From Diplonema papillatum (Eukaryota; Euglenozoa; Diplonemea; Diplonemida; Diplonemidae), in NCBI GenBank assembly GCA_030068145.1, contig JAPJBO010000766.1, forward strand, positions 45,979 through 109,978: a DNA stretch of 64,000 nucleotides, read 5' to 3'. A program made the translations under genes and the position numbers. This document shows, piece by piece, positions 1-64,000 of the stretch. The notes below the pieces were generated by a model. The model had not been told where the DNA came from. It saw only the letters and a program-made list of their open reading frames with translations, and ran no database searches. Position 1 is the first letter of the stretch. Each line of letters opens with the position of its first letter.

Positions 1-1059
1 GCCGGCTGGTTCAGGACGGTGGACACGAACCAACCGGTGTTCTCTTTTTACTGCTGCGCGCAGTACGTGATCCCTGCGGCGAAAATTTTGGCGAACCCGA
101 CGAAGCTGTACACCGACCTTCTGGACGCAGTGGTGGACGGGCGCTTCGACGGATTCCACGCCGAGTTCACGACACACTTGTTGTACAACGAATCGTCTGC
201 TGTGGACCCAGCGGAGGACATATGCAGCCCGCCGCTCGCGCCCGAGTTTAATGACCTCGTCGTATCACCGGGCAACCCCAATCCTACACCGGTGCCTGCC
301 GATCAGCTACGTACGAACAGAGTGGCGGTCTGGTACCACGCACCTCCCAGCACCACCCAAAACGTCCCACCCACACCAGCCGCCGGGTATCCAACCCCAG
401 CGGACCCGCGCAACGTCGAAATTGTTATCGGCGGTGACTACCCCAGCGCCGCCCCGGAAAAGACGCTCGCGACGGCAGCCCTCACGAAGCACTTCTCCGC
501 GCTCGGCAACAGTATCTGGATCCGTCGGCCGCTGCCGGGACACTCCATGGGGGCTCGCACGGAGGCGAAAGGCTACACAACGTACCTTGCGCACGATTTC
601 GATAGGAAGCCGTTCGCCGTGTTTCTGCACGGCGATGAAACGAAGGTTCGAGAGCTGCAAGCCGCGGTCGCCGCTGCCCTGTCAGCCGCGAGCGCTTCCG
701 ACTCTGGATTCGCATTCATCGACTATCACCAACCAGGCGACCAGAAGATCCCGGCAGCCGTCAACGAACGACTGCGGGTGTGTAAAGAGCTCAACAAAGC
801 TTACACCGGGCACATGGCTGGCGCCGGCAGAAATCGCTGCGGTCAGGCCGGCTGGGTGTTCCCCGAATTCGACCCCACGAACCTGCAGGCGTCCTTCGGA
901 ACCCGCTTCGTGCTGAAGACCTCGAAGATGCGCCACAAACTCTGCATGGCAGCCCCGTCGCACTTTCTCGAAGCCAACCACGACGGCTCTCACACCTACA
1001 AGATGGGGTACTTTTGGAAGCGGTTATTTGTCCCGAACCGACCGTCGGCTCGGCCGTGA
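1..1059 (+). CDS. DUF3431-like protein, 3' part
   Basis: The frame is open from the first base of the window, so the 5' end lies outside it; GTG at 19 is not a convincing eukaryotic start. The opening segment (FYCCAQYVIPAAKIL, then TKLYTDLLDAV) resembles the end of DUF3431-type domains, in which a CCAQF-like stretch is followed by a helix. After a Pro-rich linker (about residues 70-130) a second related domain seems to begin, with EIVIGGDYPS, TEAKGYTTYLAHDF and KPFAVFLHGDE in the usual order (beta strand, tyrosine-rich helix, FLHG strand). The role of DUF3431 proteins is not well established; some look glycosyltransferase-like. The TGA stop is at 1057-1059. A decayed copy of the second domain follows directly. 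The family assignment rests on motif memory only and is moderate. Confidence 0.5.
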   Translation, partial: AGWFRTVDTNQPVFSFYCCAQYVIPAAKILANPTKLYTDLLDAVVDGRFDGFHAEFTTHLLYNESSAVDPAEDICSPPLAPEFNDLVVSPGNPNPTPVPADQLRTNRVAVWYHAPPSTTQNVPPTPAAGYPTPADPRNVEIVIGGDYPSAAPEKTLATAALTKHFSALGNSIWIRRPLPGHSMGARTEAKGYTTYLAHDFDRKPFAVFLHGDETKVRELQAAVAAALSAASASDSGFAFIDYHQPGDQKIPAAVNERLRVCKELNKAYTGHMAGAGRNRCGQAGWVFPEFDPTNLQASFGTRFVLKTSKMRHKLCMAAPSHFLEANHDGSHTYKMGYFWKRLFVPNRPSARP

Positions 1060-1620
1060 ACCCCTCACGAAGTACTTCTCCGCGCTCGGCAACAGTATCT
1101 GGATCCGTCGGCCACTGCCGGGGGTACTCCGGGGCTCGCACGGAGGCGAAAGGCTACACAACGTACCTTGCGCACGATTTCGTTACGAAGCCGTTCGCCG
1201 TGTTTGTGCACGGGAATGAACCGAGTATTCCAGAGCTGCAAGCCGCGGTCGATGGTCGCGAACGCTTCCGATTCTGGATTCGCACTCATCGACTATCGAT
1301 CAACCAGGCGACCAGACAATCCCGGCAGCCGAAGATGAACGAGCGCAGGTCTGTAAAGACCTGAACCGGATGTATATCGGGCAACTCTGTGGTGCCGGCA
1401 GAAATCGCTGCGGCCAGGCTGGCTTGGAGTTCCCATTGTACGACCCCACGAATCTGGAAGCTTGTTTTGGGACCCGTTTCGTGCTGAAGACGTCAAAGAT
1501 GCGCCATGGGTAGCCACATCGCATGCGCTTGAACCGGACCACGCCAGTCAGTGTTACACGATGGCGTATCTTTGGAAGCGGTTATTCGTCCCGAACACAC
1601 CGGCGGCTCTGCCATAGAGT
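1060..1620 (+). pseudogene. Decayed duplicate of the upstream gene's second domain
   Basis: From about 1065 the sequence repeats positions 480-1030 of the upstream gene: CTCACGAAGTACTTCTCCGC, then the WIRRPLPG segment, the TEAKGYTTYLAHDF segment, the CGAGCGCAGG stretch and the GGTGCCGGCAGAAATCGCTG stretch. Small indels move it between frames. The ending (TTTGGAAGCGGTTATTYGTCCCGAAC) is shared with the parent, so this is a local tandem duplicate of the 3' portion, probably non-functional. Confidence 0.75.
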
Positions 1621-2340
1621 CCGCTTTGGTGCAGGATCTTTCAAACCCTTCCAGCCGATAGCCGAAATAGCTATCTATCGAAATGAAAAAAAGGCTGCCA
1701 GGGCAGCGAGCGAGAGACGAGGAGAACTGCTGGCAACTTTTCTGCGACGCACCCCGGAGACGCGGCGACACGTATCGAACGAAGCTATCAGCGCAACGTA
1801 GCTGGTGCCTTCGAGTGGAGCTACCATGCAGCCGGTATTGTGTTGGGCATTGCAGTTGGACATCGCAGCACTGCGGGTTTTGTTCAATGAGAGGAAGGGA
1901 ATGAAGACAACCGAATGGCAACTTACGATGCGGCGACACCCCAGGGGTACCCGCTGCGGTAGTGCGGTACCAGGTAGTCGGCAGCCAGGAAATGCTGAAC
2001 ACGTTTATGACAGCCAACGACGCGGCTCATCACCAGGCCTATTCCGAACTCGCTGTCTAAAAGCGCTCTACACTGCCTTTGCAGGACGTGTTGCCTGGTC
2101 ATTGAGGGTCGCGTGCCACCAAACTGGTCGTTCCTCGGGATCGACGCTAACAGACAAAGTCTTCTACGTTCGAAGGCTCCCTGGCCAAGGATGGTACCAA
2201 CCCATCCACCGAATAGCGAAAAAAACCTCAACTCTGAAAACGTTCGAACGAAGTTATTGCAGAAATGTCGAAATAATGATGGGAAACTTGCAGATCTATG
2301 CGCAGAAACCTGCAACTTCTTGTGACATGCATGCGAGTCG
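1621..2340. other. Gene-poor spacer
   Basis: No recognisable gene, array or hairpin is seen here. The open frames are short and unconvincing. Confidence 0.5.
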
Positions 2341-2934
2341 ATGCCAAACCCCCCCCTTGTCGATGAGTGCGCTACGCAGAGCTGTGGCCCTTTGCAGACC
2401 TGTTTTGACCCGGATACGGATGCATGCAACTGCCCTGCCCCATAAGTCGGCGCAGCTACGGGCTCTGCCGCAACGTGCACGTTGGATGAGTGCACTACGC
2501 AGAGCTGTGGCCCGTCACAGGACTGCTTAGACCCGGATACGGATCCAAGTTCTACAGGCGACTGGACGTGCTCCTGCCGGCCGAAGCTCGCTGCGACCGT
2601 CTTCAATAACGCGACGTTTGTAGGCGCGACCCGAGGATCCGCCTTGCCAGACTCGTTATCGGGTGGCCCAGCGGGCAAAGGCGACGCGGGTTCACAGTCG
2701 GTTTTGGCCTGGCCAGGAATTGCCGCAGGTCTCGTCGTAACGGCGGGCATAGTTGCCTTAGCCTCCTCCAGGCGGTATTCGGTCCAGTGCACTGAACCCG
2801 TTGCGACGGCACACGATTCCGTGCCAGAATTCATGTCCAGCGGAGACGGGCAAGAGTCTTTGGCTTACACCTTCGCCACTGGCAGCTCTGCGAACCGAAG
2901 AATTAGAAAGGGTGAAATGTTTCCAACGAAATGA
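2341..2934 (+). CDS. EGF-like single-pass membrane protein, with an in-frame stop
   Basis: From 2341 the frame encodes an EGF-like unit (DECATQSCGPLQTCFDPDT, then CNCPAP). An in-frame TAA at 2443-2445 interrupts it, and a second EGF-like unit follows (DECTTQSCGPSQDCLDPDTD, then GDWTCSC). The Cys spacing is typical of EGF-type extracellular modules. A hydrophobic helix follows (VLAWPGIAAGLVVTAGIVAL, about 2700-2760), and then a polar cytoplasmic tail ending at TGA 2932-2934. Predicted topology is extracellular EGF repeats, one membrane pass, and an intracellular tail. Upstream exons were not identified. A run of eight C precedes the first EGF unit. The nonsense codon means this is either a pseudogene or the second unit has its own start. 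EGF-TM layout is well supported; functionality is not. Confidence 0.6.
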
Positions 2935-3591
2935 AAATGGCTCACTGAAGAATTCTGCAACCTGGAACGAGTAGCCAGCCTCGTTGCAGTCACCACCATC
3001 GCCGCAGCAGTAGCAGCCAAAACGAAGCGGAAACACCCACAGCAACTTCGCAAATACACGACAAGGAACTCTTGCTTCCTGCAAGCGTCGCTAAACCTCA
3101 TAAGCAGCGACACACTTGTCAAATCAAGTACGCAAGTACACAACACCAAACAGGCCCATACCCAAGACGTGAACGCATGGATAAGCGGCAGGAAAACCCA
3201 GAACGTCGTCCAAAGACTCTTCGAGCACATGGACACGCACCTCGGCGACGGAGAACAACACGACCTAGAAGAAGCCTTGCTTCAACTACTCGCTGCGATA
3301 GCAAACGAAACCGAAGAACACCGCACGTGCCAACCAAACTGCAGCGACGCCTTCAACGAATTGATACACCTACAGACGACAACAATCCATTGCCAACAAC
3401 GGCGGTTACGTCAAAACAGAAGACCAGCCCTACAGCATGACAATCCTCGCAATACAGGCCAACACCGCTCAAGGATGTCTGGACAGCTTCCGCAAGAAAA
3501 GCACCCCCAAAGATCGCCGGTCTGGTGCAGTGGTCTCCTGGGAGAGCCTATTCTCTCACACATGGTGGCTACCCCATCGTACTACGCATGA
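2935..3591 (+). pseudogene. Open frame continuing in phase after the EGF-TM stop
   Basis: In the same frame as the EGF-TM gene, translation beyond the TGA stays open for about 218 codons. It includes a hydrophobic run (ASLVAVTTIAAAVAA), a basic stretch (KTKRKH) and an acidic helix-like segment (DLEEALLQLLAAIANETEE). It may be the remainder of the cytoplasmic region, or a second membrane segment of the same ancestral protein, cut off by the stop. A plausible continuation in another frame (GGYVKTEDQPYSMTILAIQA, about 3400-3460) suggests a frameshift as well. No family is recognised. Confidence 0.35.
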
Positions 3592-4443
3592 GCCCCGCGT
3601 GCTCGTGCTCCCGTATCCTTTTTTTTTTCGGGAGGGCAAAGAGGGAAGCGAGGGGGTAATATTGCATCATCCTGTGTAAAGTCATCTGCACCATGATCGA
3701 CGGAATTCGCTCTAAGTACGGAGTCAAGTCTCGTCTGTATACGCGATGCGGTTTACCGAAGCCATCGAGCGCCACGGCCAGGGATGGATATGTTTGCTCG
3801 CTGATCGATGCTACGGCAGTTCCGCAAACCCACTATGCAGCCCGAGTTCAGCACCGCACATCTACGCACAAGGCAACCCATGAGAGCCTAATGCCTGCCG
3901 AGCGCCTGCTCCGTTGCGGTGTTTGCTTTCTGACCACTGCGTTCCACGTCTGGGTCCTTGCGCTAAGTTCGCGCCTTCTGCGGGTATACAGACTTGATCA
4001 CGACTTTTGGAAACGAAGCTTGCTCTTGAGATCCGGTGTGGAGGGTCATCGTTCCCTGACAAAACCCACTCATGCAGCCTGAGTTCAGCCCCGCGCATCT
4101 ACGCTCACAAGGCAACCCGTGATCACTTCGGTGTGAGGGATCAGTCCTGACCGAGCCTAATGCCTGCCGGGCTGCTCCGTTGCGGTGTTTTGAAAACCTT
4201 ATAACTTTGTGCTCAGCGGTCTTACGAATCATGTTCCACGTCCTGTGATTCGTACTTTCAAAACTTAATCCATGAAACATGTTCGACCTCCTGTAATTTC
4301 GTGTGGACAGGTTCTGCATCTGTTCATTGGGTAACTAATTATGTTCCCGTTTTTCCCACGTTCACGTCTTGGGTGCATGGGCCTGTTTGGTGTTGTGGAC
4401 AGTCGGTGTACTTGCGTGCTTGATTTGACAAGTGTCGCTGCTA
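3101..4443. repeat. 1.34-kb segment bounded by about 75-bp inverted repeats
   Basis: The left arm at 3101-3174 (containing CTTGTCAAATCAAGTACGCA and AACACCAAACAGGCCCAT) reads as the reverse complement of the right arm at 4358-4443 (ATGGGCCTGTTTGGTGTTGT, then TGCGTGCTTGATTTGACAAG). The left arm overlaps the end of the EGF-TM frame region. The interior has no recognisable transposase. The right arm abuts the next inverted-repeat element exactly. Confidence 0.7.
3828..4200. repeat. Two tandem copies of a unit of about 235 bp
   Basis: A block beginning CCCACTATGCAGCCCGAGTT at 3828 recurs, with changes, at about 4064 (CCCACTCATGCAGCCTGAGT). Both copies contain AAGGCAACCCRTGA and CCTAATGCCTGCCG, then CTGCTCCGTTGCGGTGTTT. 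The array lies inside the inverted-repeat segment. Confidence 0.7.
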
Positions 4444-5952
4444 CACGGTGCAGTAGTAAACTTGTAAAATGACCCTTTTACTAGTAAATTTACTAGTAAA
4501 AACTTTTACTAGTAAAATTTACAGTTTTACTAGTAAAATTTACAAGTGCACTAGTAAATTTTACTAGTGCACTTGTAAAAATTACAAGTGAATTCAGGTG
4601 TTTTTCAGTCCAAAACAGTGATTTATAGGGGGTTTTGCGTGAAAAATTGCGAGATCGAAAACTGGGGAGGTTTGGTCGATGTGCACTACCCCTCGGACTG
4701 AGTTGGGCAGGGTTGTTGGGGGCCTTGATGGGAATCATCTCCCCTGATAGACAGCGGCGCCGTTGAAAAAGGATGAGAGGAGCAGCGCGCACCCAACTGG
4801 AACTGTACGCACTGTCCAGCCCCTTTACCCTGAGACTTTTGTTGAGCTAGTTGACAGCTGCCGAGGAAAAGCGTCTACAAAATGAGAAGAAACGGAGGCA
4901 AGAGAGACGCACTGTGAGTGGTGTCGTGCCAAATTCACAACAGTGAAACACACTCTACAATAGCGACGTGAGCGGGGAGCGGGGAACCCTGGGCAGAAGC
5001 GGCCGCCTGACTGTTGCGAATACTTCCAGTCGGTCCGAGCATGCCTACCATTTCCCGACACGCTTCGGCACGGAGGCTTTGCCCAAGCAGGGATCTTGAC
5101 ATTGTTGTTGCCGCAGTGAGGAGTTCCACACAGCCCATCAATGTAACACTCGGGCTCGACCATAATAGTCAGAATTTGTGAGGTTTCGTAAACATGAAAA
5201 AGCGGACGAGGCAGCAGGAAGAGTGCTAAACGGACGAAGCGTCTTTGATGTGGATCAATATGTATGCGCCCAAGATGCCGCCGGCCTAGTGCAGATGGAA
5301 GAGATCGGCAGGTTTGCACGGGGGACCCTCGAGCATCAGAGAGCGACTAAACGCGCCACAGAGCAGCATCAACGGCAAGACGCTGCACCAACTCCGGAGG
5401 TCCAGCGGAGCAGTGCGCTAGTGAGGCAATCGATTCTACAAAACGGCACAACGGAGATATGTGGTTTAGGAGGGTGCAACGAAAAGGCCACCTCTCAACA
5501 CATTCTGACAGGGGGCGACACAGCGCACCTTAGATGGTTCAGCCGGAGGCGGACCAAAGGCCGGTGTTCGGGCACCCGAATGCAGGCCCTGGACGCCTAT
5601 GCGAAGGGAACCACGCGGTAATCCGGAGTGTGGCTCTACGCGTGCCAGCTGCCCGGGAGACAAGTGCGCTGAATGGGCAACATGGGCCCTACAAGCATAG
5701 GAAGAAGGTGAGAACGCAAGCACGGCAGCGGCAGCAACACCCCAATAATCAACGACAATAAAATGAAGCAGTAGGCACACCGCGTTCGTTCCCAACACCC
5801 CGACCCGACCAAAGCAACCGCCAAACCCCAAGAAGTACTAATCTCACGGCAACAGCCCAAACAACTTCCCCTAGAACCTCGTGTGACAAGAATCCTTCAG
5901 CCCTCGAAACCCCCCGTGGATCTTCCATACCATAAGCAGAAGAAAGTTGGAC

Positions 5953-6051
5953 CGGAAATATGTTGGACCGAAAATATATTGGACCGGACAAAGGTTGGAC
6001 CGCGGACGACCAAAACAATTGGACCATTTTGTCCGGTCCAACATATTTCCG
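5953..6051. repeat. Hairpin element with TTGGACC arms
   Basis: CGGAAATATGTTGGACCG at 5953-5970 is perfectly complementary to CGGTCCAACATATTTCCG at 6034-6051. The loop contains further TTGGACC and GGACAAA repeats. Confidence 0.75.
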
Positions 6052-6563
6052 CCCAGGCACGTATCCACTTAGGCGGGGTTGGGTCGATGGGCATGAGGTA
6101 AAAAATGTCCCGTGACAAATGGGTAGTCAGGCGCGAGAGATGCGTTGCGTTTCTTCTTGAGCGTACCAAGATCATCGTTTATTGGCGGCTCATACTTTTT
6201 CCTTCACTGTCAGCCACACAACCTCAAGCCATCTCGATTTTTGCGTTTGCACTCTACCAAAGCAATGGGACAGACGGTGGACGCATCTTGGTCCACCCTC
6301 GGCACTGACCAACCGCAACCGGTCGCGATCAAACATCCTTCCGCGCAAGGAAGATCTTGTGATTCCACCACAGGGCCATGGCGACCAATGACCATGGCCA
6401 GGGTGCTTCGTTGCGAGTTGCTGGAGGGAACTCAGCGGGTTACGCAGCGCCGCGCAGTGTTCGGGAACTCCTGGCGGCGGACCCATGCGCGACTACGGAG
6501 TGGAGCGAGTGCTGGCCAGCCGCAAAACTGCACCAAGTACACAGAACCCCCCGAAAAAAAGTG

Positions 6564-6637
6564 GCCGGACAAAAGTTGGACCACCAGAGCCCAAAATAGG
6601 TGAGTTGGACCATTTTGTCCGGTCCAACTTATTTCCG
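6564..6637. repeat. Second, shorter TTGGACC hairpin
   Basis: GCCGGACAAAAGTTGGACCA is followed by TTGGACCATTTTGTCCGGTC and CAACTTATTTCCG, reproducing the 5953-6051 hairpin with a shorter centre. The two hairpins may delimit a nested insert of about 0.7 kb within the larger element. Confidence 0.65.
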
Positions 6638-7316
6638 TTTACGGTATTTGCCCTTCAGAGTTGACCGCACTGTTGCCCACGACTCAGTCCAAAAAATGGA
6701 TGCCAAGCCTGTCCGGCACAAGACGCACGCAGGCAGAGATATTCGTAACCTCCTGGGCCAAAAGCAAGATACCAGAGCGTCTTTTGCCGTGCAACTCTAT
6801 TTCTGGTACCAGGACGTACCTGTGCACGACTCTGCTCTGAGAGGACAAGAACGCCTCCTCCTTCGCGCTCCGTCTCTTCCGATGTTATTGTCCCGTGTTC
6901 CCACCGCATCGAGCCACAGGGGGGTCGTGTTCGAGTGTTCACGTTTGCCTTGGAGTGGGGGAAATCTGGATTGACGCGGTCTGCCTACGCGCGGGGCTCT
7001 CAAGCACTGGGTTGTCACTTTGCTCTGCTCTCCCAGCCCCATTTTGACGAGTTAGGTGAAAAAGAAGCCGGTTCTTCTGAATGTGTGCTTCACTTGCCAC
7101 AGTTTCTTCTTGTTTCACCCCAAAACACCTGCCAAAACACCTGAAATCGCTTGTAAATTTTACAAGTGCACTTGTAAATTTTACAAGTGCACTTGTAAAA
7201 TTTACTAGTGGCACTTGTAAACCATTTTCACTTGTAAAACCACTAGTAAATTTACTAGTGAAAGCCTTTACTACTGCACCGTGTGGCCGGGGTGGGTGGG
7301 TACCCCCCCCCTAATA

Positions 7317-7368
7317 CTGGTCCAATTTTGGTCCAATTTTGGTCCAATTTTGGTCCAATTCTGGTCCC
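7317..7368 (+). repeat. 11-bp array GGTCCAATTTT
   Basis: About four and a half head-to-tail copies of GGTCCAATTTT lie directly between the transposon-like right end and the decamer array. Confidence 0.85.
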
Positions 7369-7375
7369 CAAACAC

Positions 7376-7964
7376 TATGCGCAACTATGCGAAACAGCCG
7401 AAAGAACTATGCGCAACTATGCGCAACTATGCGGAACGACCCGAAAGTATGCGGAACAGCCCAAAAAACTATGCGCAACTATGCGGAACGACCCGAAAGT
7501 ATGCGGAACAGCCCAAAACAACTATGCGCAACTATGCGCAAGTATGCGGAACGACCCGAAAGTATGCGGAACAGCCCAAAACAACTATGCGCAACTATGC
7601 GCAAGTATGCGGAACGACCCGAAAGTATGCGGAACAGCCCAAAACAACTATGCGCAACTATGCGCAACTATGCGGAACGACCCGAAAGTATGCGGAACAG
7701 CCCAAAACAACTATGCGCAACTATGCGCAACTATGCGCAACTATGCGGAACGACCCGAAAGTATGCGGAACAGCCCAAAAGACTATGCGCGACTATGCGG
7801 AACGACCCGAAAGTATGCGGAACAGCCCAAAACAACTATGCGCAACTATGCGCAAGTATGCGGAACGACCCGAAAGTATGCGGAACAGCCCAAAACAACT
7901 ATGCGCAACTATGCGCAACTATGCGGAACGACCCGAAAGTATGCGGAACAGCCCAAAGAATGCT
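7376..7964 (+). repeat. Decamer-based tandem array
   Basis: The array is built of 10-nt words beginning with AA: AACTATGCGC, AACTATGCGG, AACGACCCGA, AAGTATGCGG and AACAGCCCAA, mostly in the same order, giving larger units of about 53-73 nt that vary in the number of AACTATGCGC words. No stop arises in any forward frame, so long open frames here are a by-product of the repeat rather than genes. Confidence 0.9.
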
Positions 7965-8126
7965 TTGTGCGCTTCACTCGGTGACGATCTTGACTGACAA
8001 TGAATTGAACGCCAAAGGAAGAAAACAACATGAACTGCACTTACGATGGGGGTAACCCCCCGAGATAGCCGCTGAATGGTGAGAGAACCAGGCTAGCCCA
8101 GGAGGTCACACCACCAAACCGGTATA

Positions 8127-8241
8127 GTTGCGCATAGTTATTTGGGCTGTTCCGCATACTTTCGGGTCGTTCCGCATAGTTGCGCATAGTTGTTTTGGGA
8201 TGTTCCGCATACTTTCGGGTCGTTCCGCATACTTGCGCACA
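8127..8241 (-). repeat. Inverted copy of the decamer array
   Basis: The reverse-complement words (GCGCATAGTT, TTCCGCATACTTTCGGGTCG) run here for about 115 bp, opposite in orientation to the 7376-7964 array and about 160 bp away from it. The pair could fold into a large hairpin. Confidence 0.85.
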
Positions 8242-8251
8242 GTTGCACTCC

Positions 8252-8432
8252 TACACAACGTTCTGCTACGCAATGTCTCAGACACACAACGTTCTGCCGC
8301 GCACATTTGCTACGCAACGTTCTGCTAAACACCAACGTAACTGCAAAGCAATATGCACAACGTCTTACACAACGTTCTGCCGTGCACATTTGCTACGCAA
8401 CGTTCTGCTAGACACCAACATAACTGCAAAGC
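8252..8432. repeat. ACACAACGTTCTGC short repeats and a duplication of about 90 bp
   Basis: CACAACGTTCTGC-type words recur, and a block ending CATTTGCTACGCAACGTTCT, GCTARACACCAAC, TAACTGCAAAGCARTATG is present twice. Confidence 0.8.
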
Positions 8433-8480
8433 AGTATGGTTTTCTTTCCATCCTCGGGAATTTAGCTTTCCCAATAAAAT

Positions 8481-8613
8481 CATTTATTCGGCAATAATTT
8501 CCGCCAATTTTGCCTCGGTGTCGGTTTTAGTCCCTCGGGAGGCCTCAGGCCTCCCTCGGGACTAAAACCGACACCGAGGCAAAATAAACGGAAATTATCT
8601 TGCCGAATAAATG
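8481..8613. repeat. 133-bp near-perfect palindrome
   Basis: The arms run from CATTTATTCGG (8481) to CCGAATAAATG (8603-8613) and meet at GGCCTCAGGCC near 8546. They include GCCTCGGTGTCGGTTTTAGT and its complement. Only a few mismatches or gaps occur, in the outer AATAATTTCCG portion. A second, smaller hairpin follows at about 8624-8668 (GTATTTTATGTATTTTTCA against TGAAAAATAAAATAC). Confidence 0.85.
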
Positions 8614-8669
8614 CTTATTATTGTATTTTATGTATTTTTCAGGCCCGAAAATTTGAAAAATAAAATACA

Positions 8670-9239
8670 CGTGGTATGGTTCAATTTTGATGGGCTGTTC
8701 AGCACTGTCTCCCCACAGTTTAAGCAACTTCAATGGGGGAAACTTTTCTTTAAAGTGCAAGTTCACACATTTTTTGGGGTAAAACCAAAAACAACCCGGT
8801 ATTAGCCAGTCTTTACATTCCAGCAGAACATCCAGCAGAGCACATAGGAATCATGTTGCATTCACGCAAAGTACTTTTTGCACTGTCTGTTTGTGAGCAC
8901 TGTCCTGTAGGTAAAGCAAAGCGCAAAAAGTCATAACAAGATGTCAAGGAAAACTTGCTGGGCCCAGGTATATCAGAAATGCCGGCTGAAGCTCAAATTA
9001 GCACGGAGTGGTTAGAGAAACGACACAGAGAAACGACGCCTAACTTTCCTGAGCATTTTCAATGATTTGGTATGAGTAGAATGCTGTGACACCCTAAAAC
9101 CAACAGCAGCAAAGGAAATTTACAAAACGGTAACAAAATGTAGCGAGACTTTTGGCTGCCAGGCTGCAAACCTGAAGAACTGCTACTGTTACATGGTGCT
9201 TGTATTTTATTGTATTTTATTGTATTTTAGTGTATCATA
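8670..9239. other. AT-rich spacer
   Basis: No gene or large repeat is seen. Three short TGTATTTTAT/G words occur near 9208. Confidence 0.5.
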
Positions 9240-9395
9240 CATGTACGCCTATACATATTTAGCCTATACCCGATCATTTTCGCGTTTTTCCCAAAAGAAA
9301 TAGTAAAAATATAGGCTCATACAGGCTCATATAGGCGAAATATAGGCTAAATATAGGCTAAATATGGGCTAAATATAGGCATATAGGCGAAATAA
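9240..9395. repeat. ATAGGC-rich low-complexity block
   Basis: The words ATATAGGCTAA, ATATAGGCGAA and CATACAGGCTCAT recur irregularly in an A/T-rich background. Confidence 0.7.
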
Positions 9396-9639
9396 ATTGC
9401 GCATTATTTTGTGCAATACTTTATTCGAAAATATTCCTGGTCACCATCTGGACCGAGAGTCGTGCAGAAACGCGCTGTTTTGTGCGGAATTCGTGCGCAA
9501 ACCCGATGATCCGGTAGCCAACGAGCTGAAAGTGCCAATAACGACATGGTAGGGTTGGCTGACTGGAAGAATTAGGTCGTAGACCCGGCGGATAAACCGG
9601 GCAAACCATAAACTTGCCACGTCTATGGAGTTGCCGTAG

Positions 9640-11900
9640 GCCGCTGCAGCCGCGAGTCGCACCCTTCGCTCTTTCCGGAGAAGAAGTCATTCACTTCGGC
9701 CGTGGGTGTCTCCGCTGGCTTTTTTTGTCCTTTCGTCTTTGCACGCTGCTGCTGTTGTAATCCGCTGAAGTCGGCTCTGGGTGATAAGGAGGCGCACCAC
9801 TCGCCGTAAACCACCGTATCGCTCGGCAGTCAGCCCCGTTTCTCACACCAGTTTCTCAAATCGGGCGAGGCAACTGCTGCACTTGCCAGGTAGACCGATG
9901 CAGCGGCGGCCACTCCACCGTGCTTGATGGCATGGCAGCCGCGTGAGTCGTGCTTCTTACCTGGAGGCGTTTTTGACTGTCGTCGTCGGCTTGTCGTTTG
10001 TCGGGTTTGCGTCTACGCCGGGCTGCGCTGCAGGCAAGGTCAGCGCGAAAGCATTGCCTTTCGGCTTGTGTTTGCTGCCCTTAGGGCGACCTCGTGTTTG
10101 CTGCCCTTAGGGCGACCTCGTGTTTGCTGCCCTTAGGGCGACCTCGTGTTTGCTGCCCTTAGGGCGACCTCGTGTTTGCTGCCCTTAGGGCGACCTCGTG
10201 TTTGCTGCCCTTAGGGCGACCTCGTGTTTGCTGCCCTTAGGGCGACCTCGTGTTTGCTGCCCTTAGGGCGACCTCGTGTTTGCTGCCCTTAGGGCGACCT
10301 CGTGTTTGCTGCCCTTAGGGCGACCTCGTGTTTGCTGCCCTTAGGGCGACCTCGTGTTTGCTGCCCTTAGGGCGACCTCGTGTTTGCTGCCCTTAGGGCG
10401 ACCTCGTGTTTGCTGCCCTTAGGGCGACCTCGTGTTTGCTGCCCTTAGGGCGACCTCGTGTTTGCTGCCCTTAGGGCGACCTCGTGTTTGCTGCCCTTAG
10501 GGCGACCTCGTGTTTGCTGCCCTTAGGGCGACCTCGTGTTTGCTGCCCTTAGGGCGACCTCGTGTTTGCTGCCCTTAGGGCGACCTCGTGTTTGCTGCCC
10601 TTAGGGCGACCTCGTGTTTGCTGCCCTTAGGGCGACCTCGTGTTTGCTGCCCTTAGGGCGACCTCGTGTTTGCTGCCCTTAGGGCGACCTCGTGTTTGCT
10701 GCCCTTAGGGCGACCTCGTGTTTGCTGCCCTTAGGGCGACCTCGTGTTTGCTGCCCTTAGGGCGACCTCGTGTTTGCTGCCCTTAGGGCGACCTCGTGTT
10801 TGCTGCCCTTAGGGCGACCTCGTGTTTGCTGCCCTTAGGGCGACCTCGTGTTTGCTGCCCTTAGGGCGACCTCGTGTTTGCTGCCCTTAGGGCGACCTCG
10901 TGTTTGCTGCCCTTAGGGCGACCTCGTGTTTGCTGCCCTTAGGGCGACCTCGTGTTTGCTGCCCTTAGGGCGACCTCGTGTTTGCTGCCCTTAGGGCGAC
11001 CTCGTGTTTGCTGCCCTTAGGACGACCTCGTGTTTGCTGCCCTTAGGACGACCTCGTGTTTGCTGCCCTTAGGGCGACCTCGTGTTTGCTGCCCTTAGGG
11101 CGACCTCGTGTTTGCTGCCCTTAGGGCGACCTCGTGTTTGCTGCCCTTAGGGCGACCTCGTTTGCGCTTTGGCGCTGGCTTCTTTTCGGACGACTTTCTG
11201 TCTTCGCTGGTATCTTGGCTTCGGGCTCTTCGTTGTCAGACTCGGTCGTTGTTGCGACCGAGTGAGACTATTTCATTACGTGCCCAACCAGAACTTCGGC
11301 TTCCTCGGAGACTGCAGTACACTCAATTTCTTGGGGTATGTCGGACTGTCGATGGGGAGCGAGGGCGTCTTTTAAAGCTGCTGCGTATCCAGATAGCTTT
11401 GCACCAGGCTTGTCCTCGACAAGGAAAACATCTTCGAGTTCCACAACACCGAACTTCAGCTTCGACTTGGACCCAGACGAGGCGTCAGAAACGCCTCGAA
11501 GCGGGCCACAGGCCGACCTGCCACACGAGGCACGTGCCCAAGTCTCGTGCAGGACTACTGTGCAGCAGTCTCCATGTTTCCAGATCGATCGAATCCCGCA
11601 AACAGAATTGCGTTGTGAACCGATTTCAAACGGCGTCACCGTCGAGGAGCTTTCCCCTGATGATTTAAGTGTCTTAAAGAAGGCTGTATTTCTAAAGCTG
11701 TTTAGAATTGCTTCTAGACTGTTTCTTGTTGTTGCTTCTAGACTGTTTCTTGAAGTAAGCGGTCGGTCTTTTTTGAAGTCTCCGTTTGTTGCTTCTGTTC
11801 TTGAGTTTCCGGTTTGGCCGCCCTTTCTTTAGCGTTTGTCTGTGACGTTTACAAGGTCGGGAAGATTTTTTCGCTGGGGGGTCGATTGCTCTGCGCATAG
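9640..11900 (-). pseudogene. AT-hook protein gene, apparently broken by a minisatellite
   Basis: On the minus strand the sequence just right of the 26-bp array encodes KKPAPKRKRGRPKGSK, a textbook AT-hook (GRP core in basic context) that binds the minor groove of AT-rich DNA. Left of the array the same RGRPKGSKHK frame resumes, and it ends at AGG/TAAGA, which could be a 5' splice site (exon edge at 9961). Upstream on the minus strand, 11268-11639 encodes a protein-like stretch (KLKFGVVELEDVFLVEDKPG, AKLSGYAAALKDAL) followed by GTAATG, another possible donor. Downstream, about 9623-9955, a frame reads SRGCHAIKHGGVAAAASVYL. The 26-bp unit is not a multiple of three and brings TAA into frame every third unit, so the intact coding order is lost unless the array is spliced out. 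Exon boundaries are inferred. Confidence 0.45.
10065..11160. repeat. 26-bp minisatellite, about 41 copies
   Basis: The unit CTCGTGTTTGCTGCCCTTAG plus GGCGAC repeats almost without change; only two neighbouring units near 11020-11050 carry GGACGAC. Each unit contains the inverted repeat GCCCT-T-AGGGC. Read on the minus strand, one frame of a unit is RGRPKGSKH, the AT-hook of the surrounding gene. Confidence 0.95.
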
Positions 11901-12112
11901 TACGTTCCAGCTCGCTTCGTCTCGGGATTCTGCTTCGAACGCCTCCCCAGGGGTAGGGGTGACCTCGCAGTAGCCATCTTCTCTCACTCTCTAAGGCCTC
12001 TGCGGGGTTTACCCCATCGTTAGTAATGCCACTGCTCCTCTTTCTACCTTTCTTGGTTCAAAGTGACAAGTGCAAGGTGCCGAAGTAGAATTCCTAGCCT
12101 TCCTCGTGTTAA
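11901..12112. other. Spacer
   Basis: No feature is recognised in this short interval. Confidence 0.4.
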
Positions 12113-12953
12113 AATGTTCTCTGCCCAATTCGCATATCCTAATCCAAACGCCGAAAAGCGCATGCAAGCCATTTGACGATACATAAAGGTGCATAGCCCG
12201 TGGAGCAATGAAGTTCATGATCCTTCCACGACGCATGAAGTGGACGATTGGCAACACAAAGGCTTCTCATCGCAAACTTGCCTTTCCAGCAAGCAATGCT
12301 CGTCGTTTCTTGACGGGCGGGTATGAAACGAGGAAGGGGAAGCTAGTTGGAGATGACTCTGGTACAGGAAGCTAAAGGACGAAGAGAGCTAGTTGGGAGA
12401 GCGTGTTTACATCTTCTCTGCCCTATTCGCATATCCTAATCCAAACGCCGAACAGCGCATGCAAGCATTTTACGATATATGAAGGTGCATAGTCCATGGA
12501 GCAATGAAGTTCATGATCCCGCCGCAACGCATGAAGCAGACGATTGGCAACACAAATGTTTCTCACCAGGGAGAAAAAATGTGAGACCGGGTATGAAACG
12601 AGGAAGGGGGAGCTAGTTGGAGATGACACTGGTTCAGGAAGATAAAGGACGAAGAGAGCTAGTTGGGAGAGCGTGTTTACATCTTCTCTGCCCTATTCGC
12701 ATATCCCAATGAACAGCGCATGCAACCATTTTACGATACATAAAGGTGCATAGTCCATGGAGCAATGAAGTTCATGATCCCGCCGCAACGCATGAAGCAG
12801 ACGATTGGCAACACAAATGTTTCTCACCAGGGAGAAAAAATGTGAGAACGGGTATGAAACGAGGAAGGGTGTGTTAGTTGGAGATGAAACTGGTGTGGCG
12901 GAGAATAAAGGAGGGAGAGAGTTGGAGAGAAAATAAGAGCTCGTCACTCGCAC
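12113..12953. repeat. Three tandem units of about 260-300 bp
   Basis: Each unit contains TTCTCTGCCCWATTCGCATA, AACAGCGCATGCAA, a block around GGTGCATAGTCCATGGAGCA, GATTGGCAACACAAA and GGGTATGAAACGAGGAAGG. The first unit is the most diverged. No coding potential is evident. Confidence 0.85.
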
Positions 12954-13253
12954 AACCGCAGCTGATGCAAAACCAATGATGATGATGACTTTTTCGTTGA
13001 ACGCAGTGCTTGATCGTCTTTTACGTAAAGCTGGATTCAGGACGCAAGTGCCCGCAAGGGCACGCGTTGTTCGACTTTCTCAGGAACGGGACGCCTCTTC
13101 TCTAAACGAGTCTTTGCAGCTTGCCGCCTCTGGCGGCATGAGTAAAAACGCCACGGTTTGCGGCGACGAGCTTCTCATTTCCTCCAACATTTTATGTTTG
13201 GTAAGACGCTCCGGCCGTAACGGCAGAGCGGGAAATAAAAGGAAACGAAATGC

Positions 13254-13316
13254 GTAGTGGTGTGGTCGGTGGGCCAGTTCCCCGTAGTTCCCCCGTGGGG
13301 TGTCTTTTTTTTTTCG
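13254..13316. repeat. Dispersed CAGTTCCCCGTAGTTCCCC module
   Basis: The module GTGGTGTGGTCGGTGGGCCA, GTTCCCCGTAGTTCCCC, GGGGTGTCTTTTTT shares its centre with 15660-15730, where AAAAAGACACCCCAAGGTCA precedes GTTCCCCGTAGTTCCCC and CGACCACACCAC, that is, with the outer parts inverted. Confidence 0.65.
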
Positions 13317-13598
13317 TCACAAAATAAGGACAATTTCGGGTAATTCGAGCGTATCAAGATCAAAGACCCCAGGAGACAAGCCACCTGGGACAGGCCAAAA
13401 TCGGTGAATTTCGGGGGGTAATTCCTTTGTGGCGACCGCTTTCTGCAGTCGGCCCTGGCGAAGGTGGGGCGGAAGAGCTACAAAGGTGCAGTATTACGGC
13501 CCCAACTTGCGCAGAGCGGCCATGTGCTATGCGTGCCCCGAAGAGGAAGGAATAGGATGAGAAGGAAGGACAGACTGCGAGTCACGGGTTGACAGGTA

Positions 13599-14337
13599 GT
13601 GACAGGATCAGCTGCGGTAGGGAGAGCAGGAAATGTTCTACCAGAGGCCCCGCGCCGGCCGGGTTTCGAAGCGATCGCGGGACCGCAGACCTTCGCGGCG
13701 GTCGGAGGAGAGAGGTGGTTCCGGGCGCTGCAGTATTGGCTGGATGGGATGTGCTGGTCGGTGGTGGGTGACGTCTCGATGGCAGAGCTCGCCGTCGACT
13801 TTGACGTGTGCACCAAACTAGATCTTCCGGGCAGTGTCGTAGCGACGACGGACGGACACCGTTGAGCATGCGTGCGAGGGTACTCGCAAATCTTTTAAGA
13901 ACCGTCGGGGAGGGGTTGGAGCGAAACGGCGACGGACCGCTTCCGCCAGAAGATAGGGTCGCTGAGAACGGTGGGAGCCCCGCCGTGCCTCACGGGGTAC
14001 GAGATGAGGCCGATCTTCCGTGGTGGTACGGAGACGATGGAAGTGCTCGAGACACAGTTGACGACGGCACGAGTTCAGCGACGAGGCGTGGGGGATGGAT
14101 ATTTTCCCTACGTGTGGCAGAGCGTGCGGAGATGGGCGGTGTTCAACGCTACGGAACACGAAGTGGAGTGAGCGGGTGTGTCACGAGCACCAGAAAGTGA
14201 AGAAAGCGCCGGTGCAGCAACCGATGAACCTGGACGAGCAATCGAAGAAGAAGCGAGGCACCAAACGCGCGCCTGAGCGCGACGATCAAGTCGAGCTAAA
14301 GAGGCGAAAGCATGACACATCACGTACGAAGAGATAA
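13599..14337 (+). pseudogene. Frameshifted ORF, possibly a retroelement C-terminus
   Basis: Protein-like text continues across three frames. The first part (13599-13865) reads AAVGGERWFRALQYWLDGMC and SMAELAVDFDVCTKLDLPG. The next (about 13860-13960) reads MRARVLANLLRTVGEGLERN. The next (13971-14171) reads TGYEMRPIFRGGTETMEVLE, then GDGYFPYVWQSVRRW. A basic tail follows (KKRGTKRAPERDDQVELKRR, about 14240-14330). The AELAVDF and LTGYEMRP blocks resemble conserved text downstream of reverse transcriptase in some protist and algal elements, but no catalytic motif is present here, so the class is a guess. Indels make it non-functional. Confidence 0.35.
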
Positions 14338-14458
14338 CCGCGACACCGCAAATCGCCACAGATTATTTGCATTCTAACCCAAACTATCAGAGGCGGTCGC
14401 GGTCGAAGACGGCAACCCGAGCGAGGAGCAAGGTTGATAACCAGAATGACAGTCATAA

Positions 14459-15003
14459 GTGCTGAAGGCAAGGTTGCGTTGCAGGAGGAGAAACTGGTGC
14501 TTGGCCGAGGATAAGATGGCTATGGCGGCAGGGGCAGAACAGAGAGACAGCGAGTCCTTCTTGTGGGGTAGTCACGCCTTCGCAGTCCCAGGGACCTCCG
14601 CCCACTTGCGTACAGCCGTCGACTGGCCTTTCCCAAGAGGACGAGTTGGAATGCAGGTACCATCTCCGGAGAGCTTCCGGTTTCTCCCAGAGTAGAGGAG
14701 CTGATGCAAACTCCACCTGGGCTTCTGAACGTGATTGCAGATCACCTTCTAGCCAAAACCCAAGAGGGATTAGTGTCGGAATGGCGCGCAAGGAGAGGCT
14801 CTGGCTTGTTTGCTTCTTTCGCTGGCGAGAGGGAGACTTCGGACACGGCAAAGCCTTGGGTTCTTCGGGCTCTGCATCCTTCTGTTCCAGAGATCGTAGA
14901 GCAGTTTGCCGACAACAACATTAGCCTTGAATGGCATGCTTCGGGTGATTATCAAGAAGTAACTTCTCTCTCTCCATCAGCTTCCCTTCCATGCAGACAG
15001 TAA
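14459..15003 (+). CDS. Unidentified gene, possible 5' exon(s)
   Basis: Two overlapping frames look protein-like. The better is 14704-15003: QTPPGLLNVIADHLLAKTQE, then EWRARRGSGLFASFAGERET and HPSVPEIVEQFADNNISLEW. A possible 5' splice site (GGTGAT) follows near 14945, before a minisatellite of polypyrimidine/CAG units that could serve as splice acceptors for the next exon. No family is recognised. It may be one gene with the membrane-protein exon at 15209; this join is an inference. Confidence 0.35.
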
Positions 15004-15215
15004 CTTCTTATCAGCTTCCCTTCCATGCAGACAGTAACTTCTTATCAGCTTCCCTTCCATGCAGACAGTAACTTCTTATCAGCTTCCCTTCCATGCAGAC
15101 AGTAACTTCTTAACTTCTTATCAGCTTCCCTTCCATGCAGACGGTAACTTCTTATCAGATTCCCTTCCATGCAGACAGTAACTTCTTATCAGCTTCTCTT
15201 CCATGCAGACAAGTT
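14985..15215 (+). repeat. 34-bp minisatellite of acceptor-like units
   Basis: About seven copies of a unit made of ACAGTAACTTCTTATCAG and CTTCCCTTCCATGCAG occur. Every unit carries two pyrimidine-tract/CAG motifs. One unit contains an extra TAACTTCT and two have single-base changes. Confidence 0.9.
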
Positions 15216-15649
15216 GGACTATTTTCGTCTATCACCGGACTCTTGATTGCGTGCTGCCAATGTTATCTGTGGGCTGTCCAAGCTATTCTGCAGATCTCGA
15301 TCGGTCAGGCCTCTGCCATCAACGCGATTATTTGCAAGGACCAGTACAAGTACGCAATGGTGGCAACTGTGCTTTTCCTACTTCTTGGGGAACATTGTAA
15401 GGGGCCCGGTAGCGAGCTTTACTTAGGTTCCTGCAAGCGTGAGCCAACCGACTTCTGCGAGTCCTGCGATAGCGTTCGTGTCTACTTTCCAACGAATCCT
15501 TCATGCCACGGCGTCACGAAAGCACCACCCCCGACACCCCGAAGGCTCCATTTTTCAAAAGGCTTGGCCCTTCTGTGGAAAGCAAGCAAGAGGAACCGTT
15601 TTGCTCACTCCAAAGCTCCCGGTTTGGCGCCGGTGCGTGGCGTTTGAAA
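15209..15649 (+). CDS. Possible membrane-protein exon
   Basis: Directly after the last TGCAG of the minisatellite the frame reads VGLFSSITGLLIACCQCYLW, continues with AILQISIGQASAINAIICKD, then YAMVATVLFLLLGEHC, giving two or three hydrophobic helices. A Cys-rich loop follows (CKREPTDFCESC) and then a basic Pro-rich tail. The frame ends near 15649, just before an A-rich tract. Hydrophobicity and placement after acceptor-like sequence argue for a real exon, but no family is recognised and no transcript evidence exists here. Confidence 0.35.
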
Positions 15650-15771
15650 AAATCCACTAAAAAAAAAAAAAAAGACACCCCAAGGTCAGTTCCCCGTAGT
15701 TCCCCCTGGCTATACCGACCACACCACGTAGGTTTGTTTTTTTTTTTTCTCCTTTTTCCCCGCCGGCTTTT

Positions 15772-15800
15772 CCACATTTGGACTGACAGTCCAAATGTGG
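15772..15800. repeat. Short perfect hairpin
   Basis: CCACATTTGGACT and AGTCCAAATGTGG flank a 3-nt loop (GAC). Confidence 0.85.
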
Positions 15801-16079
15801 ATATAGAAGCTAATCCCCTGGTGCAGTGTGCGCGCTATCTGCGTATAAGTCGATCGTTGAGGTCGCGCATTTCCTTCCAAGCGGGCGCTCACGTAAAAGA
15901 ACCGTTTCGTTTTATTCGTTGGCGCAAAGCCTGCGCAACAGATTCTGTTTACATTTAAAGATGGCAAGTCGGTGGGAGGAAGTTGAAGGTTACCGTTAGA
16001 ATGTTGGTTTTCTAGCGTTTGTTGTGGTTTTGAGAGTCGGTGTTTTAGGGTCTCCGGTTGACCATTGAGGCTGTGAGGT

Positions 16080-17060
16080 TTCATAACCAGCGTGTAAGAC
16101 AGCGGTCGCAAATCTGCGCAACCGATTCTGTTGACATGCCATTTAAAGATGTAAAGTCAGTGGGAGGAAGTTCGAGGTCACCGTTAGGATGCTGGTTTTC
16201 ATAACCAGTGTGCAAGTCACCGGTCGCAAATCCGCGCAACAGATTCTGTTGACATGCCATTTAAAGATGTAAAGTCAGCGGGAGGAAGTTCGAGGTTGCC
16301 GTTAGGATGCTGGTTTCCATAACCAGTGTGCAAGTCACCGGTCGCAAACCTGCGCAACAGATTCTGTTGACATGCCATTTAAAGATGTTTAAAGACGTAG
16401 TTCGAGGATACCGTTAGGATGCTGGTTTTCATAACCAGTGTGCAAGTCACCGGTCGCAAATCCGCGCAACAGATTCTGTTGGCATGCCATTTAAAGATGT
16501 AAAGTCAGTGGGAGGAAGTTCGAGGTTGCCGTTAGGATGCTGGTTTCCATAACCAGCGTGCAAGTCACCGGTCGCAAACCTGCGCAACAGATTCTGTTGA
16601 CATGCCATTTAAAGATGTAGTTCGAGGATACCGTTAGGATGCTGGTTTTCATAACCAGTGTGCAAGTCACCGGTCGCAAACCTGCGCAACAGATTCTGTT
16701 GACATGCCATTTAAAGATGTAAAGTCAGTGGGAGGAAGTTCGAGGTCACCGTTAGGATGCTGGTTTTCATAACCAGTGTGCAAGTCACCGGTCGCAAATT
16801 CGCGCAACAGATTCTGTTGGCATGCCATTTAAAGATGTAAAGTCAGCGGGAGGAAGTTCGAGGTTGCCGTTAGGATGCTGGTTTCCATAACCAGCGTGCA
16901 AGTCACCGGTCGCAAACCTGCGCAACAGATTCTGTTGACATGCCATTTAAAGAGAGAGAGAGAGACGAGTTAGAGTGCAGGGATTAAAGATGTAGTTCGA
17001 GGATACCGTTAGGATGCTGGTTTTCATAACCAGTGTGCAAGTCACCGGTCGCAAACCTTG
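16080..17060. repeat. Tandem array of about 117-bp units, eight copies
   Basis: The CGCAACAGATTCTGTTGACA block recurs at intervals of 103-119 bp from about 16116 to 16922, with a diverged unit near 15933. Each unit carries CATGCCATTTAAAGATGT, GGAGGAAGTTCGAGGT, CCGTTAGGATGCTGGTTT and ATAACCAGYGTGCAAGTCAC. CTGGTT and AACCAG form a small stem. Units lacking the GTAAAGTCAGYGGGAGGAA block account for the shorter spacings. Confidence 0.9.
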
Positions 17061-17318
17061 TTGGGGTTTTGAGGGCTGTCCTCGGGGTACGGGGGAGGTG
17101 GTTGGAGGGGTTGGGTGACAGAGGTTACGCTTGCGCTGTTCGCATGGAGGCTCGTTGGCTCGAAGAAGTGGAAGTAGCGTAGGCTATTGTTCGGTGTTAC
17201 TCTTACAGTCGTAAGATGAGATGAAAAAAATTAAAAAGTATCTTGTTTGACGGTTTGCTGTCCTCCACAGTCGGGGTTCTCTAGCTGCACGAGGCAGCCG
17301 TGGATGATGATGATGAAA
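17061..17318. other. Spacer downstream of the ubiquitin-protease fragment
   Basis: No gene is seen. This is the 3' flank of the minus-strand gene at 17319-17960. Confidence 0.5.
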
Positions 17319-17960
17319 TTAAGTTCCTCGCTTAATTTGCTTAAGCTTTTTCGTAGCCTTGAGCGTGTGCGATACCGCTGGGTTTCTCTTGCATTTTGAG
17401 ATATGGTGGCGTAGACTTTTGAAGCACGCTTTCCCTGCGGTCCGTCCGTCGTTGTTGCAGTATGGGCATTTGCGTTTTCCGAGGGCTTTCTGCGCCGCCT
17501 TTCGTACTGGGCTTGTTGCTAGAGTCATCTCTTTGCAGTGTAGCATGTGTGTACGGAGGCCTTTGGCGCCTCTGAACTTGTTGCCTGCGTCCGTGGTACT
17601 TGCTTTGCAGGCTGGGCATGCCCAAATAAGCGTTCCTTCATGTTGTGTTGTTTCTTCGGATGAGGTCTCGTCGTCTGAGGTAGGGGTGTCCCCTCGCAGT
17701 TCTTCGAGCAGTTCGAGTGTTTGTGTCGGGTCCGTGTCGGTGAGGTCTTCTTTCGTGTACAGGAACATGTACGTGGCGTTGTCTGTGTACGTAGGTTCCC
17801 GGCGGGAGTGTGACGTGGTTTCGTTGTTGTAATGTGTCCAGTTTTGATCTGTGAAAGGGGTGCGGTCACGTTTGTGGATGGTGTAGTGGCCGGCGTTCTC
17901 TCTTCCAGTGTGTGTTACTAGAGCTTGGAGTTCGTATTTGTGTTCGTAGGGTGGGATCAG
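17319..17960 (-). CDS. Ubiquitin-specific protease fragment (His box) with two C2HC zinc fingers
   Basis: On the minus strand, after a good 3' splice site (GTGACAG at 17961-17967), the frame reads LIPPYEHKYELQALVTHTGR, then ENAGHYTIHKR, and ends the fold with NWTHYNNETTS and NATYMFLYTKE. This is the C-terminal third of a USP/UBP cysteine-protease domain: YEL..LV.H.G...GHY is the histidine box with the catalytic His, and MFLYTKE matches the final YxLxY strand. An acidic linker and two similar fingers follow (CPACKASTTDAGNKF to HMLHC, and CPYCNNDGRTAGKACF to HHISKC). The protein ends at TTAAGC on the plus strand, that is, stop at 17319-17321. The Cys-box half must lie upstream, but only the IFT70 promoter and gene are there, so this looks decapitated, unless trans-spliced or served by a very distant exon. 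Confidence 0.65.
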   Translation of the reverse strand: MIPPYEHKYELQALVTHTGRENAGHYTIHKRDRTPFTDQNWTHYNNETTSHSRREPTYTDNATYMFLYTKEDLTDTDPTQTLELLEELRGDTPTSDDETSSEETTQHEGTLIWACPACKASTTDAGNKFRGAKGLRTHMLHCKEMTLATSPVRKAAQKALGKRKCPYCNNDGRTAGKACFKSLRHHISKCKRNPAVSHTLKATKKLKQIKRGT

Positions 17961-18120
17961 CTGTCACTGGGGTTCGATTTTCGTTTGCGAACTCGTTCCG
18001 TCTAAGACACAGTAGTAATGTGGCTTGTGCTGCTCGGATACTGGTTTGCGTCTCTGCTGTCTTTGTCTTTTTGCACTTGTCGTCCCTTTTTTTTTTTCCG
18101 GTTCGCGGCTCTGTCAACAC

Positions 18121-18131
18121 AATATAAAAGG
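18121..18131 (+). promoter_or_regulatory. TATA box of the IFT70 gene
   Basis: AATATAAAAGG lies about 98 nt upstream of the IFT70 start codon, a normal distance allowing for a 5' UTR of about 70 nt. It is the clearest TATA box in the window. Confidence 0.6.
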
Positions 18132-18228
18132 CACAAAAATCTGTACGCCCAAACGGGATCGTCGGAAACACAAAGAAAAAAGAAGAAAAACACACAAGAA
18201 ACGCAATTCGCTTTCGTTGCCGGCGAAG

Positions 18229-20800
18229 ATGGCGTTCTCTGGCACGATCGGGACGCAGTCGATGCGGCCTACAACGACGATGGGCGGCGGGACGACGCTC
18301 GGCCGGCTGCCGACGCAGATGCAAGAGGGCAACTGCACCTCGGCGATATACACGATGATCCGGGACCACAAGTACGACGATGTCGTCGAGATCCTGACGA
18401 ACGAGCTGGAGGGCAACTTCCCCCGCTCCCGCGCCGCCATCAGCCTCCTCGGCTACTGCTACTACCACATGGGCGACTTCGGCAACGCAGTGCCCATGTA
18501 CGAACAGCTCACCCGCATCTGTCCGTATGAAGATGAGTACAAAGTGTACCTCGCGCAAAGCCTGTACAAGGCTGGCCAGTACCCGGAGGCACTCAAAGTG
18601 TGCACGTCCATCGACCACGACATGCACGGCATCGACCTGCAGAAACTGCAGGCGGGCATTAAGTACGAGCAAGACGACCTCATGGGATGCCGCTCGCACG
18701 TGGACCAGTGCTTAACCGACGATCCCGACGTGGTGGTCCTGCAGGGCTGCGTCTACTTTAAAGAGACGAAGTACGACAAGGCGCTTCAAAAGTTCGCGGA
18801 TGCGACGACTGCGCTCGGGTTCCAAGCGGACCTTGCGTACAACATCGCGTTGACGTACTACATGCAGAAGCAGTACGGCCCTTCGTTGAAGCACATCGCG
18901 GAGATCATCGAGCGGGGGATCAAAGAACACCCCGAGCTGAGCATCGGGTCGAATACAGAGGGTCTCGACGTGCGCTCGGTCGGGAACTCGCAGACGCTGA
19001 AGGAGACGGCGTTGGTCGAAGCCTTCAACCTGAAGGCGGCGATCGAGTTCATGATGAAGAACCACAAAGCCGCGAAGGAAGCGCTTACCGACATGCCCCC
19101 CCGAACCCAAGACGAGCTGGACCCTGTCACCCTGCACAACACGGCGCTGGTCAACATGGCCGACGACCCGACCGCGGGCTTCGAAAAGCTGAAGTTCCTG
19201 CTGCAGAACCCGCCGTTCCCGGCGGAGACGTTCCAGAACCTGCTGCTCTTCTACTGCAAGTACGGCTACTACGACCTGGCGGCAGACGTCCTCGCAGAGA
19301 ACGCCCACCTCTCTTTCAAGTTCTTGGGCCAGCCTCTCTACGACTTCTTGGACGGCCTCATCACTCAGCAGGTCTGGCCCACGATCTTTTTCTTTGTGTC
19401 GGCAATGCATCGTAGGCGTTAAGAAAAGAACCTCTAAACCGCAATCAACGCTACAATACGAAGCACACTGTGAACATAATTAGCCCACCCCCACACAGAC
19501 TCTGATCTAACTTCACAAACGGGAACCCCACGCCTCACTCACGGGTTAAAAGGAGACTTCAAAACACCAACAACCACTTAACACAAGAAACGGTCTAAAA
19601 GTTGGGGTCGAGAGTCACATTCAGGTTCCATGACGAAGTAACAGTCTTAAGGTAGGCGTCACGTCAACAGGCGGCGGAGCTAATTCGGTGGTGGGTGGCG
19701 CAGCACCCGAAACGATGAGCCATTGTTTTTCGATCCCTCCGGTTCCACGGGCATTAGACACTTCGTTTGAAAGTATACCCTACCATGTGCGAGGAAAGAA
19801 TTGTGTGGCGAAGGGACGATGTTTCGAAAACGCTACGGAAGCAATCCTACCGCACGTAAAAACGTTTGCCAACTACAAAGCCACGCGACTTGAGTTCGCA
19901 CTGAGCACAAAACACGAACAGACGTCGCCGTCGGAGGCGTATCGAAAGTTCGATCTTCTGTCGTCGAAGCATGTGGATCAGCTGCGGAAGCTGACGAAGC
20001 ACATTCAAGACGCGAAGCAGCAGCACGACACGGACGGGGTCAAGCGGGCCCTGAAGGAGTACGACGAGGCGCTGGAGGCGTACATTCCGGTGCTCATGGC
20101 GCAGGCGAAGATATACTGGGACATCGAGAACTACCCCTACGTCGAGCGCATCTTCCGCCAGAGCGCCGAGTTCTGTTCCGAGCACGAGTGCTGGAAGCTC
20201 AACGTGGCGCACGTCTTCTTCATGCAGGAAACGAAGTTCAAGGAAGCCATCCGCTGGTACGAACCAGTCGTCGACGCCAGCACCGAAAACATCCTCTCGT
20301 GCAGCGCGATCGTGCTGGCCAACCTGTGCGTGTCGTACATCATGACGTCGCAGAACTTGATGGCCGAGGACGTCATGCGGCGGATAGAAAAAGAGGAGGA
20401 AAAGCTGGCGGTGCAGGAGCCGGAGAGTCAACCCCTGCACTTGTGCATTGTGAACCTCGTCATCGGGACGCTGTACTGCGCGAAGGGCAACTTCGAGTTC
20501 GGAATCTCGCGGATCATCAAGTCGCTGGAGCCTTACAACAAGAAGATCATGACAGACACATGGTACTACGCGAAGCGCTGCTTCCTCGCCCTTGCCACCA
20601 CGCTGGCCAAGCACATGATCATGCTCAAGGACTCGACGTTCCAAGACATCCTCTCCTTCTTCGACAACGCGGACATGCACGGCAAAGCCATCCCCGCCTT
20701 CATCTCCCCCGACCCCTCGCGCCAGGACACGTCGCCACGCAACACCGTCCGCTACGAGGCACGCTTGTTGAAAAAGTTGTACCTCAAGCTCAAAGACTGA
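18229..20800 (+). CDS. IFT70: Intraflagellar transport protein 70 (TTC30/DYF-1 family), two exons
   Basis: IFT70 is a tetratricopeptide-repeat subunit of the IFT-B complex that moves tubulin and membrane cargo along cilia. Exon 1 is 18229-19371 (381 codons) and exon 2 is 19922-20800, with a 550-nt GT-AG phase-0 intron. The join restores the family sequence DFLDGLITQQ/TSPSEAYRKFD. Total length is 673 aa, close to the usual 660-670. Family landmarks include YTMIRDHKYDDVVEIL near the N-terminus, LLGYCYYHMGDFGNAVPMYE, LAYNIALTYYMQKQYG, KYIPVLMAQAKIYW-like EAYIPVLMAQAKIYWDIENY, NLCVSYIMTSQN, IVNLVIGTLYCAKGNFEFGI and LEPYNKKIMTDTWYYAKRCF. The donor (CAG/GTCTGG) is not ideal, but the phase and the conserved join make the model firm. 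The first 25 residues are a Gly/Thr-rich extension. It implies a ciliated cell. Confidence 0.95.
19372..19921 (+). other. IFT70 intron
   Basis: The intron starts GTCTGG and ends CACGAACAG. Translation read through from exon 1 ends within 17 codons at TAA (19420-19422). No repeat is obvious inside it. Confidence 0.85.
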
Positions 20801-20835
20801 GCCTCGCCGACTTCTTTCTCTCGTTTCTCAAATCG

Positions 20836-21845
20836 TCGAACGAGAGACCCGGCTTGAACCGTCGTCGTGAGTAGACAGACTTGGTGTGCATCACCCAGCA
20901 CCGACGCTTCTGCTTTGAGCACGAGTGCATGAAAAGTTGTTTTCATGTTTTTTCGTCCTGTTGCACGTTTCTCAGAGCGACAGGCTTAGTCGTGAGACCC
21001 ATTGCCAGGCATGCGACAACAAGCAATCCACTGGTATTTCCGCGTTTCTCGAATCACATAACGAGAGACCCGGCTTGGACCATCGTCGTGGGGAGACAGA
21101 CTTGGTGCGCGTCCCAACAAACGGCACGTCTGCTTTGAGCGCGAGTGCATACAAAATTGTTTTCATGTTTCTTCGTCCTGTTGCACGTTTCTCCGAGCGA
21201 CTTAGGCTTAGTCGTGAGACCTATTTGCATGCACGCGAAAACAAGCAAGCCACTGGCATTTCCGCGTTCCGCGAATCGCCGAACGAGAGACCCGGCTTGG
21301 ACCATCGTCGTCAGTAGACAGACTTGGCGTGCGTCCCAACAAACGACACGTCTGCTTTTGAGCACGAGTGCATGAAACATTGTGTTCATGTTGCTCAAAG
21401 CATCTGCAGAATAACACGAAAAGCCTCTAGGCAAAAACCCGTAGTCGTGCGACCTATCGACATGCATCCGACAGCAATCCGCTGGCATTTCTCAAATCGC
21501 CGACCGAGAGACCCGGCTTGGACCATCGTCGTGGGAAGACAGGTTCGACATCGGGTAGACAGACTGGGCGTGCGTCCCAACAAACGACACGTCTGCTTTT
21601 GAGCACGAGTGCATGAAACATTGTGTTCATGTTGCTCAAAGCATCTGCAGAATAACACGAAAAGCCTCTAGGCAAAAACCCGTAGTCGTGCGACCTATCG
21701 ACATGCATCCGACAGCAATCCGCTGGCATTTCTCAAATCGCCGACCGAGAGACCCGGCTTGGACCATCGTCGTGGGAAGACAGGTTCGACATCGGGTAGA
21801 CAGACTGGGCGTGCGTCCCAACAAACGACACGCCTGAGTGCACAA
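20836..21845 (+). repeat. IFT70 3'-flank array, about five units of 221-241 bp
   Basis: GAGAGACCCGGCTTG occurs at about 20843, 21064, 21286, 21507 and 21748, each followed by AGACAGACTTGGYGTGCRTC, GTCTGCTTTTGAGCACGAGT, GCATGAAA and TCATGTT. The first unit begins about 30 nt after the IFT70 stop codon, so the parent is probably the gene's own 3' UTR. Units 4 and 5 are nearly identical to each other and carry an extra AAGACAGGTTCGACATCGGG. Confidence 0.9.
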
Positions 21846-22039
21846 ATAGAGCCGCGACCCTTTTTCGTGCTCGAAAGGAGGTTCGCCGACGCACCATTCA
21901 CTAGCACGAGCCTGCCGTCGGAAGCCCCAGTACGATGGAATTTGGCTAAGGAAGCGAACTTTTCAGTTCAAGGATGCGCTCGCATCAACTTCGTCCCTTT
22001 GCGCGTTCCTCAGAAGACAGGTTCGACATCTTCTGCTCC

Positions 22040-22640
22040 GACGACACGTCGGCTCTGAGCACGACGCAGGGGACGCACACGCCGGAAAAACGGTCCACCG
22101 GCATGCATACAAACAACACCAAGCGCTTGTCTTTTTACTAGCATTCTTGTGGGTTGCCTTCGATGCATTGCGTGCAGGCTAAAAAAAAGACGTAGACATG
22201 GTTGTTCAGAATTCCGAAACCTGAGTGCGAAACACAGGGGACGACGCACGCCGGAAAAACGGTCCACCGGCACGCATACAAACAACACCAAGCGCTTGTC
22301 TTTTTACTAACATTCTTGTGGGTTGCCTTCGATGCATTGCGTGCAGGCTAAAAAAAGACGTAGACATGGTTGTTCAGAATTCCGAAACCTGAGTGCGAAA
22401 CACAGGGGACGACGCACGCCGGAAAAACGGTCCACCGGCACGCATACAAACAACACCAAGCGCTTGTCTTTTTACTAACACTCTTGTGGGTTGCCTTCGA
22501 TGCATTGCGTGCAGGCTAAAAAAAGACGTAGACAGCGTGTTTTGGTGGTTGTTCAGAATTCCGAAACCTGAGTGCGAAACACAGGGGACGACGCACACGC
22601 CGGAAAAACGGTCCACCGGCACACACCACCAACACGCTGT
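22040..22640. repeat. Tandem array of a dispersed repeat (family C), about 3.5 units of 168-180 bp
   Basis: CGGTCCACCGGCA recurs near 22092, 22263, 22431 and 22611 with CAAACAACACCAAGCGCTTG, CTTGTGGGTTGCCTTCGATG, GCATTGCGTGCAGGCTAAAA and TTGTTCAGAATTCCGAAACC between. Diverged single copies lie at about 25730-25840 and 55885-56065. Confidence 0.9.
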
Positions 22641-22654
22641 CTGTAACTCGGCGG

Positions 22655-22900
22655 TACTGCAGAGCCACGTGCCTAGGGGTCAGGTGGCTACCGATTTCCC
22701 AAAAACTAAAGCATCAAGGCTTGGCGCACCTTGGGGCTTGGCAATCGCGCTGAACACAAGCTCGTCGAGACGGTCAGCCGCAGGGCAGAGCGGACGGGGT
22801 TGTGGCACTGTGCTGCCTCCGACTCAAGCTTTGCAAGCTGTGGTTGACCGTCACGTTCCTGGACCAGGAGCGGCCTTTTTGCGTCTAACAAATGCAATTT
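22655..22900 (-). repeat. Dispersed repeat family A
   Basis: This copy, in reverse orientation, contains GGTCAGGTGGCTACCGATTT, CTCGTCGAGACGGTCAGCCG and GTGGTTGACCGTCACGTTCC. Other copies are at about 26130-26425 and 26440-26640 (forward), and a copy is split between 34425-34480 and 35575-35790. Confidence 0.85.
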
Positions 22901-23005
22901 GTCAAGAACAAAAACAGATCGATGACAGCGTACTATCCTCACTCCCGTTAGATTAACAAAACAGGTTTGAAGGACGTGCGCGCAAACAAAGGAAGCACCA
23001 GATCC
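22885..23005. repeat. Dispersed repeat containing AACAAATGCAATTTGTCAAG
   Basis: About 115 bp here recur almost unchanged at 32800-32920, and the AACAAAACAGGTTTGAAGGA portion recurs near 27910. AAATGCAATTT is itself palindromic. Confidence 0.8.
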
Positions 23006-23228
23006 GTTTTTCTTTTTCTTCTTCTTCTTCTAAGAAAATGCCAGGGCGGGACTTGGCTTGTGAATAACAATGTCGCCTGTCGTTCTGTTTCTGGTGCCCA
23101 GATAACCCGTGTGTTTCCTCACTTTTGGGTTTGTTTTTTTTCTCCGACCTTTTATTTCTTCGTGTTGACAGTGCGTTGTTGGGACTAAAAGTTAGTAGCT
23201 GGCAGCGTACTGCCTGACATTTACCAGA

Positions 23229-23480
23229 GCAGGTGAGTTCCGCTGGCGCGAAGAATTCAACCTCTGACGCCGATGGCTCGGGCAGCGAAATGAGCTTCGT
23301 GCTGCTTGAAGGAACTGGGCTTCGCGGATAACGAGCGTGACGTACACTCGATGACAAGACAAAGCAATTGCACTCAATCTTAAACCTTCATCCTGAAAAC
23401 AGGGGAAAGGAACAAAGCCGGCTCTTCCCCTCCTCGCGTCCGCCGCATCTCGGTGTGCTTGTTGGCGCAAAAACAGGAAA
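23229..23480 (+). pseudogene. Oldest decayed 5' copy of the centrin-like gene
   Basis: Fragments of the centrin-like exon 1 are recognisable in order: CAGGTGAGTTCCGC, ATTCAACCTCTGACGCCGAT, GGCTCGGGCAGCGAAATGAG and CTGGGCTTCGCGGATAACGA, with frame-breaking indels. It ends, like the younger copy at 24060, with TTGCACTCAATCTTAAACCT, CATCCTGAAAACAGGG. Confidence 0.75.
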
Positions 23481-23559
23481 GCGAATATTCCGATTCCTTT
23501 TCGGATTATACCGAAGAATAGTTTCGGGCAATTCTATACAGCTTTAGGGGATCGGGATG

Positions 23560-24059
23560 GACCTGATAGACTGTGGTACATGACTCCCGCTAACGCAACA
23601 AGACGTGGGGCAGCATTGCATCACGAAGCTAACACACATCACCCGGTGACCAAAAACCCGGAATTTCAAGCGAACTTTAACTCCAAAAAACGATACGATA
23701 CGTACACTAAACTCACGATACCTTGTGACCCACCTTGGAGTTTTTCCGGGTTTGTGCCGGGTTGGTCCGGGGGTTTTATTTTTGTCTCCCCAGCACCCGC
23801 TAGCACCCTCGGTCGTTGAGATTTCAGTCTTCGCGGTGGATTTTGCCACGTTTCATGATCGTCTGGTGCTCGTGGGGGTTTGTCCCGCTCTTTGCTTCCC
23901 TCGCACTTCTGTCATGTCCAGCCTACGGGCTTCTGCATCTGGATCACACCATTAAAGGAACCCTTACGACAATGGTCACCCGGAGACTATAGCAACCCAG
24001 ATCCCTAAGTGAACTTGCACTCTAAAAACAGGGAAAAAGAGTAATTCAAAAGGGGCAGC
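23560..24059. other. Spacer with leader-like modules
   Basis: It carries two copies of the dispersed leader module (near 23648 and 23985) and otherwise no recognisable gene. Confidence 0.5.
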
Positions 24060-24262
24060 GTGGCACTCACGAAAGAGCAGATCAAGGAGGCTTCAACCTC
24101 TTTGATGCCGACGACTCGGACAGCCAGCGAAATGAGCTTGGTGCTGAAGGGGCTGGGTTTCACGGAGAACGAGCGCGACGCCCACTTGATGATCAAAGCG
24201 ATTGCACTCAAACTTAAACTCCATCCTGAAAGCAGGGGAAAGGAACAAAGTCAAACATCACC
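24060..24262 (+). pseudogene. Younger truncated 5' copy of the centrin-like gene
   Basis: It starts GTGGCACTCACGAAAGAGCA where the intact gene has ATGGCACTC, follows exon 1 to about codon 50 with a one-base loss early in EF-hand 1 and other small changes, and then departs into TTGCACTCAAACTTAAACTC. The loss of ATG, the frameshift and the missing EF-hands 2-4 make it a pseudogene. A leader module precedes it, as in the intact copy. Confidence 0.85.
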
Positions 24263-24371
24263 CGGTGACCCTAAAATTCCAGAATCTCAGGCGAACTTTA
24301 ACTCCAAAAAACGATACGATACGCACACAAACATACGATACCTTGAAGGAACATTTACGACAATGGTCACC

Positions 24372-24420
24372 CGGAGACTATAACACCCCGGATCTCCCTG
24401 AGTGAACTTGCAATCTAAAA
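24372..24420 (+). promoter_or_regulatory. Leader/promoter-like module upstream of the centrin-like gene
   Basis: CGGAGACTATAACACCCCGG, then GTGAACTTGCAATCTAAAAC, sits 35-80 nt before the start codon. It is a variant of the module seen before the RACK1 copies and the repeat-protein gene. It contains TATAA. Whether it is a core promoter or only a repeat is not shown by sequence alone. Confidence 0.45.
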
Positions 24421-24452
24421 CCAGGGAAAAGGAGCAAATCAAAAGGGGCAAC

Positions 24453-26914
24453 ATGGCACTCACGAAAGAGCAGATCAAAGAGGCATTCAACCTCTTTGAC
24501 GCCGATGGCTCGGGCACCATCGACGCCAGCGAAATGAGCTTGGTGCTGAAGGGGCTGGGCTTCACGGAGAACGAGCGCGACATCCACTCGATGATCAAAG
24601 CAATCGACACAGACGGATCGGGCAACGTCGGTTACGACGAGTTCGAAGAGTTGGTGCTCAGGCGCATGGAGAAGGCGGATTCTCCGGAAGAGATTTGGAA
24701 GGCGTACCACCTCTTCGACCCCAAGAAGACAGGCCGCATCACGTTCGACGAACTCAAACGAGTTGCCCTCCTCGAAGACCCTTCCATCGGCGACGACGAA
24801 GTTCACCGTGTCCTCACCGCTGTCGCTGACTACCCGGACAGAGTATGCACGCATCCACAATCTTTCTCAGTGCCAGGATAACACGAAAATCCTCGGGAGA
24901 CAGAAGTAGACAAAAACCACCCTTTTAACAGTTCCTTACAGCATGTGCTGCTTGTACTCAGACCGCCAGCCCTCACCTTTAGTAAGGTAAGATAGAGATA
25001 CTCCAGCACTCTACGTTCATCCCGAGTCTCCTGCAGACAGTAGTCAGCGCTGTCGCTGACTACCCGGACAGAGTATGCACATCCGCAAATTTCTTGTAGC
25101 AGCAATGCATTGCAACCCGAAAAGAGAACGCTGACACGCGTGTTTTGGAGAAGATCAGCCCTTAACGATCGGATTCCCTTCACTATCATTCACTGGCAGG
25201 CCAATCCTCCCCCCGGCACGTACAAACTTTGGCTAGGCTAAAGAGAGCAAAATAGTGAACGTGTACGTACAGTGGTGAGTAGAAAAGAGAACGAGGTAAA
25301 ATATTGGAGGTATCACAGACTACCAGACACCCGAAAAAAATTCCTTATCCGCTTCCTTATCCCTCAAAACCAGCACCAATAACAACGATCCCCCCGGCAC
25401 GTACAAACAAAAAGGCGGCTGACACCACTTGCGCACGGAACCATGGTTTAAAAGGCCGTAAGAAACCCCAAACACGAGTATAGCTCAAAGCATCTGCAGA
25501 ATAACACGAAACGCGTCCAGGCAAACCCCCGTTTCGCATTTCTTCAAGAAAGCATGTGATGTGCAGTCAGACCGCCAGCCCTCACTTTTAGTAAGTTAGA
25601 GGCATTCTAACCCACACTACTTTAGTCTGACAATAGGCTGCAGCTTGGCTTAGGAACAGGTTTCATCTGGTTCTACCCGGACAGAGTATATATGCGCCCG
25701 CATCTTTTTTTTAGAGTTAAAGTTTTTTAGTGCTAACAATCGTGCGGGTTGCCCTGCAGGTTGAACAGACGCAGACAGCGTGTTTTGGGGGTTGATCAGA
25801 ATTCCTTACCTGAAAAGGACACATCGGCCCGCACAAAAAGAAGTAGTAGGTGTCGTCTGCCGAAGCAGCCGGAGACAGCAGGCGCAGGGGGCAGGTCTTG
25901 CTCTACAATTTTCTTCTTCATGGAGACCCGCCCCCGGCAATCCCTACTGTCCAATCACTGTCGAGAAAGGTTTGTGCCCTATAGTGATGAGGTGGTTGAC
26001 CAGGCCCACGAAGCCTTATACACAACACGAGGATGCAGCCCTGCTTGGGTGTGCACTCAGCCATCACAGGGCCTCAGATCTCGCTACTTGACCTGACACA
26101 GCTGCCACCCAGAAAGAAGAAGAAGAAAGAAGAAGAAGAAAAAGGCCGCTCCTGGTCCAGGAACGTGACGGTCAACCACAGCTTGCAAAGCTTGAGTCGG
26201 AGGCAGCACAGTGCCACAACCCCGTCCGCTCTGCCCTGTGGCTGACCGTCTCGACGAGCTTGTGTTCAGCGCGAGCGCCAAGCCCCAAGGTGCGCCACGC
26301 CTTGATGCTTAGGTTGGGAAATCGGTAGCCACTTGACCCGTAGGCCCGTGGCTCTGCAGTACCGCCGAACACGTGAAGCTTGGCTCCCGTGTAGCAGGCT
26401 TTCCCTGGTACCAAGAAGTGGCAAGAAGAAGAAAAAAATAAAAAAGGCCGCTTCGGGTCCAGGAACGTGACGGTCAACCACAGCTTGCAAAACTTGAGTC
26501 GGAGGCAGCACAGTGCTGCAACCCGTCCGCTCTGCCCTGTGGCTGACCGTTTCGTCGAGCTTGTGTTCAGCGCGAGTGCCAAGCCCCAGGGCGTGCCATG
26601 CCTTGATGCTTTAGTTTGGGAAATCGGTGACACGCACAAATACGCCCAAGCACCCGCACTTGCACTTAAACCTCAAGCAACGACGCTTTCACAGCGAAAG
26701 CGTGCACCAAATAGACAACCCGTAACCATATAGCGCTCTCTTGCTCTAAGAGAACCCATTCGTCAACGGTCACACGGAGACCCTAAAACCCCGGAATTTC
26801 AAGCGAACTTTAACTCTAAATAAACATCCTTCCAAACAACAGGGCATCACCTTCGAAGAGTGGAAGAACGTCATGAACTCTCTCAAGAGCAACAAGGCGC
26901 GCCGGGGCTTGTGA
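24453..26914 (+). CDS. Centrin/calmodulin-like EF-hand protein, two exons
   Basis: Exon 1 (24453-24842, 130 codons) encodes [20 protein letters not shown] and three EF-hand loops: residues 16-27 ([12 protein letters not shown]), 52-63 ([12 protein letters not shown]) and 89-100 ([12 protein letters not shown]). The first two look competent for calcium; the third lacks most acidic ligands. At AGA/GTATGC there is a good donor in phase 0. About 2 kb downstream, ACAACAG/GGC opens a phase-0 exon (26843-26914) encoding [20 protein letters not shown] plus RGL and stop, the expected second half of a fourth EF-hand with a basic tail. The product would be 153 aa, normal for the family. The fourth loop (ADYPDRGITFEE) is degenerate. 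The [11 protein letters not shown] style favours centrin, a basal-body and contractile-fibre protein, over calmodulin. Without splicing, translation stops at 24881. Confidence 0.75.
25046..25082 (+). repeat. Copy of the centrin-like exon end and splice donor
   Basis: GCTGTCGCTGACTACCCGGA and CAGAGTATGCAC repeat the exon-1 end and donor at 24819-24850. A shorter one (TACCCGGACAGAGTAT) occurs near 25674. Confidence 0.9.
26130..26640 (+). repeat. Two tandem copies of dispersed repeat family A
   Basis: Both contain AGGCCGCTYCKGGTCCAGGA, ACGTGACGGTCAACCACAGC, TTGAGTCGGAGGCAGCACAG and TCCGCTCTGCCCTGTGGCTG, and end near the GGGAAATCGGT motif. They lie in the centrin-like intron in forward orientation. 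Confidence 0.9.
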
Positions 26915-27539
26915 GCCGTTCCGTGAAAGACTCCTCCGAACGCTGCTCTACGGCGAGCAGCCGAGGCAGAGTCCGAACTCGCATCCTGCTACTGCTCCGG
27001 CAAGCAAACCACTTCCATGGGAGACCTGTGGCCACCCGCTCGTGCACTGTGGGGCAGGGCTTACGCTCCACGTGCGGAACGTGTGGATCTCCACACGTTC
27101 CACACGTTGATTCTTTTTGGATTCTGTTCCCCCACGTGTGGATCCACAGGTACAAACCACTTCCACGCGCTTGTTCTGAATTCTTTCCGCCTCAAATGGC
27201 CGAAGAAAGGGACACGCCATACAAGCAAGTAAAGCATCCCGAAGACCGTGCTGCAGGTCCGTGCGGTGCACTTCCCACTGAAACCTGGTGGTTTCCCCGC
27301 CCAGTGTCCTGCAGTATGTAAAAACCCACGAACCAAGCCCGTAACTTCTGGTTCCCAAGTCTATTTTGCACCGTTCTCTTCATCGGAGCTGATCTCAGGC
27401 AAAACGTCGCCAAAAAAGGTCTGCTATGCGAACCTGTCGTGTCACCCGCCGTGGGCTGGCAGGCATGCATGGTTCTTGTTTGTCTTCCTTCGCAGCGTTA
27501 CCCTGTGGTGTCGGAAGGTTATCTTGAATGTGCTGCTTT
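26915..27539. other. 3' flank of the centrin-like gene
   Basis: The interval contains small direct and inverted words (CACACGTTC/GAACGTGTG, and two CAAACCACTTCCA sites at 27004 and 27154) but no recognisable gene. Confidence 0.4.
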
Positions 27540-27705
27540 TTACATAAGCGCCAGCTTGAAAGGAAATGCTCGACGATGCTGCCCGACAAAGAACAGAAGG
27601 GATCCCAAGTGCTGTAACTACCGAACCACGTGTTGAACGGACGTGAGGTCATGCGGGTCTACCCCTACACGACAAATCACACAAACACAATCTGATTTGT
27701 TCTTC
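27540..27705 (-). repeat. Dispersed repeat, inverted copy of 49195-49385
   Basis: TAAGCGCCAGCTTGAAAGGA, CGACGATGCTGCCCGACAAA, GGGATCCCAAGTGCTGTAAC and CACGTGTTGAACGGACGTGA recur in reverse complement downstream of RACK1. Confidence 0.85.
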
Positions 27706-27759
27706 GCTTACACCATCCAAGGATGGTGTAAGCGAAGAACAAATCAGATTGTGTTTGTA
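27682..27759. repeat. 78-bp perfect palindrome
   Basis: The 38-bp arms (ACAAACACAATCTGATTTGT, then TCTTCGCTTACACCATCC, and the reverse complement) are separated only by AA at 27720-27721. No mismatch was found by eye. Confidence 0.9.
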
Positions 27760-28381
27760 TTGTATTTGCCCCTTACCTCTATATTTCCCCCCTTCCATTC
27801 GGAGTCGAAGCAGCTACGTCGAGTATTTTTATTTCAGTTCCGGTGGAATTGACAGCTGTGCCAGTGCCTGGTGCTCCGACTCAAGCCTGCACGCAGGCGC
27901 CCCGTTAGGTGAACAAAACAGGGTTGAAGGAAGTGCCAACAATCCAAAGGAAGCGCCAGATGATCTGTTTTCGCGCGTCTTGTCTTGGACTCTTCATCTT
28001 TTTTCTTCTGCCGGCGCCGAAGCTTTACCAGCTTCGGCTGACACCATTTGCGCACTTGACCATGGTTAGGAAGACGACTGAAGGCATAGACACAAAGATA
28101 GCTCAAAGCATCCGCAGAAAAACACGAGAAGCCTCTAGGCAAACCCCCGTTTTCACACTTCTTCCGCGTGTATCCGTTCTCTTTTTTGTTCTCTTCCGGG
28201 GGTTGCTGCGTATTCTTCGTCCTGCTCCGAAGTTCCGTTCGCAAAATTCTGGCCGCAGCGCAAAGCCGGCAAGCCCACCCGCATCTCGCCTCGGTTCCGG
28301 TCGAGCGCGTGGTGCGGGTGGACGGCCGCAGTCGGGCGAACGAGCCGAGCGGCCGAGGGTGGACGGGGGAAAGCGTACAAA
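27760..28381. other. Spacer with short dispersed repeats
   Basis: It contains a GCTCAAAGCATCYGCAGAAW module (28100-28160), also found near 21394, 21638 and 25486 and inverted near 49030-49085. No gene is recognised. Confidence 0.5.
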
Positions 28382-30742
28382 ACTTGGGTCCAAAACTTGG
28401 GTCCAAAACTTGGGTCCAACATTTGAGTCCAAAACTTGGGTCCAACATTTGGGTCCAAAATTAGGGTCCAACATTTGGGTCCAAAATTAGGGTCCAACAT
28501 TTGGGTCCAAAATTAGGGGTCCAAAACTTGGGTCCAACATTTGAGTCCAAAACTTGGGTCCAAAATTTGGGTCCAAAATTTGGGTCCAACATTTGGGTCC
28601 AACATTTGGGTCCAACATTTGGGTCCAACATTTGGGTCCAACATTTGGGTCCAACATTTGGGTCCAAAATTTGGGTCCAAAATTTGGGTCCAAAATTTGG
28701 GTCCAACATTTGGGTCCAACATTTGGGTCCAAAATTTGGGTCCAACATTTGGGTCCAACATTTGGGTCCAACATTTGGGTCCAACATTTGGGTCCAACAT
28801 TTGGGTCCAACATTTGGGTCCAACATTTGGGTCCAACATTTGGGTCCAACATTTGGGTCCAACATTTGGGTCCAACATTTGGGTCCAACATTTGGGTCCA
28901 ACATTTGGGTCCAACATTTGGGTCCAACATTTGGGTCCAACATTTGGGTCCAACATTTGGGTCCAACATTTGGGTCCAACATTTGGGTCCAACATTTGGG
29001 TCCAACATTTGGGTCCAACATTTGGGTCCAACATTTGGGTCCAACATTTGGGTCCAACATTTGGGTCCAACATTTGGGTCCAACATTTGGGTCCAACATT
29101 TGGGCCCAACATTTGGGTCCAACATTTGGGTCCAAAATTTGGGTCCAACATTTGGGTCCAACATTTGGGTCCAACATTTGGGTCCAACATTTGGGCCCAA
29201 AATTTGGGTCCAAAACTTGGGTCCAAAATTTGGGTATAACATTTGGGTCCAACATTTGGGTCCAAAATTTGGGTCCAACATTTGGGTCCAACATTTGGGT
29301 CCAACATTTGGGTCCAACATTTGGGTCCAACATTTGGGTCCAACATTTGGGTCCAACATTTGGGTCCAACATTTGGGTCCAACATTTGGGTCCAAAATTT
29401 GGGTCCAACATTTGGGTCCAACATTTGGGTCCAACATTTGGGTCCAACATTTGGGTCCAACATTTGGGTCCAACATTTGGGTCCAACATTTGGGTCCAAC
29501 ATTTGGGTCCAACATTTGGGTCCAACATTTGGGTCCAACATTTGGGTCCAACATTTGGGTCCAACATTTGGGTCCAACATTTGGGTCCAACATTTGGGTC
29601 CAACATTTGGGTCCAACATTTGGGTCCAACATTTGGGTCCAACATTTGGGTCCAACATTTGGGTCCAACATTTGGGTCCAACATTTGGGTCCAACATTTG
29701 GGTCCAACATTTGGGTCCAACATTTGGGTCCAACATTTGGGTCCAACATTTGGGTCCAACATTTGGGTCCAACATTTGGGTCCAACATTTGGGTCCAACA
29801 TTTGGGTCCAACATTTGGGTCCAACATTTGGGTCCAACATTTGGGTCCAACATTTGGGTCCAACATTTGGGTCCAACATTTGGGTCCAACATTTGGGTCC
29901 AACATTTGGGTCCAACATTTGGGTCCAAAATTTGGGTCCAACATTTGGGTCCAACATTTGGGTCCAACATTTGGGTCCAAAATTTGGGTCCAACATTTGG
30001 GTCCAACATTTGGGTCCAACATTTGGGTCCAACATTTGGGTCAAACATTTGGGTCCAAAATTTGGGTCCAAAATTTGGGTCCAACATTTGGGTCCAACAT
30101 TTGGGTCCAACATTTGGGTCCAACATTTGGGCCCAAAATTTGGGTCCAAAACTTGGGTCCAAAATTTGGGTATAACATTTGGGTCCAACATTTGGGTCCA
30201 AAATTTGGGTCCAACATTTGGGTCCAACATTTGGGTCCAACATTTGGGTCCAACATTTGGGTCCAACATTTGGGTCCAACATTTGGGTCCAACATTTGGG
30301 TCCAACATTTGGGTCCAACATTTGGGTCCAACATTTGGGTCCAACATTTGGGTCCAACATTTGGGTCCAACATTTGGGTCCAACATTTGGGTCCAACATT
30401 TGGGTCCAACATTTGGGTCCAACATTTGGGTCCAACATTTGGGTCCAACATTTGGGTCCAACATTTGGGTCCAACATTTGGGTCCAACATTTGGGTCCAA
30501 CATTTGGGTCCAACATTTGGGTCCAACATTTGGGTCCAACATTTGGGTCCAACATTTGGGTCCAACATTTGGGTCCAACATTTGGGTCCAACATTTGGGT
30601 CCAACATTTGGGTCCAAAATTTGGGTCCAAAATTTGGGTCCAACATTTGGGTCCAACATTTGGGTCCAACATTTGGGTCCAACATTTGGGTCCAACATTT
30701 GGGTCCAAAATTTGGGTCCTAAGTTTGGGTCCAAAATTTGGG
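28382..30742. repeat. 13-bp satellite CATTTGGGTCCAA, about 180 units
   Basis: The array is made of 13-bp units with the variants AATTTGGGTCCAA and ACTTGGGTCCAA and rare GGGCCCAA or GGGTATAAC units. No stop arises on either strand in any frame, so very long apparent ORFs here (up to 841 codons) are repeat artefacts. The composite GGGCCCAA...GGGTATAAC block near 29193 recurs at 30129, exactly 936 bp (72 units) later. Confidence 0.95.
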
Positions 30743-30865
30743 TCGCGGGGACGGGTACGACGGCCGTTCGCTTTCGCCGACGTGGGTGCTCGCCGTTGGG
30801 TGCCCGCAGCGCGCTGGCCGTGGAGTCGGAGTTGGTCGGGATGCGGCGGTTGTCGAGATCTGCCT

Positions 30866-30946
30866 GCGAGAAGGTGGCCACGTAGAACCAGGATTCTACG
30901 TCATCAGACTTCGATGAAGTAATCCCGAACTCACGCCCATTTAAAG
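30866..30946 (-). rRNA. LSU rRNA gene fragment
   Basis: Read on the minus strand it gives CGCCCATTTAAAG complement, TACTTCATYGA and GACGTAGAATCCTGGTTCTA, matching the plus-strand LSU fragment at 51040-51115. It is the most 3' piece of an interrupted copy running from 33492 down to here. Confidence 0.8.
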
Positions 30947-31140
30947 CTTGCATGAGCCGGTCCGTCCCTATCTCTTGAAACTGCATCGAAGTGCCTGCCG
31001 CTGTTTATCACAGTGAATCACGGTCCACCACGGTCTATCAGGTCCATCCCTAGTCCCTAGAGCTGCATCGAATTGCCCGGTGCTGTCTTCTTCGGTCTAT
31101 CACGGTTTATCAAGAGGGGATGGACCGGCTCAGCTTGAGA
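30947..31140. mobile_element. 194-bp MITE-like insertion in LSU rRNA sequence
   Basis: The left end CTTGCATGAGCCGGTCCGTC and right end GATGGACCGGCTCAGCTTGAG form terminal inverted repeats. AAAG flanks both sides (30943-30946 and 31141-31144), a likely 4-bp target duplication, since rRNA sequence continues after it. The interior contains CACGGTYTATCA repeats. Confidence 0.65.
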
Positions 31141-31144
31141 AAAG

Positions 31145-31200
31145 GCCGAGGATTCTGGATGCGATTTCCCCAAATGCCTCCCATCGTTCGCTTTACCCTG
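31145..31200 (-). rRNA. LSU rRNA gene fragment
   Basis: GCGATTTCCCCAAATGCCTC and CATCGTTCGCTTTACC are the complement of the stretch at 50985-51018 in the plus-strand fragment. The piece lies between two insertions. Confidence 0.8.
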
Positions 31201-31366
31201 CACAGTGAACTCCAGCAACTTTTGCTCGAGCTAAAGTCCGGCCTCAAGTGCGGGTGTGACCACACCCGGAAATAGGGTGTACACATCCTATTCCACACCC
31301 TATTTGCGGGTGTGGCACACCCGCTTTTGGAGAGTCTGGTTTCACTCGAGCTGGAGTTGACCGTGT
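31201..31366. mobile_element. 166-bp MITE-like element, copy 1
   Basis: The ends CACAGTGAACTCCAGC and GCTGGAGTTGACCGTGT form inverted repeats. The middle is a strong multi-hairpin (CGGGTGTGACCACACCCG, ATAGGGTGT/ACACCCTAT, GCGGGTGTGGCACACCCGC). Confidence 0.8.
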
Positions 31367-31398
31367 GAGAGCGAAGATGGCTACTAGGCACTCTACCA

Positions 31399-31563
31399 CA
31401 CGGTGAGCTCCAGCAACTTTTGCTCGAGCTAAAGTCTGGCCTCAAGTGCGGGTGTGACCACACCCGGAAATAGGGTGTGCACATCCTATTCCACACCCTA
31501 TTTGCGGGTGTGGCACACCCGCTTTTGGAGAGTCTGGGTTCACTCGAGCTGGAGTTCACCGTG
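31399..31563. mobile_element. 165-bp MITE-like element, copy 2
   Basis: It has the same structure as copy 1 with ends CACGGTGAGCTCCAGC and GCTGGAGTTCACCGTG. The 32-bp spacer between the copies (31367-31398) is not rRNA-like, so the pair probably arose by duplication. Confidence 0.8.
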
Positions 31564-31715
31564 AGGCGTAACTCCTGTTTTGGTTCCAGCTATCCTGAGG
31601 GAAACTTCGGAGTGAACCGGCTTCTAGACGGTTCGATGGATCTTTCGCCCCTATACCCATCTTTGACGAGGCGATTTGCACAACACCGCAACGGACCTCC
31701 ACCAGGGTTTCCCTC
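31564..31715 (-). rRNA. LSU rRNA gene fragment
   Basis: On the minus strand it reads GGGAAACCCTGGTGGAGGTC, GTTGCGGTGTTGTGCAAATC, TAGGGGCGAAAGATCCATCG and TTTCCCTCAGGATAGCTGGA, an LSU core region also present in the plus-strand fragment at 50830-50975. It has point changes (for example GAACCGTCTAGAAGCCGGTT). Confidence 0.85.
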
Positions 31716-31784
31716 AATGACGTTTGGCCATTGGTGCTGCACACGGCAACCCCATGTCCACTGTGCTCTGCGGAGTTTACTTCG

Positions 31785-32130
31785 CAGATTGCCACCGTAA
31801 AAAGAAGACAAGTCAGTGCTGCCTAGCGAGTCGCTGTCACAATTAGGGCGAGTGCCCTGGGGTTTTTAACTGATTGCTCAGACACGGTTGTAGGGGCCTT
31901 CTCCCCGTGACGGATTCGCCTGAGCTCTAGTAGCACGGGTGGTTCTGACTGTGACGAGCTACGAACAGCCGCCTGACAAACCGGACTCACACCGCAGTCC
32001 TGTCTGCAGACACTCTGGTTCCGCGCTGATGATGGTCCGCCTTATGTGTCCGTGGCTTAAAGGACCGAAACACGGCGCAGACGGGACCAGTGCGGTGTTG
32101 AACACACACCCATTCCAAGAACGTTCTTGC
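31785..32130 (+). repeat. Dispersed repeat family B
   Basis: It begins CGCAGATTGCCACCGTAAAA, includes GTAGCACGGGTGGTTCTGAC, CTGTCTGCAGACACTCTGGT and GTCCGTGGCTTAAAGGACCG, and ends near CATTCCAAGAACGTTCTTGC. A related copy is at 43730-43925. Its first part supplies the chimeric 3' ends of the RACK1 fragments. Confidence 0.85.
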
Positions 32131-32799
32131 AATCCCCCTTCATAGTTCGAGAATAGGCCAAAGGAAGCAGTTTCCCCGATGTCGCCAAGCATTGCTTGCT
32201 ATTCATATATCTTGCGCCATATGGGAGCACACCACACCATTACTGAAGATTTCAAAGCACAGTTCAGCATTCCATCACTGCTCAATAATCGGTCATCCAG
32301 GTAAGGGGGGCACACCATCATGCCACCTTCCGTGGGGAGCGCGCGGGCCTCCAGTGCAGGATCCAGTCGGAATGCAAGGTTGTCCCAAGGGTTCTCAGTA
32401 GAGTTCGAGCAGCAAGCACGGGTATGCCTATCTTCTATTTCCAGGAACGCGGCGCACGAAAGACCCGGGGTAAGGGGCTCGTGGTGGGCGCCTTCTTTTT
32501 TTGTGTCGCGACGTGGGACCGCTCTTATCTCTCCCAAGGGTTGGCAGGGTTTGGTGGGGGTGCGGGTGGATTTTAGCTGCGGATCCCTCTGTCGCGGATA
32601 TGTCAGAACCATTGCTGGGAGTTTCTGCTCTTCGTATTGTCTGACGAGAACTGCCTAGAAGAAAGGGAAAAGTAAGAACCCGTCTTTGTAACTGATAGCA
32701 CTAGCGCAAGGGAATGTTGAGTGACTGCCTTAACCCGGGGAAACGAGCTTGGGCGAGGTCACCGGGGGGTTAGGGAGGGTGGGAAAACTTGAATTTTTG
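32131..32799. other. Spacer
   Basis: No recognisable gene or array is seen. It is part of the insertion that separates the two halves of the LSU rRNA pseudogene. Confidence 0.4.
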
Positions 32800-32924
32800 T
32801 GTCTAACAAATGCAATTTGTCAAGAACAAAAACAGATCGATGGCAGCGTACTATCCTCACTCCCGTTAGATGAACAAAACAGGTTTGAAGGAAGTGCGCA
32901 CAAACAAAAGGGACGTAAGTGAAA

Positions 32925-33215
32925 ATGCCCGCCGTTCATCGTGACGACATTGATCTTTCTACTGTGAAATGGAAGGACGTGGCCGCGGTTTGAGTGGCCC
33001 ACGGAGGAGGCGAAAGCTGATGAAAGAACAACTTGTGTGTTCTATCCCTCATGCGACACCGTGCACGCCGAGGGTGCCAATTGTTACCGGTGTGGTAACA
33101 AGGGCGATCAGACCTGCCTGAAGAGTAGGCTGAATAACCAATCACACCCTGAAGGCTGTGTGAAGTTCTCGAATCGACTTTCATGTCCCTCACTGAAACT
33201 GTGAGAGGCGTATCG
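32925..33215 (+). pseudogene. Cys-rich ORF with one frameshift
   Basis: ATG at 32926 opens MPAVHRDDIDLSTVKWKDVA, then TGA. Shifting by one base at the GCGGTTTGAG stretch restores FEWPTEEAKADERTTCVFYP, SCDTVHAEGANCYRCGNKGD and QTC. The CYRCGNKGDQTC block resembles half a zinc ribbon or knuckle but lacks a clear fourth ligand pattern. No family is assigned. Confidence 0.35.
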
Positions 33216-33284
33216 TTCTTCCGGCTCGTCTTCGTTTTCCCGAGGAGCAGCAACTCAAAAAGAACTTACGAGCTGCGAGGCATC

Positions 33285-33492
33285 ACATGCATCCAGGCAT
33301 AGTTCACCATCTTTCGGGTCCCAACAACAAGTGTACTTACTTAACCTCAAATCCCTTTCCAGTAAATCAGGATCGGGCTGTGCTGCGTCCTCAAGGATCG
33401 GTATATCTCCCTTTCAGTGCGGCTTGTGGGTTTAGCACCCTAAGCCTCGCACTCGTGTTAGACTCCTTGGTCCGTGTTTCAAGACGGGTAGT
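33285..33492 (-). rRNA. LSU rRNA gene fragment, 5' half of the interrupted copy
   Basis: On the minus strand it reads CCCGTCTTGAAACACGGACC, AAGGAGTCTAACACGAGTGC, then CCGATCCTTGAGGACGCAGC, and TTGGGACCCGAAAGATGGTG, AACTATGCCTGGATG, landmark LSU (25-28S) text. The next LSU nucleotides resume at 31715, so about 1.57 kb has been inserted. Confidence 0.9.
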
Positions 33493-33499
33493 AGAAGAT

Positions 33500-34424
33500 C
33501 GCTGTGTCTGACATGAGCCTGCGAGCGTTTAACCACGTCAGGCCAGCGACACGCACACACAGCGGGGTAGCAGTCGTCAACCTTGAGAATGCTTGGACGA
33601 CAAGTGATTCGCACCACTTCCCCGTGCGAGCGAGCCTCGGAACAGGAGTCAAAACTGTGGCCGGTAGTGACTGCCGACAATGACGGGTGCTTGCACCAGG
33701 AGTTTGGAACAGCTAGTCAGGCCAAGTAGAGAGAGCTTGCCACATTCTCGGGTGAGATCTGCCGCCTGTGTGAATCTTGAGCCGAGTGCCGGACGATGGA
33801 GAAGCTGACAGCCTCCCCATCCCCCGAGGGATCCCGCCCCACCCACCCTTCGGAGAGGAGTCACAGGACCCAAAAGCAGCGTGTCGGAAACCTCAAACCC
33901 GACTGGCGAAAGTGACAAGTGGGCTATACTTCGCTTCAGACGTTACCCACTCAAAGCCCTGCACTTAAACACCCACACACACCTTCGTACTTCGCCAGAA
34001 TGTCTTTCTGCCCAAGCTCAAGAAAGAAAGGTGGGGGGTGGGTATTTACAACGGTGCGCGCGAAGACGCCGGGGGCGCTGGAGGACAGACCCATGTAATT
34101 ACTGTACCAGGGTCGCGATGTTCTGCAAAGTACGCAAAGTTGCAAACTCCGAAAAAAAGTGCCGAGCCGGGTAAAACCTGGGATACCCAGCCCCATTCTT
34201 GGGGGTGTCCCGGGTTTTACCCGGTTCAGCATTAATCCAATTACAGTACGTTGTGGACGTGTGTGTCAGTCGCTCCGCCCCGAGCCACCACAACGACACC
34301 CCCCACAAACGGTCGAGATCTGCAAACCCCAGGAACCTCTGAACTAGCACCCTGAAATATGGTAGCCAACGCAGTGTTCGCGCTAAGGAAAAAAGCGGCT
34401 GATTTCAGCCGGAAGAAGAAGAAG
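33500..34424. other. Spacer with a small inverted repeat
   Basis: GCCGAGCCGGGTAAAACCTG at 34161 and CCGGGTTTTACCCGGTTCAG at 34210 form an inverted repeat of about 20 bp. Near 34290-34340 CGGTCGAGATCTGCAAACCC resembles the end of the element at 61129-61922. No gene is seen. Confidence 0.5.
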
Positions 34425-34480
34425 AAAAAAAAGGCCGTTCCCGGTCCAGGAACGCGACGGTCAACCACAGCTTGCAAACT
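34425..34480 (+). repeat. Family A repeat, left part
   Basis: AAGGCCGTTCCCGGTCCAGG, ACGCGACGGTCAACCACAGC, TTGCAAA matches the start of other family A copies and stops exactly where the 41-bp array starts. Confidence 0.85.
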
Positions 34481-35574
34481 CAAAACGTAGTGGAAACACC
34501 TTACCATTGATGGGGACACCTCAAAATGCGGTGGAAACACTTTACCCGTGATGGGGACACCTCAAAATGCGGTGGAAACACCTTACCATTGATGGGGACA
34601 CCTCAAAATGCGGTGGAAACACTTTACCCGTGATGGGGACACCTCAAAATGCGGTGGAAACACCTTACCATTGATGGGGACACCTCAAAATGCGGTGGAA
34701 ACACCTTACCCTTGATGGGGACACCTCAAAATGTAGTGGAAACACCTTACCATTGATGGGGACACCTCAAAACGTGGTGGAAACACTTTACCCTTGATGG
34801 GGACACCTCAAAATGCGGTGGAAACACTTTACCCTTGATGGGACACCTCAAAACGTGGTGGAAACACCTTACCCTTGATGGGGACACCTCAAAACGTAGT
34901 GGAAACACCTTACCATTGATGGGGACACCTCAAAATGCGGTGGAAACACTTTACCCTTGATGGGGACACCTCAAAATGCGGTGGAAACACCTTACCATTG
35001 ATGGGGACACCTCAAAATGCGGTGGAAACACCTTACCCTTGATGGGGACACCTCAAAATGTAGTGGAAACACCTTACCATTGATGGGGACACCTCAAAAC
35101 GTGGTGGAAACACTTTACCCTTGATGGGGACACCTCAAAATGCGGTGGAAACACTTTACCCTTGATGGGGACACCTCAAAACGTGGTGGAAACACCTTAC
35201 CCTTGATGGGGACACCTCAAAACGTAGTGGAAACACCTTACCATTGATGGGGACACCTCAAAATGCGGTGGAAACACCTTACCCTTGATGGGGACACCTC
35301 AAAATGCGGTGGAAACACCTTACCCTTGATGGGGACACCTCAAAACGCGGGTGGAAACAACTTACCCTTGATGGGGACACCTCAAAACGTGGTGGAAACA
35401 CTTTACCATGGATGGGGACACCTCAAAATGCGGTGGAAACACCTTACCATTGATGGGGACACCTCAAAATGCGGTGGAAACACTTTACCCTTGATGGGGA
35501 CACCTCAAAACGTGGTGGAAACACGTTACCATGGATGGGGACACCTCAAAATGCGGTGGAAACACTTTACCCTT
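34481..35574. repeat. 41-bp minisatellite, about 27 units
   Basis: The unit is GGTGGAAACACCTTACCCTT plus GATGGGGACACCTCAAAATGC, with variants at the GTG/GTA/GCG and CATT/CCTT/CCGT positions. A pattern of variants near 34731 recurs near 35059, 328 bp (8 units) away, showing block duplication. One unit has lost a G (34838). Confidence 0.95.
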
Positions 35575-35790
35575 GCTTGAGTCGGAGCCACAACCCCGTC
35601 CGCTCTGCCCTGCGGCTGACCGTCTCGACGAGCTTGTGTTCAGCGCAAGCGCCAAGCCCCAAGCGCCACGCCTTGATGCTATAGTTTGGGAAATCGGTAG
35701 CCACTTGACCCGTAGGCCCGTGGCTCTGCAGTACCGCCGAACACGTGAAGCTTGGATCCCGTAGCAGGCTTTCCCTGGTACCAAAGCGGC
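35575..35790 (+). repeat. Family A repeat, right part
   Basis: CTTGAGTCGGAGCCACAACC, CCGTCCGCTCTGCCCTGCGG, CTCGACGAGCTTGTGTTCAG and GGGAAATCGGTAGCCACTTG continue family A exactly from the point where the 34425-34480 part ended. Confidence 0.9.
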
Positions 35791-36299
35791 TGATTTCAGC
35801 CGGAAAAAAAAAAAGAAGTCTTGAAAACCTGACCGTGATAATCAGCCGGGCTGATTCTTGGAAGGTCTGCGATCAGAAGGGTTTTGCGACAACATCTTGA
35901 TTCACGTCTTGCCCGGTTTGTGCGTCAAGCTGATTCCGCTCCATGGGCGGTATAGCCAAAGCTTACACTGTTGAAAATCGGCTGATGTTGTCCGGTAAAC
36001 AAGAAAGGCTCAAGATATAATCAGCCGGCAAGCCGGCTGATCGCGCGCACACGGAGTCAACCCCACAAAAAGGTGTCACTTAGGACGGAAACAACCCGCA
36101 CCACATGAAGCACCGCAAGTGCCGCGAAATCCAAGCACCACACTGCGAGAAAATACATATAAACGCGGACAACAGACCGGTACGGGCTACAAGGCAACCC
36201 CTGCTCAACTTGTAGAACGTGGGGGGCCCAAGACTACACTCCACGAAGGAATGTACTTGGTGTCGGTCACAACCAGTCCCGGACATGACTAGCCATAAC
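35791..36299. other. Spacer with GGCTGATTTCAGCC hairpins
   Basis: Several CAGCCGG/CCGGCTG palindromes occur (35795, 35850, 36020). A block at 36170-36290 (GACCGGTACGGGCTACAAGG, CTGCTCAACTTGTAGAACGT) recurs diverged at 52312-52420. No gene is seen. Confidence 0.5.
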
Positions 36300-36432
36300 C
36301 CATAACGAAAGCGTGCACCAAATATACAACCCGTAACCATATAGCCCTTTCTTGCTCTAAGAGAACCCATTCATGAACGGTCACACGGAGACCCTAAACC
36401 CCCGGAATTTCAAGCGAACTTTAACTCTAAAA
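36300..36432 (+). repeat. Leader module with upstream dispersed sequence
   Basis: CGAAAGCGTGCACCAAATAT, ACCCGTAACCATATAGC, AGAGAACCCATTCATGAACG, then the module CACGGAGACCCTAAACCCCC, GGAATTTCAAGCGAACTTTA, ACTCTAAA. The same chain is at 26690-26822. Confidence 0.85.
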
Positions 36433-36659
36433 AACCCCAAGAACAATACCCGCAGGATGTCTTTCAGTACGTGCCGCGAATCGCAGAAGCCAGAGGCGAC
36501 AGTCTGAAGGATGCTCGAAAGATTGACAACAGGAAGCTTCGCGCCTGCCTTCGTTGCAAGATGCTGAAGACATTGGACCAATATGTTGTATGCATCTTCT
36601 CGGGAAGCTGGATTTCGTGATACCAAAGCAGAAACACAGCACGGGGGTTAAAATTTGGA

Positions 36660-39600
36660 ACTGGCACTGCATCTTCGGTCTGAGTGCTGTCATGTGACTC
36701 AGCGGGAAACGCACCGGAGATGCTCTCCTCGTGATGGTCAACTCTTGCCCACTGTGGAACGATACACTCGTGCCATCTTTCGTAACAAACGGTGCGCAAT
36801 TCTGCTGTGCTTGTCTGTCTGTGACGTGACTCAGCGGGAAACGCACCGGAGATGCTCTCCCTCGTGATGGTCAATTCTGGCCCTCTGTGGAACGACACAC
36901 TCGTGCCGTCTTTCGTAACAAACGGTGCGCAATTCTGCTGTGCTTGTCTGTCTGTGACGTGACTCAGCGGGAAACGCACCGGAGATGCTCTCCCTCGTGG
37001 TGGTCAACTCTTCCTCTGTGGAACGACACACTCGTGCCATCTTTCGTAACAAACGGTGCGCAATTCTGCTGTGCTTGTCTGTCTCTGACGTGACTCAGCG
37101 GGAAACGCACCGGAGATGCTGTCAGCTCTTGTCCTCTGTGGAACGACACACTCGTGCCATCTTTCGTAACAAACGGTGCGCAATTCTGCTGTGCTTGTCT
37201 GTCTGTGACGTGACTCAGCGGGAAACGCACCGGAGATGCTCTCCCTCGTGGTGGTCAACTCTTCCTCTGTGGAACGACACACTCGTGCCATCTTTCGTAA
37301 CAAACGGTGCGCAATTCTGCTGTGCTTGTCTGTCTCTGACGTGACTCAGCGGGAAACGCACCGGAGATGCTGTCAGCTCTTGTCCTCTGTGGAACGACAC
37401 ACTCGTGCCATCTTTCGTAACAAACGGTGCGCAATTCTGCTGTGCTTGTCTGTCTGTGACGTGACTCAGCGGGAAACGCACCGGAGATGCTCTCCCTCGT
37501 GATGGTCAATTCTGGCCCTCTGTGGAACGACACACTCGTGCCGTCTTTCGTAACAAACGGTGCGCAATTCTGCTGTGCTTGTCTGTCTGTGACGTGACTC
37601 AGCGGGAAACGCACCGGAGATGCTCTCCCTCGTGGTGGTCAACTCTTCCTCTGTGGAACGACACACTCGTGCCATCTTTCGTAACAAACGGTGCGCAATT
37701 CTGCTGTGCTTGTCTGTCTCTGACGTGACTCAGCGGGAAACGCACCGGAGATGCTGTCAGCTCTTGTCCTCTGTGGAACGACACACTCGTGCCATCTTTC
37801 GTAACAAACGGTGCGCAATTCTGCTGTGCTTGTCTGTCTGTGACGTGACTCAGCGGGAAACGCACCGGAGATGCTCTCCCTCGTGGTGGTCAACTCTTCC
37901 TCTGTGGAACGACACACTCGTGCCATCTTTCGTAACAAACGGTGCGCAATTCTGCTGTGCTTGTCTGTCTCTGACGTGACTCAGCGGGAAACGCACCGGA
38001 GATGCTCTCCCTCGTGATGGTCAATTCTGGCCCTCTGTGGAACGACACACTCGTGCCGTCTTTCGTAACAAACGGTGCGCAATTCTGCTGTGCTTGTCTG
38101 TCTGTGACGTGACTCAGCGGGAAACGCACCGGAGATGCTCTCCCTCGTGGTGGTCAACTCTTCCTCTGTGGAACGACACACTCGTGCCATCTTTCGTAAC
38201 AAACGGTGCGCAATTCTGCTGTGCTTGTCTGTCTCTGACGTGACTCAGCGGGAAACGCACCGGAGATGCTGTCAGCTCTTGTCCTCTGTGGAACGACACA
38301 CTCGTGCCATCTTTCGTAACAAACGGTGCGCAATTCTGCTGTGCTTGTCTGTCTGTGACGTGACTCAGCGGGAAACGCACCGGAGATGCTCTCCCTCGTG
38401 ATGGTCAATTCTGGCCCTCTGTGGAACGACACACTCGTGCCATCTTTCGTAACAAACGGTGCGCAATTCTGCTGTGCTTGTCTGTCTCTGACGTGACTCA
38501 GCGGGAAACGCACCAGAGATGCTCTCCCTCGTGGTGGTCAACTCTTCCTCTGTGGAACGATACACTCGTGCCATCTTTCGTAACAAACGGTGCGCAATTC
38601 TGCTGTGCTTGTCTGTCTGTGACGTGACTCAGCGGGAAACGCACCGGAGATGCTCTCCCTCGTGGTGGTCAACTCTTCCTCTGTGGAACGACACACTCGT
38701 GCCATCTTTCGTAACAAACGGTGCGCAATTCTGCTGTGCTTGTCTGTCTGTGACGTGACTCAGCGGGAAACGCACCGGAGATGCTGTCAGCTCTTGTCCT
38801 CTGTGGAACGACACACTCGTGCCATCTTTCGTAACAAACGGTGCGCAATTCTGCTGTGCTTGTCTGTCTGTGACGTGACTCAGCGGGAAACGCACCGGAG
38901 ATGCTCTCCCTCGTGATGGTCAATTCTGGCCCTCTGTGGAACGACACACTCGTGCCGTCTTTCGTAACAAACGGTGCGCAATTCTGCTGTGCTTGTCTGT
39001 CTCTGACGTGACTCAGCGGGAAACGCACCAGAGATGCTCTCCCTCGTGGTGGTCAACTCTTCCTCTGTGGAACGATACACTCGTGCCATCTTTCGTAACA
39101 AACGGTGCGCAATTCTGCTGTGCTTGTCTGTCTGTGACGTGACTCAGCGGGAAACGCACCGGAGATGCTCTCCCTCGTGGTGGTCAACTCTTCCTCTGTG
39201 GAACGACACACTCGTGCCATCTTTCGTAACAAACGGTGCGCAATTCTGCTGTGCTTGTCTGTCTGTGACGTGACTCAGCGGGAAACGCACCGGAGATGCT
39301 GTCAGCTCTTGTCCTCTGTGGAACGACACCCTTATGACAAGCTCTCTTCGCGATGGTCAACTCTTGTCCTCTGTGGAACGACACACTCGTGCCGTCTTTC
39401 GTAACAAACGGTGCGCAATTCTGATGTGCTTGTCTGTCTGTGACGTGACTCAGCGGGAAACGCACCGGAGATGCTCTCCCTCGTGTTGATCAATGCCCAC
39501 TGTGGAACGACACACTCGTGCCATCTTTCGTAACAAACGGTGCGCAATTCTGCTGTGCTTGTCTGTCTGTGACGTGACTCAGCGGGAAACGCACCGGAGA

Positions 39601-40030
39601 TGCTCTCCCTCGTGGTGGTCAACTCTTCCTCTGTGGAACGACACACTCGTGCCATCTTTCGTAACAAACGGTGCGCAATTCTGCTGTGCTTGTCTGTCTG
39701 TGACGTGACTCAGCGGGAAACGCACCGGAGATGCTCTCCCTCGTGTTGATCAATGCCCACTGTGGAACGACACACTCGTGCCATCTTTCGTAACAAACGG
39801 TGCGCAATTCTGCTGTGCTTGTCTGTCTGTGACGTGACTCAGCGGGAAACGCACCGGAGATGCTGTCAGCTCTTCCTCTGTGGAACGACACCCTCATGAC
39901 AAGCTCTCCTCAACTCTTGTCCTCTGTGGAACGACACCTTCGTGCCATCTTTCGTAACAAACGGTGCGCAATTCTGCTGTGCTTGTCTGTCTGTGACGTG
40001 ACTCAGCGGGAAATGCAATGGAGATGATGG
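36660..40030. repeat. Satellite of about 128-bp units, about 26 copies
   Basis: Each unit contains GACGTGACTCAGCGGGAAAC, GCACCGGAGATGCT, CTCTGTGGAACGACACACTC, GTGCCATCTTTCGTAACAAA and GGTGCGCAATTCTGCTGTGC. Three types alternate: CTCTCCCTCGTGATGGTCAA, CTCTCCCTCGTGGTGGTCAA and the shorter GTCAGCTCTTGTCC. The open frames within are repeat artefacts. Divergence is greatest at both ends. Confidence 0.95.
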
Positions 40031-40332
40031 TCAACTCTTGTCCTCAACAAGGACAAATTAGGTGCGTATGCAGGCCCGCATGGTTCAGCGTCTTCTCTGC
40101 AACTACGATCATGACAAGGGAGCCTGTCGTCTACGATCGCAGCTGAGAAGATCAGATGCGAGACGATGCCAAAAGAACGAGGGGAGGACACGGCAAAGTA
40201 CGATGCTGTGCCTGTGAGGTGACGGCTGCTGTACTATTGTGCAAGGTTAATACCCGTGCCGGTAGCCCGAAAACATCGTAAACTCAGCCGTCGCTTGCCA
40301 TTTTTTGTGCTACTTTGAGTGCTGTTCAGGGT

Positions 40333-40985
40333 ATTAGTTTGCAGATTTCTGGGTCTTGCAGATTTAGACCGGTGGTTTTGGCGGTGTGTTCTGGTCGGTT
40401 ATGTGTCGTGTCGGTGTTCGTCCAAAAATCCCGCGGCTCGTACCATATTGGGACGAGCTCCAAGAACAGTCAAACTCGAAACAGACAGTCTCGTCAGCCA
40501 GCTAAAGTGGTCCTGGAACCTATTATCCTATGATTCCTATGATAATAGGTCCGCGGTTTTGGTGTATCTGCACCTGCACCGCCGTGCTTACAACAACATT
40601 TTAGCGTTATTTTTAGCAACATCGCGCCGAAGGCGCGACGGAAATTTCCTCACCCTTGATAGACCATTGGAAAAAGCCTAGGAACGTTTCATCACCAATC
40701 AGTTTTACTTTCACGGTAAATTTTGGGCAAAAATAATACCGCTCCCTTTATCATGTGTGGCTCGTGTGGGGTACTCAACTGTCAAAGAGGACCTTGGCCC
40801 GGTAATGAAGCACAGTGGTAGCTGCAACTTGCCGACCCGAAGCTGAATACAATTGAACGGCAGCGGCTGGGTCTCGGCAGCGGAGGCTCAGCAGCCTTCC
40901 AGCACCTTCAGCGCTGCAACAAACACCACACCCCCCGCCTATGTTTATTTTGAACACCGTTTTTCTTTTGGGCATTTCTTTGCTG
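40333..40985 (+). mobile_element. Transposon-like element, copy 1
   Basis: It contains TTGCAGATTTAGACCGGTGG, TGATTCCTATGATAATAGGT, GTGTATCTGCACCTGCACCG, ATCGCGCCGAAGGCGCGACG and GAACGGCAGCGGCTGGGTCT, and ends near TTTTGAACACCGTTTTTC. All of these recur in order in reverse complement at 61200-61922. It lies directly upstream of the Spt4-like coding exon. Confidence 0.8.
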
Positions 40986-41077
40986 CCAACGTCTTTATCA
41001 CGTGCACAATGCATCGAAAAGGGCTACCCGCCAGATTGTTAGTGCCAAAGCAACCCCCCACACACACGGAACCGCAG

Positions 41078-41530
41078 GAGCAAGGCTGCAACAACTGCGC
41101 CCCGTACACGGATCCAACGAACGAGCGCGCAAACCCGGTGGACTGCGTGTTGAAGAACACGACGACGAACTTCGAGGGGATGGTGTGCATCTGCACGGGG
41201 TCGCGGCAGGACAGCTGGGTGTGCCGGTGGCAAGACTTGTGCCACGCAAGCCTGGCACCCGGCGCCTATGCTGTCACGCTCCGGACTGAGGTCGAAGACG
41301 AAGTCGAGGACGACCAAGACTCGTACGACAACACCGAAGCCGGTTCGGAGGCAGCGGCGAGCGAGGCCCCCGCAAACGAAGGCAGCGACGAAGACATGCC
41401 GTCGTCCGAGGTCGCCGAGTCCTTCGTCGGCGCCTCGCAGGTCGCGGCGACGGTGAAGAGCGAATTCAAGGCAGAAGTCAAGAGCGAAATCGGGGGCAGC
41501 ACCTTCGTCAGCGGCGCTCCCACCTTCTGA
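41078..41530 (+). CDS. Transcription elongation factor Spt4-like, C-terminal exon
   Basis: The frame reads EQGCNNCAPYTDPTNERANP, then TTNFEGMVCICTGSRQDSWV, then CRWQDLCHASLAPGAYAVTL. This matches the Spt4 core from the second zinc-binding pair (GCDNC) through FDGxxxxxxPxDSWVxKWQ to the PGxYAVxV strand. Spt4 pairs with Spt5 (DSIF) to govern RNA polymerase II elongation. The first pair (RACLxC) should lie in an upstream exon, which I could not find; ACCGCAG/GAG at 41077/41078 is a good phase-0 acceptor. ATG at 41010 gives no such Cys pair and reads into the flank of the element. After the core comes an extension absent from usual Spt4 (about 75 aa, acidic, ending VKSEFKAEVKSEIGG). Missing the first Cys pair, the piece alone could not make the zinc site. 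Confidence 0.7.
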   Translation, partial: EQGCNNCAPYTDPTNERANPVDCVLKNTTTNFEGMVCICTGSRQDSWVCRWQDLCHASLAPGAYAVTLRTEVEDEVEDDQDSYDNTEAGSEAAASEAPANEGSDEDMPSSEVAESFVGASQVAATVKSEFKAEVKSEIGGSTFVSGAPTF

Positions 41531-41745
41531 TCACCTCTACTCGGGCTTCGGCGTTTTCTGACGATTGAGCCGGTTCTTCCCCGCCTGATCGATCGTGGTC
41601 ACACCGTCATAGTTTGAGGTCAGAATGCCGCTTCAGAATGCCGTTTCTGATCACCCCTACTCGGGGGTTTCTGACAATTGAGCCGGGTCTTCTCTTCCCG
41701 ATCGATCGTCGTCACACCGTGATCGTTTGAAGTTAGAAAGCCGAA
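41531..41745 (+). repeat. Spt4-like 3'-flank duplication
   Basis: TGATCACCTCTACTCGGGCT through CGTGGTCACACCGTCATAGT (41529-41625) recurs with changes at 41647-41740, starting at the stop codon, so the 3' UTR itself is duplicated. Confidence 0.85.
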
Positions 41746-41859
41746 TATCTGTAACGAAGTCTGCAACAGTCACTAGGTGACTGCCTCTTCGATCGTACCG
41801 TGTCGTTTCACGACACTGCATCATGAAGACTGCAAACCCAGGTTACCTTGTGTTCTGCA

Positions 41860-42380
41860 AAGCAAGAGCAGTTTTTCGCTGTTCGCAGGCCACCAAAATT
41901 GGCTCTAGAGTGGGCCAGCTGCTCATTGCTGACGCAGTCATAGTAAGCTATTCAGGACATGTCAGAATTGTCTCATCGCTCTCATCCATCACCACTGCTA
42001 GGTCCTGTGTTTGTGAGTACCGCGCCGATTCACAGCTCCAGCTTCCGAATGCACCGGTCCCGAAATGGATGACGATCAGCCCATAATAGTTGGCCGCGTA
42101 CTGGTATCACAAGTCAGGCGCTTTGCAAGAGATTTTTTTTTTGCTGTTCGCAGGCAACCAAATTGGCTCGATTTGCTCATGCTGACGCAATGCAGCCATA
42201 AAATAGTAAGCTAGTCAGAACATGTCAAAATTGTCTCATCGCTCTCATCCATCACCACTGCTAGGTCAGGTGTTTGTGACCATTACCGCGCCGATTCACA
42301 TCTCCAGCCTGGTCCCGAAATGGATGATGATCAGCAATCCACCCATAGTTGGCCGCATACTGGTATCACAAAGCCAGGCG
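41860..42380 (+). repeat. Tandem duplication of about 260-bp units
   Basis: GCTGTTCGCAGGCMACCAAA, ATTGTCTCATCGCTCTCATC, CATCACCACTGCTAGGTC, CCCGAAATGGATGA and ACTGGTATCACAA occur in both halves (41878-42115 and 42142-42378). Confidence 0.9.
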
Positions 42381-42589
42381 TGCGTAGGAGTGCGTGGCCC
42401 ACGCCGCGAAGTCGTTGGCGTGAGCCTCGATGGAGCATGGATGGTTGTACTTGTGTCCGAAGCATGCGCTGCGGTGTGTCTAGCCCATCCCTTCATCGTC
42501 TTCTCCTGCGATCCCTTCCTCTTCATTTGTACGCAGGGGCGCCATCACGACCAAACAGAAGTCACTGGGTGCACGCGACCGCAAAAATG

Positions 42590-42765
42590 GTGATTTCAAA
42601 CCTGACCTGCCAAAGCAAGCAGTAAGTAGTGTGCACGAAAGAAGCCATGCATGCCCCCCCCAAACCCACCCAATACGTATTGGCTTTAAAAGAACCCATT
42701 CGACGAAGGTCACCCGGAGACTCTAAAATCCCGGGTTCTCAAGCGAACTATAACTCTAAAAAGCA
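42590..42765 (+). repeat. Leader module with long upstream dispersed sequence
   Basis: AAGAAGCCATGCATGCCCCC, CCCAATACGTATTGGCTTTA, AAAGAACCCATTCGACGAAG, GTCACCCGGAGACTCTAAAA, TCCCGGGTTCTCAAGCGAAC, TATAACTCTAAA. The same chain occurs at 52425-52585, and a shorter one at 43565-43660. Confidence 0.9.
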
Positions 42766-42849
42766 TTGCGTGTACAACAGACACGTAAGTTTCCCCTGTG
42801 GACCCCCACTCTAACAACATTAAGTGTATTCAAGTCATGTGTTTGTAAC

Positions 42850-43300
<451 letters not shown>

Positions 43301-43729
43301 GTCTGAGTGAGTTGTGTGCGTGTGTTGGAATCCCTTCTGTTTCTTCGCTATTCCTGGGATCGATAGAACGCATGTGGCTCCGTTCTTGGCCGTTCCGCGA
43401 AGGGGGAGTACAAAATGGGGGCAAACGGGTGGGGCCTGCGTTTGTCAGTTTTTGCTTACCCATCCTTCCTCGCTTTTGGCGAGTGGATATGAGGAGTTCG
43501 CTCAGAAACGTAAGGATTCCAACTTGACGCTCCGACGGCGTCAAGCAAGCATGCTACATCGTCTCCCCAGTTCGTATTGGCTTTAAAAGAGCCCATTCGA
43601 CGAAGGTCAGCCGGAGACTCTAAAATCCCGGATTCTCAAGCGAACTTCAACTCTAAAGAGCATTGCGTGTACAACAGACGCGCTGCAGACCTTTTTGCAC
43701 TGTCTACATCGTGACGGTTTTTGTTTGTG

Positions 43730-43925
43730 CTCTTGCACGGGTGGTCCTGGCTGTGACGAGCTACGAAAAAAAAAACAGCCGCTCGACAAACCAGACTCAC
43801 ACCGCTGTCCTGTCTGCAGACACTCAGGTTCCGCGCTGATGATAGTCCGCATTATGTGTCCGTGGCTTAAGGACCGAGACAATGCGCAGACGGGGCCAGT
43901 GCGGTGTTGAGCACATATCCATTTC
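43730..43925 (+). repeat. Dispersed repeat family B, partial copy
   Basis: CACGGGTGGTCCTGGCTGTG, CCAGACTCACACCGCTGTCC, GTCTGCAGACACTCAGGTTC and GTGTCCGTGGCTTAAGGACC match 31940-32100. It precedes the first RACK1 fragment. Confidence 0.85.
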
Positions 43926-44069
43926 AAGCCCCAACCAACACGCTGACAGTCGGTGTCTCATTTAGCGCGAGCAATCCGTGTTCGAGGGTATAAATTTCAC
44001 ACCCCCCGCCACTACATCCACACTCCAGCCTGGCCTCTCAAAAAGAAGGGAAAAAAAGAAAAAGTAATC

Positions 44070-44456
44070 ATGTCGGACTCGCAGGGACACTTCAGCTACA
44101 AAGGACAGCTCAGGGGCCACGGCGGCTGGGTCACGTCCATCGCCTGTGCGGCCACAGGTGATGGCGTTCTGTCCGGCTCGCGGGACAGGTCGCTGATCCA
44201 GTGGGAGATCGGCACCGACAACGACGCCCAGCAGTGCGGGACCCCGATGAGGAGACTCGACGGGCACTCGAACTTCGTGCAGGACGTGCAGGTGTCGGAT
44301 GACGGCAAGTTCGGCATCTCGGCCGCGTGGGACGGCACCCTCAGGCTCTGGGACCTCGTCACACAGCGTCGACGTTCGCAGATTGCCACCGTAAAAAAGA
44401 AGAATAGCCAGTGCTGTACTAGCGAGTCGCAGTCACAACCAGGGCTGGGGCTCTGA
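44070..44456 (+). pseudogene. RACK1 5' fragment 1, chimeric end (type A)
   Basis: Identical to intact RACK1 from the start codon through [11 protein letters not shown] (about 99 codons, two WD repeats). At GTCACACAG/CGTCGACG it changes and runs into family B sequence, ending in RRRSQIATVKKKNSQCCTSE, SQSQPGLGL and TGA. The open frame and the upstream GGGAAAAAAAGAAAAAGTAATC leader are preserved, so a 128-aa product is possible. Its upstream flank is unique among the copies. Confidence 0.9.
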
Positions 44457-44741
44457 CTTTTTTTAAAAGTGATTGCTCTGACCCCTGGGTAGCACGGGTG
44501 GTCCTGGCTGATGGTCCGCTTTATGTGGCTTATAGGACCGAAACACGGTGTAGACGACCAGTGCGGTCTTGAGCAACATATCCATTCCATATGCAAAAAG
44601 AGAACCCCTTTCACAGCAGTCACACAGAGACCCTAAACCCCCGGATTTTCAAGCAACTCTAAAAACCACCACCACCGCCACAACCACAACCACACACCAG
44701 CCCTGCCTCTCAAAAAGAAGGAAAAAAAAGTAAAAGTAATC

Positions 44742-45137
44742 ATGTCGGACTCGCAGGGACACTTCAGCTACAAAGGACAGCTCAGGGGCCACGGCGGCTG
44801 GGTCACGTCCATCGCCTGTGCGGCCACAGGTGATGGCGTTCTGTCCGGCTCGCGGGACAGGTCGCTGATCCAGTGGGAGATCGGCACCGACAACGACGCC
44901 CAGCAGTGCGGGACCCCGATGAGGAGACTCGACGGGCACTCGAACTTCGTGCAGGACGTGCAGGTGTCGGATGACGGCAAGTTCGGCATCTCGGCCGCGT
45001 GGGACGGCACCCTCAGGCTCTGGGACCTCGTCACACAGGCGCCGCCGCGTCGACGTTCGCAGATTGCCACCGTAAAAAAGAAGAATAGCCAGTGCTGTAC
45101 TAGCGAGTCGCAGTCACAACCAGGGCTGGGGCTCTGA
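44742..45137 (+). pseudogene. RACK1 5' fragment 2, chimeric end (type B)
   Basis: Same as fragment 1 but it retains 9 extra bases at the junction (GCGCCGCCG, as in the intact gene), giving [13 protein letters not shown]. It is preceded by a leader module with CCACCACCACCGCCACAACC. Confidence 0.9.
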
Positions 45138-45422
45138 CTTTTTTTAAAAGTGATTGCTCTGACCCCTGGGTAGCACGGGTGGTCCTGGCTGATGGTCCGC
45201 TTTATGTGGCTTATAGGACCGAAACACGGTGTAGACGACCAGTGCGGTCTTGAGCAACATATCCATTCCATATGCAAAAAGAGAACCCCTTTCACAGCAG
45301 TCACACAGAGACCCTAAACCCCCGGATTTTCAAGCAACTCTAAAAACCACCACCACCGCCACAACCACAACCACACACCAGCCCTGCCTCTCAAAAAGAA
45401 GGAAAAAAAAGTAAAAGTAATC

Positions 45423-45809
45423 ATGTCGGACTCGCAGGGACACTTCAGCTACAAAGGACAGCTCAGGGGCCACGGCGGCTGGGTCACGTCCATCGCCTGT
45501 GCGGCCACAGGTGATGGCGTTCTGTCCGGCTCGCGGGACAGGTCGCTGATCCAGTGGGAGATCGGCACCGACAACGACGCCCAGCAGTGCGGGACCCCGA
45601 TGAGGAGACTCGACGGGCACTCGAACTTCGTGCAGGACGTGCAGGTGTCGGATGACGGCAAGTTCGGCATCTCGGCCGCGTGGGACGGCACCCTCAGGCT
45701 CTGGGACCTCGTCACACAGCGTCGACGTTCGCAGATTGCCACCGTAAAAAAGAAGAATAGCCAGTGCTGTACTAGCGAGTCGCAGTCACAACCAGGGCTG
45801 GGGCTCTGA
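45423..45809 (+). pseudogene. RACK1 5' fragment 3 (type A)
   Basis: Same sequence as fragment 1 in the coding part, with the leader of fragment 2. The unit start is 681 bp after that of fragment 2. Confidence 0.9.
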
Positions 45810-46098
45810 CTTTTTTTAAAAGTGATTGCTCTGACCCCTGGGTAGCACGGGTGGTCCTGGCTGATGGTCCGCTTTATGTGGCTTATAGGACCGAAACACG
45901 GTGTAGACGACCAGTGCGGTCTTGAGCAACATATCCATTCCAAGCACGTTCTTGCAAAAAGAGAACCCCTTTAACAGCAGTCACACAGAGACCCTAAACC
46001 CCCGGATTTTCAAGCGAACTTCAACTCTAAAAAACCACAACCACAACCACACTCCAGCCTGGCCTCTCAAAAAGAAGGGAAAAAAAGAAAAAGTAATC

Positions 46099-46494
46099 AT
46101 GTCGGACTCGCAGGGACACTTCAGCTACAAAGGACAGCTCAGGGGCCACGGCGGCTGGGTCACGTCCATCGCCTGTGCGGCCACAGGTGATGGCGTTCTG
46201 TCCGGCTCGCGGGACAGGTCGCTGATCCAGTGGGAGATCGGCACCGACAACGACGCCCAGCAGTGCGGGACCCCGATGAGGAGACTCGACGGGCACTCGA
46301 ACTTCGTGCAGGACGTGCAGGTGTCGGATGACGGCAAGTTCGGCATCTCGGCCGCGTGGGACGGCACCCTCAGGCTCTGGGACCTCGTCACACAGGCGCC
46401 GCCGCGTCGACGTTCGCAGATTGCCACCGTAAAAAAGAAGAATAGCCAGTGCTGTACTAGCGAGTCGCAGTCACAACCAGGGCTGGGGCTCTGA
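46099..46494 (+). pseudogene. RACK1 5' fragment 4 (type B)
   Basis: Junction as in fragment 2, but the leader is of the intact-gene kind (CATTCCAAGCACGTTCTTGC, then TCAAGCGAACTTCAACTCTA). Confidence 0.9.
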
Positions 46495-46779
46495 CTTTTT
46501 TTAAAAGTGATTGCTCTGACCCCTGGGTAGCACGGGTGGTCCTGGCTGATGGTCCGCTTTATGTGGCTTATAGGACCGAAACACGGTGTAGACGACCAGT
46601 GCGGTCTTGAGCAACATATCCATTCCATATGCAAAAAGAGAACCCCTTTAACAGCAGTCACACAGAGACCCTAAACCCCCGGATTTTCAAGCAACTCTAA
46701 AAACCACCACCACCGCCACAACCACAACCACACACCAGCCCTGCCTCTCAAAAAGAAGGAAAAAAAAGTAAAAGTAATC

Positions 46780-47166
46780 ATGTCGGACTCGCAGGGACAC
46801 TTCAGCTACAAAGGACAGCTCAGGGGCCACGGCGGCTGGGTCACGTCCATCGCCTGTGCGGCCACAGGTGATGGCGTTCTGTCCGGCTCGCGGGACAGGT
46901 CGCTGATCCAGTGGGAGATCGGCACCGACAACGACGCCCAGCAGTGCGGGACCCCGATGAGGAGACTCGACGGGCACTCGAACTTCGTGCAGGACGTGCA
47001 GGCGTCGGATGACGGCAAGTTCGGCATCTCGGCCGCGTGGGACGGCACCCTCAGGCTCTGGGACCTCGTCACACAGCGTCGACGTTCGCAGATTGCCACC
47101 GTAAAAAAGAAGAATAGCCAGTGCTGTACTAGCGAGTCGCAGTCACAACCAGGGCTGGGGCCCTGA
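46780..47166 (+). pseudogene. RACK1 5' fragment 5 (type A)
   Basis: As fragment 3 but with two substitutions that change the protein (QDVQASDDG in place of QDVQVSDDG, and a final GLGP). Confidence 0.9.
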
Positions 47167-47319
47167 CTTTTTTTAAAAGTGATTGCTCTGACACCTGGGT
47201 AGCACGGGTGGTCCTGGCTGATGGTCCGCTTTATGTGGCTTATAGGACCGAAACACGGTGTAGACGACCAGTGCGGTCTTGAGCAACATATCCATTCCAA
47301 GCACGTTCTTGCAAAAAGA

Positions 47320-47375
47320 GAACCACACAGAGACCCTAAACCCCCGGATTTTCAAGCGAACTTCAACTCTAAAAA
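47320..47375 (+). promoter_or_regulatory. Leader module before intact RACK1
   Basis: ACACAGAGACCCTAAACCCC, CGGATTTTCAAGCGAACTTC, AACTCTAAA ends about 70 nt upstream of the RACK1 start. The same module stands before fragments 2-5, always at a similar distance. Confidence 0.5.
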
Positions 47376-47440
47376 ACCACAACCACAACCACACTCCAGC
47401 CTGGCCTCTCAAAAAGAAGGGAAAAAAAGAAAAAGTAATC

Positions 47441-48400
47441 ATGTCGGACTCGCAGGGACACTTCAGCTACAAAGGACAGCTCAGGGGCCACGGCGGCTGG
47501 GTCACGTCCATCGCCTGTGCGGCCACAGGTGATGGCGTTCTGTCCGGCTCGCGGGACAGGTCGCTGATCCAGTGGGAGATCGGCACCGACAACGACGCCC
47601 AGCAGTGCGGGACCCCGATGAGGAGACTCGACGGGCACTCGAACTTCGTGCAGGACGTGCAGGTGTCGGATGACGGCAAGTTCGGCATCTCGGCCGCGTG
47701 GGACGGCACCCTCAGGCTCTGGGACCTCGTCACAGGCGCCGCCGCGTCGACGTTCGTCGGGCACAAGAAGGACGCCCTGTCGTGCGCGTTCTCACCCCTG
47801 AAGAACCAGATCATCTCCGGGTCCAGGGACAGGACCGTCCGCCTGTGGAACACCCTCGGCGAAAACAAGTTCACGATCGAGTCCAACCAGGGCCACTCTG
47901 ACTGGGTGTCCTGCACCCGATTCTCGCCCAACCAGCAGAACCCCATTTTCGTGTCGTGCGGCTGGGACAAGATGGTGAAGGTGTGGAACAGCACGGACCT
48001 CACCCTGCAGTCCGACTTGATCGGCCACGAAGCCTACCTGAACACGGTCACCATGTCGCCCGACGGCTCCCTCTGCGCCTCAGGAGGCAAAGACGGCTCC
48101 GCCATGCTTTGGGACCTCAGCAGGGGTGAGAGACTCGACACCCTCGAGGGCACCGACGTCATCCACGAGCTCGTCTTCTCGCCCAACAGGTACTGGCTCT
48201 GCGCCGCGACGTCTACGTGCATCAAGATCTGGGACCTCGAGAGCCACCAGACCGTCGCCGAGCTCGTGCCCGAGCTGCCGCAGATGGGCAAGAAGGCCAT
48301 GAAGCCCGAGTGCATCTCCCTGGCTTGGTCTCCGGACGGCAGCACCCTGTACTCTGGATACACTGACAACACCATCCGTGTCTGGGGCGTCAGCGGATAA
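47441..48400 (+). CDS. RACK1: RACK1, seven-bladed WD40 ribosomal scaffold protein
   Basis: The 319-aa product spans the full length of the family (usually 310-320). RACK1 binds the head of the small ribosomal subunit near the mRNA exit and anchors signalling proteins. Seven WD repeats run the whole length: [127 protein letters not shown] and [22 protein letters not shown]-type [11 protein letters not shown] and [16 protein letters not shown] are signature stretches. ATG at 47441 is preceded by an A-rich leader and starts [14 protein letters not shown]; the longer in-frame upstream reading is UTR. The gene is intronless and strongly GC-biased at third positions, suggesting high expression. It is the last of six tandem copies and the only complete one. 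Confidence 0.97.
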
Positions 48401-48411
48401 GTCAGCTTCAA

Positions 48412-50760
48412 CTGAGATCACTCACGCAAAACCTGCGTAAAAATCAGAACCCCCCCCCCCCCCCCCCCCCCCCCCCACCACCCCCACGAGTCGCCCCTGG
48501 GCTGCACCGCAGCAGACGAACCATTCCGCGCCCACGAGACTCGCGCACGCTTTGAGAGGCCAGAAGACGCAGAAAAGGCAGCAAACACCTTTTGGTCGCT
48601 TTTTCCTTGTTTGTTGTGCTTTTTTTCCCCCCACCCTTCCCCCGATCCCCTCCTTGACGCTCATCACATCGAGAGAGAAAGAAAATTTGATGCAAAAAAA
48701 AAAATTACTCGACGTAGCTGCTTCGACTCCGAATGGAAGGGGGGAAATATAGTCGGAAACCACTCACACCCCGTGTCATTTTCAGGTACGGAAATCGATA
48801 GATTGTCGCTTTTTGATGCTGGTTGCTTCCAAAGTTCTTGAAGGGTTCGAATTGCCGTGTTCGTTCCTCTAATGCCTGGTACTAACAAGAAAAGAAGTGG
48901 GGCGGGGATGGGGGGCGGTTCCCTCTAGCGCTGGGTACTAACAAGAAAGCAAACATGAAGGAGGGGGTCGTGGAGGGCGGGAAAGGGTGCGGCAGAGGAA
49001 ATATCAATAAAAGGCGCCGGTGAAGAAGAAGTGTGAAAACGGGTTTTTGCCTAGAGGTTTTTCGTGTTAATTTGCAAATGCTTTGAGCTATCTTTGTGTC
49101 TGTGCTTTCAGTCGTCTTCTTAACCATGGAGGTAAGGGGCAAATACAATACAAACACAATCTGATTTTGTTCTTCGCTTACACCACCGTGTGTTGTTTTC
49201 TCACTCAGGATTTTTTGACCTGTTGTGTTTGTGTGATTTGTCGTGTAGGGGTAGACCCGCATGACCTTCACGTCCGTTCAACACGTGGTTCGGTAGTTAC
49301 AGCACTTGGGATCCCTTCTGTTCTTTGTCGGGCAGCATCGTCGAGCATTTCCTTTCAAGCTGGCGCTTATGTAAAAAAAAATCCTGCCAGCTGGCCATGC
49401 TTCTACATTCTTGTTTCTGGCGTAGCGTATGGGCAACAAATTGCTGGCAGGTTCAGCTGAAAACTCAGCTCAGCGCCTGTCGTGATTTTCGGCAACCAGA
49501 AAACAAGTCGAACACCGAAATGCTTGCAGTTTGCTGCCTGTCACAGTCGATGCAGATTATTGCCACAGCAAAGCAGGACTGGCGACACGGGATGAAACCG
49601 CGAGCTGACTCTTAAGGTGTTGAGAGGCCAGAAGACGCAGAAAAGGCAGCAAACACCTTTTGGTCGCTTTTTCCTTGTTTGTTGTGCTTTCCCCCCCCCC
49701 CCCTTCCCCCCGATCCCCCCTCCTTGACGCTCATCACATCGAGAGAGAAAGAAAATTTGATGCAAAAAAAAAAAAATCCCCTAGCATGCTTCTACATTTT
49801 TGTTTCTGGCGTAGCGTTTGGGCAACAAATTGCTGGCAGGTTCAGCTGAGATCACTCACGCAAAACCTGCGTAAAAATCAGAACCCACCCCCCCCCCCCC
49901 CCCACCACCCCCACGAGTCGCCCCTGGGCTGCACCGCAGCAGACGAACCATTCCGCGCCCACGAGACTCGCGCACGCTTTGAGAGGCCAGAAGACGCAGA
50001 AAAGGCAGCAAACACCTTTTGGTCGCTTTTTCTTTGTTTGTTGTGCTTTCCCCCCCCCCCCCCTTCCCCCCCGATCCCCCCTCCTTGACGCTCATCACAT
50101 CGAGAGAGAAAGAAAATTTGATGCAAAAAAAAAAAAAAATCCCCTTGCATGCTTCTACACTTTTGTTTCTGGCGTAGCGTTTGGGCAACAAATTGCTGGC
50201 AGGTTCAGCTGAAAACTCAGCTCAGCGCCTGTCGTGATGTTCGGCAACCAGAAAACAAGTCGAACACCGAAATGCTTGCAGTTTGCTGCCTGTCACAGTC
50301 GATGCAGATTATTGCCGCAGCAAAGCAGGACTGGCGACACGGGATGAAACCGCGAGCTGACTCTTAAGGTGTTGAGAGGCCAGAAGACGCAGAAAAGGCA
50401 GCAAACACCTTTTGGTCGCTTTTTCCTTGTTTGTTGTGCTTTCCCCCCCCCCCCCCTTCCCCCCCGATCCCCCCTCCTTGACGCTCATCACATCGAGAGA
50501 GAAAGAAAATTTGATGCAAAAAAAAAAAAAAATCCCCTTGCATGCTTCTACACTTTTGTTTCTGGCGTAGCGTTTGGGCAACAAATTGCTGGCAGGTTCA
50601 GCTGAAAACTCAGCTCAGCGCCTGTCGTGATGTTCGGCAACCAGAAAACAAGTCGAACACCGAAATGCTTGCAGTTTTGCTGCCTGTCACAGTCGATGCA
50701 GATTATTGCCGCAGCAAAGCAGGACTGGCGACACGGGATGAAACCGCGAGCTGACTCTTA
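48412..50760 (+). repeat. RACK1 3'-flank array
   Basis: Blocks following the RACK1 stop recur: GATCACTCACGCAAAACCTG, GAGTCGCCCCTGGGCTGCAC, GAGAGGCCAGAAGACGCAGA (48558, 49622, 49981, 50376), CACATCGAGAGAGAAAGAAA and TTGGGCAACAAATTGCTGGC (49430, 49820, 50188, 50579). Long C runs and A runs vary in length between units. Units ending GCAGGACTGGCGACACGGGA include a short piece of LSU rRNA. The second half is two nearly identical blocks of about 393 bp. Confidence 0.9.
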
Positions 50761-50783
50761 AGGTGTCCGAGGGATCGCCCATC

Positions 50784-51147
50784 AGATCCCACAAAGATGG
50801 TGAACTATGCCTGGATAGGACGAAGCCGGGGGAAACCCTGGTGGAGGTTCGTTGCGGTGTTGACAGGCAATTCGCTCGTCAAAGCTGTGTATAGGGGCGA
50901 AAGACAACGAACCATCTAGTAGCTGGTTCACCCCGAAGTTTCCCTCAGGGTAGCCAGAACCAAAACAAGGAGTTACGCCAAGGTAAAGCGAATGATTGGA
51001 GGCATTGGGGAAATCGCTTCCCCGACCTATCCTCAAACTTTAAATGGGCGTGAGCAGAGGGGTTACTTCATTGAACTCTGACGTAGAATCCTGGTTCTAA
51101 GAGGGCCACTTCTGGTAAGCAGGACTGGCGACGCGGGATGAAACCGA
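50784..51147 (+). rRNA. LSU (25-28S) rRNA gene fragment
   Basis: It contains CACAAAGATGGTGAACTATG, CCTGGATAGGACGAAGCCGG, GGAAACCCTGGTGGAGGTTC, TAGGGGCGAAAGACAACGAA, CCATCTAGTAGCTGGTTCAC, AAGTTTCCCTCAGGGTAGCC, TCCTCAAACTTTAAATGGGC and GTAAGCAGGACTGGCGACGC, GGGATGAAACC, the successive landmarks of the LSU region around the middle of the molecule. Only about 360 bp is present, flanked by non-rRNA repeats, so it is a fragment and not a functional gene. Confidence 0.92.
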
Positions 51148-51399
51148 GTTTAAAGACAGCAACCGGGGCCAGGCCAGCATGCTGGAACAGGGGATTGAAA
51201 TCCCTATGCCTCAGAGCAGCGAGGGGTCCACATCTGGAGGACAACCAACTTTCGTTGGTGAAGACGATCAGGCTTGGATTGAGGTTTGTGGTGGGGTAAA
51301 AAAGGGTCGTGTGCCTGGATTCGGCAAAATTCAGCCGTGTCCAAAGCCTACGCCGAAAGCCTCCGACTATCCATCGTCGACTTCCACTCATTTAGTCAA

Positions 51400-51565
51400 C
51401 CAGTTAGCACACATCGAGGGAAAGGGGGGAAGCTTACCCGCCGAAAACCCTTCTAGAAGCAACCGGGGCCACACGTCCAGGGAAAGGGGGGAAGCCTACC
51501 CGCCGAAAACCCTTCTAGAAGCAACCGGGGCCACACATCCAGGGAAAGGGGGGAAGCTTACCTTT
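51400..51565 (+). repeat. Three 59-61-bp units upstream of the TFIIIC gene
   Basis: AGGGAAAGGGGGGAAGCYTACC and CCGAAAACCCTTCTAGAAGC, AACCGGGGCCACACRTCC recur. The frame stays open through them but the translation is simply repeat text, so they are taken as 5' flank. Confidence 0.85.
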
Positions 51566-51604
51566 GATGTAAGGATAATCGCGAAAAAGCGAAACCTGAG
51601 GCAT

Positions 51605-52003
51605 ATGGACGACCTGCTGGAGTCTGAAGTCGACGTGCTGGAAGACGAGCAAGATGTGATCATCGAGCTACCGGACTACGAAAATCTGATGATCGACATG
51701 CAAGACCAAGAAACGCAGTTTATCGGACTCGATACCGACCTGCCCATCCTGCGAATCGGCGACAAGCTCTACGAAGGGCGGTGGGGCGAGATATGCGGCA
51801 GCGGCGTTGTGCTAACAGAGGACCTGCAGCACGTTGCAACGACTACGAAGTGTCTGAAGTTCTCCAGGTGCTTGCCCGTCTACCATGACAAAGCGGGCAA
51901 CCTCCCCATCAGCGGCGCCCACGAGAATGCGTCGAACATCTTGAAGCACATGTCGGAGAAGGGCATCCTTCAGTATGGGCTCCATCTTCTTACAATAGTA
52001 TAA
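51605..52003 (+). CDS. TFIIIC tau55/GTF3C6-like subunit (triple-barrel domain)
   Basis: From ATG at 51605 the 132-aa product reads MDDLLESEVDVLEDEQDVII, then ELPDYENLMIDMQDQETQFI, GLDTDLPILRIGDKLYEGRW and GEICGSGVVLTED. The order (V)IIELPDYxN, xxGLDTxxPILxIGxxxYxGxW, then GxxVVLxED is that of the TFIIIC triple-barrel domain of yeast Tfc7 and human GTF3C6, which joins the tau95 subunit in the RNA polymerase III assembly factor that binds tRNA-gene promoters. Length suits a compact family member. The C-terminus (HENASNILKHMSEKGILQYG) is not recognised. The frame is open upstream to 51179, but that part is repeat sequence, so the internal Met was chosen. AT-rich AATAATATTAATTATT after the stop may include a polyadenylation signal. 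Confidence 0.65.
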   Translation: MDDLLESEVDVLEDEQDVIIELPDYENLMIDMQDQETQFIGLDTDLPILRIGDKLYEGRWGEICGSGVVLTEDLQHVATTTKCLKFSRCLPVYHDKAGNLPISGAHENASNILKHMSEKGILQYGLHLLTIV

Positions 52004-52019
52004 TAATATTAATTATTTT

Positions 52020-52424
52020 TTTAGCCACATGCAATGTGTGAGGAAACTGAACCGCTCAAGTAGGACCTTCTGATCATGATCATTTGCCAAATTTGCCACC
52101 TGAAACCACGTCCAGGATTTGGGCTCAGGGTAGTGCGGTCAACGAAAAGTCTAGTTTCCCTTTCTACTTTCTCCTACTCTCGCGGTGTACGGTTTTGTCA
52201 CTCCCGAGAGCGACGACGCCACGCACTTCGAAAAGCGCAACGTTCGTTTCTACCCGCAAACCTCTCTGAGCTATTCTACACTCTTCTCTACTTAGAGCCA
52301 TGGTGCGAACAATGGACCGGTACGGTTTACAGGGGCAACTCCTGCTCAACTTGTAAGACGTGGAGAGCCCAAGAGTACTCACCTATCCTGGCGAGAACTT
52401 GGTGTCGGTCACAAATTGTTTCGA
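52020..52424. other. 3' flank of the TFIIIC gene
   Basis: Position 52312-52420 is a diverged copy of 36170-36290. No other feature is recognised. Confidence 0.5.
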
Positions 52425-52585
52425 ACCTGACTCGTCTAAGCGAGCAAGTAAAGTGTACACGAAAGAAGCCATGCATGCCCCCCCAAACCCACCCAGTACG
52501 TATTAGCTTTAAAAGAACCCATTCGACGAAGGTCACCCGGAGACTCTAAAATCTCAGATTCTCAAGCGAACTATAACTCTAATAA
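52425..52585 (+). repeat. Leader module with long upstream dispersed sequence, copy 2
   Basis: AAGAAGCCATGCATGCCCCC, CAGTACGTATTAGCTTTAAA, GAACCCATTCGACGAAGGTC, ACCCGGAGACTCTAAAATCT, then AAGCGAACTATAACTCTAAT. It matches 42590-42765, but no gene start follows directly. Confidence 0.9.
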
Positions 52586-52679
52586 TCGGTGTCGGTCGCA
52601 AGAGCCATGGACATGGCAAGACACGCGCGCTAGAATAAGTCGAATAGTCGATGATGTGATAGGTGTCACGGGGGGGCCT

Positions 52680-53150
52680 TCACGACACTGTTGACCGCAC
52701 CTTAATTGAGCCGCGGTCGCCGATCCCCCAACCGCCAGCATCATGTACTTGATGCGACGCGGAACCAGTGCTGACAGCACCGCCCGGCGAATAGAGGGCC
52801 ACAAACGTGGCAAATCGACCGGTCGGGGGGTGCTTAGCAGCCAATGGCCTGATGGCTGAGTGCACACCTAAGCAGGGCTGCATCCTCGTGTTGTAGCCGT
52901 GTTGTGTATAAGGCTTCGTGGGGGCCTGGTCAACCACCTCATCATGACAGTGATTGGACAGCCGGGATGCCGGGGGCGGGTCTCCATGAAGAAGAGAAAA
53001 GTAAAGCAAGACCTGCCCCCTGCGCCTGCTGTCTCCGGCTGCTTCGGCAGACGACACATACTACTGCTACTACTACTACGTTTGGCACTAACTGCGGCCT
53101 GCTGCTGATTTGTCATCAAGCAAGTTGAACAATCCGCTGTGCCAATTCCC
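52680..53150 (-). repeat. Inverted partial copy of 25840-26100
   Basis: TGTAGCCGTGTTGTGTATAA, CTGGTCAACCACCTCATCAT and GCAAGACCTGCCCCCTGCGC are the complement of stretches in the centrin-like intron (25860-26060), which are a dispersed repeat. Confidence 0.8.
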
Positions 53151-53189
53151 TCAGTAAACTGCAACACTATGCAACAAAGACACACGCAC

Positions 53190-54402
53190 AAGCACACGTA
53201 CTGCCACTACGGCAGATGCGAGGCGTACAATAGCATACTATGCCTTAAAGAAACCCTCACGACAATGGCCACCTGGAGACTATAAACTTGCACTCTAATA
53301 ATCATATACCTACTCCCCTCATACTACCCGCCTCCCAGCCTCAATGGTCAACCGGAGACCCTGAAACACCGAACCTCTAAACCACAAGAAACGCTAATAT
53401 CCCGGATTCACCCCGAGACTCTAAAATCCCGGATTGTCAAGCGCACTATAACTCTCGAATTCCCACCGAACGCGACTCGGCGCTGGCAACTGTCGCTAGT
53501 GAGCATCACCTGTAAACAAACACCTTTCGTTCCGATGCGGAATCTTCACCACTTTTTCTCCCACACAGCGAAAACGTGCGCAGGCCTGGGGACCAGGATC
53601 CCAAGCTCGCCGCGGCCACAGCGGCCACGCGGCCCATCCGAACACGCACAAGCACACGTCCTGCCACTACGGCAGATGCGAGGCGCACAATAGGCCTGAA
53701 AGAAACCCTCACGACAATGGCCACCTGGAGACTATAAACTTGCACTCTAATAATCATATACCTACTCCCCTCATACTACCCGCCTCCCAGCCTCAATGGT
53801 CAACCGGAGACCCTAAAACACCGAACCTCTAAACCACAAGAAACGCTAATATCCCGGATTCACCCGGAGACTCTAAAATCCCGGATTGTCAAGCGCACTA
53901 GAACTCTCGCATTCCCACCGAACGCGACTCGGCGCTGGCAACTGTCGCTAGTGAGCATCACCTGTAAACAAACACCTTTCGTTCCGATGCGGAATCTTCA
54001 CCACTTTTTCTCCCACACAGCGAAAACGTGCGCAGGCCTGGGGACCAGGATCCCAAGCTCGCCGCGGCCACAGCGGCCACGCGGCCCATCCGAACACGCA
54101 CAAGCACACGTACTGCCACTACGGCAGATGCGAGGCGCACAATAGGCCTTAAAGAAACCCTCACGACAATGGCCACCTGGAGACTATAAACTTGCACTCT
54201 AATAATCATATACCTACTCCCCTCATACTACCCGCCTCCCAGCCTCAATGGTCAACCGGAGACCCTAAAACACCGAACCTCTAAACCACAAGAAACGCTA
54301 ATATCCCGGATTCACCCGGAGACTCTAAAATCCCGGATTGTCAAGCGCACTATAACTCTCGCATTCCCACCGAACGCGACTCGGCGCTGGCAGCTGTCAC
54401 AA
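53190..54402 (+). repeat. Tandem 452-bp units: promoter region, first exon and intron of the repeat-protein gene
   Basis: CACGTACTGCCACTACGGCA, TGGCCACCTGGAGACTATAA, ACTTGCACTCTAATAATCAT, TCAATGGTCAACCGGAGACC, GATTCACCCGGAGACTCTAA and TGTCAAGCGCACTATAACTC recur in three copies 452-456 bp apart. In the first two, GTGAGC follows at the donor position and the intron and start of exon 2 are included. The third leads into the complete gene. Substitutions are very few. Confidence 0.95.
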
Positions 54403-54475
54403 GTGAGTGGCATTACCTGTAAACAAACACCTTTCGTTCCGATGCGGAATCTTCACCACTTTTTCTCCCACACAG
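54403..54475 (+). other. 5'-UTR intron of the repeat-protein gene
   Basis: GTGAGTGGC to TTTTTCTCCCACACAG, 73 nt, with a consensus donor and pyrimidine-rich acceptor. The upstream copies have GTGAGCATC. Confidence 0.6.
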
Positions 54476-54554
54476 CGAAAACGTGCGCAGGCCTGGGGAC
54501 CAGGATCCCAAGCCCGCCGCGGCCACAGCGGCCACGCGGCCCATCCGAACACGG

Positions 54555-55760
54555 ATGACACCTATTGCTCTTCCAGCGCAGACGGAAGCCCAGCTGCAAT
54601 TCCTCGATTCTGCAGCCCAGCCCGCCCAAACGCAGCCGAAGGCCGCAAGCTCGCAAGACCGTCCACCAGCACAAGCACCCCAGCAAGGCGCCGCCGTTCC
54701 AACGCAAACAGCACGCGTGCCTGAGGGCGCTTCGGAAGCGCAGAGGCAAGGTCCGGAACCCGCATCCAAACGCGCCCGAACGCAGCCGAGTGCCGCAAGC
54801 TCGCAAGACCGTCCACCAGCACCTGCACCCCAGCAAGGTGCCGCCGTTCCAACGCAAGTGCCTGACGGCGCTTCGGAAGCGCAGAGGCAAGGTCCGGAAC
54901 CCGCATCCAAACGCGCCCGAACGCAGCCGAATGCCGCAAGCTCGCAAGACCGTCCACCAGCACCTGCACCCCAGCAAGGCGCCGCCGTTCCAACGCAAGT
55001 GCCTGACGGCGCTTCGGAAGCGCAGAGGCAAGGTCCCGAACCATCCAAACGCGCCCGAACGCAGCCGAATGCCGCAGACCGTCCACCAGCACCTGCACCC
55101 CAGCAAGGCGCCGCCGTTCCAACACAAGTGCCTGACGGCGCTTCGGAAGCGCAGAGGCAAGGTCCCGAACCATCCAAACGCGCCCGAACGCAGCCGAGTG
55201 CCGCAAGCTCGCAAGACCGTCCACCAGCACCTGCACCCCAGCAAGGTGCCGCCGTTCCAACGCAAGTGCCTGACGGCGCTTCGGAAGCGCAGAGGCAAGG
55301 TCCCGAACCCGCATCCAAACGCGCCCGAACGCAGCCGAATGCCGCAAGCTCGCAGCAGGAGCTCCCCCCGTCTGCACCGCCGCAGGGCGCCCCCCCGCTC
55401 CAACGGGGTGCTGCGGCCCATCCCCGTACGGCCGAGCAGGGCCCGGAAGCCGCGCGCCCGCAGGCTCCGCCGGCGGCGCTGCCGTCTCAGGACAGCGCGC
55501 CGCCGCAGGGCGCCCTCGCTCCCGACAGCATCCCGGAGCCGGACTGCGCGCGCCACTTGTCCTTCGACGTGTCCCAGTCTTCGGCGCCGCAGAGTCCTTC
55601 TTACTCGCCTGTTGAAAGTACTCCAATGGAAATGGGCACCCAGGTGTCACAGACGCAGGAATCCGAAGTTGTCCTGGTGGCAGTCAAGGTGGAAGAATCG
55701 ACTCAGGATGAAGTCTTGATGGCAGTCAAGGTGGAAGAATCGACTCAGGATGAAATGTAG
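54555..55760 (+). CDS. Pro/Gln/Ala-rich tandem-repeat protein, function unknown
   Basis: From ATG at 54555 the 401-aa protein starts MTPIALPAQTEAQLQFLDSA and then has five repeats of 43-47 aa, each with SQDRPPAPAPQQGAAVPTQV, PDGASEAQRQGPEP and SKRARTQPNA. The KRAR element in every repeat is nuclear-localisation-like. A low-complexity Pro/Ala segment follows (PSAPPQGAPPLQRGAAAHPR). The C-terminus is different: HLSFDVSQSSAPQSPSYSPV, ESTPMEMGTQVSQTQESEVV and two copies of VAVKVEESTQDE or similar. SYSP/SPVESTP are possible phosphorylation sites and VKVE fits the SUMO consensus. No known domain is seen; a disordered nuclear protein is inferred. Long frames also open on the other frames and strand because of GC content, but only this one has a fitting start after an intron and a distinct C-terminus that is copied in the downstream array. 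Confidence 0.6.
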   Translation: MTPIALPAQTEAQLQFLDSAAQPAQTQPKAASSQDRPPAQAPQQGAAVPTQTARVPEGASEAQRQGPEPASKRARTQPSAASSQDRPPAPAPQQGAAVPTQVPDGASEAQRQGPEPASKRARTQPNAASSQDRPPAPAPQQGAAVPTQVPDGASEAQRQGPEPSKRARTQPNAADRPPAPAPQQGAAVPTQVPDGASEAQRQGPEPSKRARTQPSAASSQDRPPAPAPQQGAAVPTQVPDGASEAQRQGPEPASKRARTQPNAASSQQELPPSAPPQGAPPLQRGAAAHPRTAEQGPEAARPQAPPAALPSQDSAPPQGALAPDSIPEPDCARHLSFDVSQSSAPQSPSYSPVESTPMEMGTQVSQTQESEVVLVAVKVEESTQDEVLMAVKVEESTQDEM

Positions 55761-55884
55761 TGACCGTCTCGCCAGTTGAAAGCACTCCCATGGAAATGGG
55801 TACCATGCAGGGTCAAAACCTTGTGTCTTTTTGGTAAATGCTGCCGCGGGGCCGACAGAGCCCAAAAAAAAAAGTTGGATTTTT

Positions 55885-56065
55885 TTTTTAGTACTAACAA
55901 TCTTGTGGGTTGCCCTTCAATGTATTGTGCAGGCTAAAAAGGCGTAGGCAGCGTGTTTTGGTGGTTGATCAGAATTCCTTACCCGAATACACACAGGGTA
56001 AATACAAGTGGGAAAACGATCAACCGGCACGCACAAACAAAACGAAGCGCCTGTCTTTTTTGCTC
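55885..56065. repeat. Dispersed repeat family C, single copy
   Basis: ACTAACAATCTTGTGGGTTG, TGTGCAGGCTAAAAAGGCGT, TTGATCAGAATTCCTTACCC and CAACCGGCACGCACAAACAA match the array at 22040-22640. Confidence 0.85.
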
Positions 56066-56228
56066 AACTTCATCAAAAATTAGCGCAGTTTTTGTTCCAC
56101 ATTTATATTCTTTTTCAAAAACCCAATTTTCTTCCAGAAAAACTGGAAAAAATGGGTGGCCATTTTTTTCGGGTCTAAATTCCTCTTACCAAAAAGACAA
56201 GGTTCTGACCCTGCATGGTACCCACCAG

Positions 56229-58135
56229 GGCACCTTCTCGCCAGTTGAGAGCACTCCTAATGAAATGAGTTGTACCCAGGTGTCACAGACCCAGGAATCG
56301 GAAGTTGTCTTGGTGGCGGTGAAGGTGGGAGAATCGACTCAGGATGAAATGTAATGGCCTTCTCGCCAGTTGAGAGCACTCCTAATGAAATGAGTTGTAC
56401 CCAGGTGTCACAGACCCAGGAATCGGAAGTTGTCTTGGTGGCGGTGAAGGTGGGAGAATCGACTCAGGATGAAATGTAATGACCTTCTCGCCAGTTGAAA
56501 AAGCGCTTTCATGGAAATGAGTGTATCCAGGTGTCACATGGCGTAGAAGAGTTACAGCAGACTCAGGATGAAATGCAGTGACCTCCTCGCCATTTGAAAG
56601 CAAGCACACCCATGGAATTGAGCTGTACCCAGGTTTGTTGCAGCCCCAGGAGCTCGAGTCGCCTTGGTGGCTAAAGGTGGAAGAATCGACTCAGGATGAA
56701 ATGTAATGACCTTCTCGCCAGTTGAGAGCACTCCTAATGAAATGAGTTGTACCCAGGTGTCACAGACCCAGGAATCGGAAGTTGTCTTGGTGGCGGTGAA
56801 GGTGGGAGAATCGACTCAGGATGAAATGTAATGACCTTCTCGCCAGTTGAGAGCACTCCTAATGAAATGAGTTGTACCCAGGTGTCACAGACCCAGGAAT
56901 CGGAAGTTGTCTTGGTGGCGGTGAAGGTGGGAGAATCGACTCAGGATGAAATGTAATGACCTTCTCGCCAGTTGAGAGCACTCCTAATGAAATGAGTTGT
57001 ACCCAGGTGTCACAGACCCAGGAATCGGAAGTTGTCTTGGTGGCGGTGAAGGTGGGAGAATCGACTCAGGATGAAATGTAATGACCTTCTCGCCAGTTGA
57101 GAGCACTCCTAATGAAATGAGTTGTACCCAGGTGTCACAGACCCAGGAATCGGAAGTTGTCTTGGTGGCGGTGAAGGTGGGAGAATCGACTCAGGATGAA
57201 ATGTAATGACCTTCTCGCCAGTTGAGAGCACTCCTAATGAAATGAGTTGTACCCAGGTGTCACAGACCCAGGAATCGGAAGTTGTCTTGGTGGCGGTGAA
57301 GGTGGGAGAATCGACTCAGGATGAAATGTAATGACCTTCTCGCCAGTTGAAAAAGCGCTTTCATGGAAATGAGTGTATCCAGGTGTCACATGGCGTAGAA
57401 GAGTTACAGCAGACTCAGGATGAAATGTAATGACCTTCTCGCCAGTTGAAAAAGCGCTTTCATGGAAATGAGTGTATCCAGGTGTCACATGGCGTAGAAG
57501 AGTTACAGCAGACTCAGGATGAAATGCAGTGACCTCCTCGCCATTTGAAAGCAAGCACACCCATGGAATTGAGCTGTACCCAGGTTTGTTGCAGCCCCAG
57601 GAGCTCGAGTCGCCTTGGTGGCTAAAGGTGGAAGAATCGACTCAGGATGAAATGTAATGACCTTCTCGCCAGTTGAGAGCACTCCTAATGAAATGAGTTG
57701 TACCCAGGTGTCACAGACCCAGGAATCGGAAGTTGTCTTGGTGGCGGTGAAGGTGGGAGAATCGACTCAGGATGAAATGTAATGACCTTCTCGCCAGTTG
57801 AGAGCACTCCTAATGAAATGAGTTGTACCCAGGTGTCACAGACCCAGGAATCGGAAGTTGTCTTGGTGGCGGTGAAGGTGGGAGAATCGACTCAGGATGA
57901 AATGTAACGACCTTCTCGCCAGCTGAAAAAGCGCTTTCATGGAAATGAGTGTATCCAGGTGTCACATGGCGTAGAAGAGTTACAGCAGACTCAGGATGAA
58001 ATGCAGTGACCTCCTCGCCATTTGAAAGCAAGCACACCCATGGAATTGAGCTGTACCCAGGTTTGTTGCAGCCCCAGGAGCTCGAGTCGCCTTGGTGGCT
58101 AAAGGTGGAAGAATCGACTCAGGATGAAATGTAAC
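56229..58135 (+). repeat. Array of 3' ends of the repeat-protein gene, about 16 units
   Basis: Three unit types occur: a (about 125 bp, CTTCTCGCCAGTTGAGAGCA to AGGATGAAATGTAATGA), b (about 103 bp, with GTTGAAAAAGCGCTTTCATG) and c (about 125 bp, with CCATTTGAAAGCAAGCACAC), in the order aabc aaaaabbc aabc. Type a in frame encodes SPVESTPNEMSCTQVSQTQE, SEVVLVAVKVGESTQDEM and stop, the C-terminus of the gene at 54555-55760. Most a units are identical. Confidence 0.93.
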
Positions 58136-58394
58136 GAATCTCTCTTTGAAGACGCGAGAGGACAAAGCGGAAGATTGGTGTGCCCTGTCTGCATCTGGGC
58201 CGTCGCTCACAGTGAGTTCGCACCGCAGATTCAGAAGCCGAGCCCCACATCGTGGCAGTTGCTGCCTGTTGTCATCGACACAGCGAGCGTTGGAGTATTT
58301 CGAAGGATCGATCAACACATTCCTTGCTGGCGTGCGGCCTCTCGTTTTTTCCAGCCTTCGTTTGTCACAGTAGCACACCGTCGCTTCGCACGGC

Positions 58395-58640
58395 TGGTAC
58401 TGGTAGTCGTCTCCAAGAAGGGCGACAACATCGCGGTGGGGTGCATGGTCGACAGCTGCAAGGGTTGCACCCCGTGCCACGCTGGGGAAGAGCAGTCCTG
58501 CACCGAGGGAACGGTCAGACGTACGGGTCGAACGATCGCGCCACAGGCGACGCCACCCAAGGAGGCTACTCGAAACAACGTTGTCCGTGAAGACTTCGTG
58601 CTTCACGTACCTGAGTCTCGACCTCTCTAGGGCTGGGCCC
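58395..58640 (+). pseudogene. Internal ADH fragment, long
   Basis: From AAGAAGGGCGACAACATCGC (58417) the sequence follows intact ADH codons about 79-150, including the zinc loop VGCMVDSCKGCTPCHAGEEQ, then diverges after CCCCTTCTCT. Small indels break the frame near TCAGACGTACGGG. It is the least decayed ADH fragment. Confidence 0.9.
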
Positions 58641-58679
58641 CTTCTCTCCCCCCATTCCAATTAACTCGACCAGCAGGTT

Positions 58680-59700
58680 AGCACCGCACACATTCACGAG
58701 ATTGTACAGGATATAACGTCAAGAACTTCAAGAAAGGTGACAAAACAATGCAGTGGCGTGACAGCTGCAAGGCTTGCACCCTGTGTGCCATGCTGGAGAA
58801 GAGCAGTACTGCACCGAGGGAATGGTGCAGACATACACTTTTATACGAAACCACAATAAACGCAAGAATGCATCCCCATTCCAACTAGCTCCACCAGCAG
58901 GGTAGCACCGCACACATTCACGAGATTGTAGGGAAGGTTGTCACAGGGTATGACGTCAAGAACTTCGAGAAAGGTGACACAACAATGCAGTGGCGTGCAT
59001 GGTTGACAGCTGCCAGGGCTTGCACCCTGTGTGCCATGCTGGAGAAGAGCAGTACTGCACCGAGGGAATGGTGCAGACATACACTTTTATACGAAACCAC
59101 AATAAACGCAAGAATGCATCCCCATTCCAACTAGCTCCACCAGCAGGGTAGCACCGCACACATTCACGAGATTGTAGGGAAGGTTGCCACAGGGTATGAC
59201 GTCAAGAACTTCGAGAAAGGTGACACAACAATGCAGTGGCGTGCATGGTTGACAGCTGCCAGGGCTTGCACCCTATGTGCCATGCTGGAGAAGAGCAGTA
59301 CTGCACCGAGGGAATGGTGCAGACATGCGCTTTTATACGAAACCACAATAAACGCAAGAATGCATCCCCATTCCAACTAGCTCCACCAGCAGGGTAGCAC
59401 CGCACACATTCACGAGATTGTACAGGATATAACGTCAAGAACTTCAAGAAAGGTGACAAAACAATGCAGTGGCGTGACAGCTGCAAGGCTTGCACCCTGT
59501 GTGCCATGCTGGAGAAGAGCAGTACTGCACCGAGGGAATGGTGCAGACATACACTTTTATACGAAACCACAAGAAACGCAAGAATGCATCCCCATTCCAA
59601 CTAGCTCCACCAGCAGGGTAGCACCGCACACATTCACGAGATTGTAGGGAAGGTTGTCACAGGGTATGACGTCAAGAACTTCGAGAAAGGTGACACAACA
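58680..59700 (+). repeat. ADH promoter/zinc-loop chimeric array, units of 220-250 bp
   Basis: CACGAGATTGTA occurs at about 58695, 58919, 59166, 59410 and 59637, each followed by a decayed copy of ADH codons about 62-111 (GACGTCAAGAACTTC, GTGCCATGCTGGAGAAGAGC, ACCGAGGGAATGGTGCAGAC). Then comes a stretch matching the region before the intact gene (CTTTTATACGAAACCACAAT, AATGCATCCCCATTCCAACT, AGCTCCACCAGCAGG). Two sub-types alternate (with and without GCATGGTTGACAGCTGCCAG). Confidence 0.92.
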
Positions 59701-59794
59701 ATGCAGTGGCGTGCATGGTTGACAGCTGCCAGGGCTTGCACCCTATGTGCCATGCTGGAGAAGAGCAGTACTGCACCGAGGGAATGGTGCAGAC

Positions 59795-59870
59795 ATGCGC
59801 TTTTATACGAATTCACAATACACGCAAGAATGCATCCCCATTCCAACTAGCTCCACCAGCAGGTTGCCAA
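59795..59870 (+). promoter_or_regulatory. ADH promoter region
   Basis: CTTTTATACGAATTCACAAT and the block ending CACCAGCAGG lie 40-110 nt upstream of the ADH start. CTTTTATAC is a TATA-like element kept in every array unit. Confidence 0.4.
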
Positions 59871-59906
59871 CAACCACACCTCTTTCTAACCAAGAAACAA
59901 AAAACG

Positions 59907-60947
59907 ATGAAGACGGTCGGCTACGCAGCGCAGAGTGCCACAAGCGGCCTCGCTCAATGGGAGTTCGAAAGACGCGAACTGCGCTCGAACGACGTCGCAT
60001 TCGAGATTCTGTACTGCGGCGTGTGCCACACCGACCTTCACCAGTCGCGGAACGACTGGGGCTGGGCGAGCTACCCGCTTGTGCCCGGCCACGAGATTGT
60101 GGGAAGGGTCGTCGAAGTGGGGTCTGACGTCAAGAACTTCAAGAAAGGCGACAACATCGCGGTGGGGTGCATGGTCGACAGCTGCAAGGGTTGCACCCCG
60201 TGCCACGCTGGGGAAGAGCAGTACTGCACCGAGGGAATGGTGCAGACGTACGGGTCGAAGGATCGCATCACAGGCGACGCCACCCAAGGAGGCTACTCGA
60301 AGCACAACGTCGTCCGCGAAGACTTCGTGCTGCACGTGCCGGAAGGTCTCGACCTCTCCAGGACTGGGCCCCTTCTCTGCGCTGGGATCACGACGTACTC
60401 ACCCCTGCGCACTTGGAACGTCGGGCCAGGGTCATCCGTCGCTGTTGTCGGGATGGGCGGTCTGGGGCACATGGCTGTGAAGCTCGCAGCGGCCATGGGC
60501 GCGAAGGTGACCGTCATCAGCAGGTCGCCCGGGAAGAAGGAGGAAGCGCTGCGGCTGGGAGCCGACGCCTTCTTGGTCTCGACCGCCGAAGAGGACATGG
60601 CGAAGGCGGCGTCGGCGTTCGAGCTGATCATCGACACGGTGCCGGCGAAGCACGACATCACCCCTTACCTGTCACTCCTGACGCTCGACGGCACCATCGT
60701 TCTTGTGGGGCAGGTGGGCCCGCTGAGTGAGGTGAGCACCGTGCCGCTCATCATGGGCCGCCGTAGGGTCGCTGGATCCCTCATCGGCGGCATCGCCCAG
60801 ACCCAGGAAATGCTCGACTTCTGCGCCCGCAAGAACGTCCTCCCGGACTGCGAGATGATCCGCATGGACGGGATCAACGAGGCCTTCAAGCGCATGGAAA
60901 AGTCCGACGTCCGCTACCGCTTCGTCATCGACATGGCGTCCTTGTAG
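59907..60947 (+). CDS. Zinc-dependent alcohol dehydrogenase (CAD/YahK-type)
   Basis: The 346-aa enzyme belongs to the medium-chain, zinc-dependent dehydrogenases and would reduce aldehydes with NADPH, or the reverse. Catalytic zinc ligands are Cys40 (YCGVCHTDLH), His62 (PGHE) and a later Cys (LLCAGITTYSPL). The structural zinc site is Cys93, 96, 99 and 107 (DSCKGCTPCHAGEEQYC). The Rossmann motif GMGGLG opens the nucleotide-binding half (VAVVGMGGLGHMAVKLAAAM), and VTVISRSPGKKEEALRLGAD, with Ser-Arg after the second strand, suggests NADP preference. Length is normal for YahK/cinnamyl-type enzymes (345-360). ATG at 59907 was chosen because MKTVGYAAQS is the family start; the frame is open upstream through 5'-flank sequence. 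The gene is intronless and bacterial-like in content, so an ancient transfer is possible, but its codon use matches its neighbours. Likely cytosolic. Confidence 0.95.
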   Translation: MKTVGYAAQSATSGLAQWEFERRELRSNDVAFEILYCGVCHTDLHQSRNDWGWASYPLVPGHEIVGRVVEVGSDVKNFKKGDNIAVGCMVDSCKGCTPCHAGEEQYCTEGMVQTYGSKDRITGDATQGGYSKHNVVREDFVLHVPEGLDLSRTGPLLCAGITTYSPLRTWNVGPGSSVAVVGMGGLGHMAVKLAAAMGAKVTVISRSPGKKEEALRLGADAFLVSTAEEDMAKAASAFELIIDTVPAKHDITPYLSLLTLDGTIVLVGQVGPLSEVSTVPLIMGRRRVAGSLIGGIAQTQEMLDFCARKNVLPDCEMIRMDGINEAFKRMEKSDVRYRFVIDMASL

Positions 60948-61128
60948 AAAAACTCAACCAAACTCTGCCGCCTGGCAAGCCACAAACAGCAAGCAGCAGC
61001 AGCTGTTGTTCCGCGCTGAAAATCCTTTTTATCATCATTTTCTCGAAACGCAGTCCTTTTTGCGAAACTCGGCAAGAGTGCGCAGGGACTGCTCCAAGAA
61101 ATCAACGGGCAGGGGATTAGTTTCCGTT

Positions 61129-61922
61129 GCAGATTTAGACCGTCGGTCTAAATCTGCATACCGGACTTGGGCCGCTTGGGTCACTTGGCCGGGGGAAAAA
61201 AAAAAATGTTCAAAAACGGTGTTCGAAGTAAATATAGGCGGGGGGTAGCAGTGCTGAAGGTGCTGGAAGGCTGCTGAGCCTCCGCTGCTGAGACCCAGCC
61301 GCTGCCGTTCAATTGTACTCAGCTTCGGGTCGGCAGGTTGCAGCTACCACTGTGCTTCATTACCGGGCCAAGGTCCTGTTTGACAGTTGAGTAACCCACA
61401 CGAGCTAAGACATGATAAAGGGGGGGCGGTATATTATTTTTGCCCAAATTTTCCGTCGCGCCTTCGGCGCGATGGTGCTAAAAATACCGCTAAAAATGTT
61501 GTTGTAGGCACGGCGGTGCAGGTGCAGATACACCAAAACCGTGGACCTAATATCATAGGAATCATAGGAAAATGGGTGCCCAGGTCCACCCCTTCAGCTG
61601 CCTGACGAGACTGTCTGTTTACGATTTTGACTGTTTTTGGAGCGCGTCCCCATAATATATTGCGTCTTGCCAATAATATTATGGCACCCAACGACCCAGA
61701 AGCATTCAGAACCCCCGAAAAGCTTGATACAGACTGGTTGGAAAACGCCCGCAAAATGTGTCGCCAAACTGACGGGGTGACCCATAAAGGACCCAAGAAG
61801 ACCCCTCTTTTGCCGAACGAAGTTGTGGAGATGTGTCGGCTCCGCCCCAAGATGCCGTACATCGGCGAAAGCGGCACCGAAACACCGCCCAAAACCACCC
61901 CATAGGAACGGTCTAAATCTGC
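61129..61922 (-). mobile_element. Transposon-like element, copy 2, with GCAGATTTAGACCG ends
   Basis: GCAGATTTAGACCG at 61129 and CGGTCTAAATCTGC at 61909-61922 are exact inverted ends; the left end also carries a second inverted copy, making a hairpin (61129-61157). The body is the reverse complement of 40333-40985 (CGCGCCTTCGGCGCG, CGGCGGTGCAGGTGCAGATA, GCTGCTGAGCCTCCGCTGCT). About 0.3 kb (61600-61905) has no match in copy 1 seen by eye. No transposase is recognised. Confidence 0.75.
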
Positions 61923-62159
61923 AAACCCCGGAAGCCTTCAAACTCATACCCTGGCAACGGGAAACAGTAAAAGAAAGAAGAAAAAAATCCACCCAGGTTG
62001 GGGTGATCCACCTACTGTTTGCTGCAGAAGTCTTCGCAACTTTTCACAATCAGTGTTGACCCAAACTTCTGCAAAAGTGGTGTGGTACTCGTTTGTATGC
62101 AAAAATGACTCCCCACTCCCCCACGCAAGCTAAAGAATCTCTGCTAAAATCACCCCACT

Positions 62160-62440
62160 CATATTAATATACATACACAATACGATAACATCGTTACGGA
62201 TATCCAGCAAACCAAAAGCAGCACCACAAATTCACGAAAAGAGACGGTCATACGGCACCAAGAAGACAGACAGTCACCTACTGCGGCACCATACTGAGGA
62301 GGGCCTACCGTAAGTAAGGTATGTGGACAATGGCCGAAACCACCAATGACCAACAACCAAGGTACCCACCGATCCTCTTACCTCGTGTAACCACCACTCT
62401 TGCGACACTCAGACGCTTCACTCTTAAATATAGGCGGATC
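62160..62440. other. AT-richer spacer
   Basis: No recognisable feature is seen. Confidence 0.4.
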
Positions 62441-62990
62441 GACCCGGCCCTGCGGAAATGCAACGACGCAGCAGCAGCAGCAGGAGGTGAGGAGTTGCAA
62501 GAAGCAATCCATTCACCCCGTGCCCACTGCTCGACGCTCTGGCCACTAGCACAGTTGTTCCACTGGGCTCATTTCGGGCTCCACATCCCCTCCCCTTGAC
62601 TTGATGCTTGCATCAAACATGCATGAGAGGTAGTGTCCTGCCTAAACATTAAACTAAGATTTTCCCCCCCTAACTACGTCAAGACTTGAAGCCTTCAAGC
62701 GCACGGCGAAGTCTTCGTCATTGACACGGCATCCTTGCAGAAACTGCCGAAGTTGACAGCAAGGGGCTGTCCGCGAAAATACTCTCATCAGTGTCCTGAA
62801 CAGTCCTGTGCAGCTCGATAAGAGTGCTCAGCTGGATCAGCCGCCGACACACACACCACCAAAAAAGAAAGAAATAAGAAGACCGAACCCACCTCCCCCC
62901 CCCTGTGGGAATGCAGCAACACAACGATGGGGACGAAAGGAGTTGCCAAAACGCAACCCATTCGTCCTGTGCTCGACGCCCCGGCTTATT
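62440..62990 (+). repeat. Diverged direct repeat pair
   Basis: CCCTGCGGAAATGCAACGAC...GAGTTGCAAGAAGCAATCCA...CTCGACGCTCTGG (about 62448-62543) resembles CCCTGTGGGAATGCAGCAAC...GAGTTGCCAAAACGCAACCC...CTCGACGCCCCGG (about 62900-62985). Confidence 0.65.
62688..62752 (+). pseudogene. Decayed 3' end of ADH
   Basis: AGCCTTCAAGCGCACGGCGA, then TTCGTCATTGACACGGCATC and CTTGCAGAAACT, is a shortened copy of the end of the intact ADH gene at 60880-60955, with the stop codon changed (TTGTAG to TTGCAG). Confidence 0.75.
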
Positions 62991-63106
62991 CCGGCTTCCT
63001 CCCCCTCTTTTCGATTGGCGGGTACTCCCCGCTGGCATCTGCTCCTGACTGCAGTGCCACGCACCCGCGTTGATCCCCACAGTTAGCTGTTACCTTTTTC
63101 CCCCTC

Positions 63107-63107
63107 G

Positions 63108-63136
<29 letters not shown>
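63107..63136. repeat. Poly-T tract
   Basis: About 28-30 consecutive T residues precede GCGTCGCGATGG. It may be the complement of a poly-A tail or simple slippage. Confidence 0.9.
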
Positions 63137-63138
<2 letters not shown>

Positions 63139-63418
63139 GTCGCGATGGATCTCTCAGGTCTCGACCTTGAGGCATCTTGCTGCATTCGCCGTTTTCTCTC
63201 CCCCTCACCCGCTGGATTCGTGATTTCTCCGTTCTCACCCTTTCCTCAGAAAGCGTGGAGCTGCAAGGCTACGAGCGGAAGTGGAAACCAACTTCTTAGC
63301 GAATGCGATTAGTCACAACTGGGCGCGCGCGGGAACGGGCCTCGCCCGTGTCCTGCAAGAAGCGACCGAAGTGCCTGTTGGATGGAGAAGTAACCGCCTC
63401 GTCACTGGTGTAGCATCC
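63137..63418. other. Spacer before the 12-bp array
   Basis: No gene is recognised; a short plus-strand frame (MDLSGLDLEASCCIRRFLSP) has no support. Confidence 0.4.
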
Positions 63419-64000
63419 TGCGGGTGTGGCCACACCCGGAAATAGGGTGTGCACACCCTCTATTTCACACCCTATTTCACACCCTATTTCGCACCCTATT
63501 TCACACCCTGTTTCACACCCTATTTCACATCCTATTTCACACCCTATTTCACACCCTGTTTCACACCCTATTTCACACCCTATTTCACACCCTATTTCAC
63601 ACCCTATTTCACACCCTATTTCACACCCTATTTCACACCCTATTTCACACCCTGTTTCACACCCTATTTCACACCCTATTTCACACCCTATTTCATACCC
63701 TATTTCACACCCTTTTCACACCCTATTTCACACCCTATTTCACACCCTATTTCACACCCTATTTCACACCCTGTTTCACACCCTATTTCACACCCTATTT
63801 CACACCCTATTTCACACCCTATTTCACACCCTATTTCACACCATTCACACCCTATTTCACACCCTATTTCACACCCTATTTCACACCCTATTTCACACCC
63901 TATTTCACACCCTATTTCACACCCTATTTCACACCCTATTTCACACCCTATTTCACACCCTATTTCACACCCTGTTTCACACCCTATTTCACACCCTACA
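63419..64000. repeat. 12-bp array CACACCCTATTT, about 45 units, running off the window
   Basis: The array starts within GCGGGTGTGGCCACACCCGG and AAATAGGGTGTGCACACCCT, the core of the MITE-like element at 31201-31563, and continues as CACACCCTATTT or CACACCCTGTTT units with rare deletions (63710, 63841). Confidence 0.95.

Follow-up and report, generated by a model that had tools for sequence, protein, structure and literature searches.

Genes and partial copies in the window

The window, a 64-kb stretch of a contig (C766) of the unicellular marine flagellate Diplonema papillatum, carries on its plus strand genes for RACK1, a zinc alcohol dehydrogenase (ADH) and an IFT70-like TPR protein, together with centrin-like, Spt4-like and DUF3431-like genes (Table 1). 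A self-comparison of the window confirmed the principal observation of an earlier note on this DNA, namely that same-strand partial copies adjoin one intact copy of each of these genes. The partial-copy matches are far above chance (BLAST E <= 1e-8), and 57 rows were returned by TRF. However, the IFT70 and DUF3431-like genes fall outside the interval 23229..60947 to which the note had assigned the arrays. Furthermore, the IFT70 and Spt4 copies that it listed are present, but in the window they consist almost wholly of UTR, with 6 and 3 bp of CDS respectively. The 3'-end copies of what it called a repeat protein were also recovered, but the corresponding ORF has no Pfam match and may not be a gene.

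Table 1. Positions of genes, gene fragments and related repeats in the window
Feature	Position	Strand	Evidence
DUF3431-like gene, 5' end beyond window	1..1056	+	PF11913, E=0.00076, below cut-off
DUF3431-like 3' copy, downstream, 79%, frameshifted	1062..1613	+	self-comparison
IFT70-like TPR gene with two or more exons	18222..20797 (5' limit approximate)	+	Pfam; C167 matches at 99% and 87%
IFT70 3'UTR tandem array, in part common to C167	20822..21836	+	self-comparison
Older centrin 5' fragment, 76-80%	23255..23417 (also given as 23255-23368)	+	self-comparison
Centrin 5' fragment, upstream, 86.6%	23952..24202	+	self-comparison
Centrin-like first exon	24453..24820 (end approximate, from ORF)	+	EF-hand Pfam matches
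Dispersed element forming the RACK1-unit tail, separate copy	31781..32132	+	self-comparison
Spt4-like ORF	40847..41527	+	PF06093, E=2.1e-9
Spt4 3'UTR copy, downstream, ~100 bp (source 41525-41630)	41645..41743	+	self-comparison
RACK1 array, five tandem units of 5'UTR, ~294 bp CDS and dispersed-repeat tail	44003..47376	+	self-comparison
RACK1, intact CDS	47441..48397	+	WD40 Pfam matches; nearest PDB chain RACK1 of 6zj3, E=3.9e-139
Repeat ORF, open, doubtful gene	54423..55757	+	no Pfam family
Repeat ORF 3'-end tandem copies, downstream	56232..58134	+	self-comparison, TRF
ADH fragment array	58411..59863	+	self-comparison, TRF
ADH, intact CDS	59907..60944	+	ADH_N, ADH_zinc_N (Pfam)

The start codons of the five RACK1 units lie at 44070, 44742, 45423, 46099 and 46780, and their CDS parts differ from the gene at 0, 0, 0, 0 and 1 of 294 positions. 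In the ADH array, 5' flank (59795-59863) is fused to CDS 60090-60251, and there is one copy of CDS 60137-60378. Given that the RACK1 units hold a dispersed repeat, and that the fragments of ADH, centrin and one locus sampled elsewhere (L012) hold 5' flank, these are copies of DNA. Dispersed repeats swamped the DNA searches with positions 48390-60100 and 54560-58140, of which the first scored 39 of 16506 candidates and the second 40 of 3952; among the best 40 for the latter region, which covers part of the repeat ORF, there was no other long match. The window also contains a piece of 28S rRNA, and ARAGORN detected no tRNA in it.

Independent gain or loss of fragments at sister loci

Five of the window genes recur in identical order in a sister segment on contig C167. 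The RACK1 gene of this segment is 100% identical and without a 5' fragment, while its ADH gene (97%) lacks the upstream array and has a 3' fragment downstream. Its Spt4 gene is accompanied by a 3' CDS fragment that is absent from the window. With every candidate scored, the 5' arrays of RACK1 (4 of 4) and ADH (10 of 10) were not found at the sister genes; the centrin 5' array is probably missing from C167 too, though with the best 40 of 4714 candidates scored this is weaker than for the other two. RACK1 has nine DNA matches in the genome, comprising five pieces on C766 and four whole copies, and the pieces occur only beside the gene. As the sister segment is devoid of the RACK1 and ADH 5' arrays but has Spt4 and ADH 3' fragments of its own, fragments come and go while the genes stay intact, and they have been gained or lost independently at the two loci.

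The fragments also follow a consistent rule of side and strand. Simple tandem duplication should place copies on the same strand, head to tail, with 5' parts upstream of the gene and 3' parts downstream, and this was observed in 15/15 strictly defined same-strand CDS fragments (3e-5 for a fair coin), which establishes their geometry. These comprise four in the window (RACK1, centrin, ADH and DUF3431), two on C167 (Spt4 and ADH), one on C71 (an ADH paralogue) and eight from seven ORFs in the sample described below (L010, L012, L015, L027 at both ends, L032, L033 and L035). We excluded from this count the repeat ORF, the IFT70 and Spt4 UTR copies, L025 (ORF under the score cut-off), L038 (weak), L030 (low complexity), the 5' part of an L020 ORF within a 4.4-kb duplication, and a DUF3431 piece on C690 that lies 22 kb from its gene; all of these are likewise on the predicted side. 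For the whole-ORF duplications at L017, L018, L028 and a small L020 ORF, side is not defined. L023 has opposite-strand copies, contrary to the rule, and is probably noncoding sequence. When loci were picked by a PF00227 match alone, 4/8 had terminal fragments, every one on the predicted side (that of L038 being weak). Among 24 whole-protein matches to PF00227 no clear nearby repeat of the same domain part was seen, a comparison blurred by exons and by the stop-containing loci C859 and C970.

Local repeats across the genome

By the same criteria, same-strand local repeats cover 48.2% of the first 60 kb of the window and 18.4% of 280 kb sampled elsewhere in the genome, where three of the first 20 stretches sampled, each of 10 kb, have more than 48% and gene fragments were found in most kinds of stretches. 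The contention that partial duplication on this scale is not a normal background is thus contradicted by the genome itself. Opposite-strand repeats cover 2.5% of the same sample. Once four stretches with whole-ORF duplications had been removed, a step decided after the data were seen, same-strand coverage was 11.7% for intergenic DNA, 14.9% for gene flanks, 11.9% for CDS ends and 4.1% for CDS cores, and the confidence intervals for the differences of gene ends and flanks from intergenic DNA include zero. If those four stretches are included, the depletion of CDS cores disappears (23.8% versus 16.1% for intergenic DNA). Since local repeats cover gene ends and flanks about as often as intergenic DNA, the 280-kb sample gives no evidence of gene targeting, and the suggested mechanism that repeatedly re-copies the ends of active genes is not supported.

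Origin and retention of the fragments

The most probable explanation, which we hold with good though not complete confidence, is that local head-to-tail duplication is frequent, that selection removes the cases that break genes, and that the fragments are leftovers of this process and not of a gene-copying system. Under this model, segments of ~50 bp to several kb would often be duplicated at sites not chosen for genes, and could then grow or shrink as arrays. A duplication with only one of its two breakpoints inside a gene would leave an intact gene, preceded by a 5' fragment or followed by a 3' one; one with both breakpoints within the CDS would usually break the gene and be lost, the observed pattern being that of the survivors. 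Selection would have eliminated these remaining duplications, and the joins may have been made with little or no homology, by template switching or end joining. A fresh example is the L020 duplication, in which 4375 bp are repeated at 99.9% identity with a 3-bp overlap. Against simple tandem duplication, the ADH units lack CDS 59864-60089, which requires an extra deletion, and some DUF3431 pieces lie away from their gene, on other contigs or, on C690, at a distance of 22 kb.

In microhomology-associated tandem duplication, or minisatellite birth, unique local DNA is copied head to tail with short or no homology, after which the array grows. The window pattern is alike in both the head-to-tail copying and the growth but is unusually abundant, and the junction evidence is small and mixed. 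A 4-bp sequence, TTCG, is common to the RACK1 junction and the dispersed element joined there, and with fragments that are DNA-level duplications the template-switching type of event raised in the earlier note is possible. Among the junctions of 10 simple pairs, 4 overlap (by 1, 8, 10 and 8 bp) and 6 have spacers of 5-18 bp, two being cut by stretch ends.

The divergence of the fragments is not quite what neutral debris of tandem duplication should show. In six fragments (L010, L025, L012, L015, L035 and centrin; L027 is without a noncoding part), each trimmed by 30 bp at both ends, coding parts differ from their source at 27/1084 sites and noncoding parts at 83/669, an approximately five-fold difference. 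This ratio is under the value of about one half expected at least for neutral fragments beside a frozen gene. Untrimmed, coding parts are also the less diverged in most fragments, L032 being the exception. In L012 and L015 noncoding mismatches fall at block edges and in a minisatellite, which had suggested an artefact, but the signal persists after trimming. The low coding divergence counts against the neutral reading and is left as an unexplained residue.

This residue, and the fact that the RACK1 copies retain the start codon and keep most of their CDS part in frame, favor retention of the fragments for a function, whether they would yield truncated transcripts, truncated proteins or small RNAs or act as decoy trans-splice acceptors or gene-conversion donors. 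We nevertheless regard such retention as unlikely. The 5' arrays of RACK1 and ADH are missing at the sister genes, the ADH, centrin, DUF3431 and L010 fragments each have 2-4 frameshifting indels, and the noncoding part of L015 is a minisatellite, where rates may vary with composition. The idea of a selected source of truncated products accordingly fares poorly in spite of the divergence data. There is a small chance, judging from the low coding divergence, that coding parts are held near the parent by gene conversion or selection, with the fragments serving as a coding-sequence reservoir or as trans-splicing decoy 5' ends.

Re-insertion of gene pieces beside the gene, as cDNA or extrachromosomal DNA, appears very unlikely. 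The genome has 608 exact copies of a 22-mer that we take to be the diplonemid spliced leader (SL), and these dispersed copies imply that reverse transcription products do integrate somewhere; each of the six inspected marks the beginning of a non-gene or repeat sequence. Some DUF3431 pieces are also found elsewhere, on C180 (176 bp at 87%) and C192 (112 bp at 74%). However, each of the 15 strict fragments lies close to its gene, on the gene's own strand and on the side that can be predicted, fragments include 5' flank or dispersed repeats, the RACK1 pieces occur only beside their gene, and a search of the window that tolerated two mismatches found no SL; the re-integration that the note had entertained is therefore disfavored. 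Dinoflagellate SL-tagged retrocopies likewise yield extra gene pieces in a trans-splicing organism, but they are RNA-derived and SL-tagged, whereas the window fragments carry flanks and no SL.

Chimeric or mis-expanded contigs, which the near-identical genes common to C766 and C167 might suggest, are the least credible source, as units differ by ordered substitutions and range in divergence from 0 to more than 30%, fragments are found in most kinds of sampled stretches, and PacBio reads are reported to span one such locus in the published assembly (Valach et al. 2023, PMC10161547).

Fragments beside intact genes are a pattern already published, in that paper, as the 'repeat-bounded gene structures' of D. 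papillatum. It describes 5' regions (5'UTR and part of the CDS) tandemly repeated upstream, or exon 3' ends repeated in an intron or 3'UTR, with degenerate copies and one intact gene, dozens of cases having been met during curation; for one locus the array is reported to be absent from the mature mRNA. RACK1 and the centrin-like gene match the upstream type, and IFT70, the DUF3431-like gene, L015 and L035 match the 3'-end type. Its account of these structures offers neither a mechanism nor a side rule, and neither compares sister loci nor tests for gene targeting. New here are the comparison with the C167 segment, the side rule and the gene-targeting comparison over 280 kb.

What was a curiosity from one genome paper thereby becomes a rule testable genome-wide, in which simple tandem duplication determines the side and strand of the fragments. 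The paired loci on C766 and C167 offer before-and-after views of the birth and loss of gene-derived minisatellites. Should a larger set uphold the low coding divergence, whether conversion or selection acts on the fragments would become a real question. For annotators, truncated gene models adjoining intact genes in diplonemids should be regarded as debris by default.

RACK1 and the geometry of gene fragments

Comparison of the window with itself upheld, with corrections, the earlier observation that intact genes stand beside partial copies of themselves. The key case is RACK1 (best PDB match 6zj3, which we take to be the Euglena gracilis ribosome), which is preceded by five upstream units, each carrying the 5'UTR and about 294 bp of the CDS with its start codon. 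Relative to the gene, the CDS part of these units shows a single mismatch, confined to one of them, and a short indel close to the junction; the tail of each unit includes a dispersed element with another copy at 31781-32132. This pattern is already in print as repeat-bounded gene structures of Diplonema papillatum, which we take to be the source of the window, in the portion of PMC10161547 consulted, and the literature searched, at the level of titles and listings, contained no later treatment of their cause.

A tandem duplication with one breakpoint within a gene would leave either a 5' fragment upstream or a 3' fragment downstream; a scripted run of this geometry restates it and is not independent evidence. 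Strict fragments (local, same strand, at least 25 bp of CDS) from the window, C167, C71 and stretches sampled elsewhere all lay on the predicted side (15/15). Among 43 predicted ORFs in the sample, 8 fell within stretches duplicated more or less whole, and 7 of the remaining 35 bore strict fragments (8 events). Pfam matches supported six of these seven (Moco oxidoreductase, RING finger, FAM161 and three proteasome subunits), the seventh, in L010, having a weak TPR match only. Terminal fragments occurred, always on the predicted side, at 4 of 8 loci selected as near-complete from the 24 PF00227 matches, the case at L038 being weak.

At the RACK1 junction, which is one event seen five times, the CDS (at GACGTTCG) runs into the dispersed element (at CTTCG/CAGATTGCC), four bases being common to both. 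The junction of a 4375-bp duplication in L020 has a 3-bp overlap, and simple pairs showed overlaps of 1, 8, 8 and 10 bp, with spacers in six others. We lean towards low-homology joining, by template switching or by end joining, over slippage, giving it about an even chance; unequal exchange would then alter the copy number of units. Two apparently very recent large tandem duplications, which may instead be assembly errors, were the L020 repeat (68-8820; 99.9% identical) and a methionine-synthase gene copy (L028:3972-10000; 99.5%).

Local repeats relative to genes

The 271-Mb assembly (2910 contigs), in which the window occupies C766:45979-109978, was searched, and 280 kb were sampled as the 8 proteasome loci and 24 ten-kb stretches taken blind at round coordinates, with a bias to long contigs (20 of the 24 from the 78 longest). 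Local same-strand repeats covered 18.4% and opposite-strand repeats 2.5%; the window, at 48.2% of its first 60 kb, is an upper-range case. Without L017, L018, L020 and L028, same-strand coverage was 11.7% for intergenic sequence, 14.9% for flanks of 200 bp, 11.9% for the ends of CDSs and 4.1% for their cores. The bootstrap 95% intervals for the difference from intergenic sequence were -4.5 to +12.2 points (flanks), -6.3 to +8.4 (ends) and -11.8 to -2.7 (cores). The core depletion hinges on leaving out those four stretches; with all included, the figures were 16.1%, 23.9%, 24.4% and 23.8%, higher because whole and internally repeated ORFs are also duplicated. The suggestion that re-copying is aimed at gene ends thus found no sign in these 280 kb, the flank and end intervals including zero.

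In six trimmed fragments (L010, L012, L015, L025, L035 and window 23952-24202), differences from the parent gene amounted to 27/1084 coding and 83/669 noncoding sites, so that divergence is about five-fold lower in coding sequence than in the noncoding sequence of the unit to which it belongs. Constraint that acts only on the gene accounts for a factor of two, not five, and gene conversion, composition or selection could cause the gap. That the fragments serve some function is improbable, and against a protein function stand the frameshifts in older ones.

Spliced leader, rRNA and dispersed sequences

The 22-mer that we take to be the diplonemid spliced leader (SL) has 608 exact occurrences in the assembly. 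It precedes other sequence at all six inspected sites (L001-L006, position 1501 of each), and several following sequences resemble one another across loci (L001/L005, L002/L003), which looks like the outcome of reverse transcription and insertion of SL-bearing RNAs. These roughly 608 matches compare with 110 SL RNA genes in the consulted portion of PMC10161547, which also describes many scattered 28S pieces in the Diplonema papillatum genome; the piece in the window fits these.

Features in the window and on C167, the contig with the sister segment
Feature	Contig	Position	Strand	Remarks
28S rRNA gene piece	C766 (window)	50761-51235		269 bits; upstream of TFIIIC_sub6-like ORF
Dispersed element	C766 (window)	55879-56062		length about 180 bp; identity up to 99% across at least 40 or so places
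IFT70	C167	81-77 kb	minus	DNA search
Centrin	C167	60 kb	minus	DNA search
Spt4	C167	45 kb	minus	DNA search
RACK1	C167	42-41 kb	minus	DNA search
ADH	C167	39-38 kb	minus	DNA search

The sister segment on C167

DNA searches placed IFT70, centrin, Spt4, RACK1 and ADH on C167 in the same order as in the window; the sister segment spans at least 40 kb. As the strain is haploid according to the consulted portion of PMC10161547, the two are paralogous segments rather than alleles, and the comparison holds in either case. The C167 ADH (97% identical) has a 3' fragment downstream and no ADH fragments upstream among ten candidates, all scored. Spt4 (96%) has a downstream 3' CDS fragment absent from the window, centrin gave a single match among the matches listed, and the 3' array of IFT70 is partly common to both. 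Upstream of the C167 ADH lies a tandem repeat of 168 bp with an exact 156-bp core (L040:1-433), which is not ADH-derived.

The RACK1 copies on the two contigs agree at every position (100%) over 1024 bp, and C167 has no second RACK1 match (all four candidates scored). The flanks are 70-83% alike, and this identity despite diverged flanks suggests gene conversion or very strong constraint. Because the upstream noncoding sequence is only 70-80% alike and the RACK1 array shows 0% divergence, the split of the two segments predates the array. It probably also predates the ADH and centrin fragments (8-24% diverged), with the order less sure than for RACK1.
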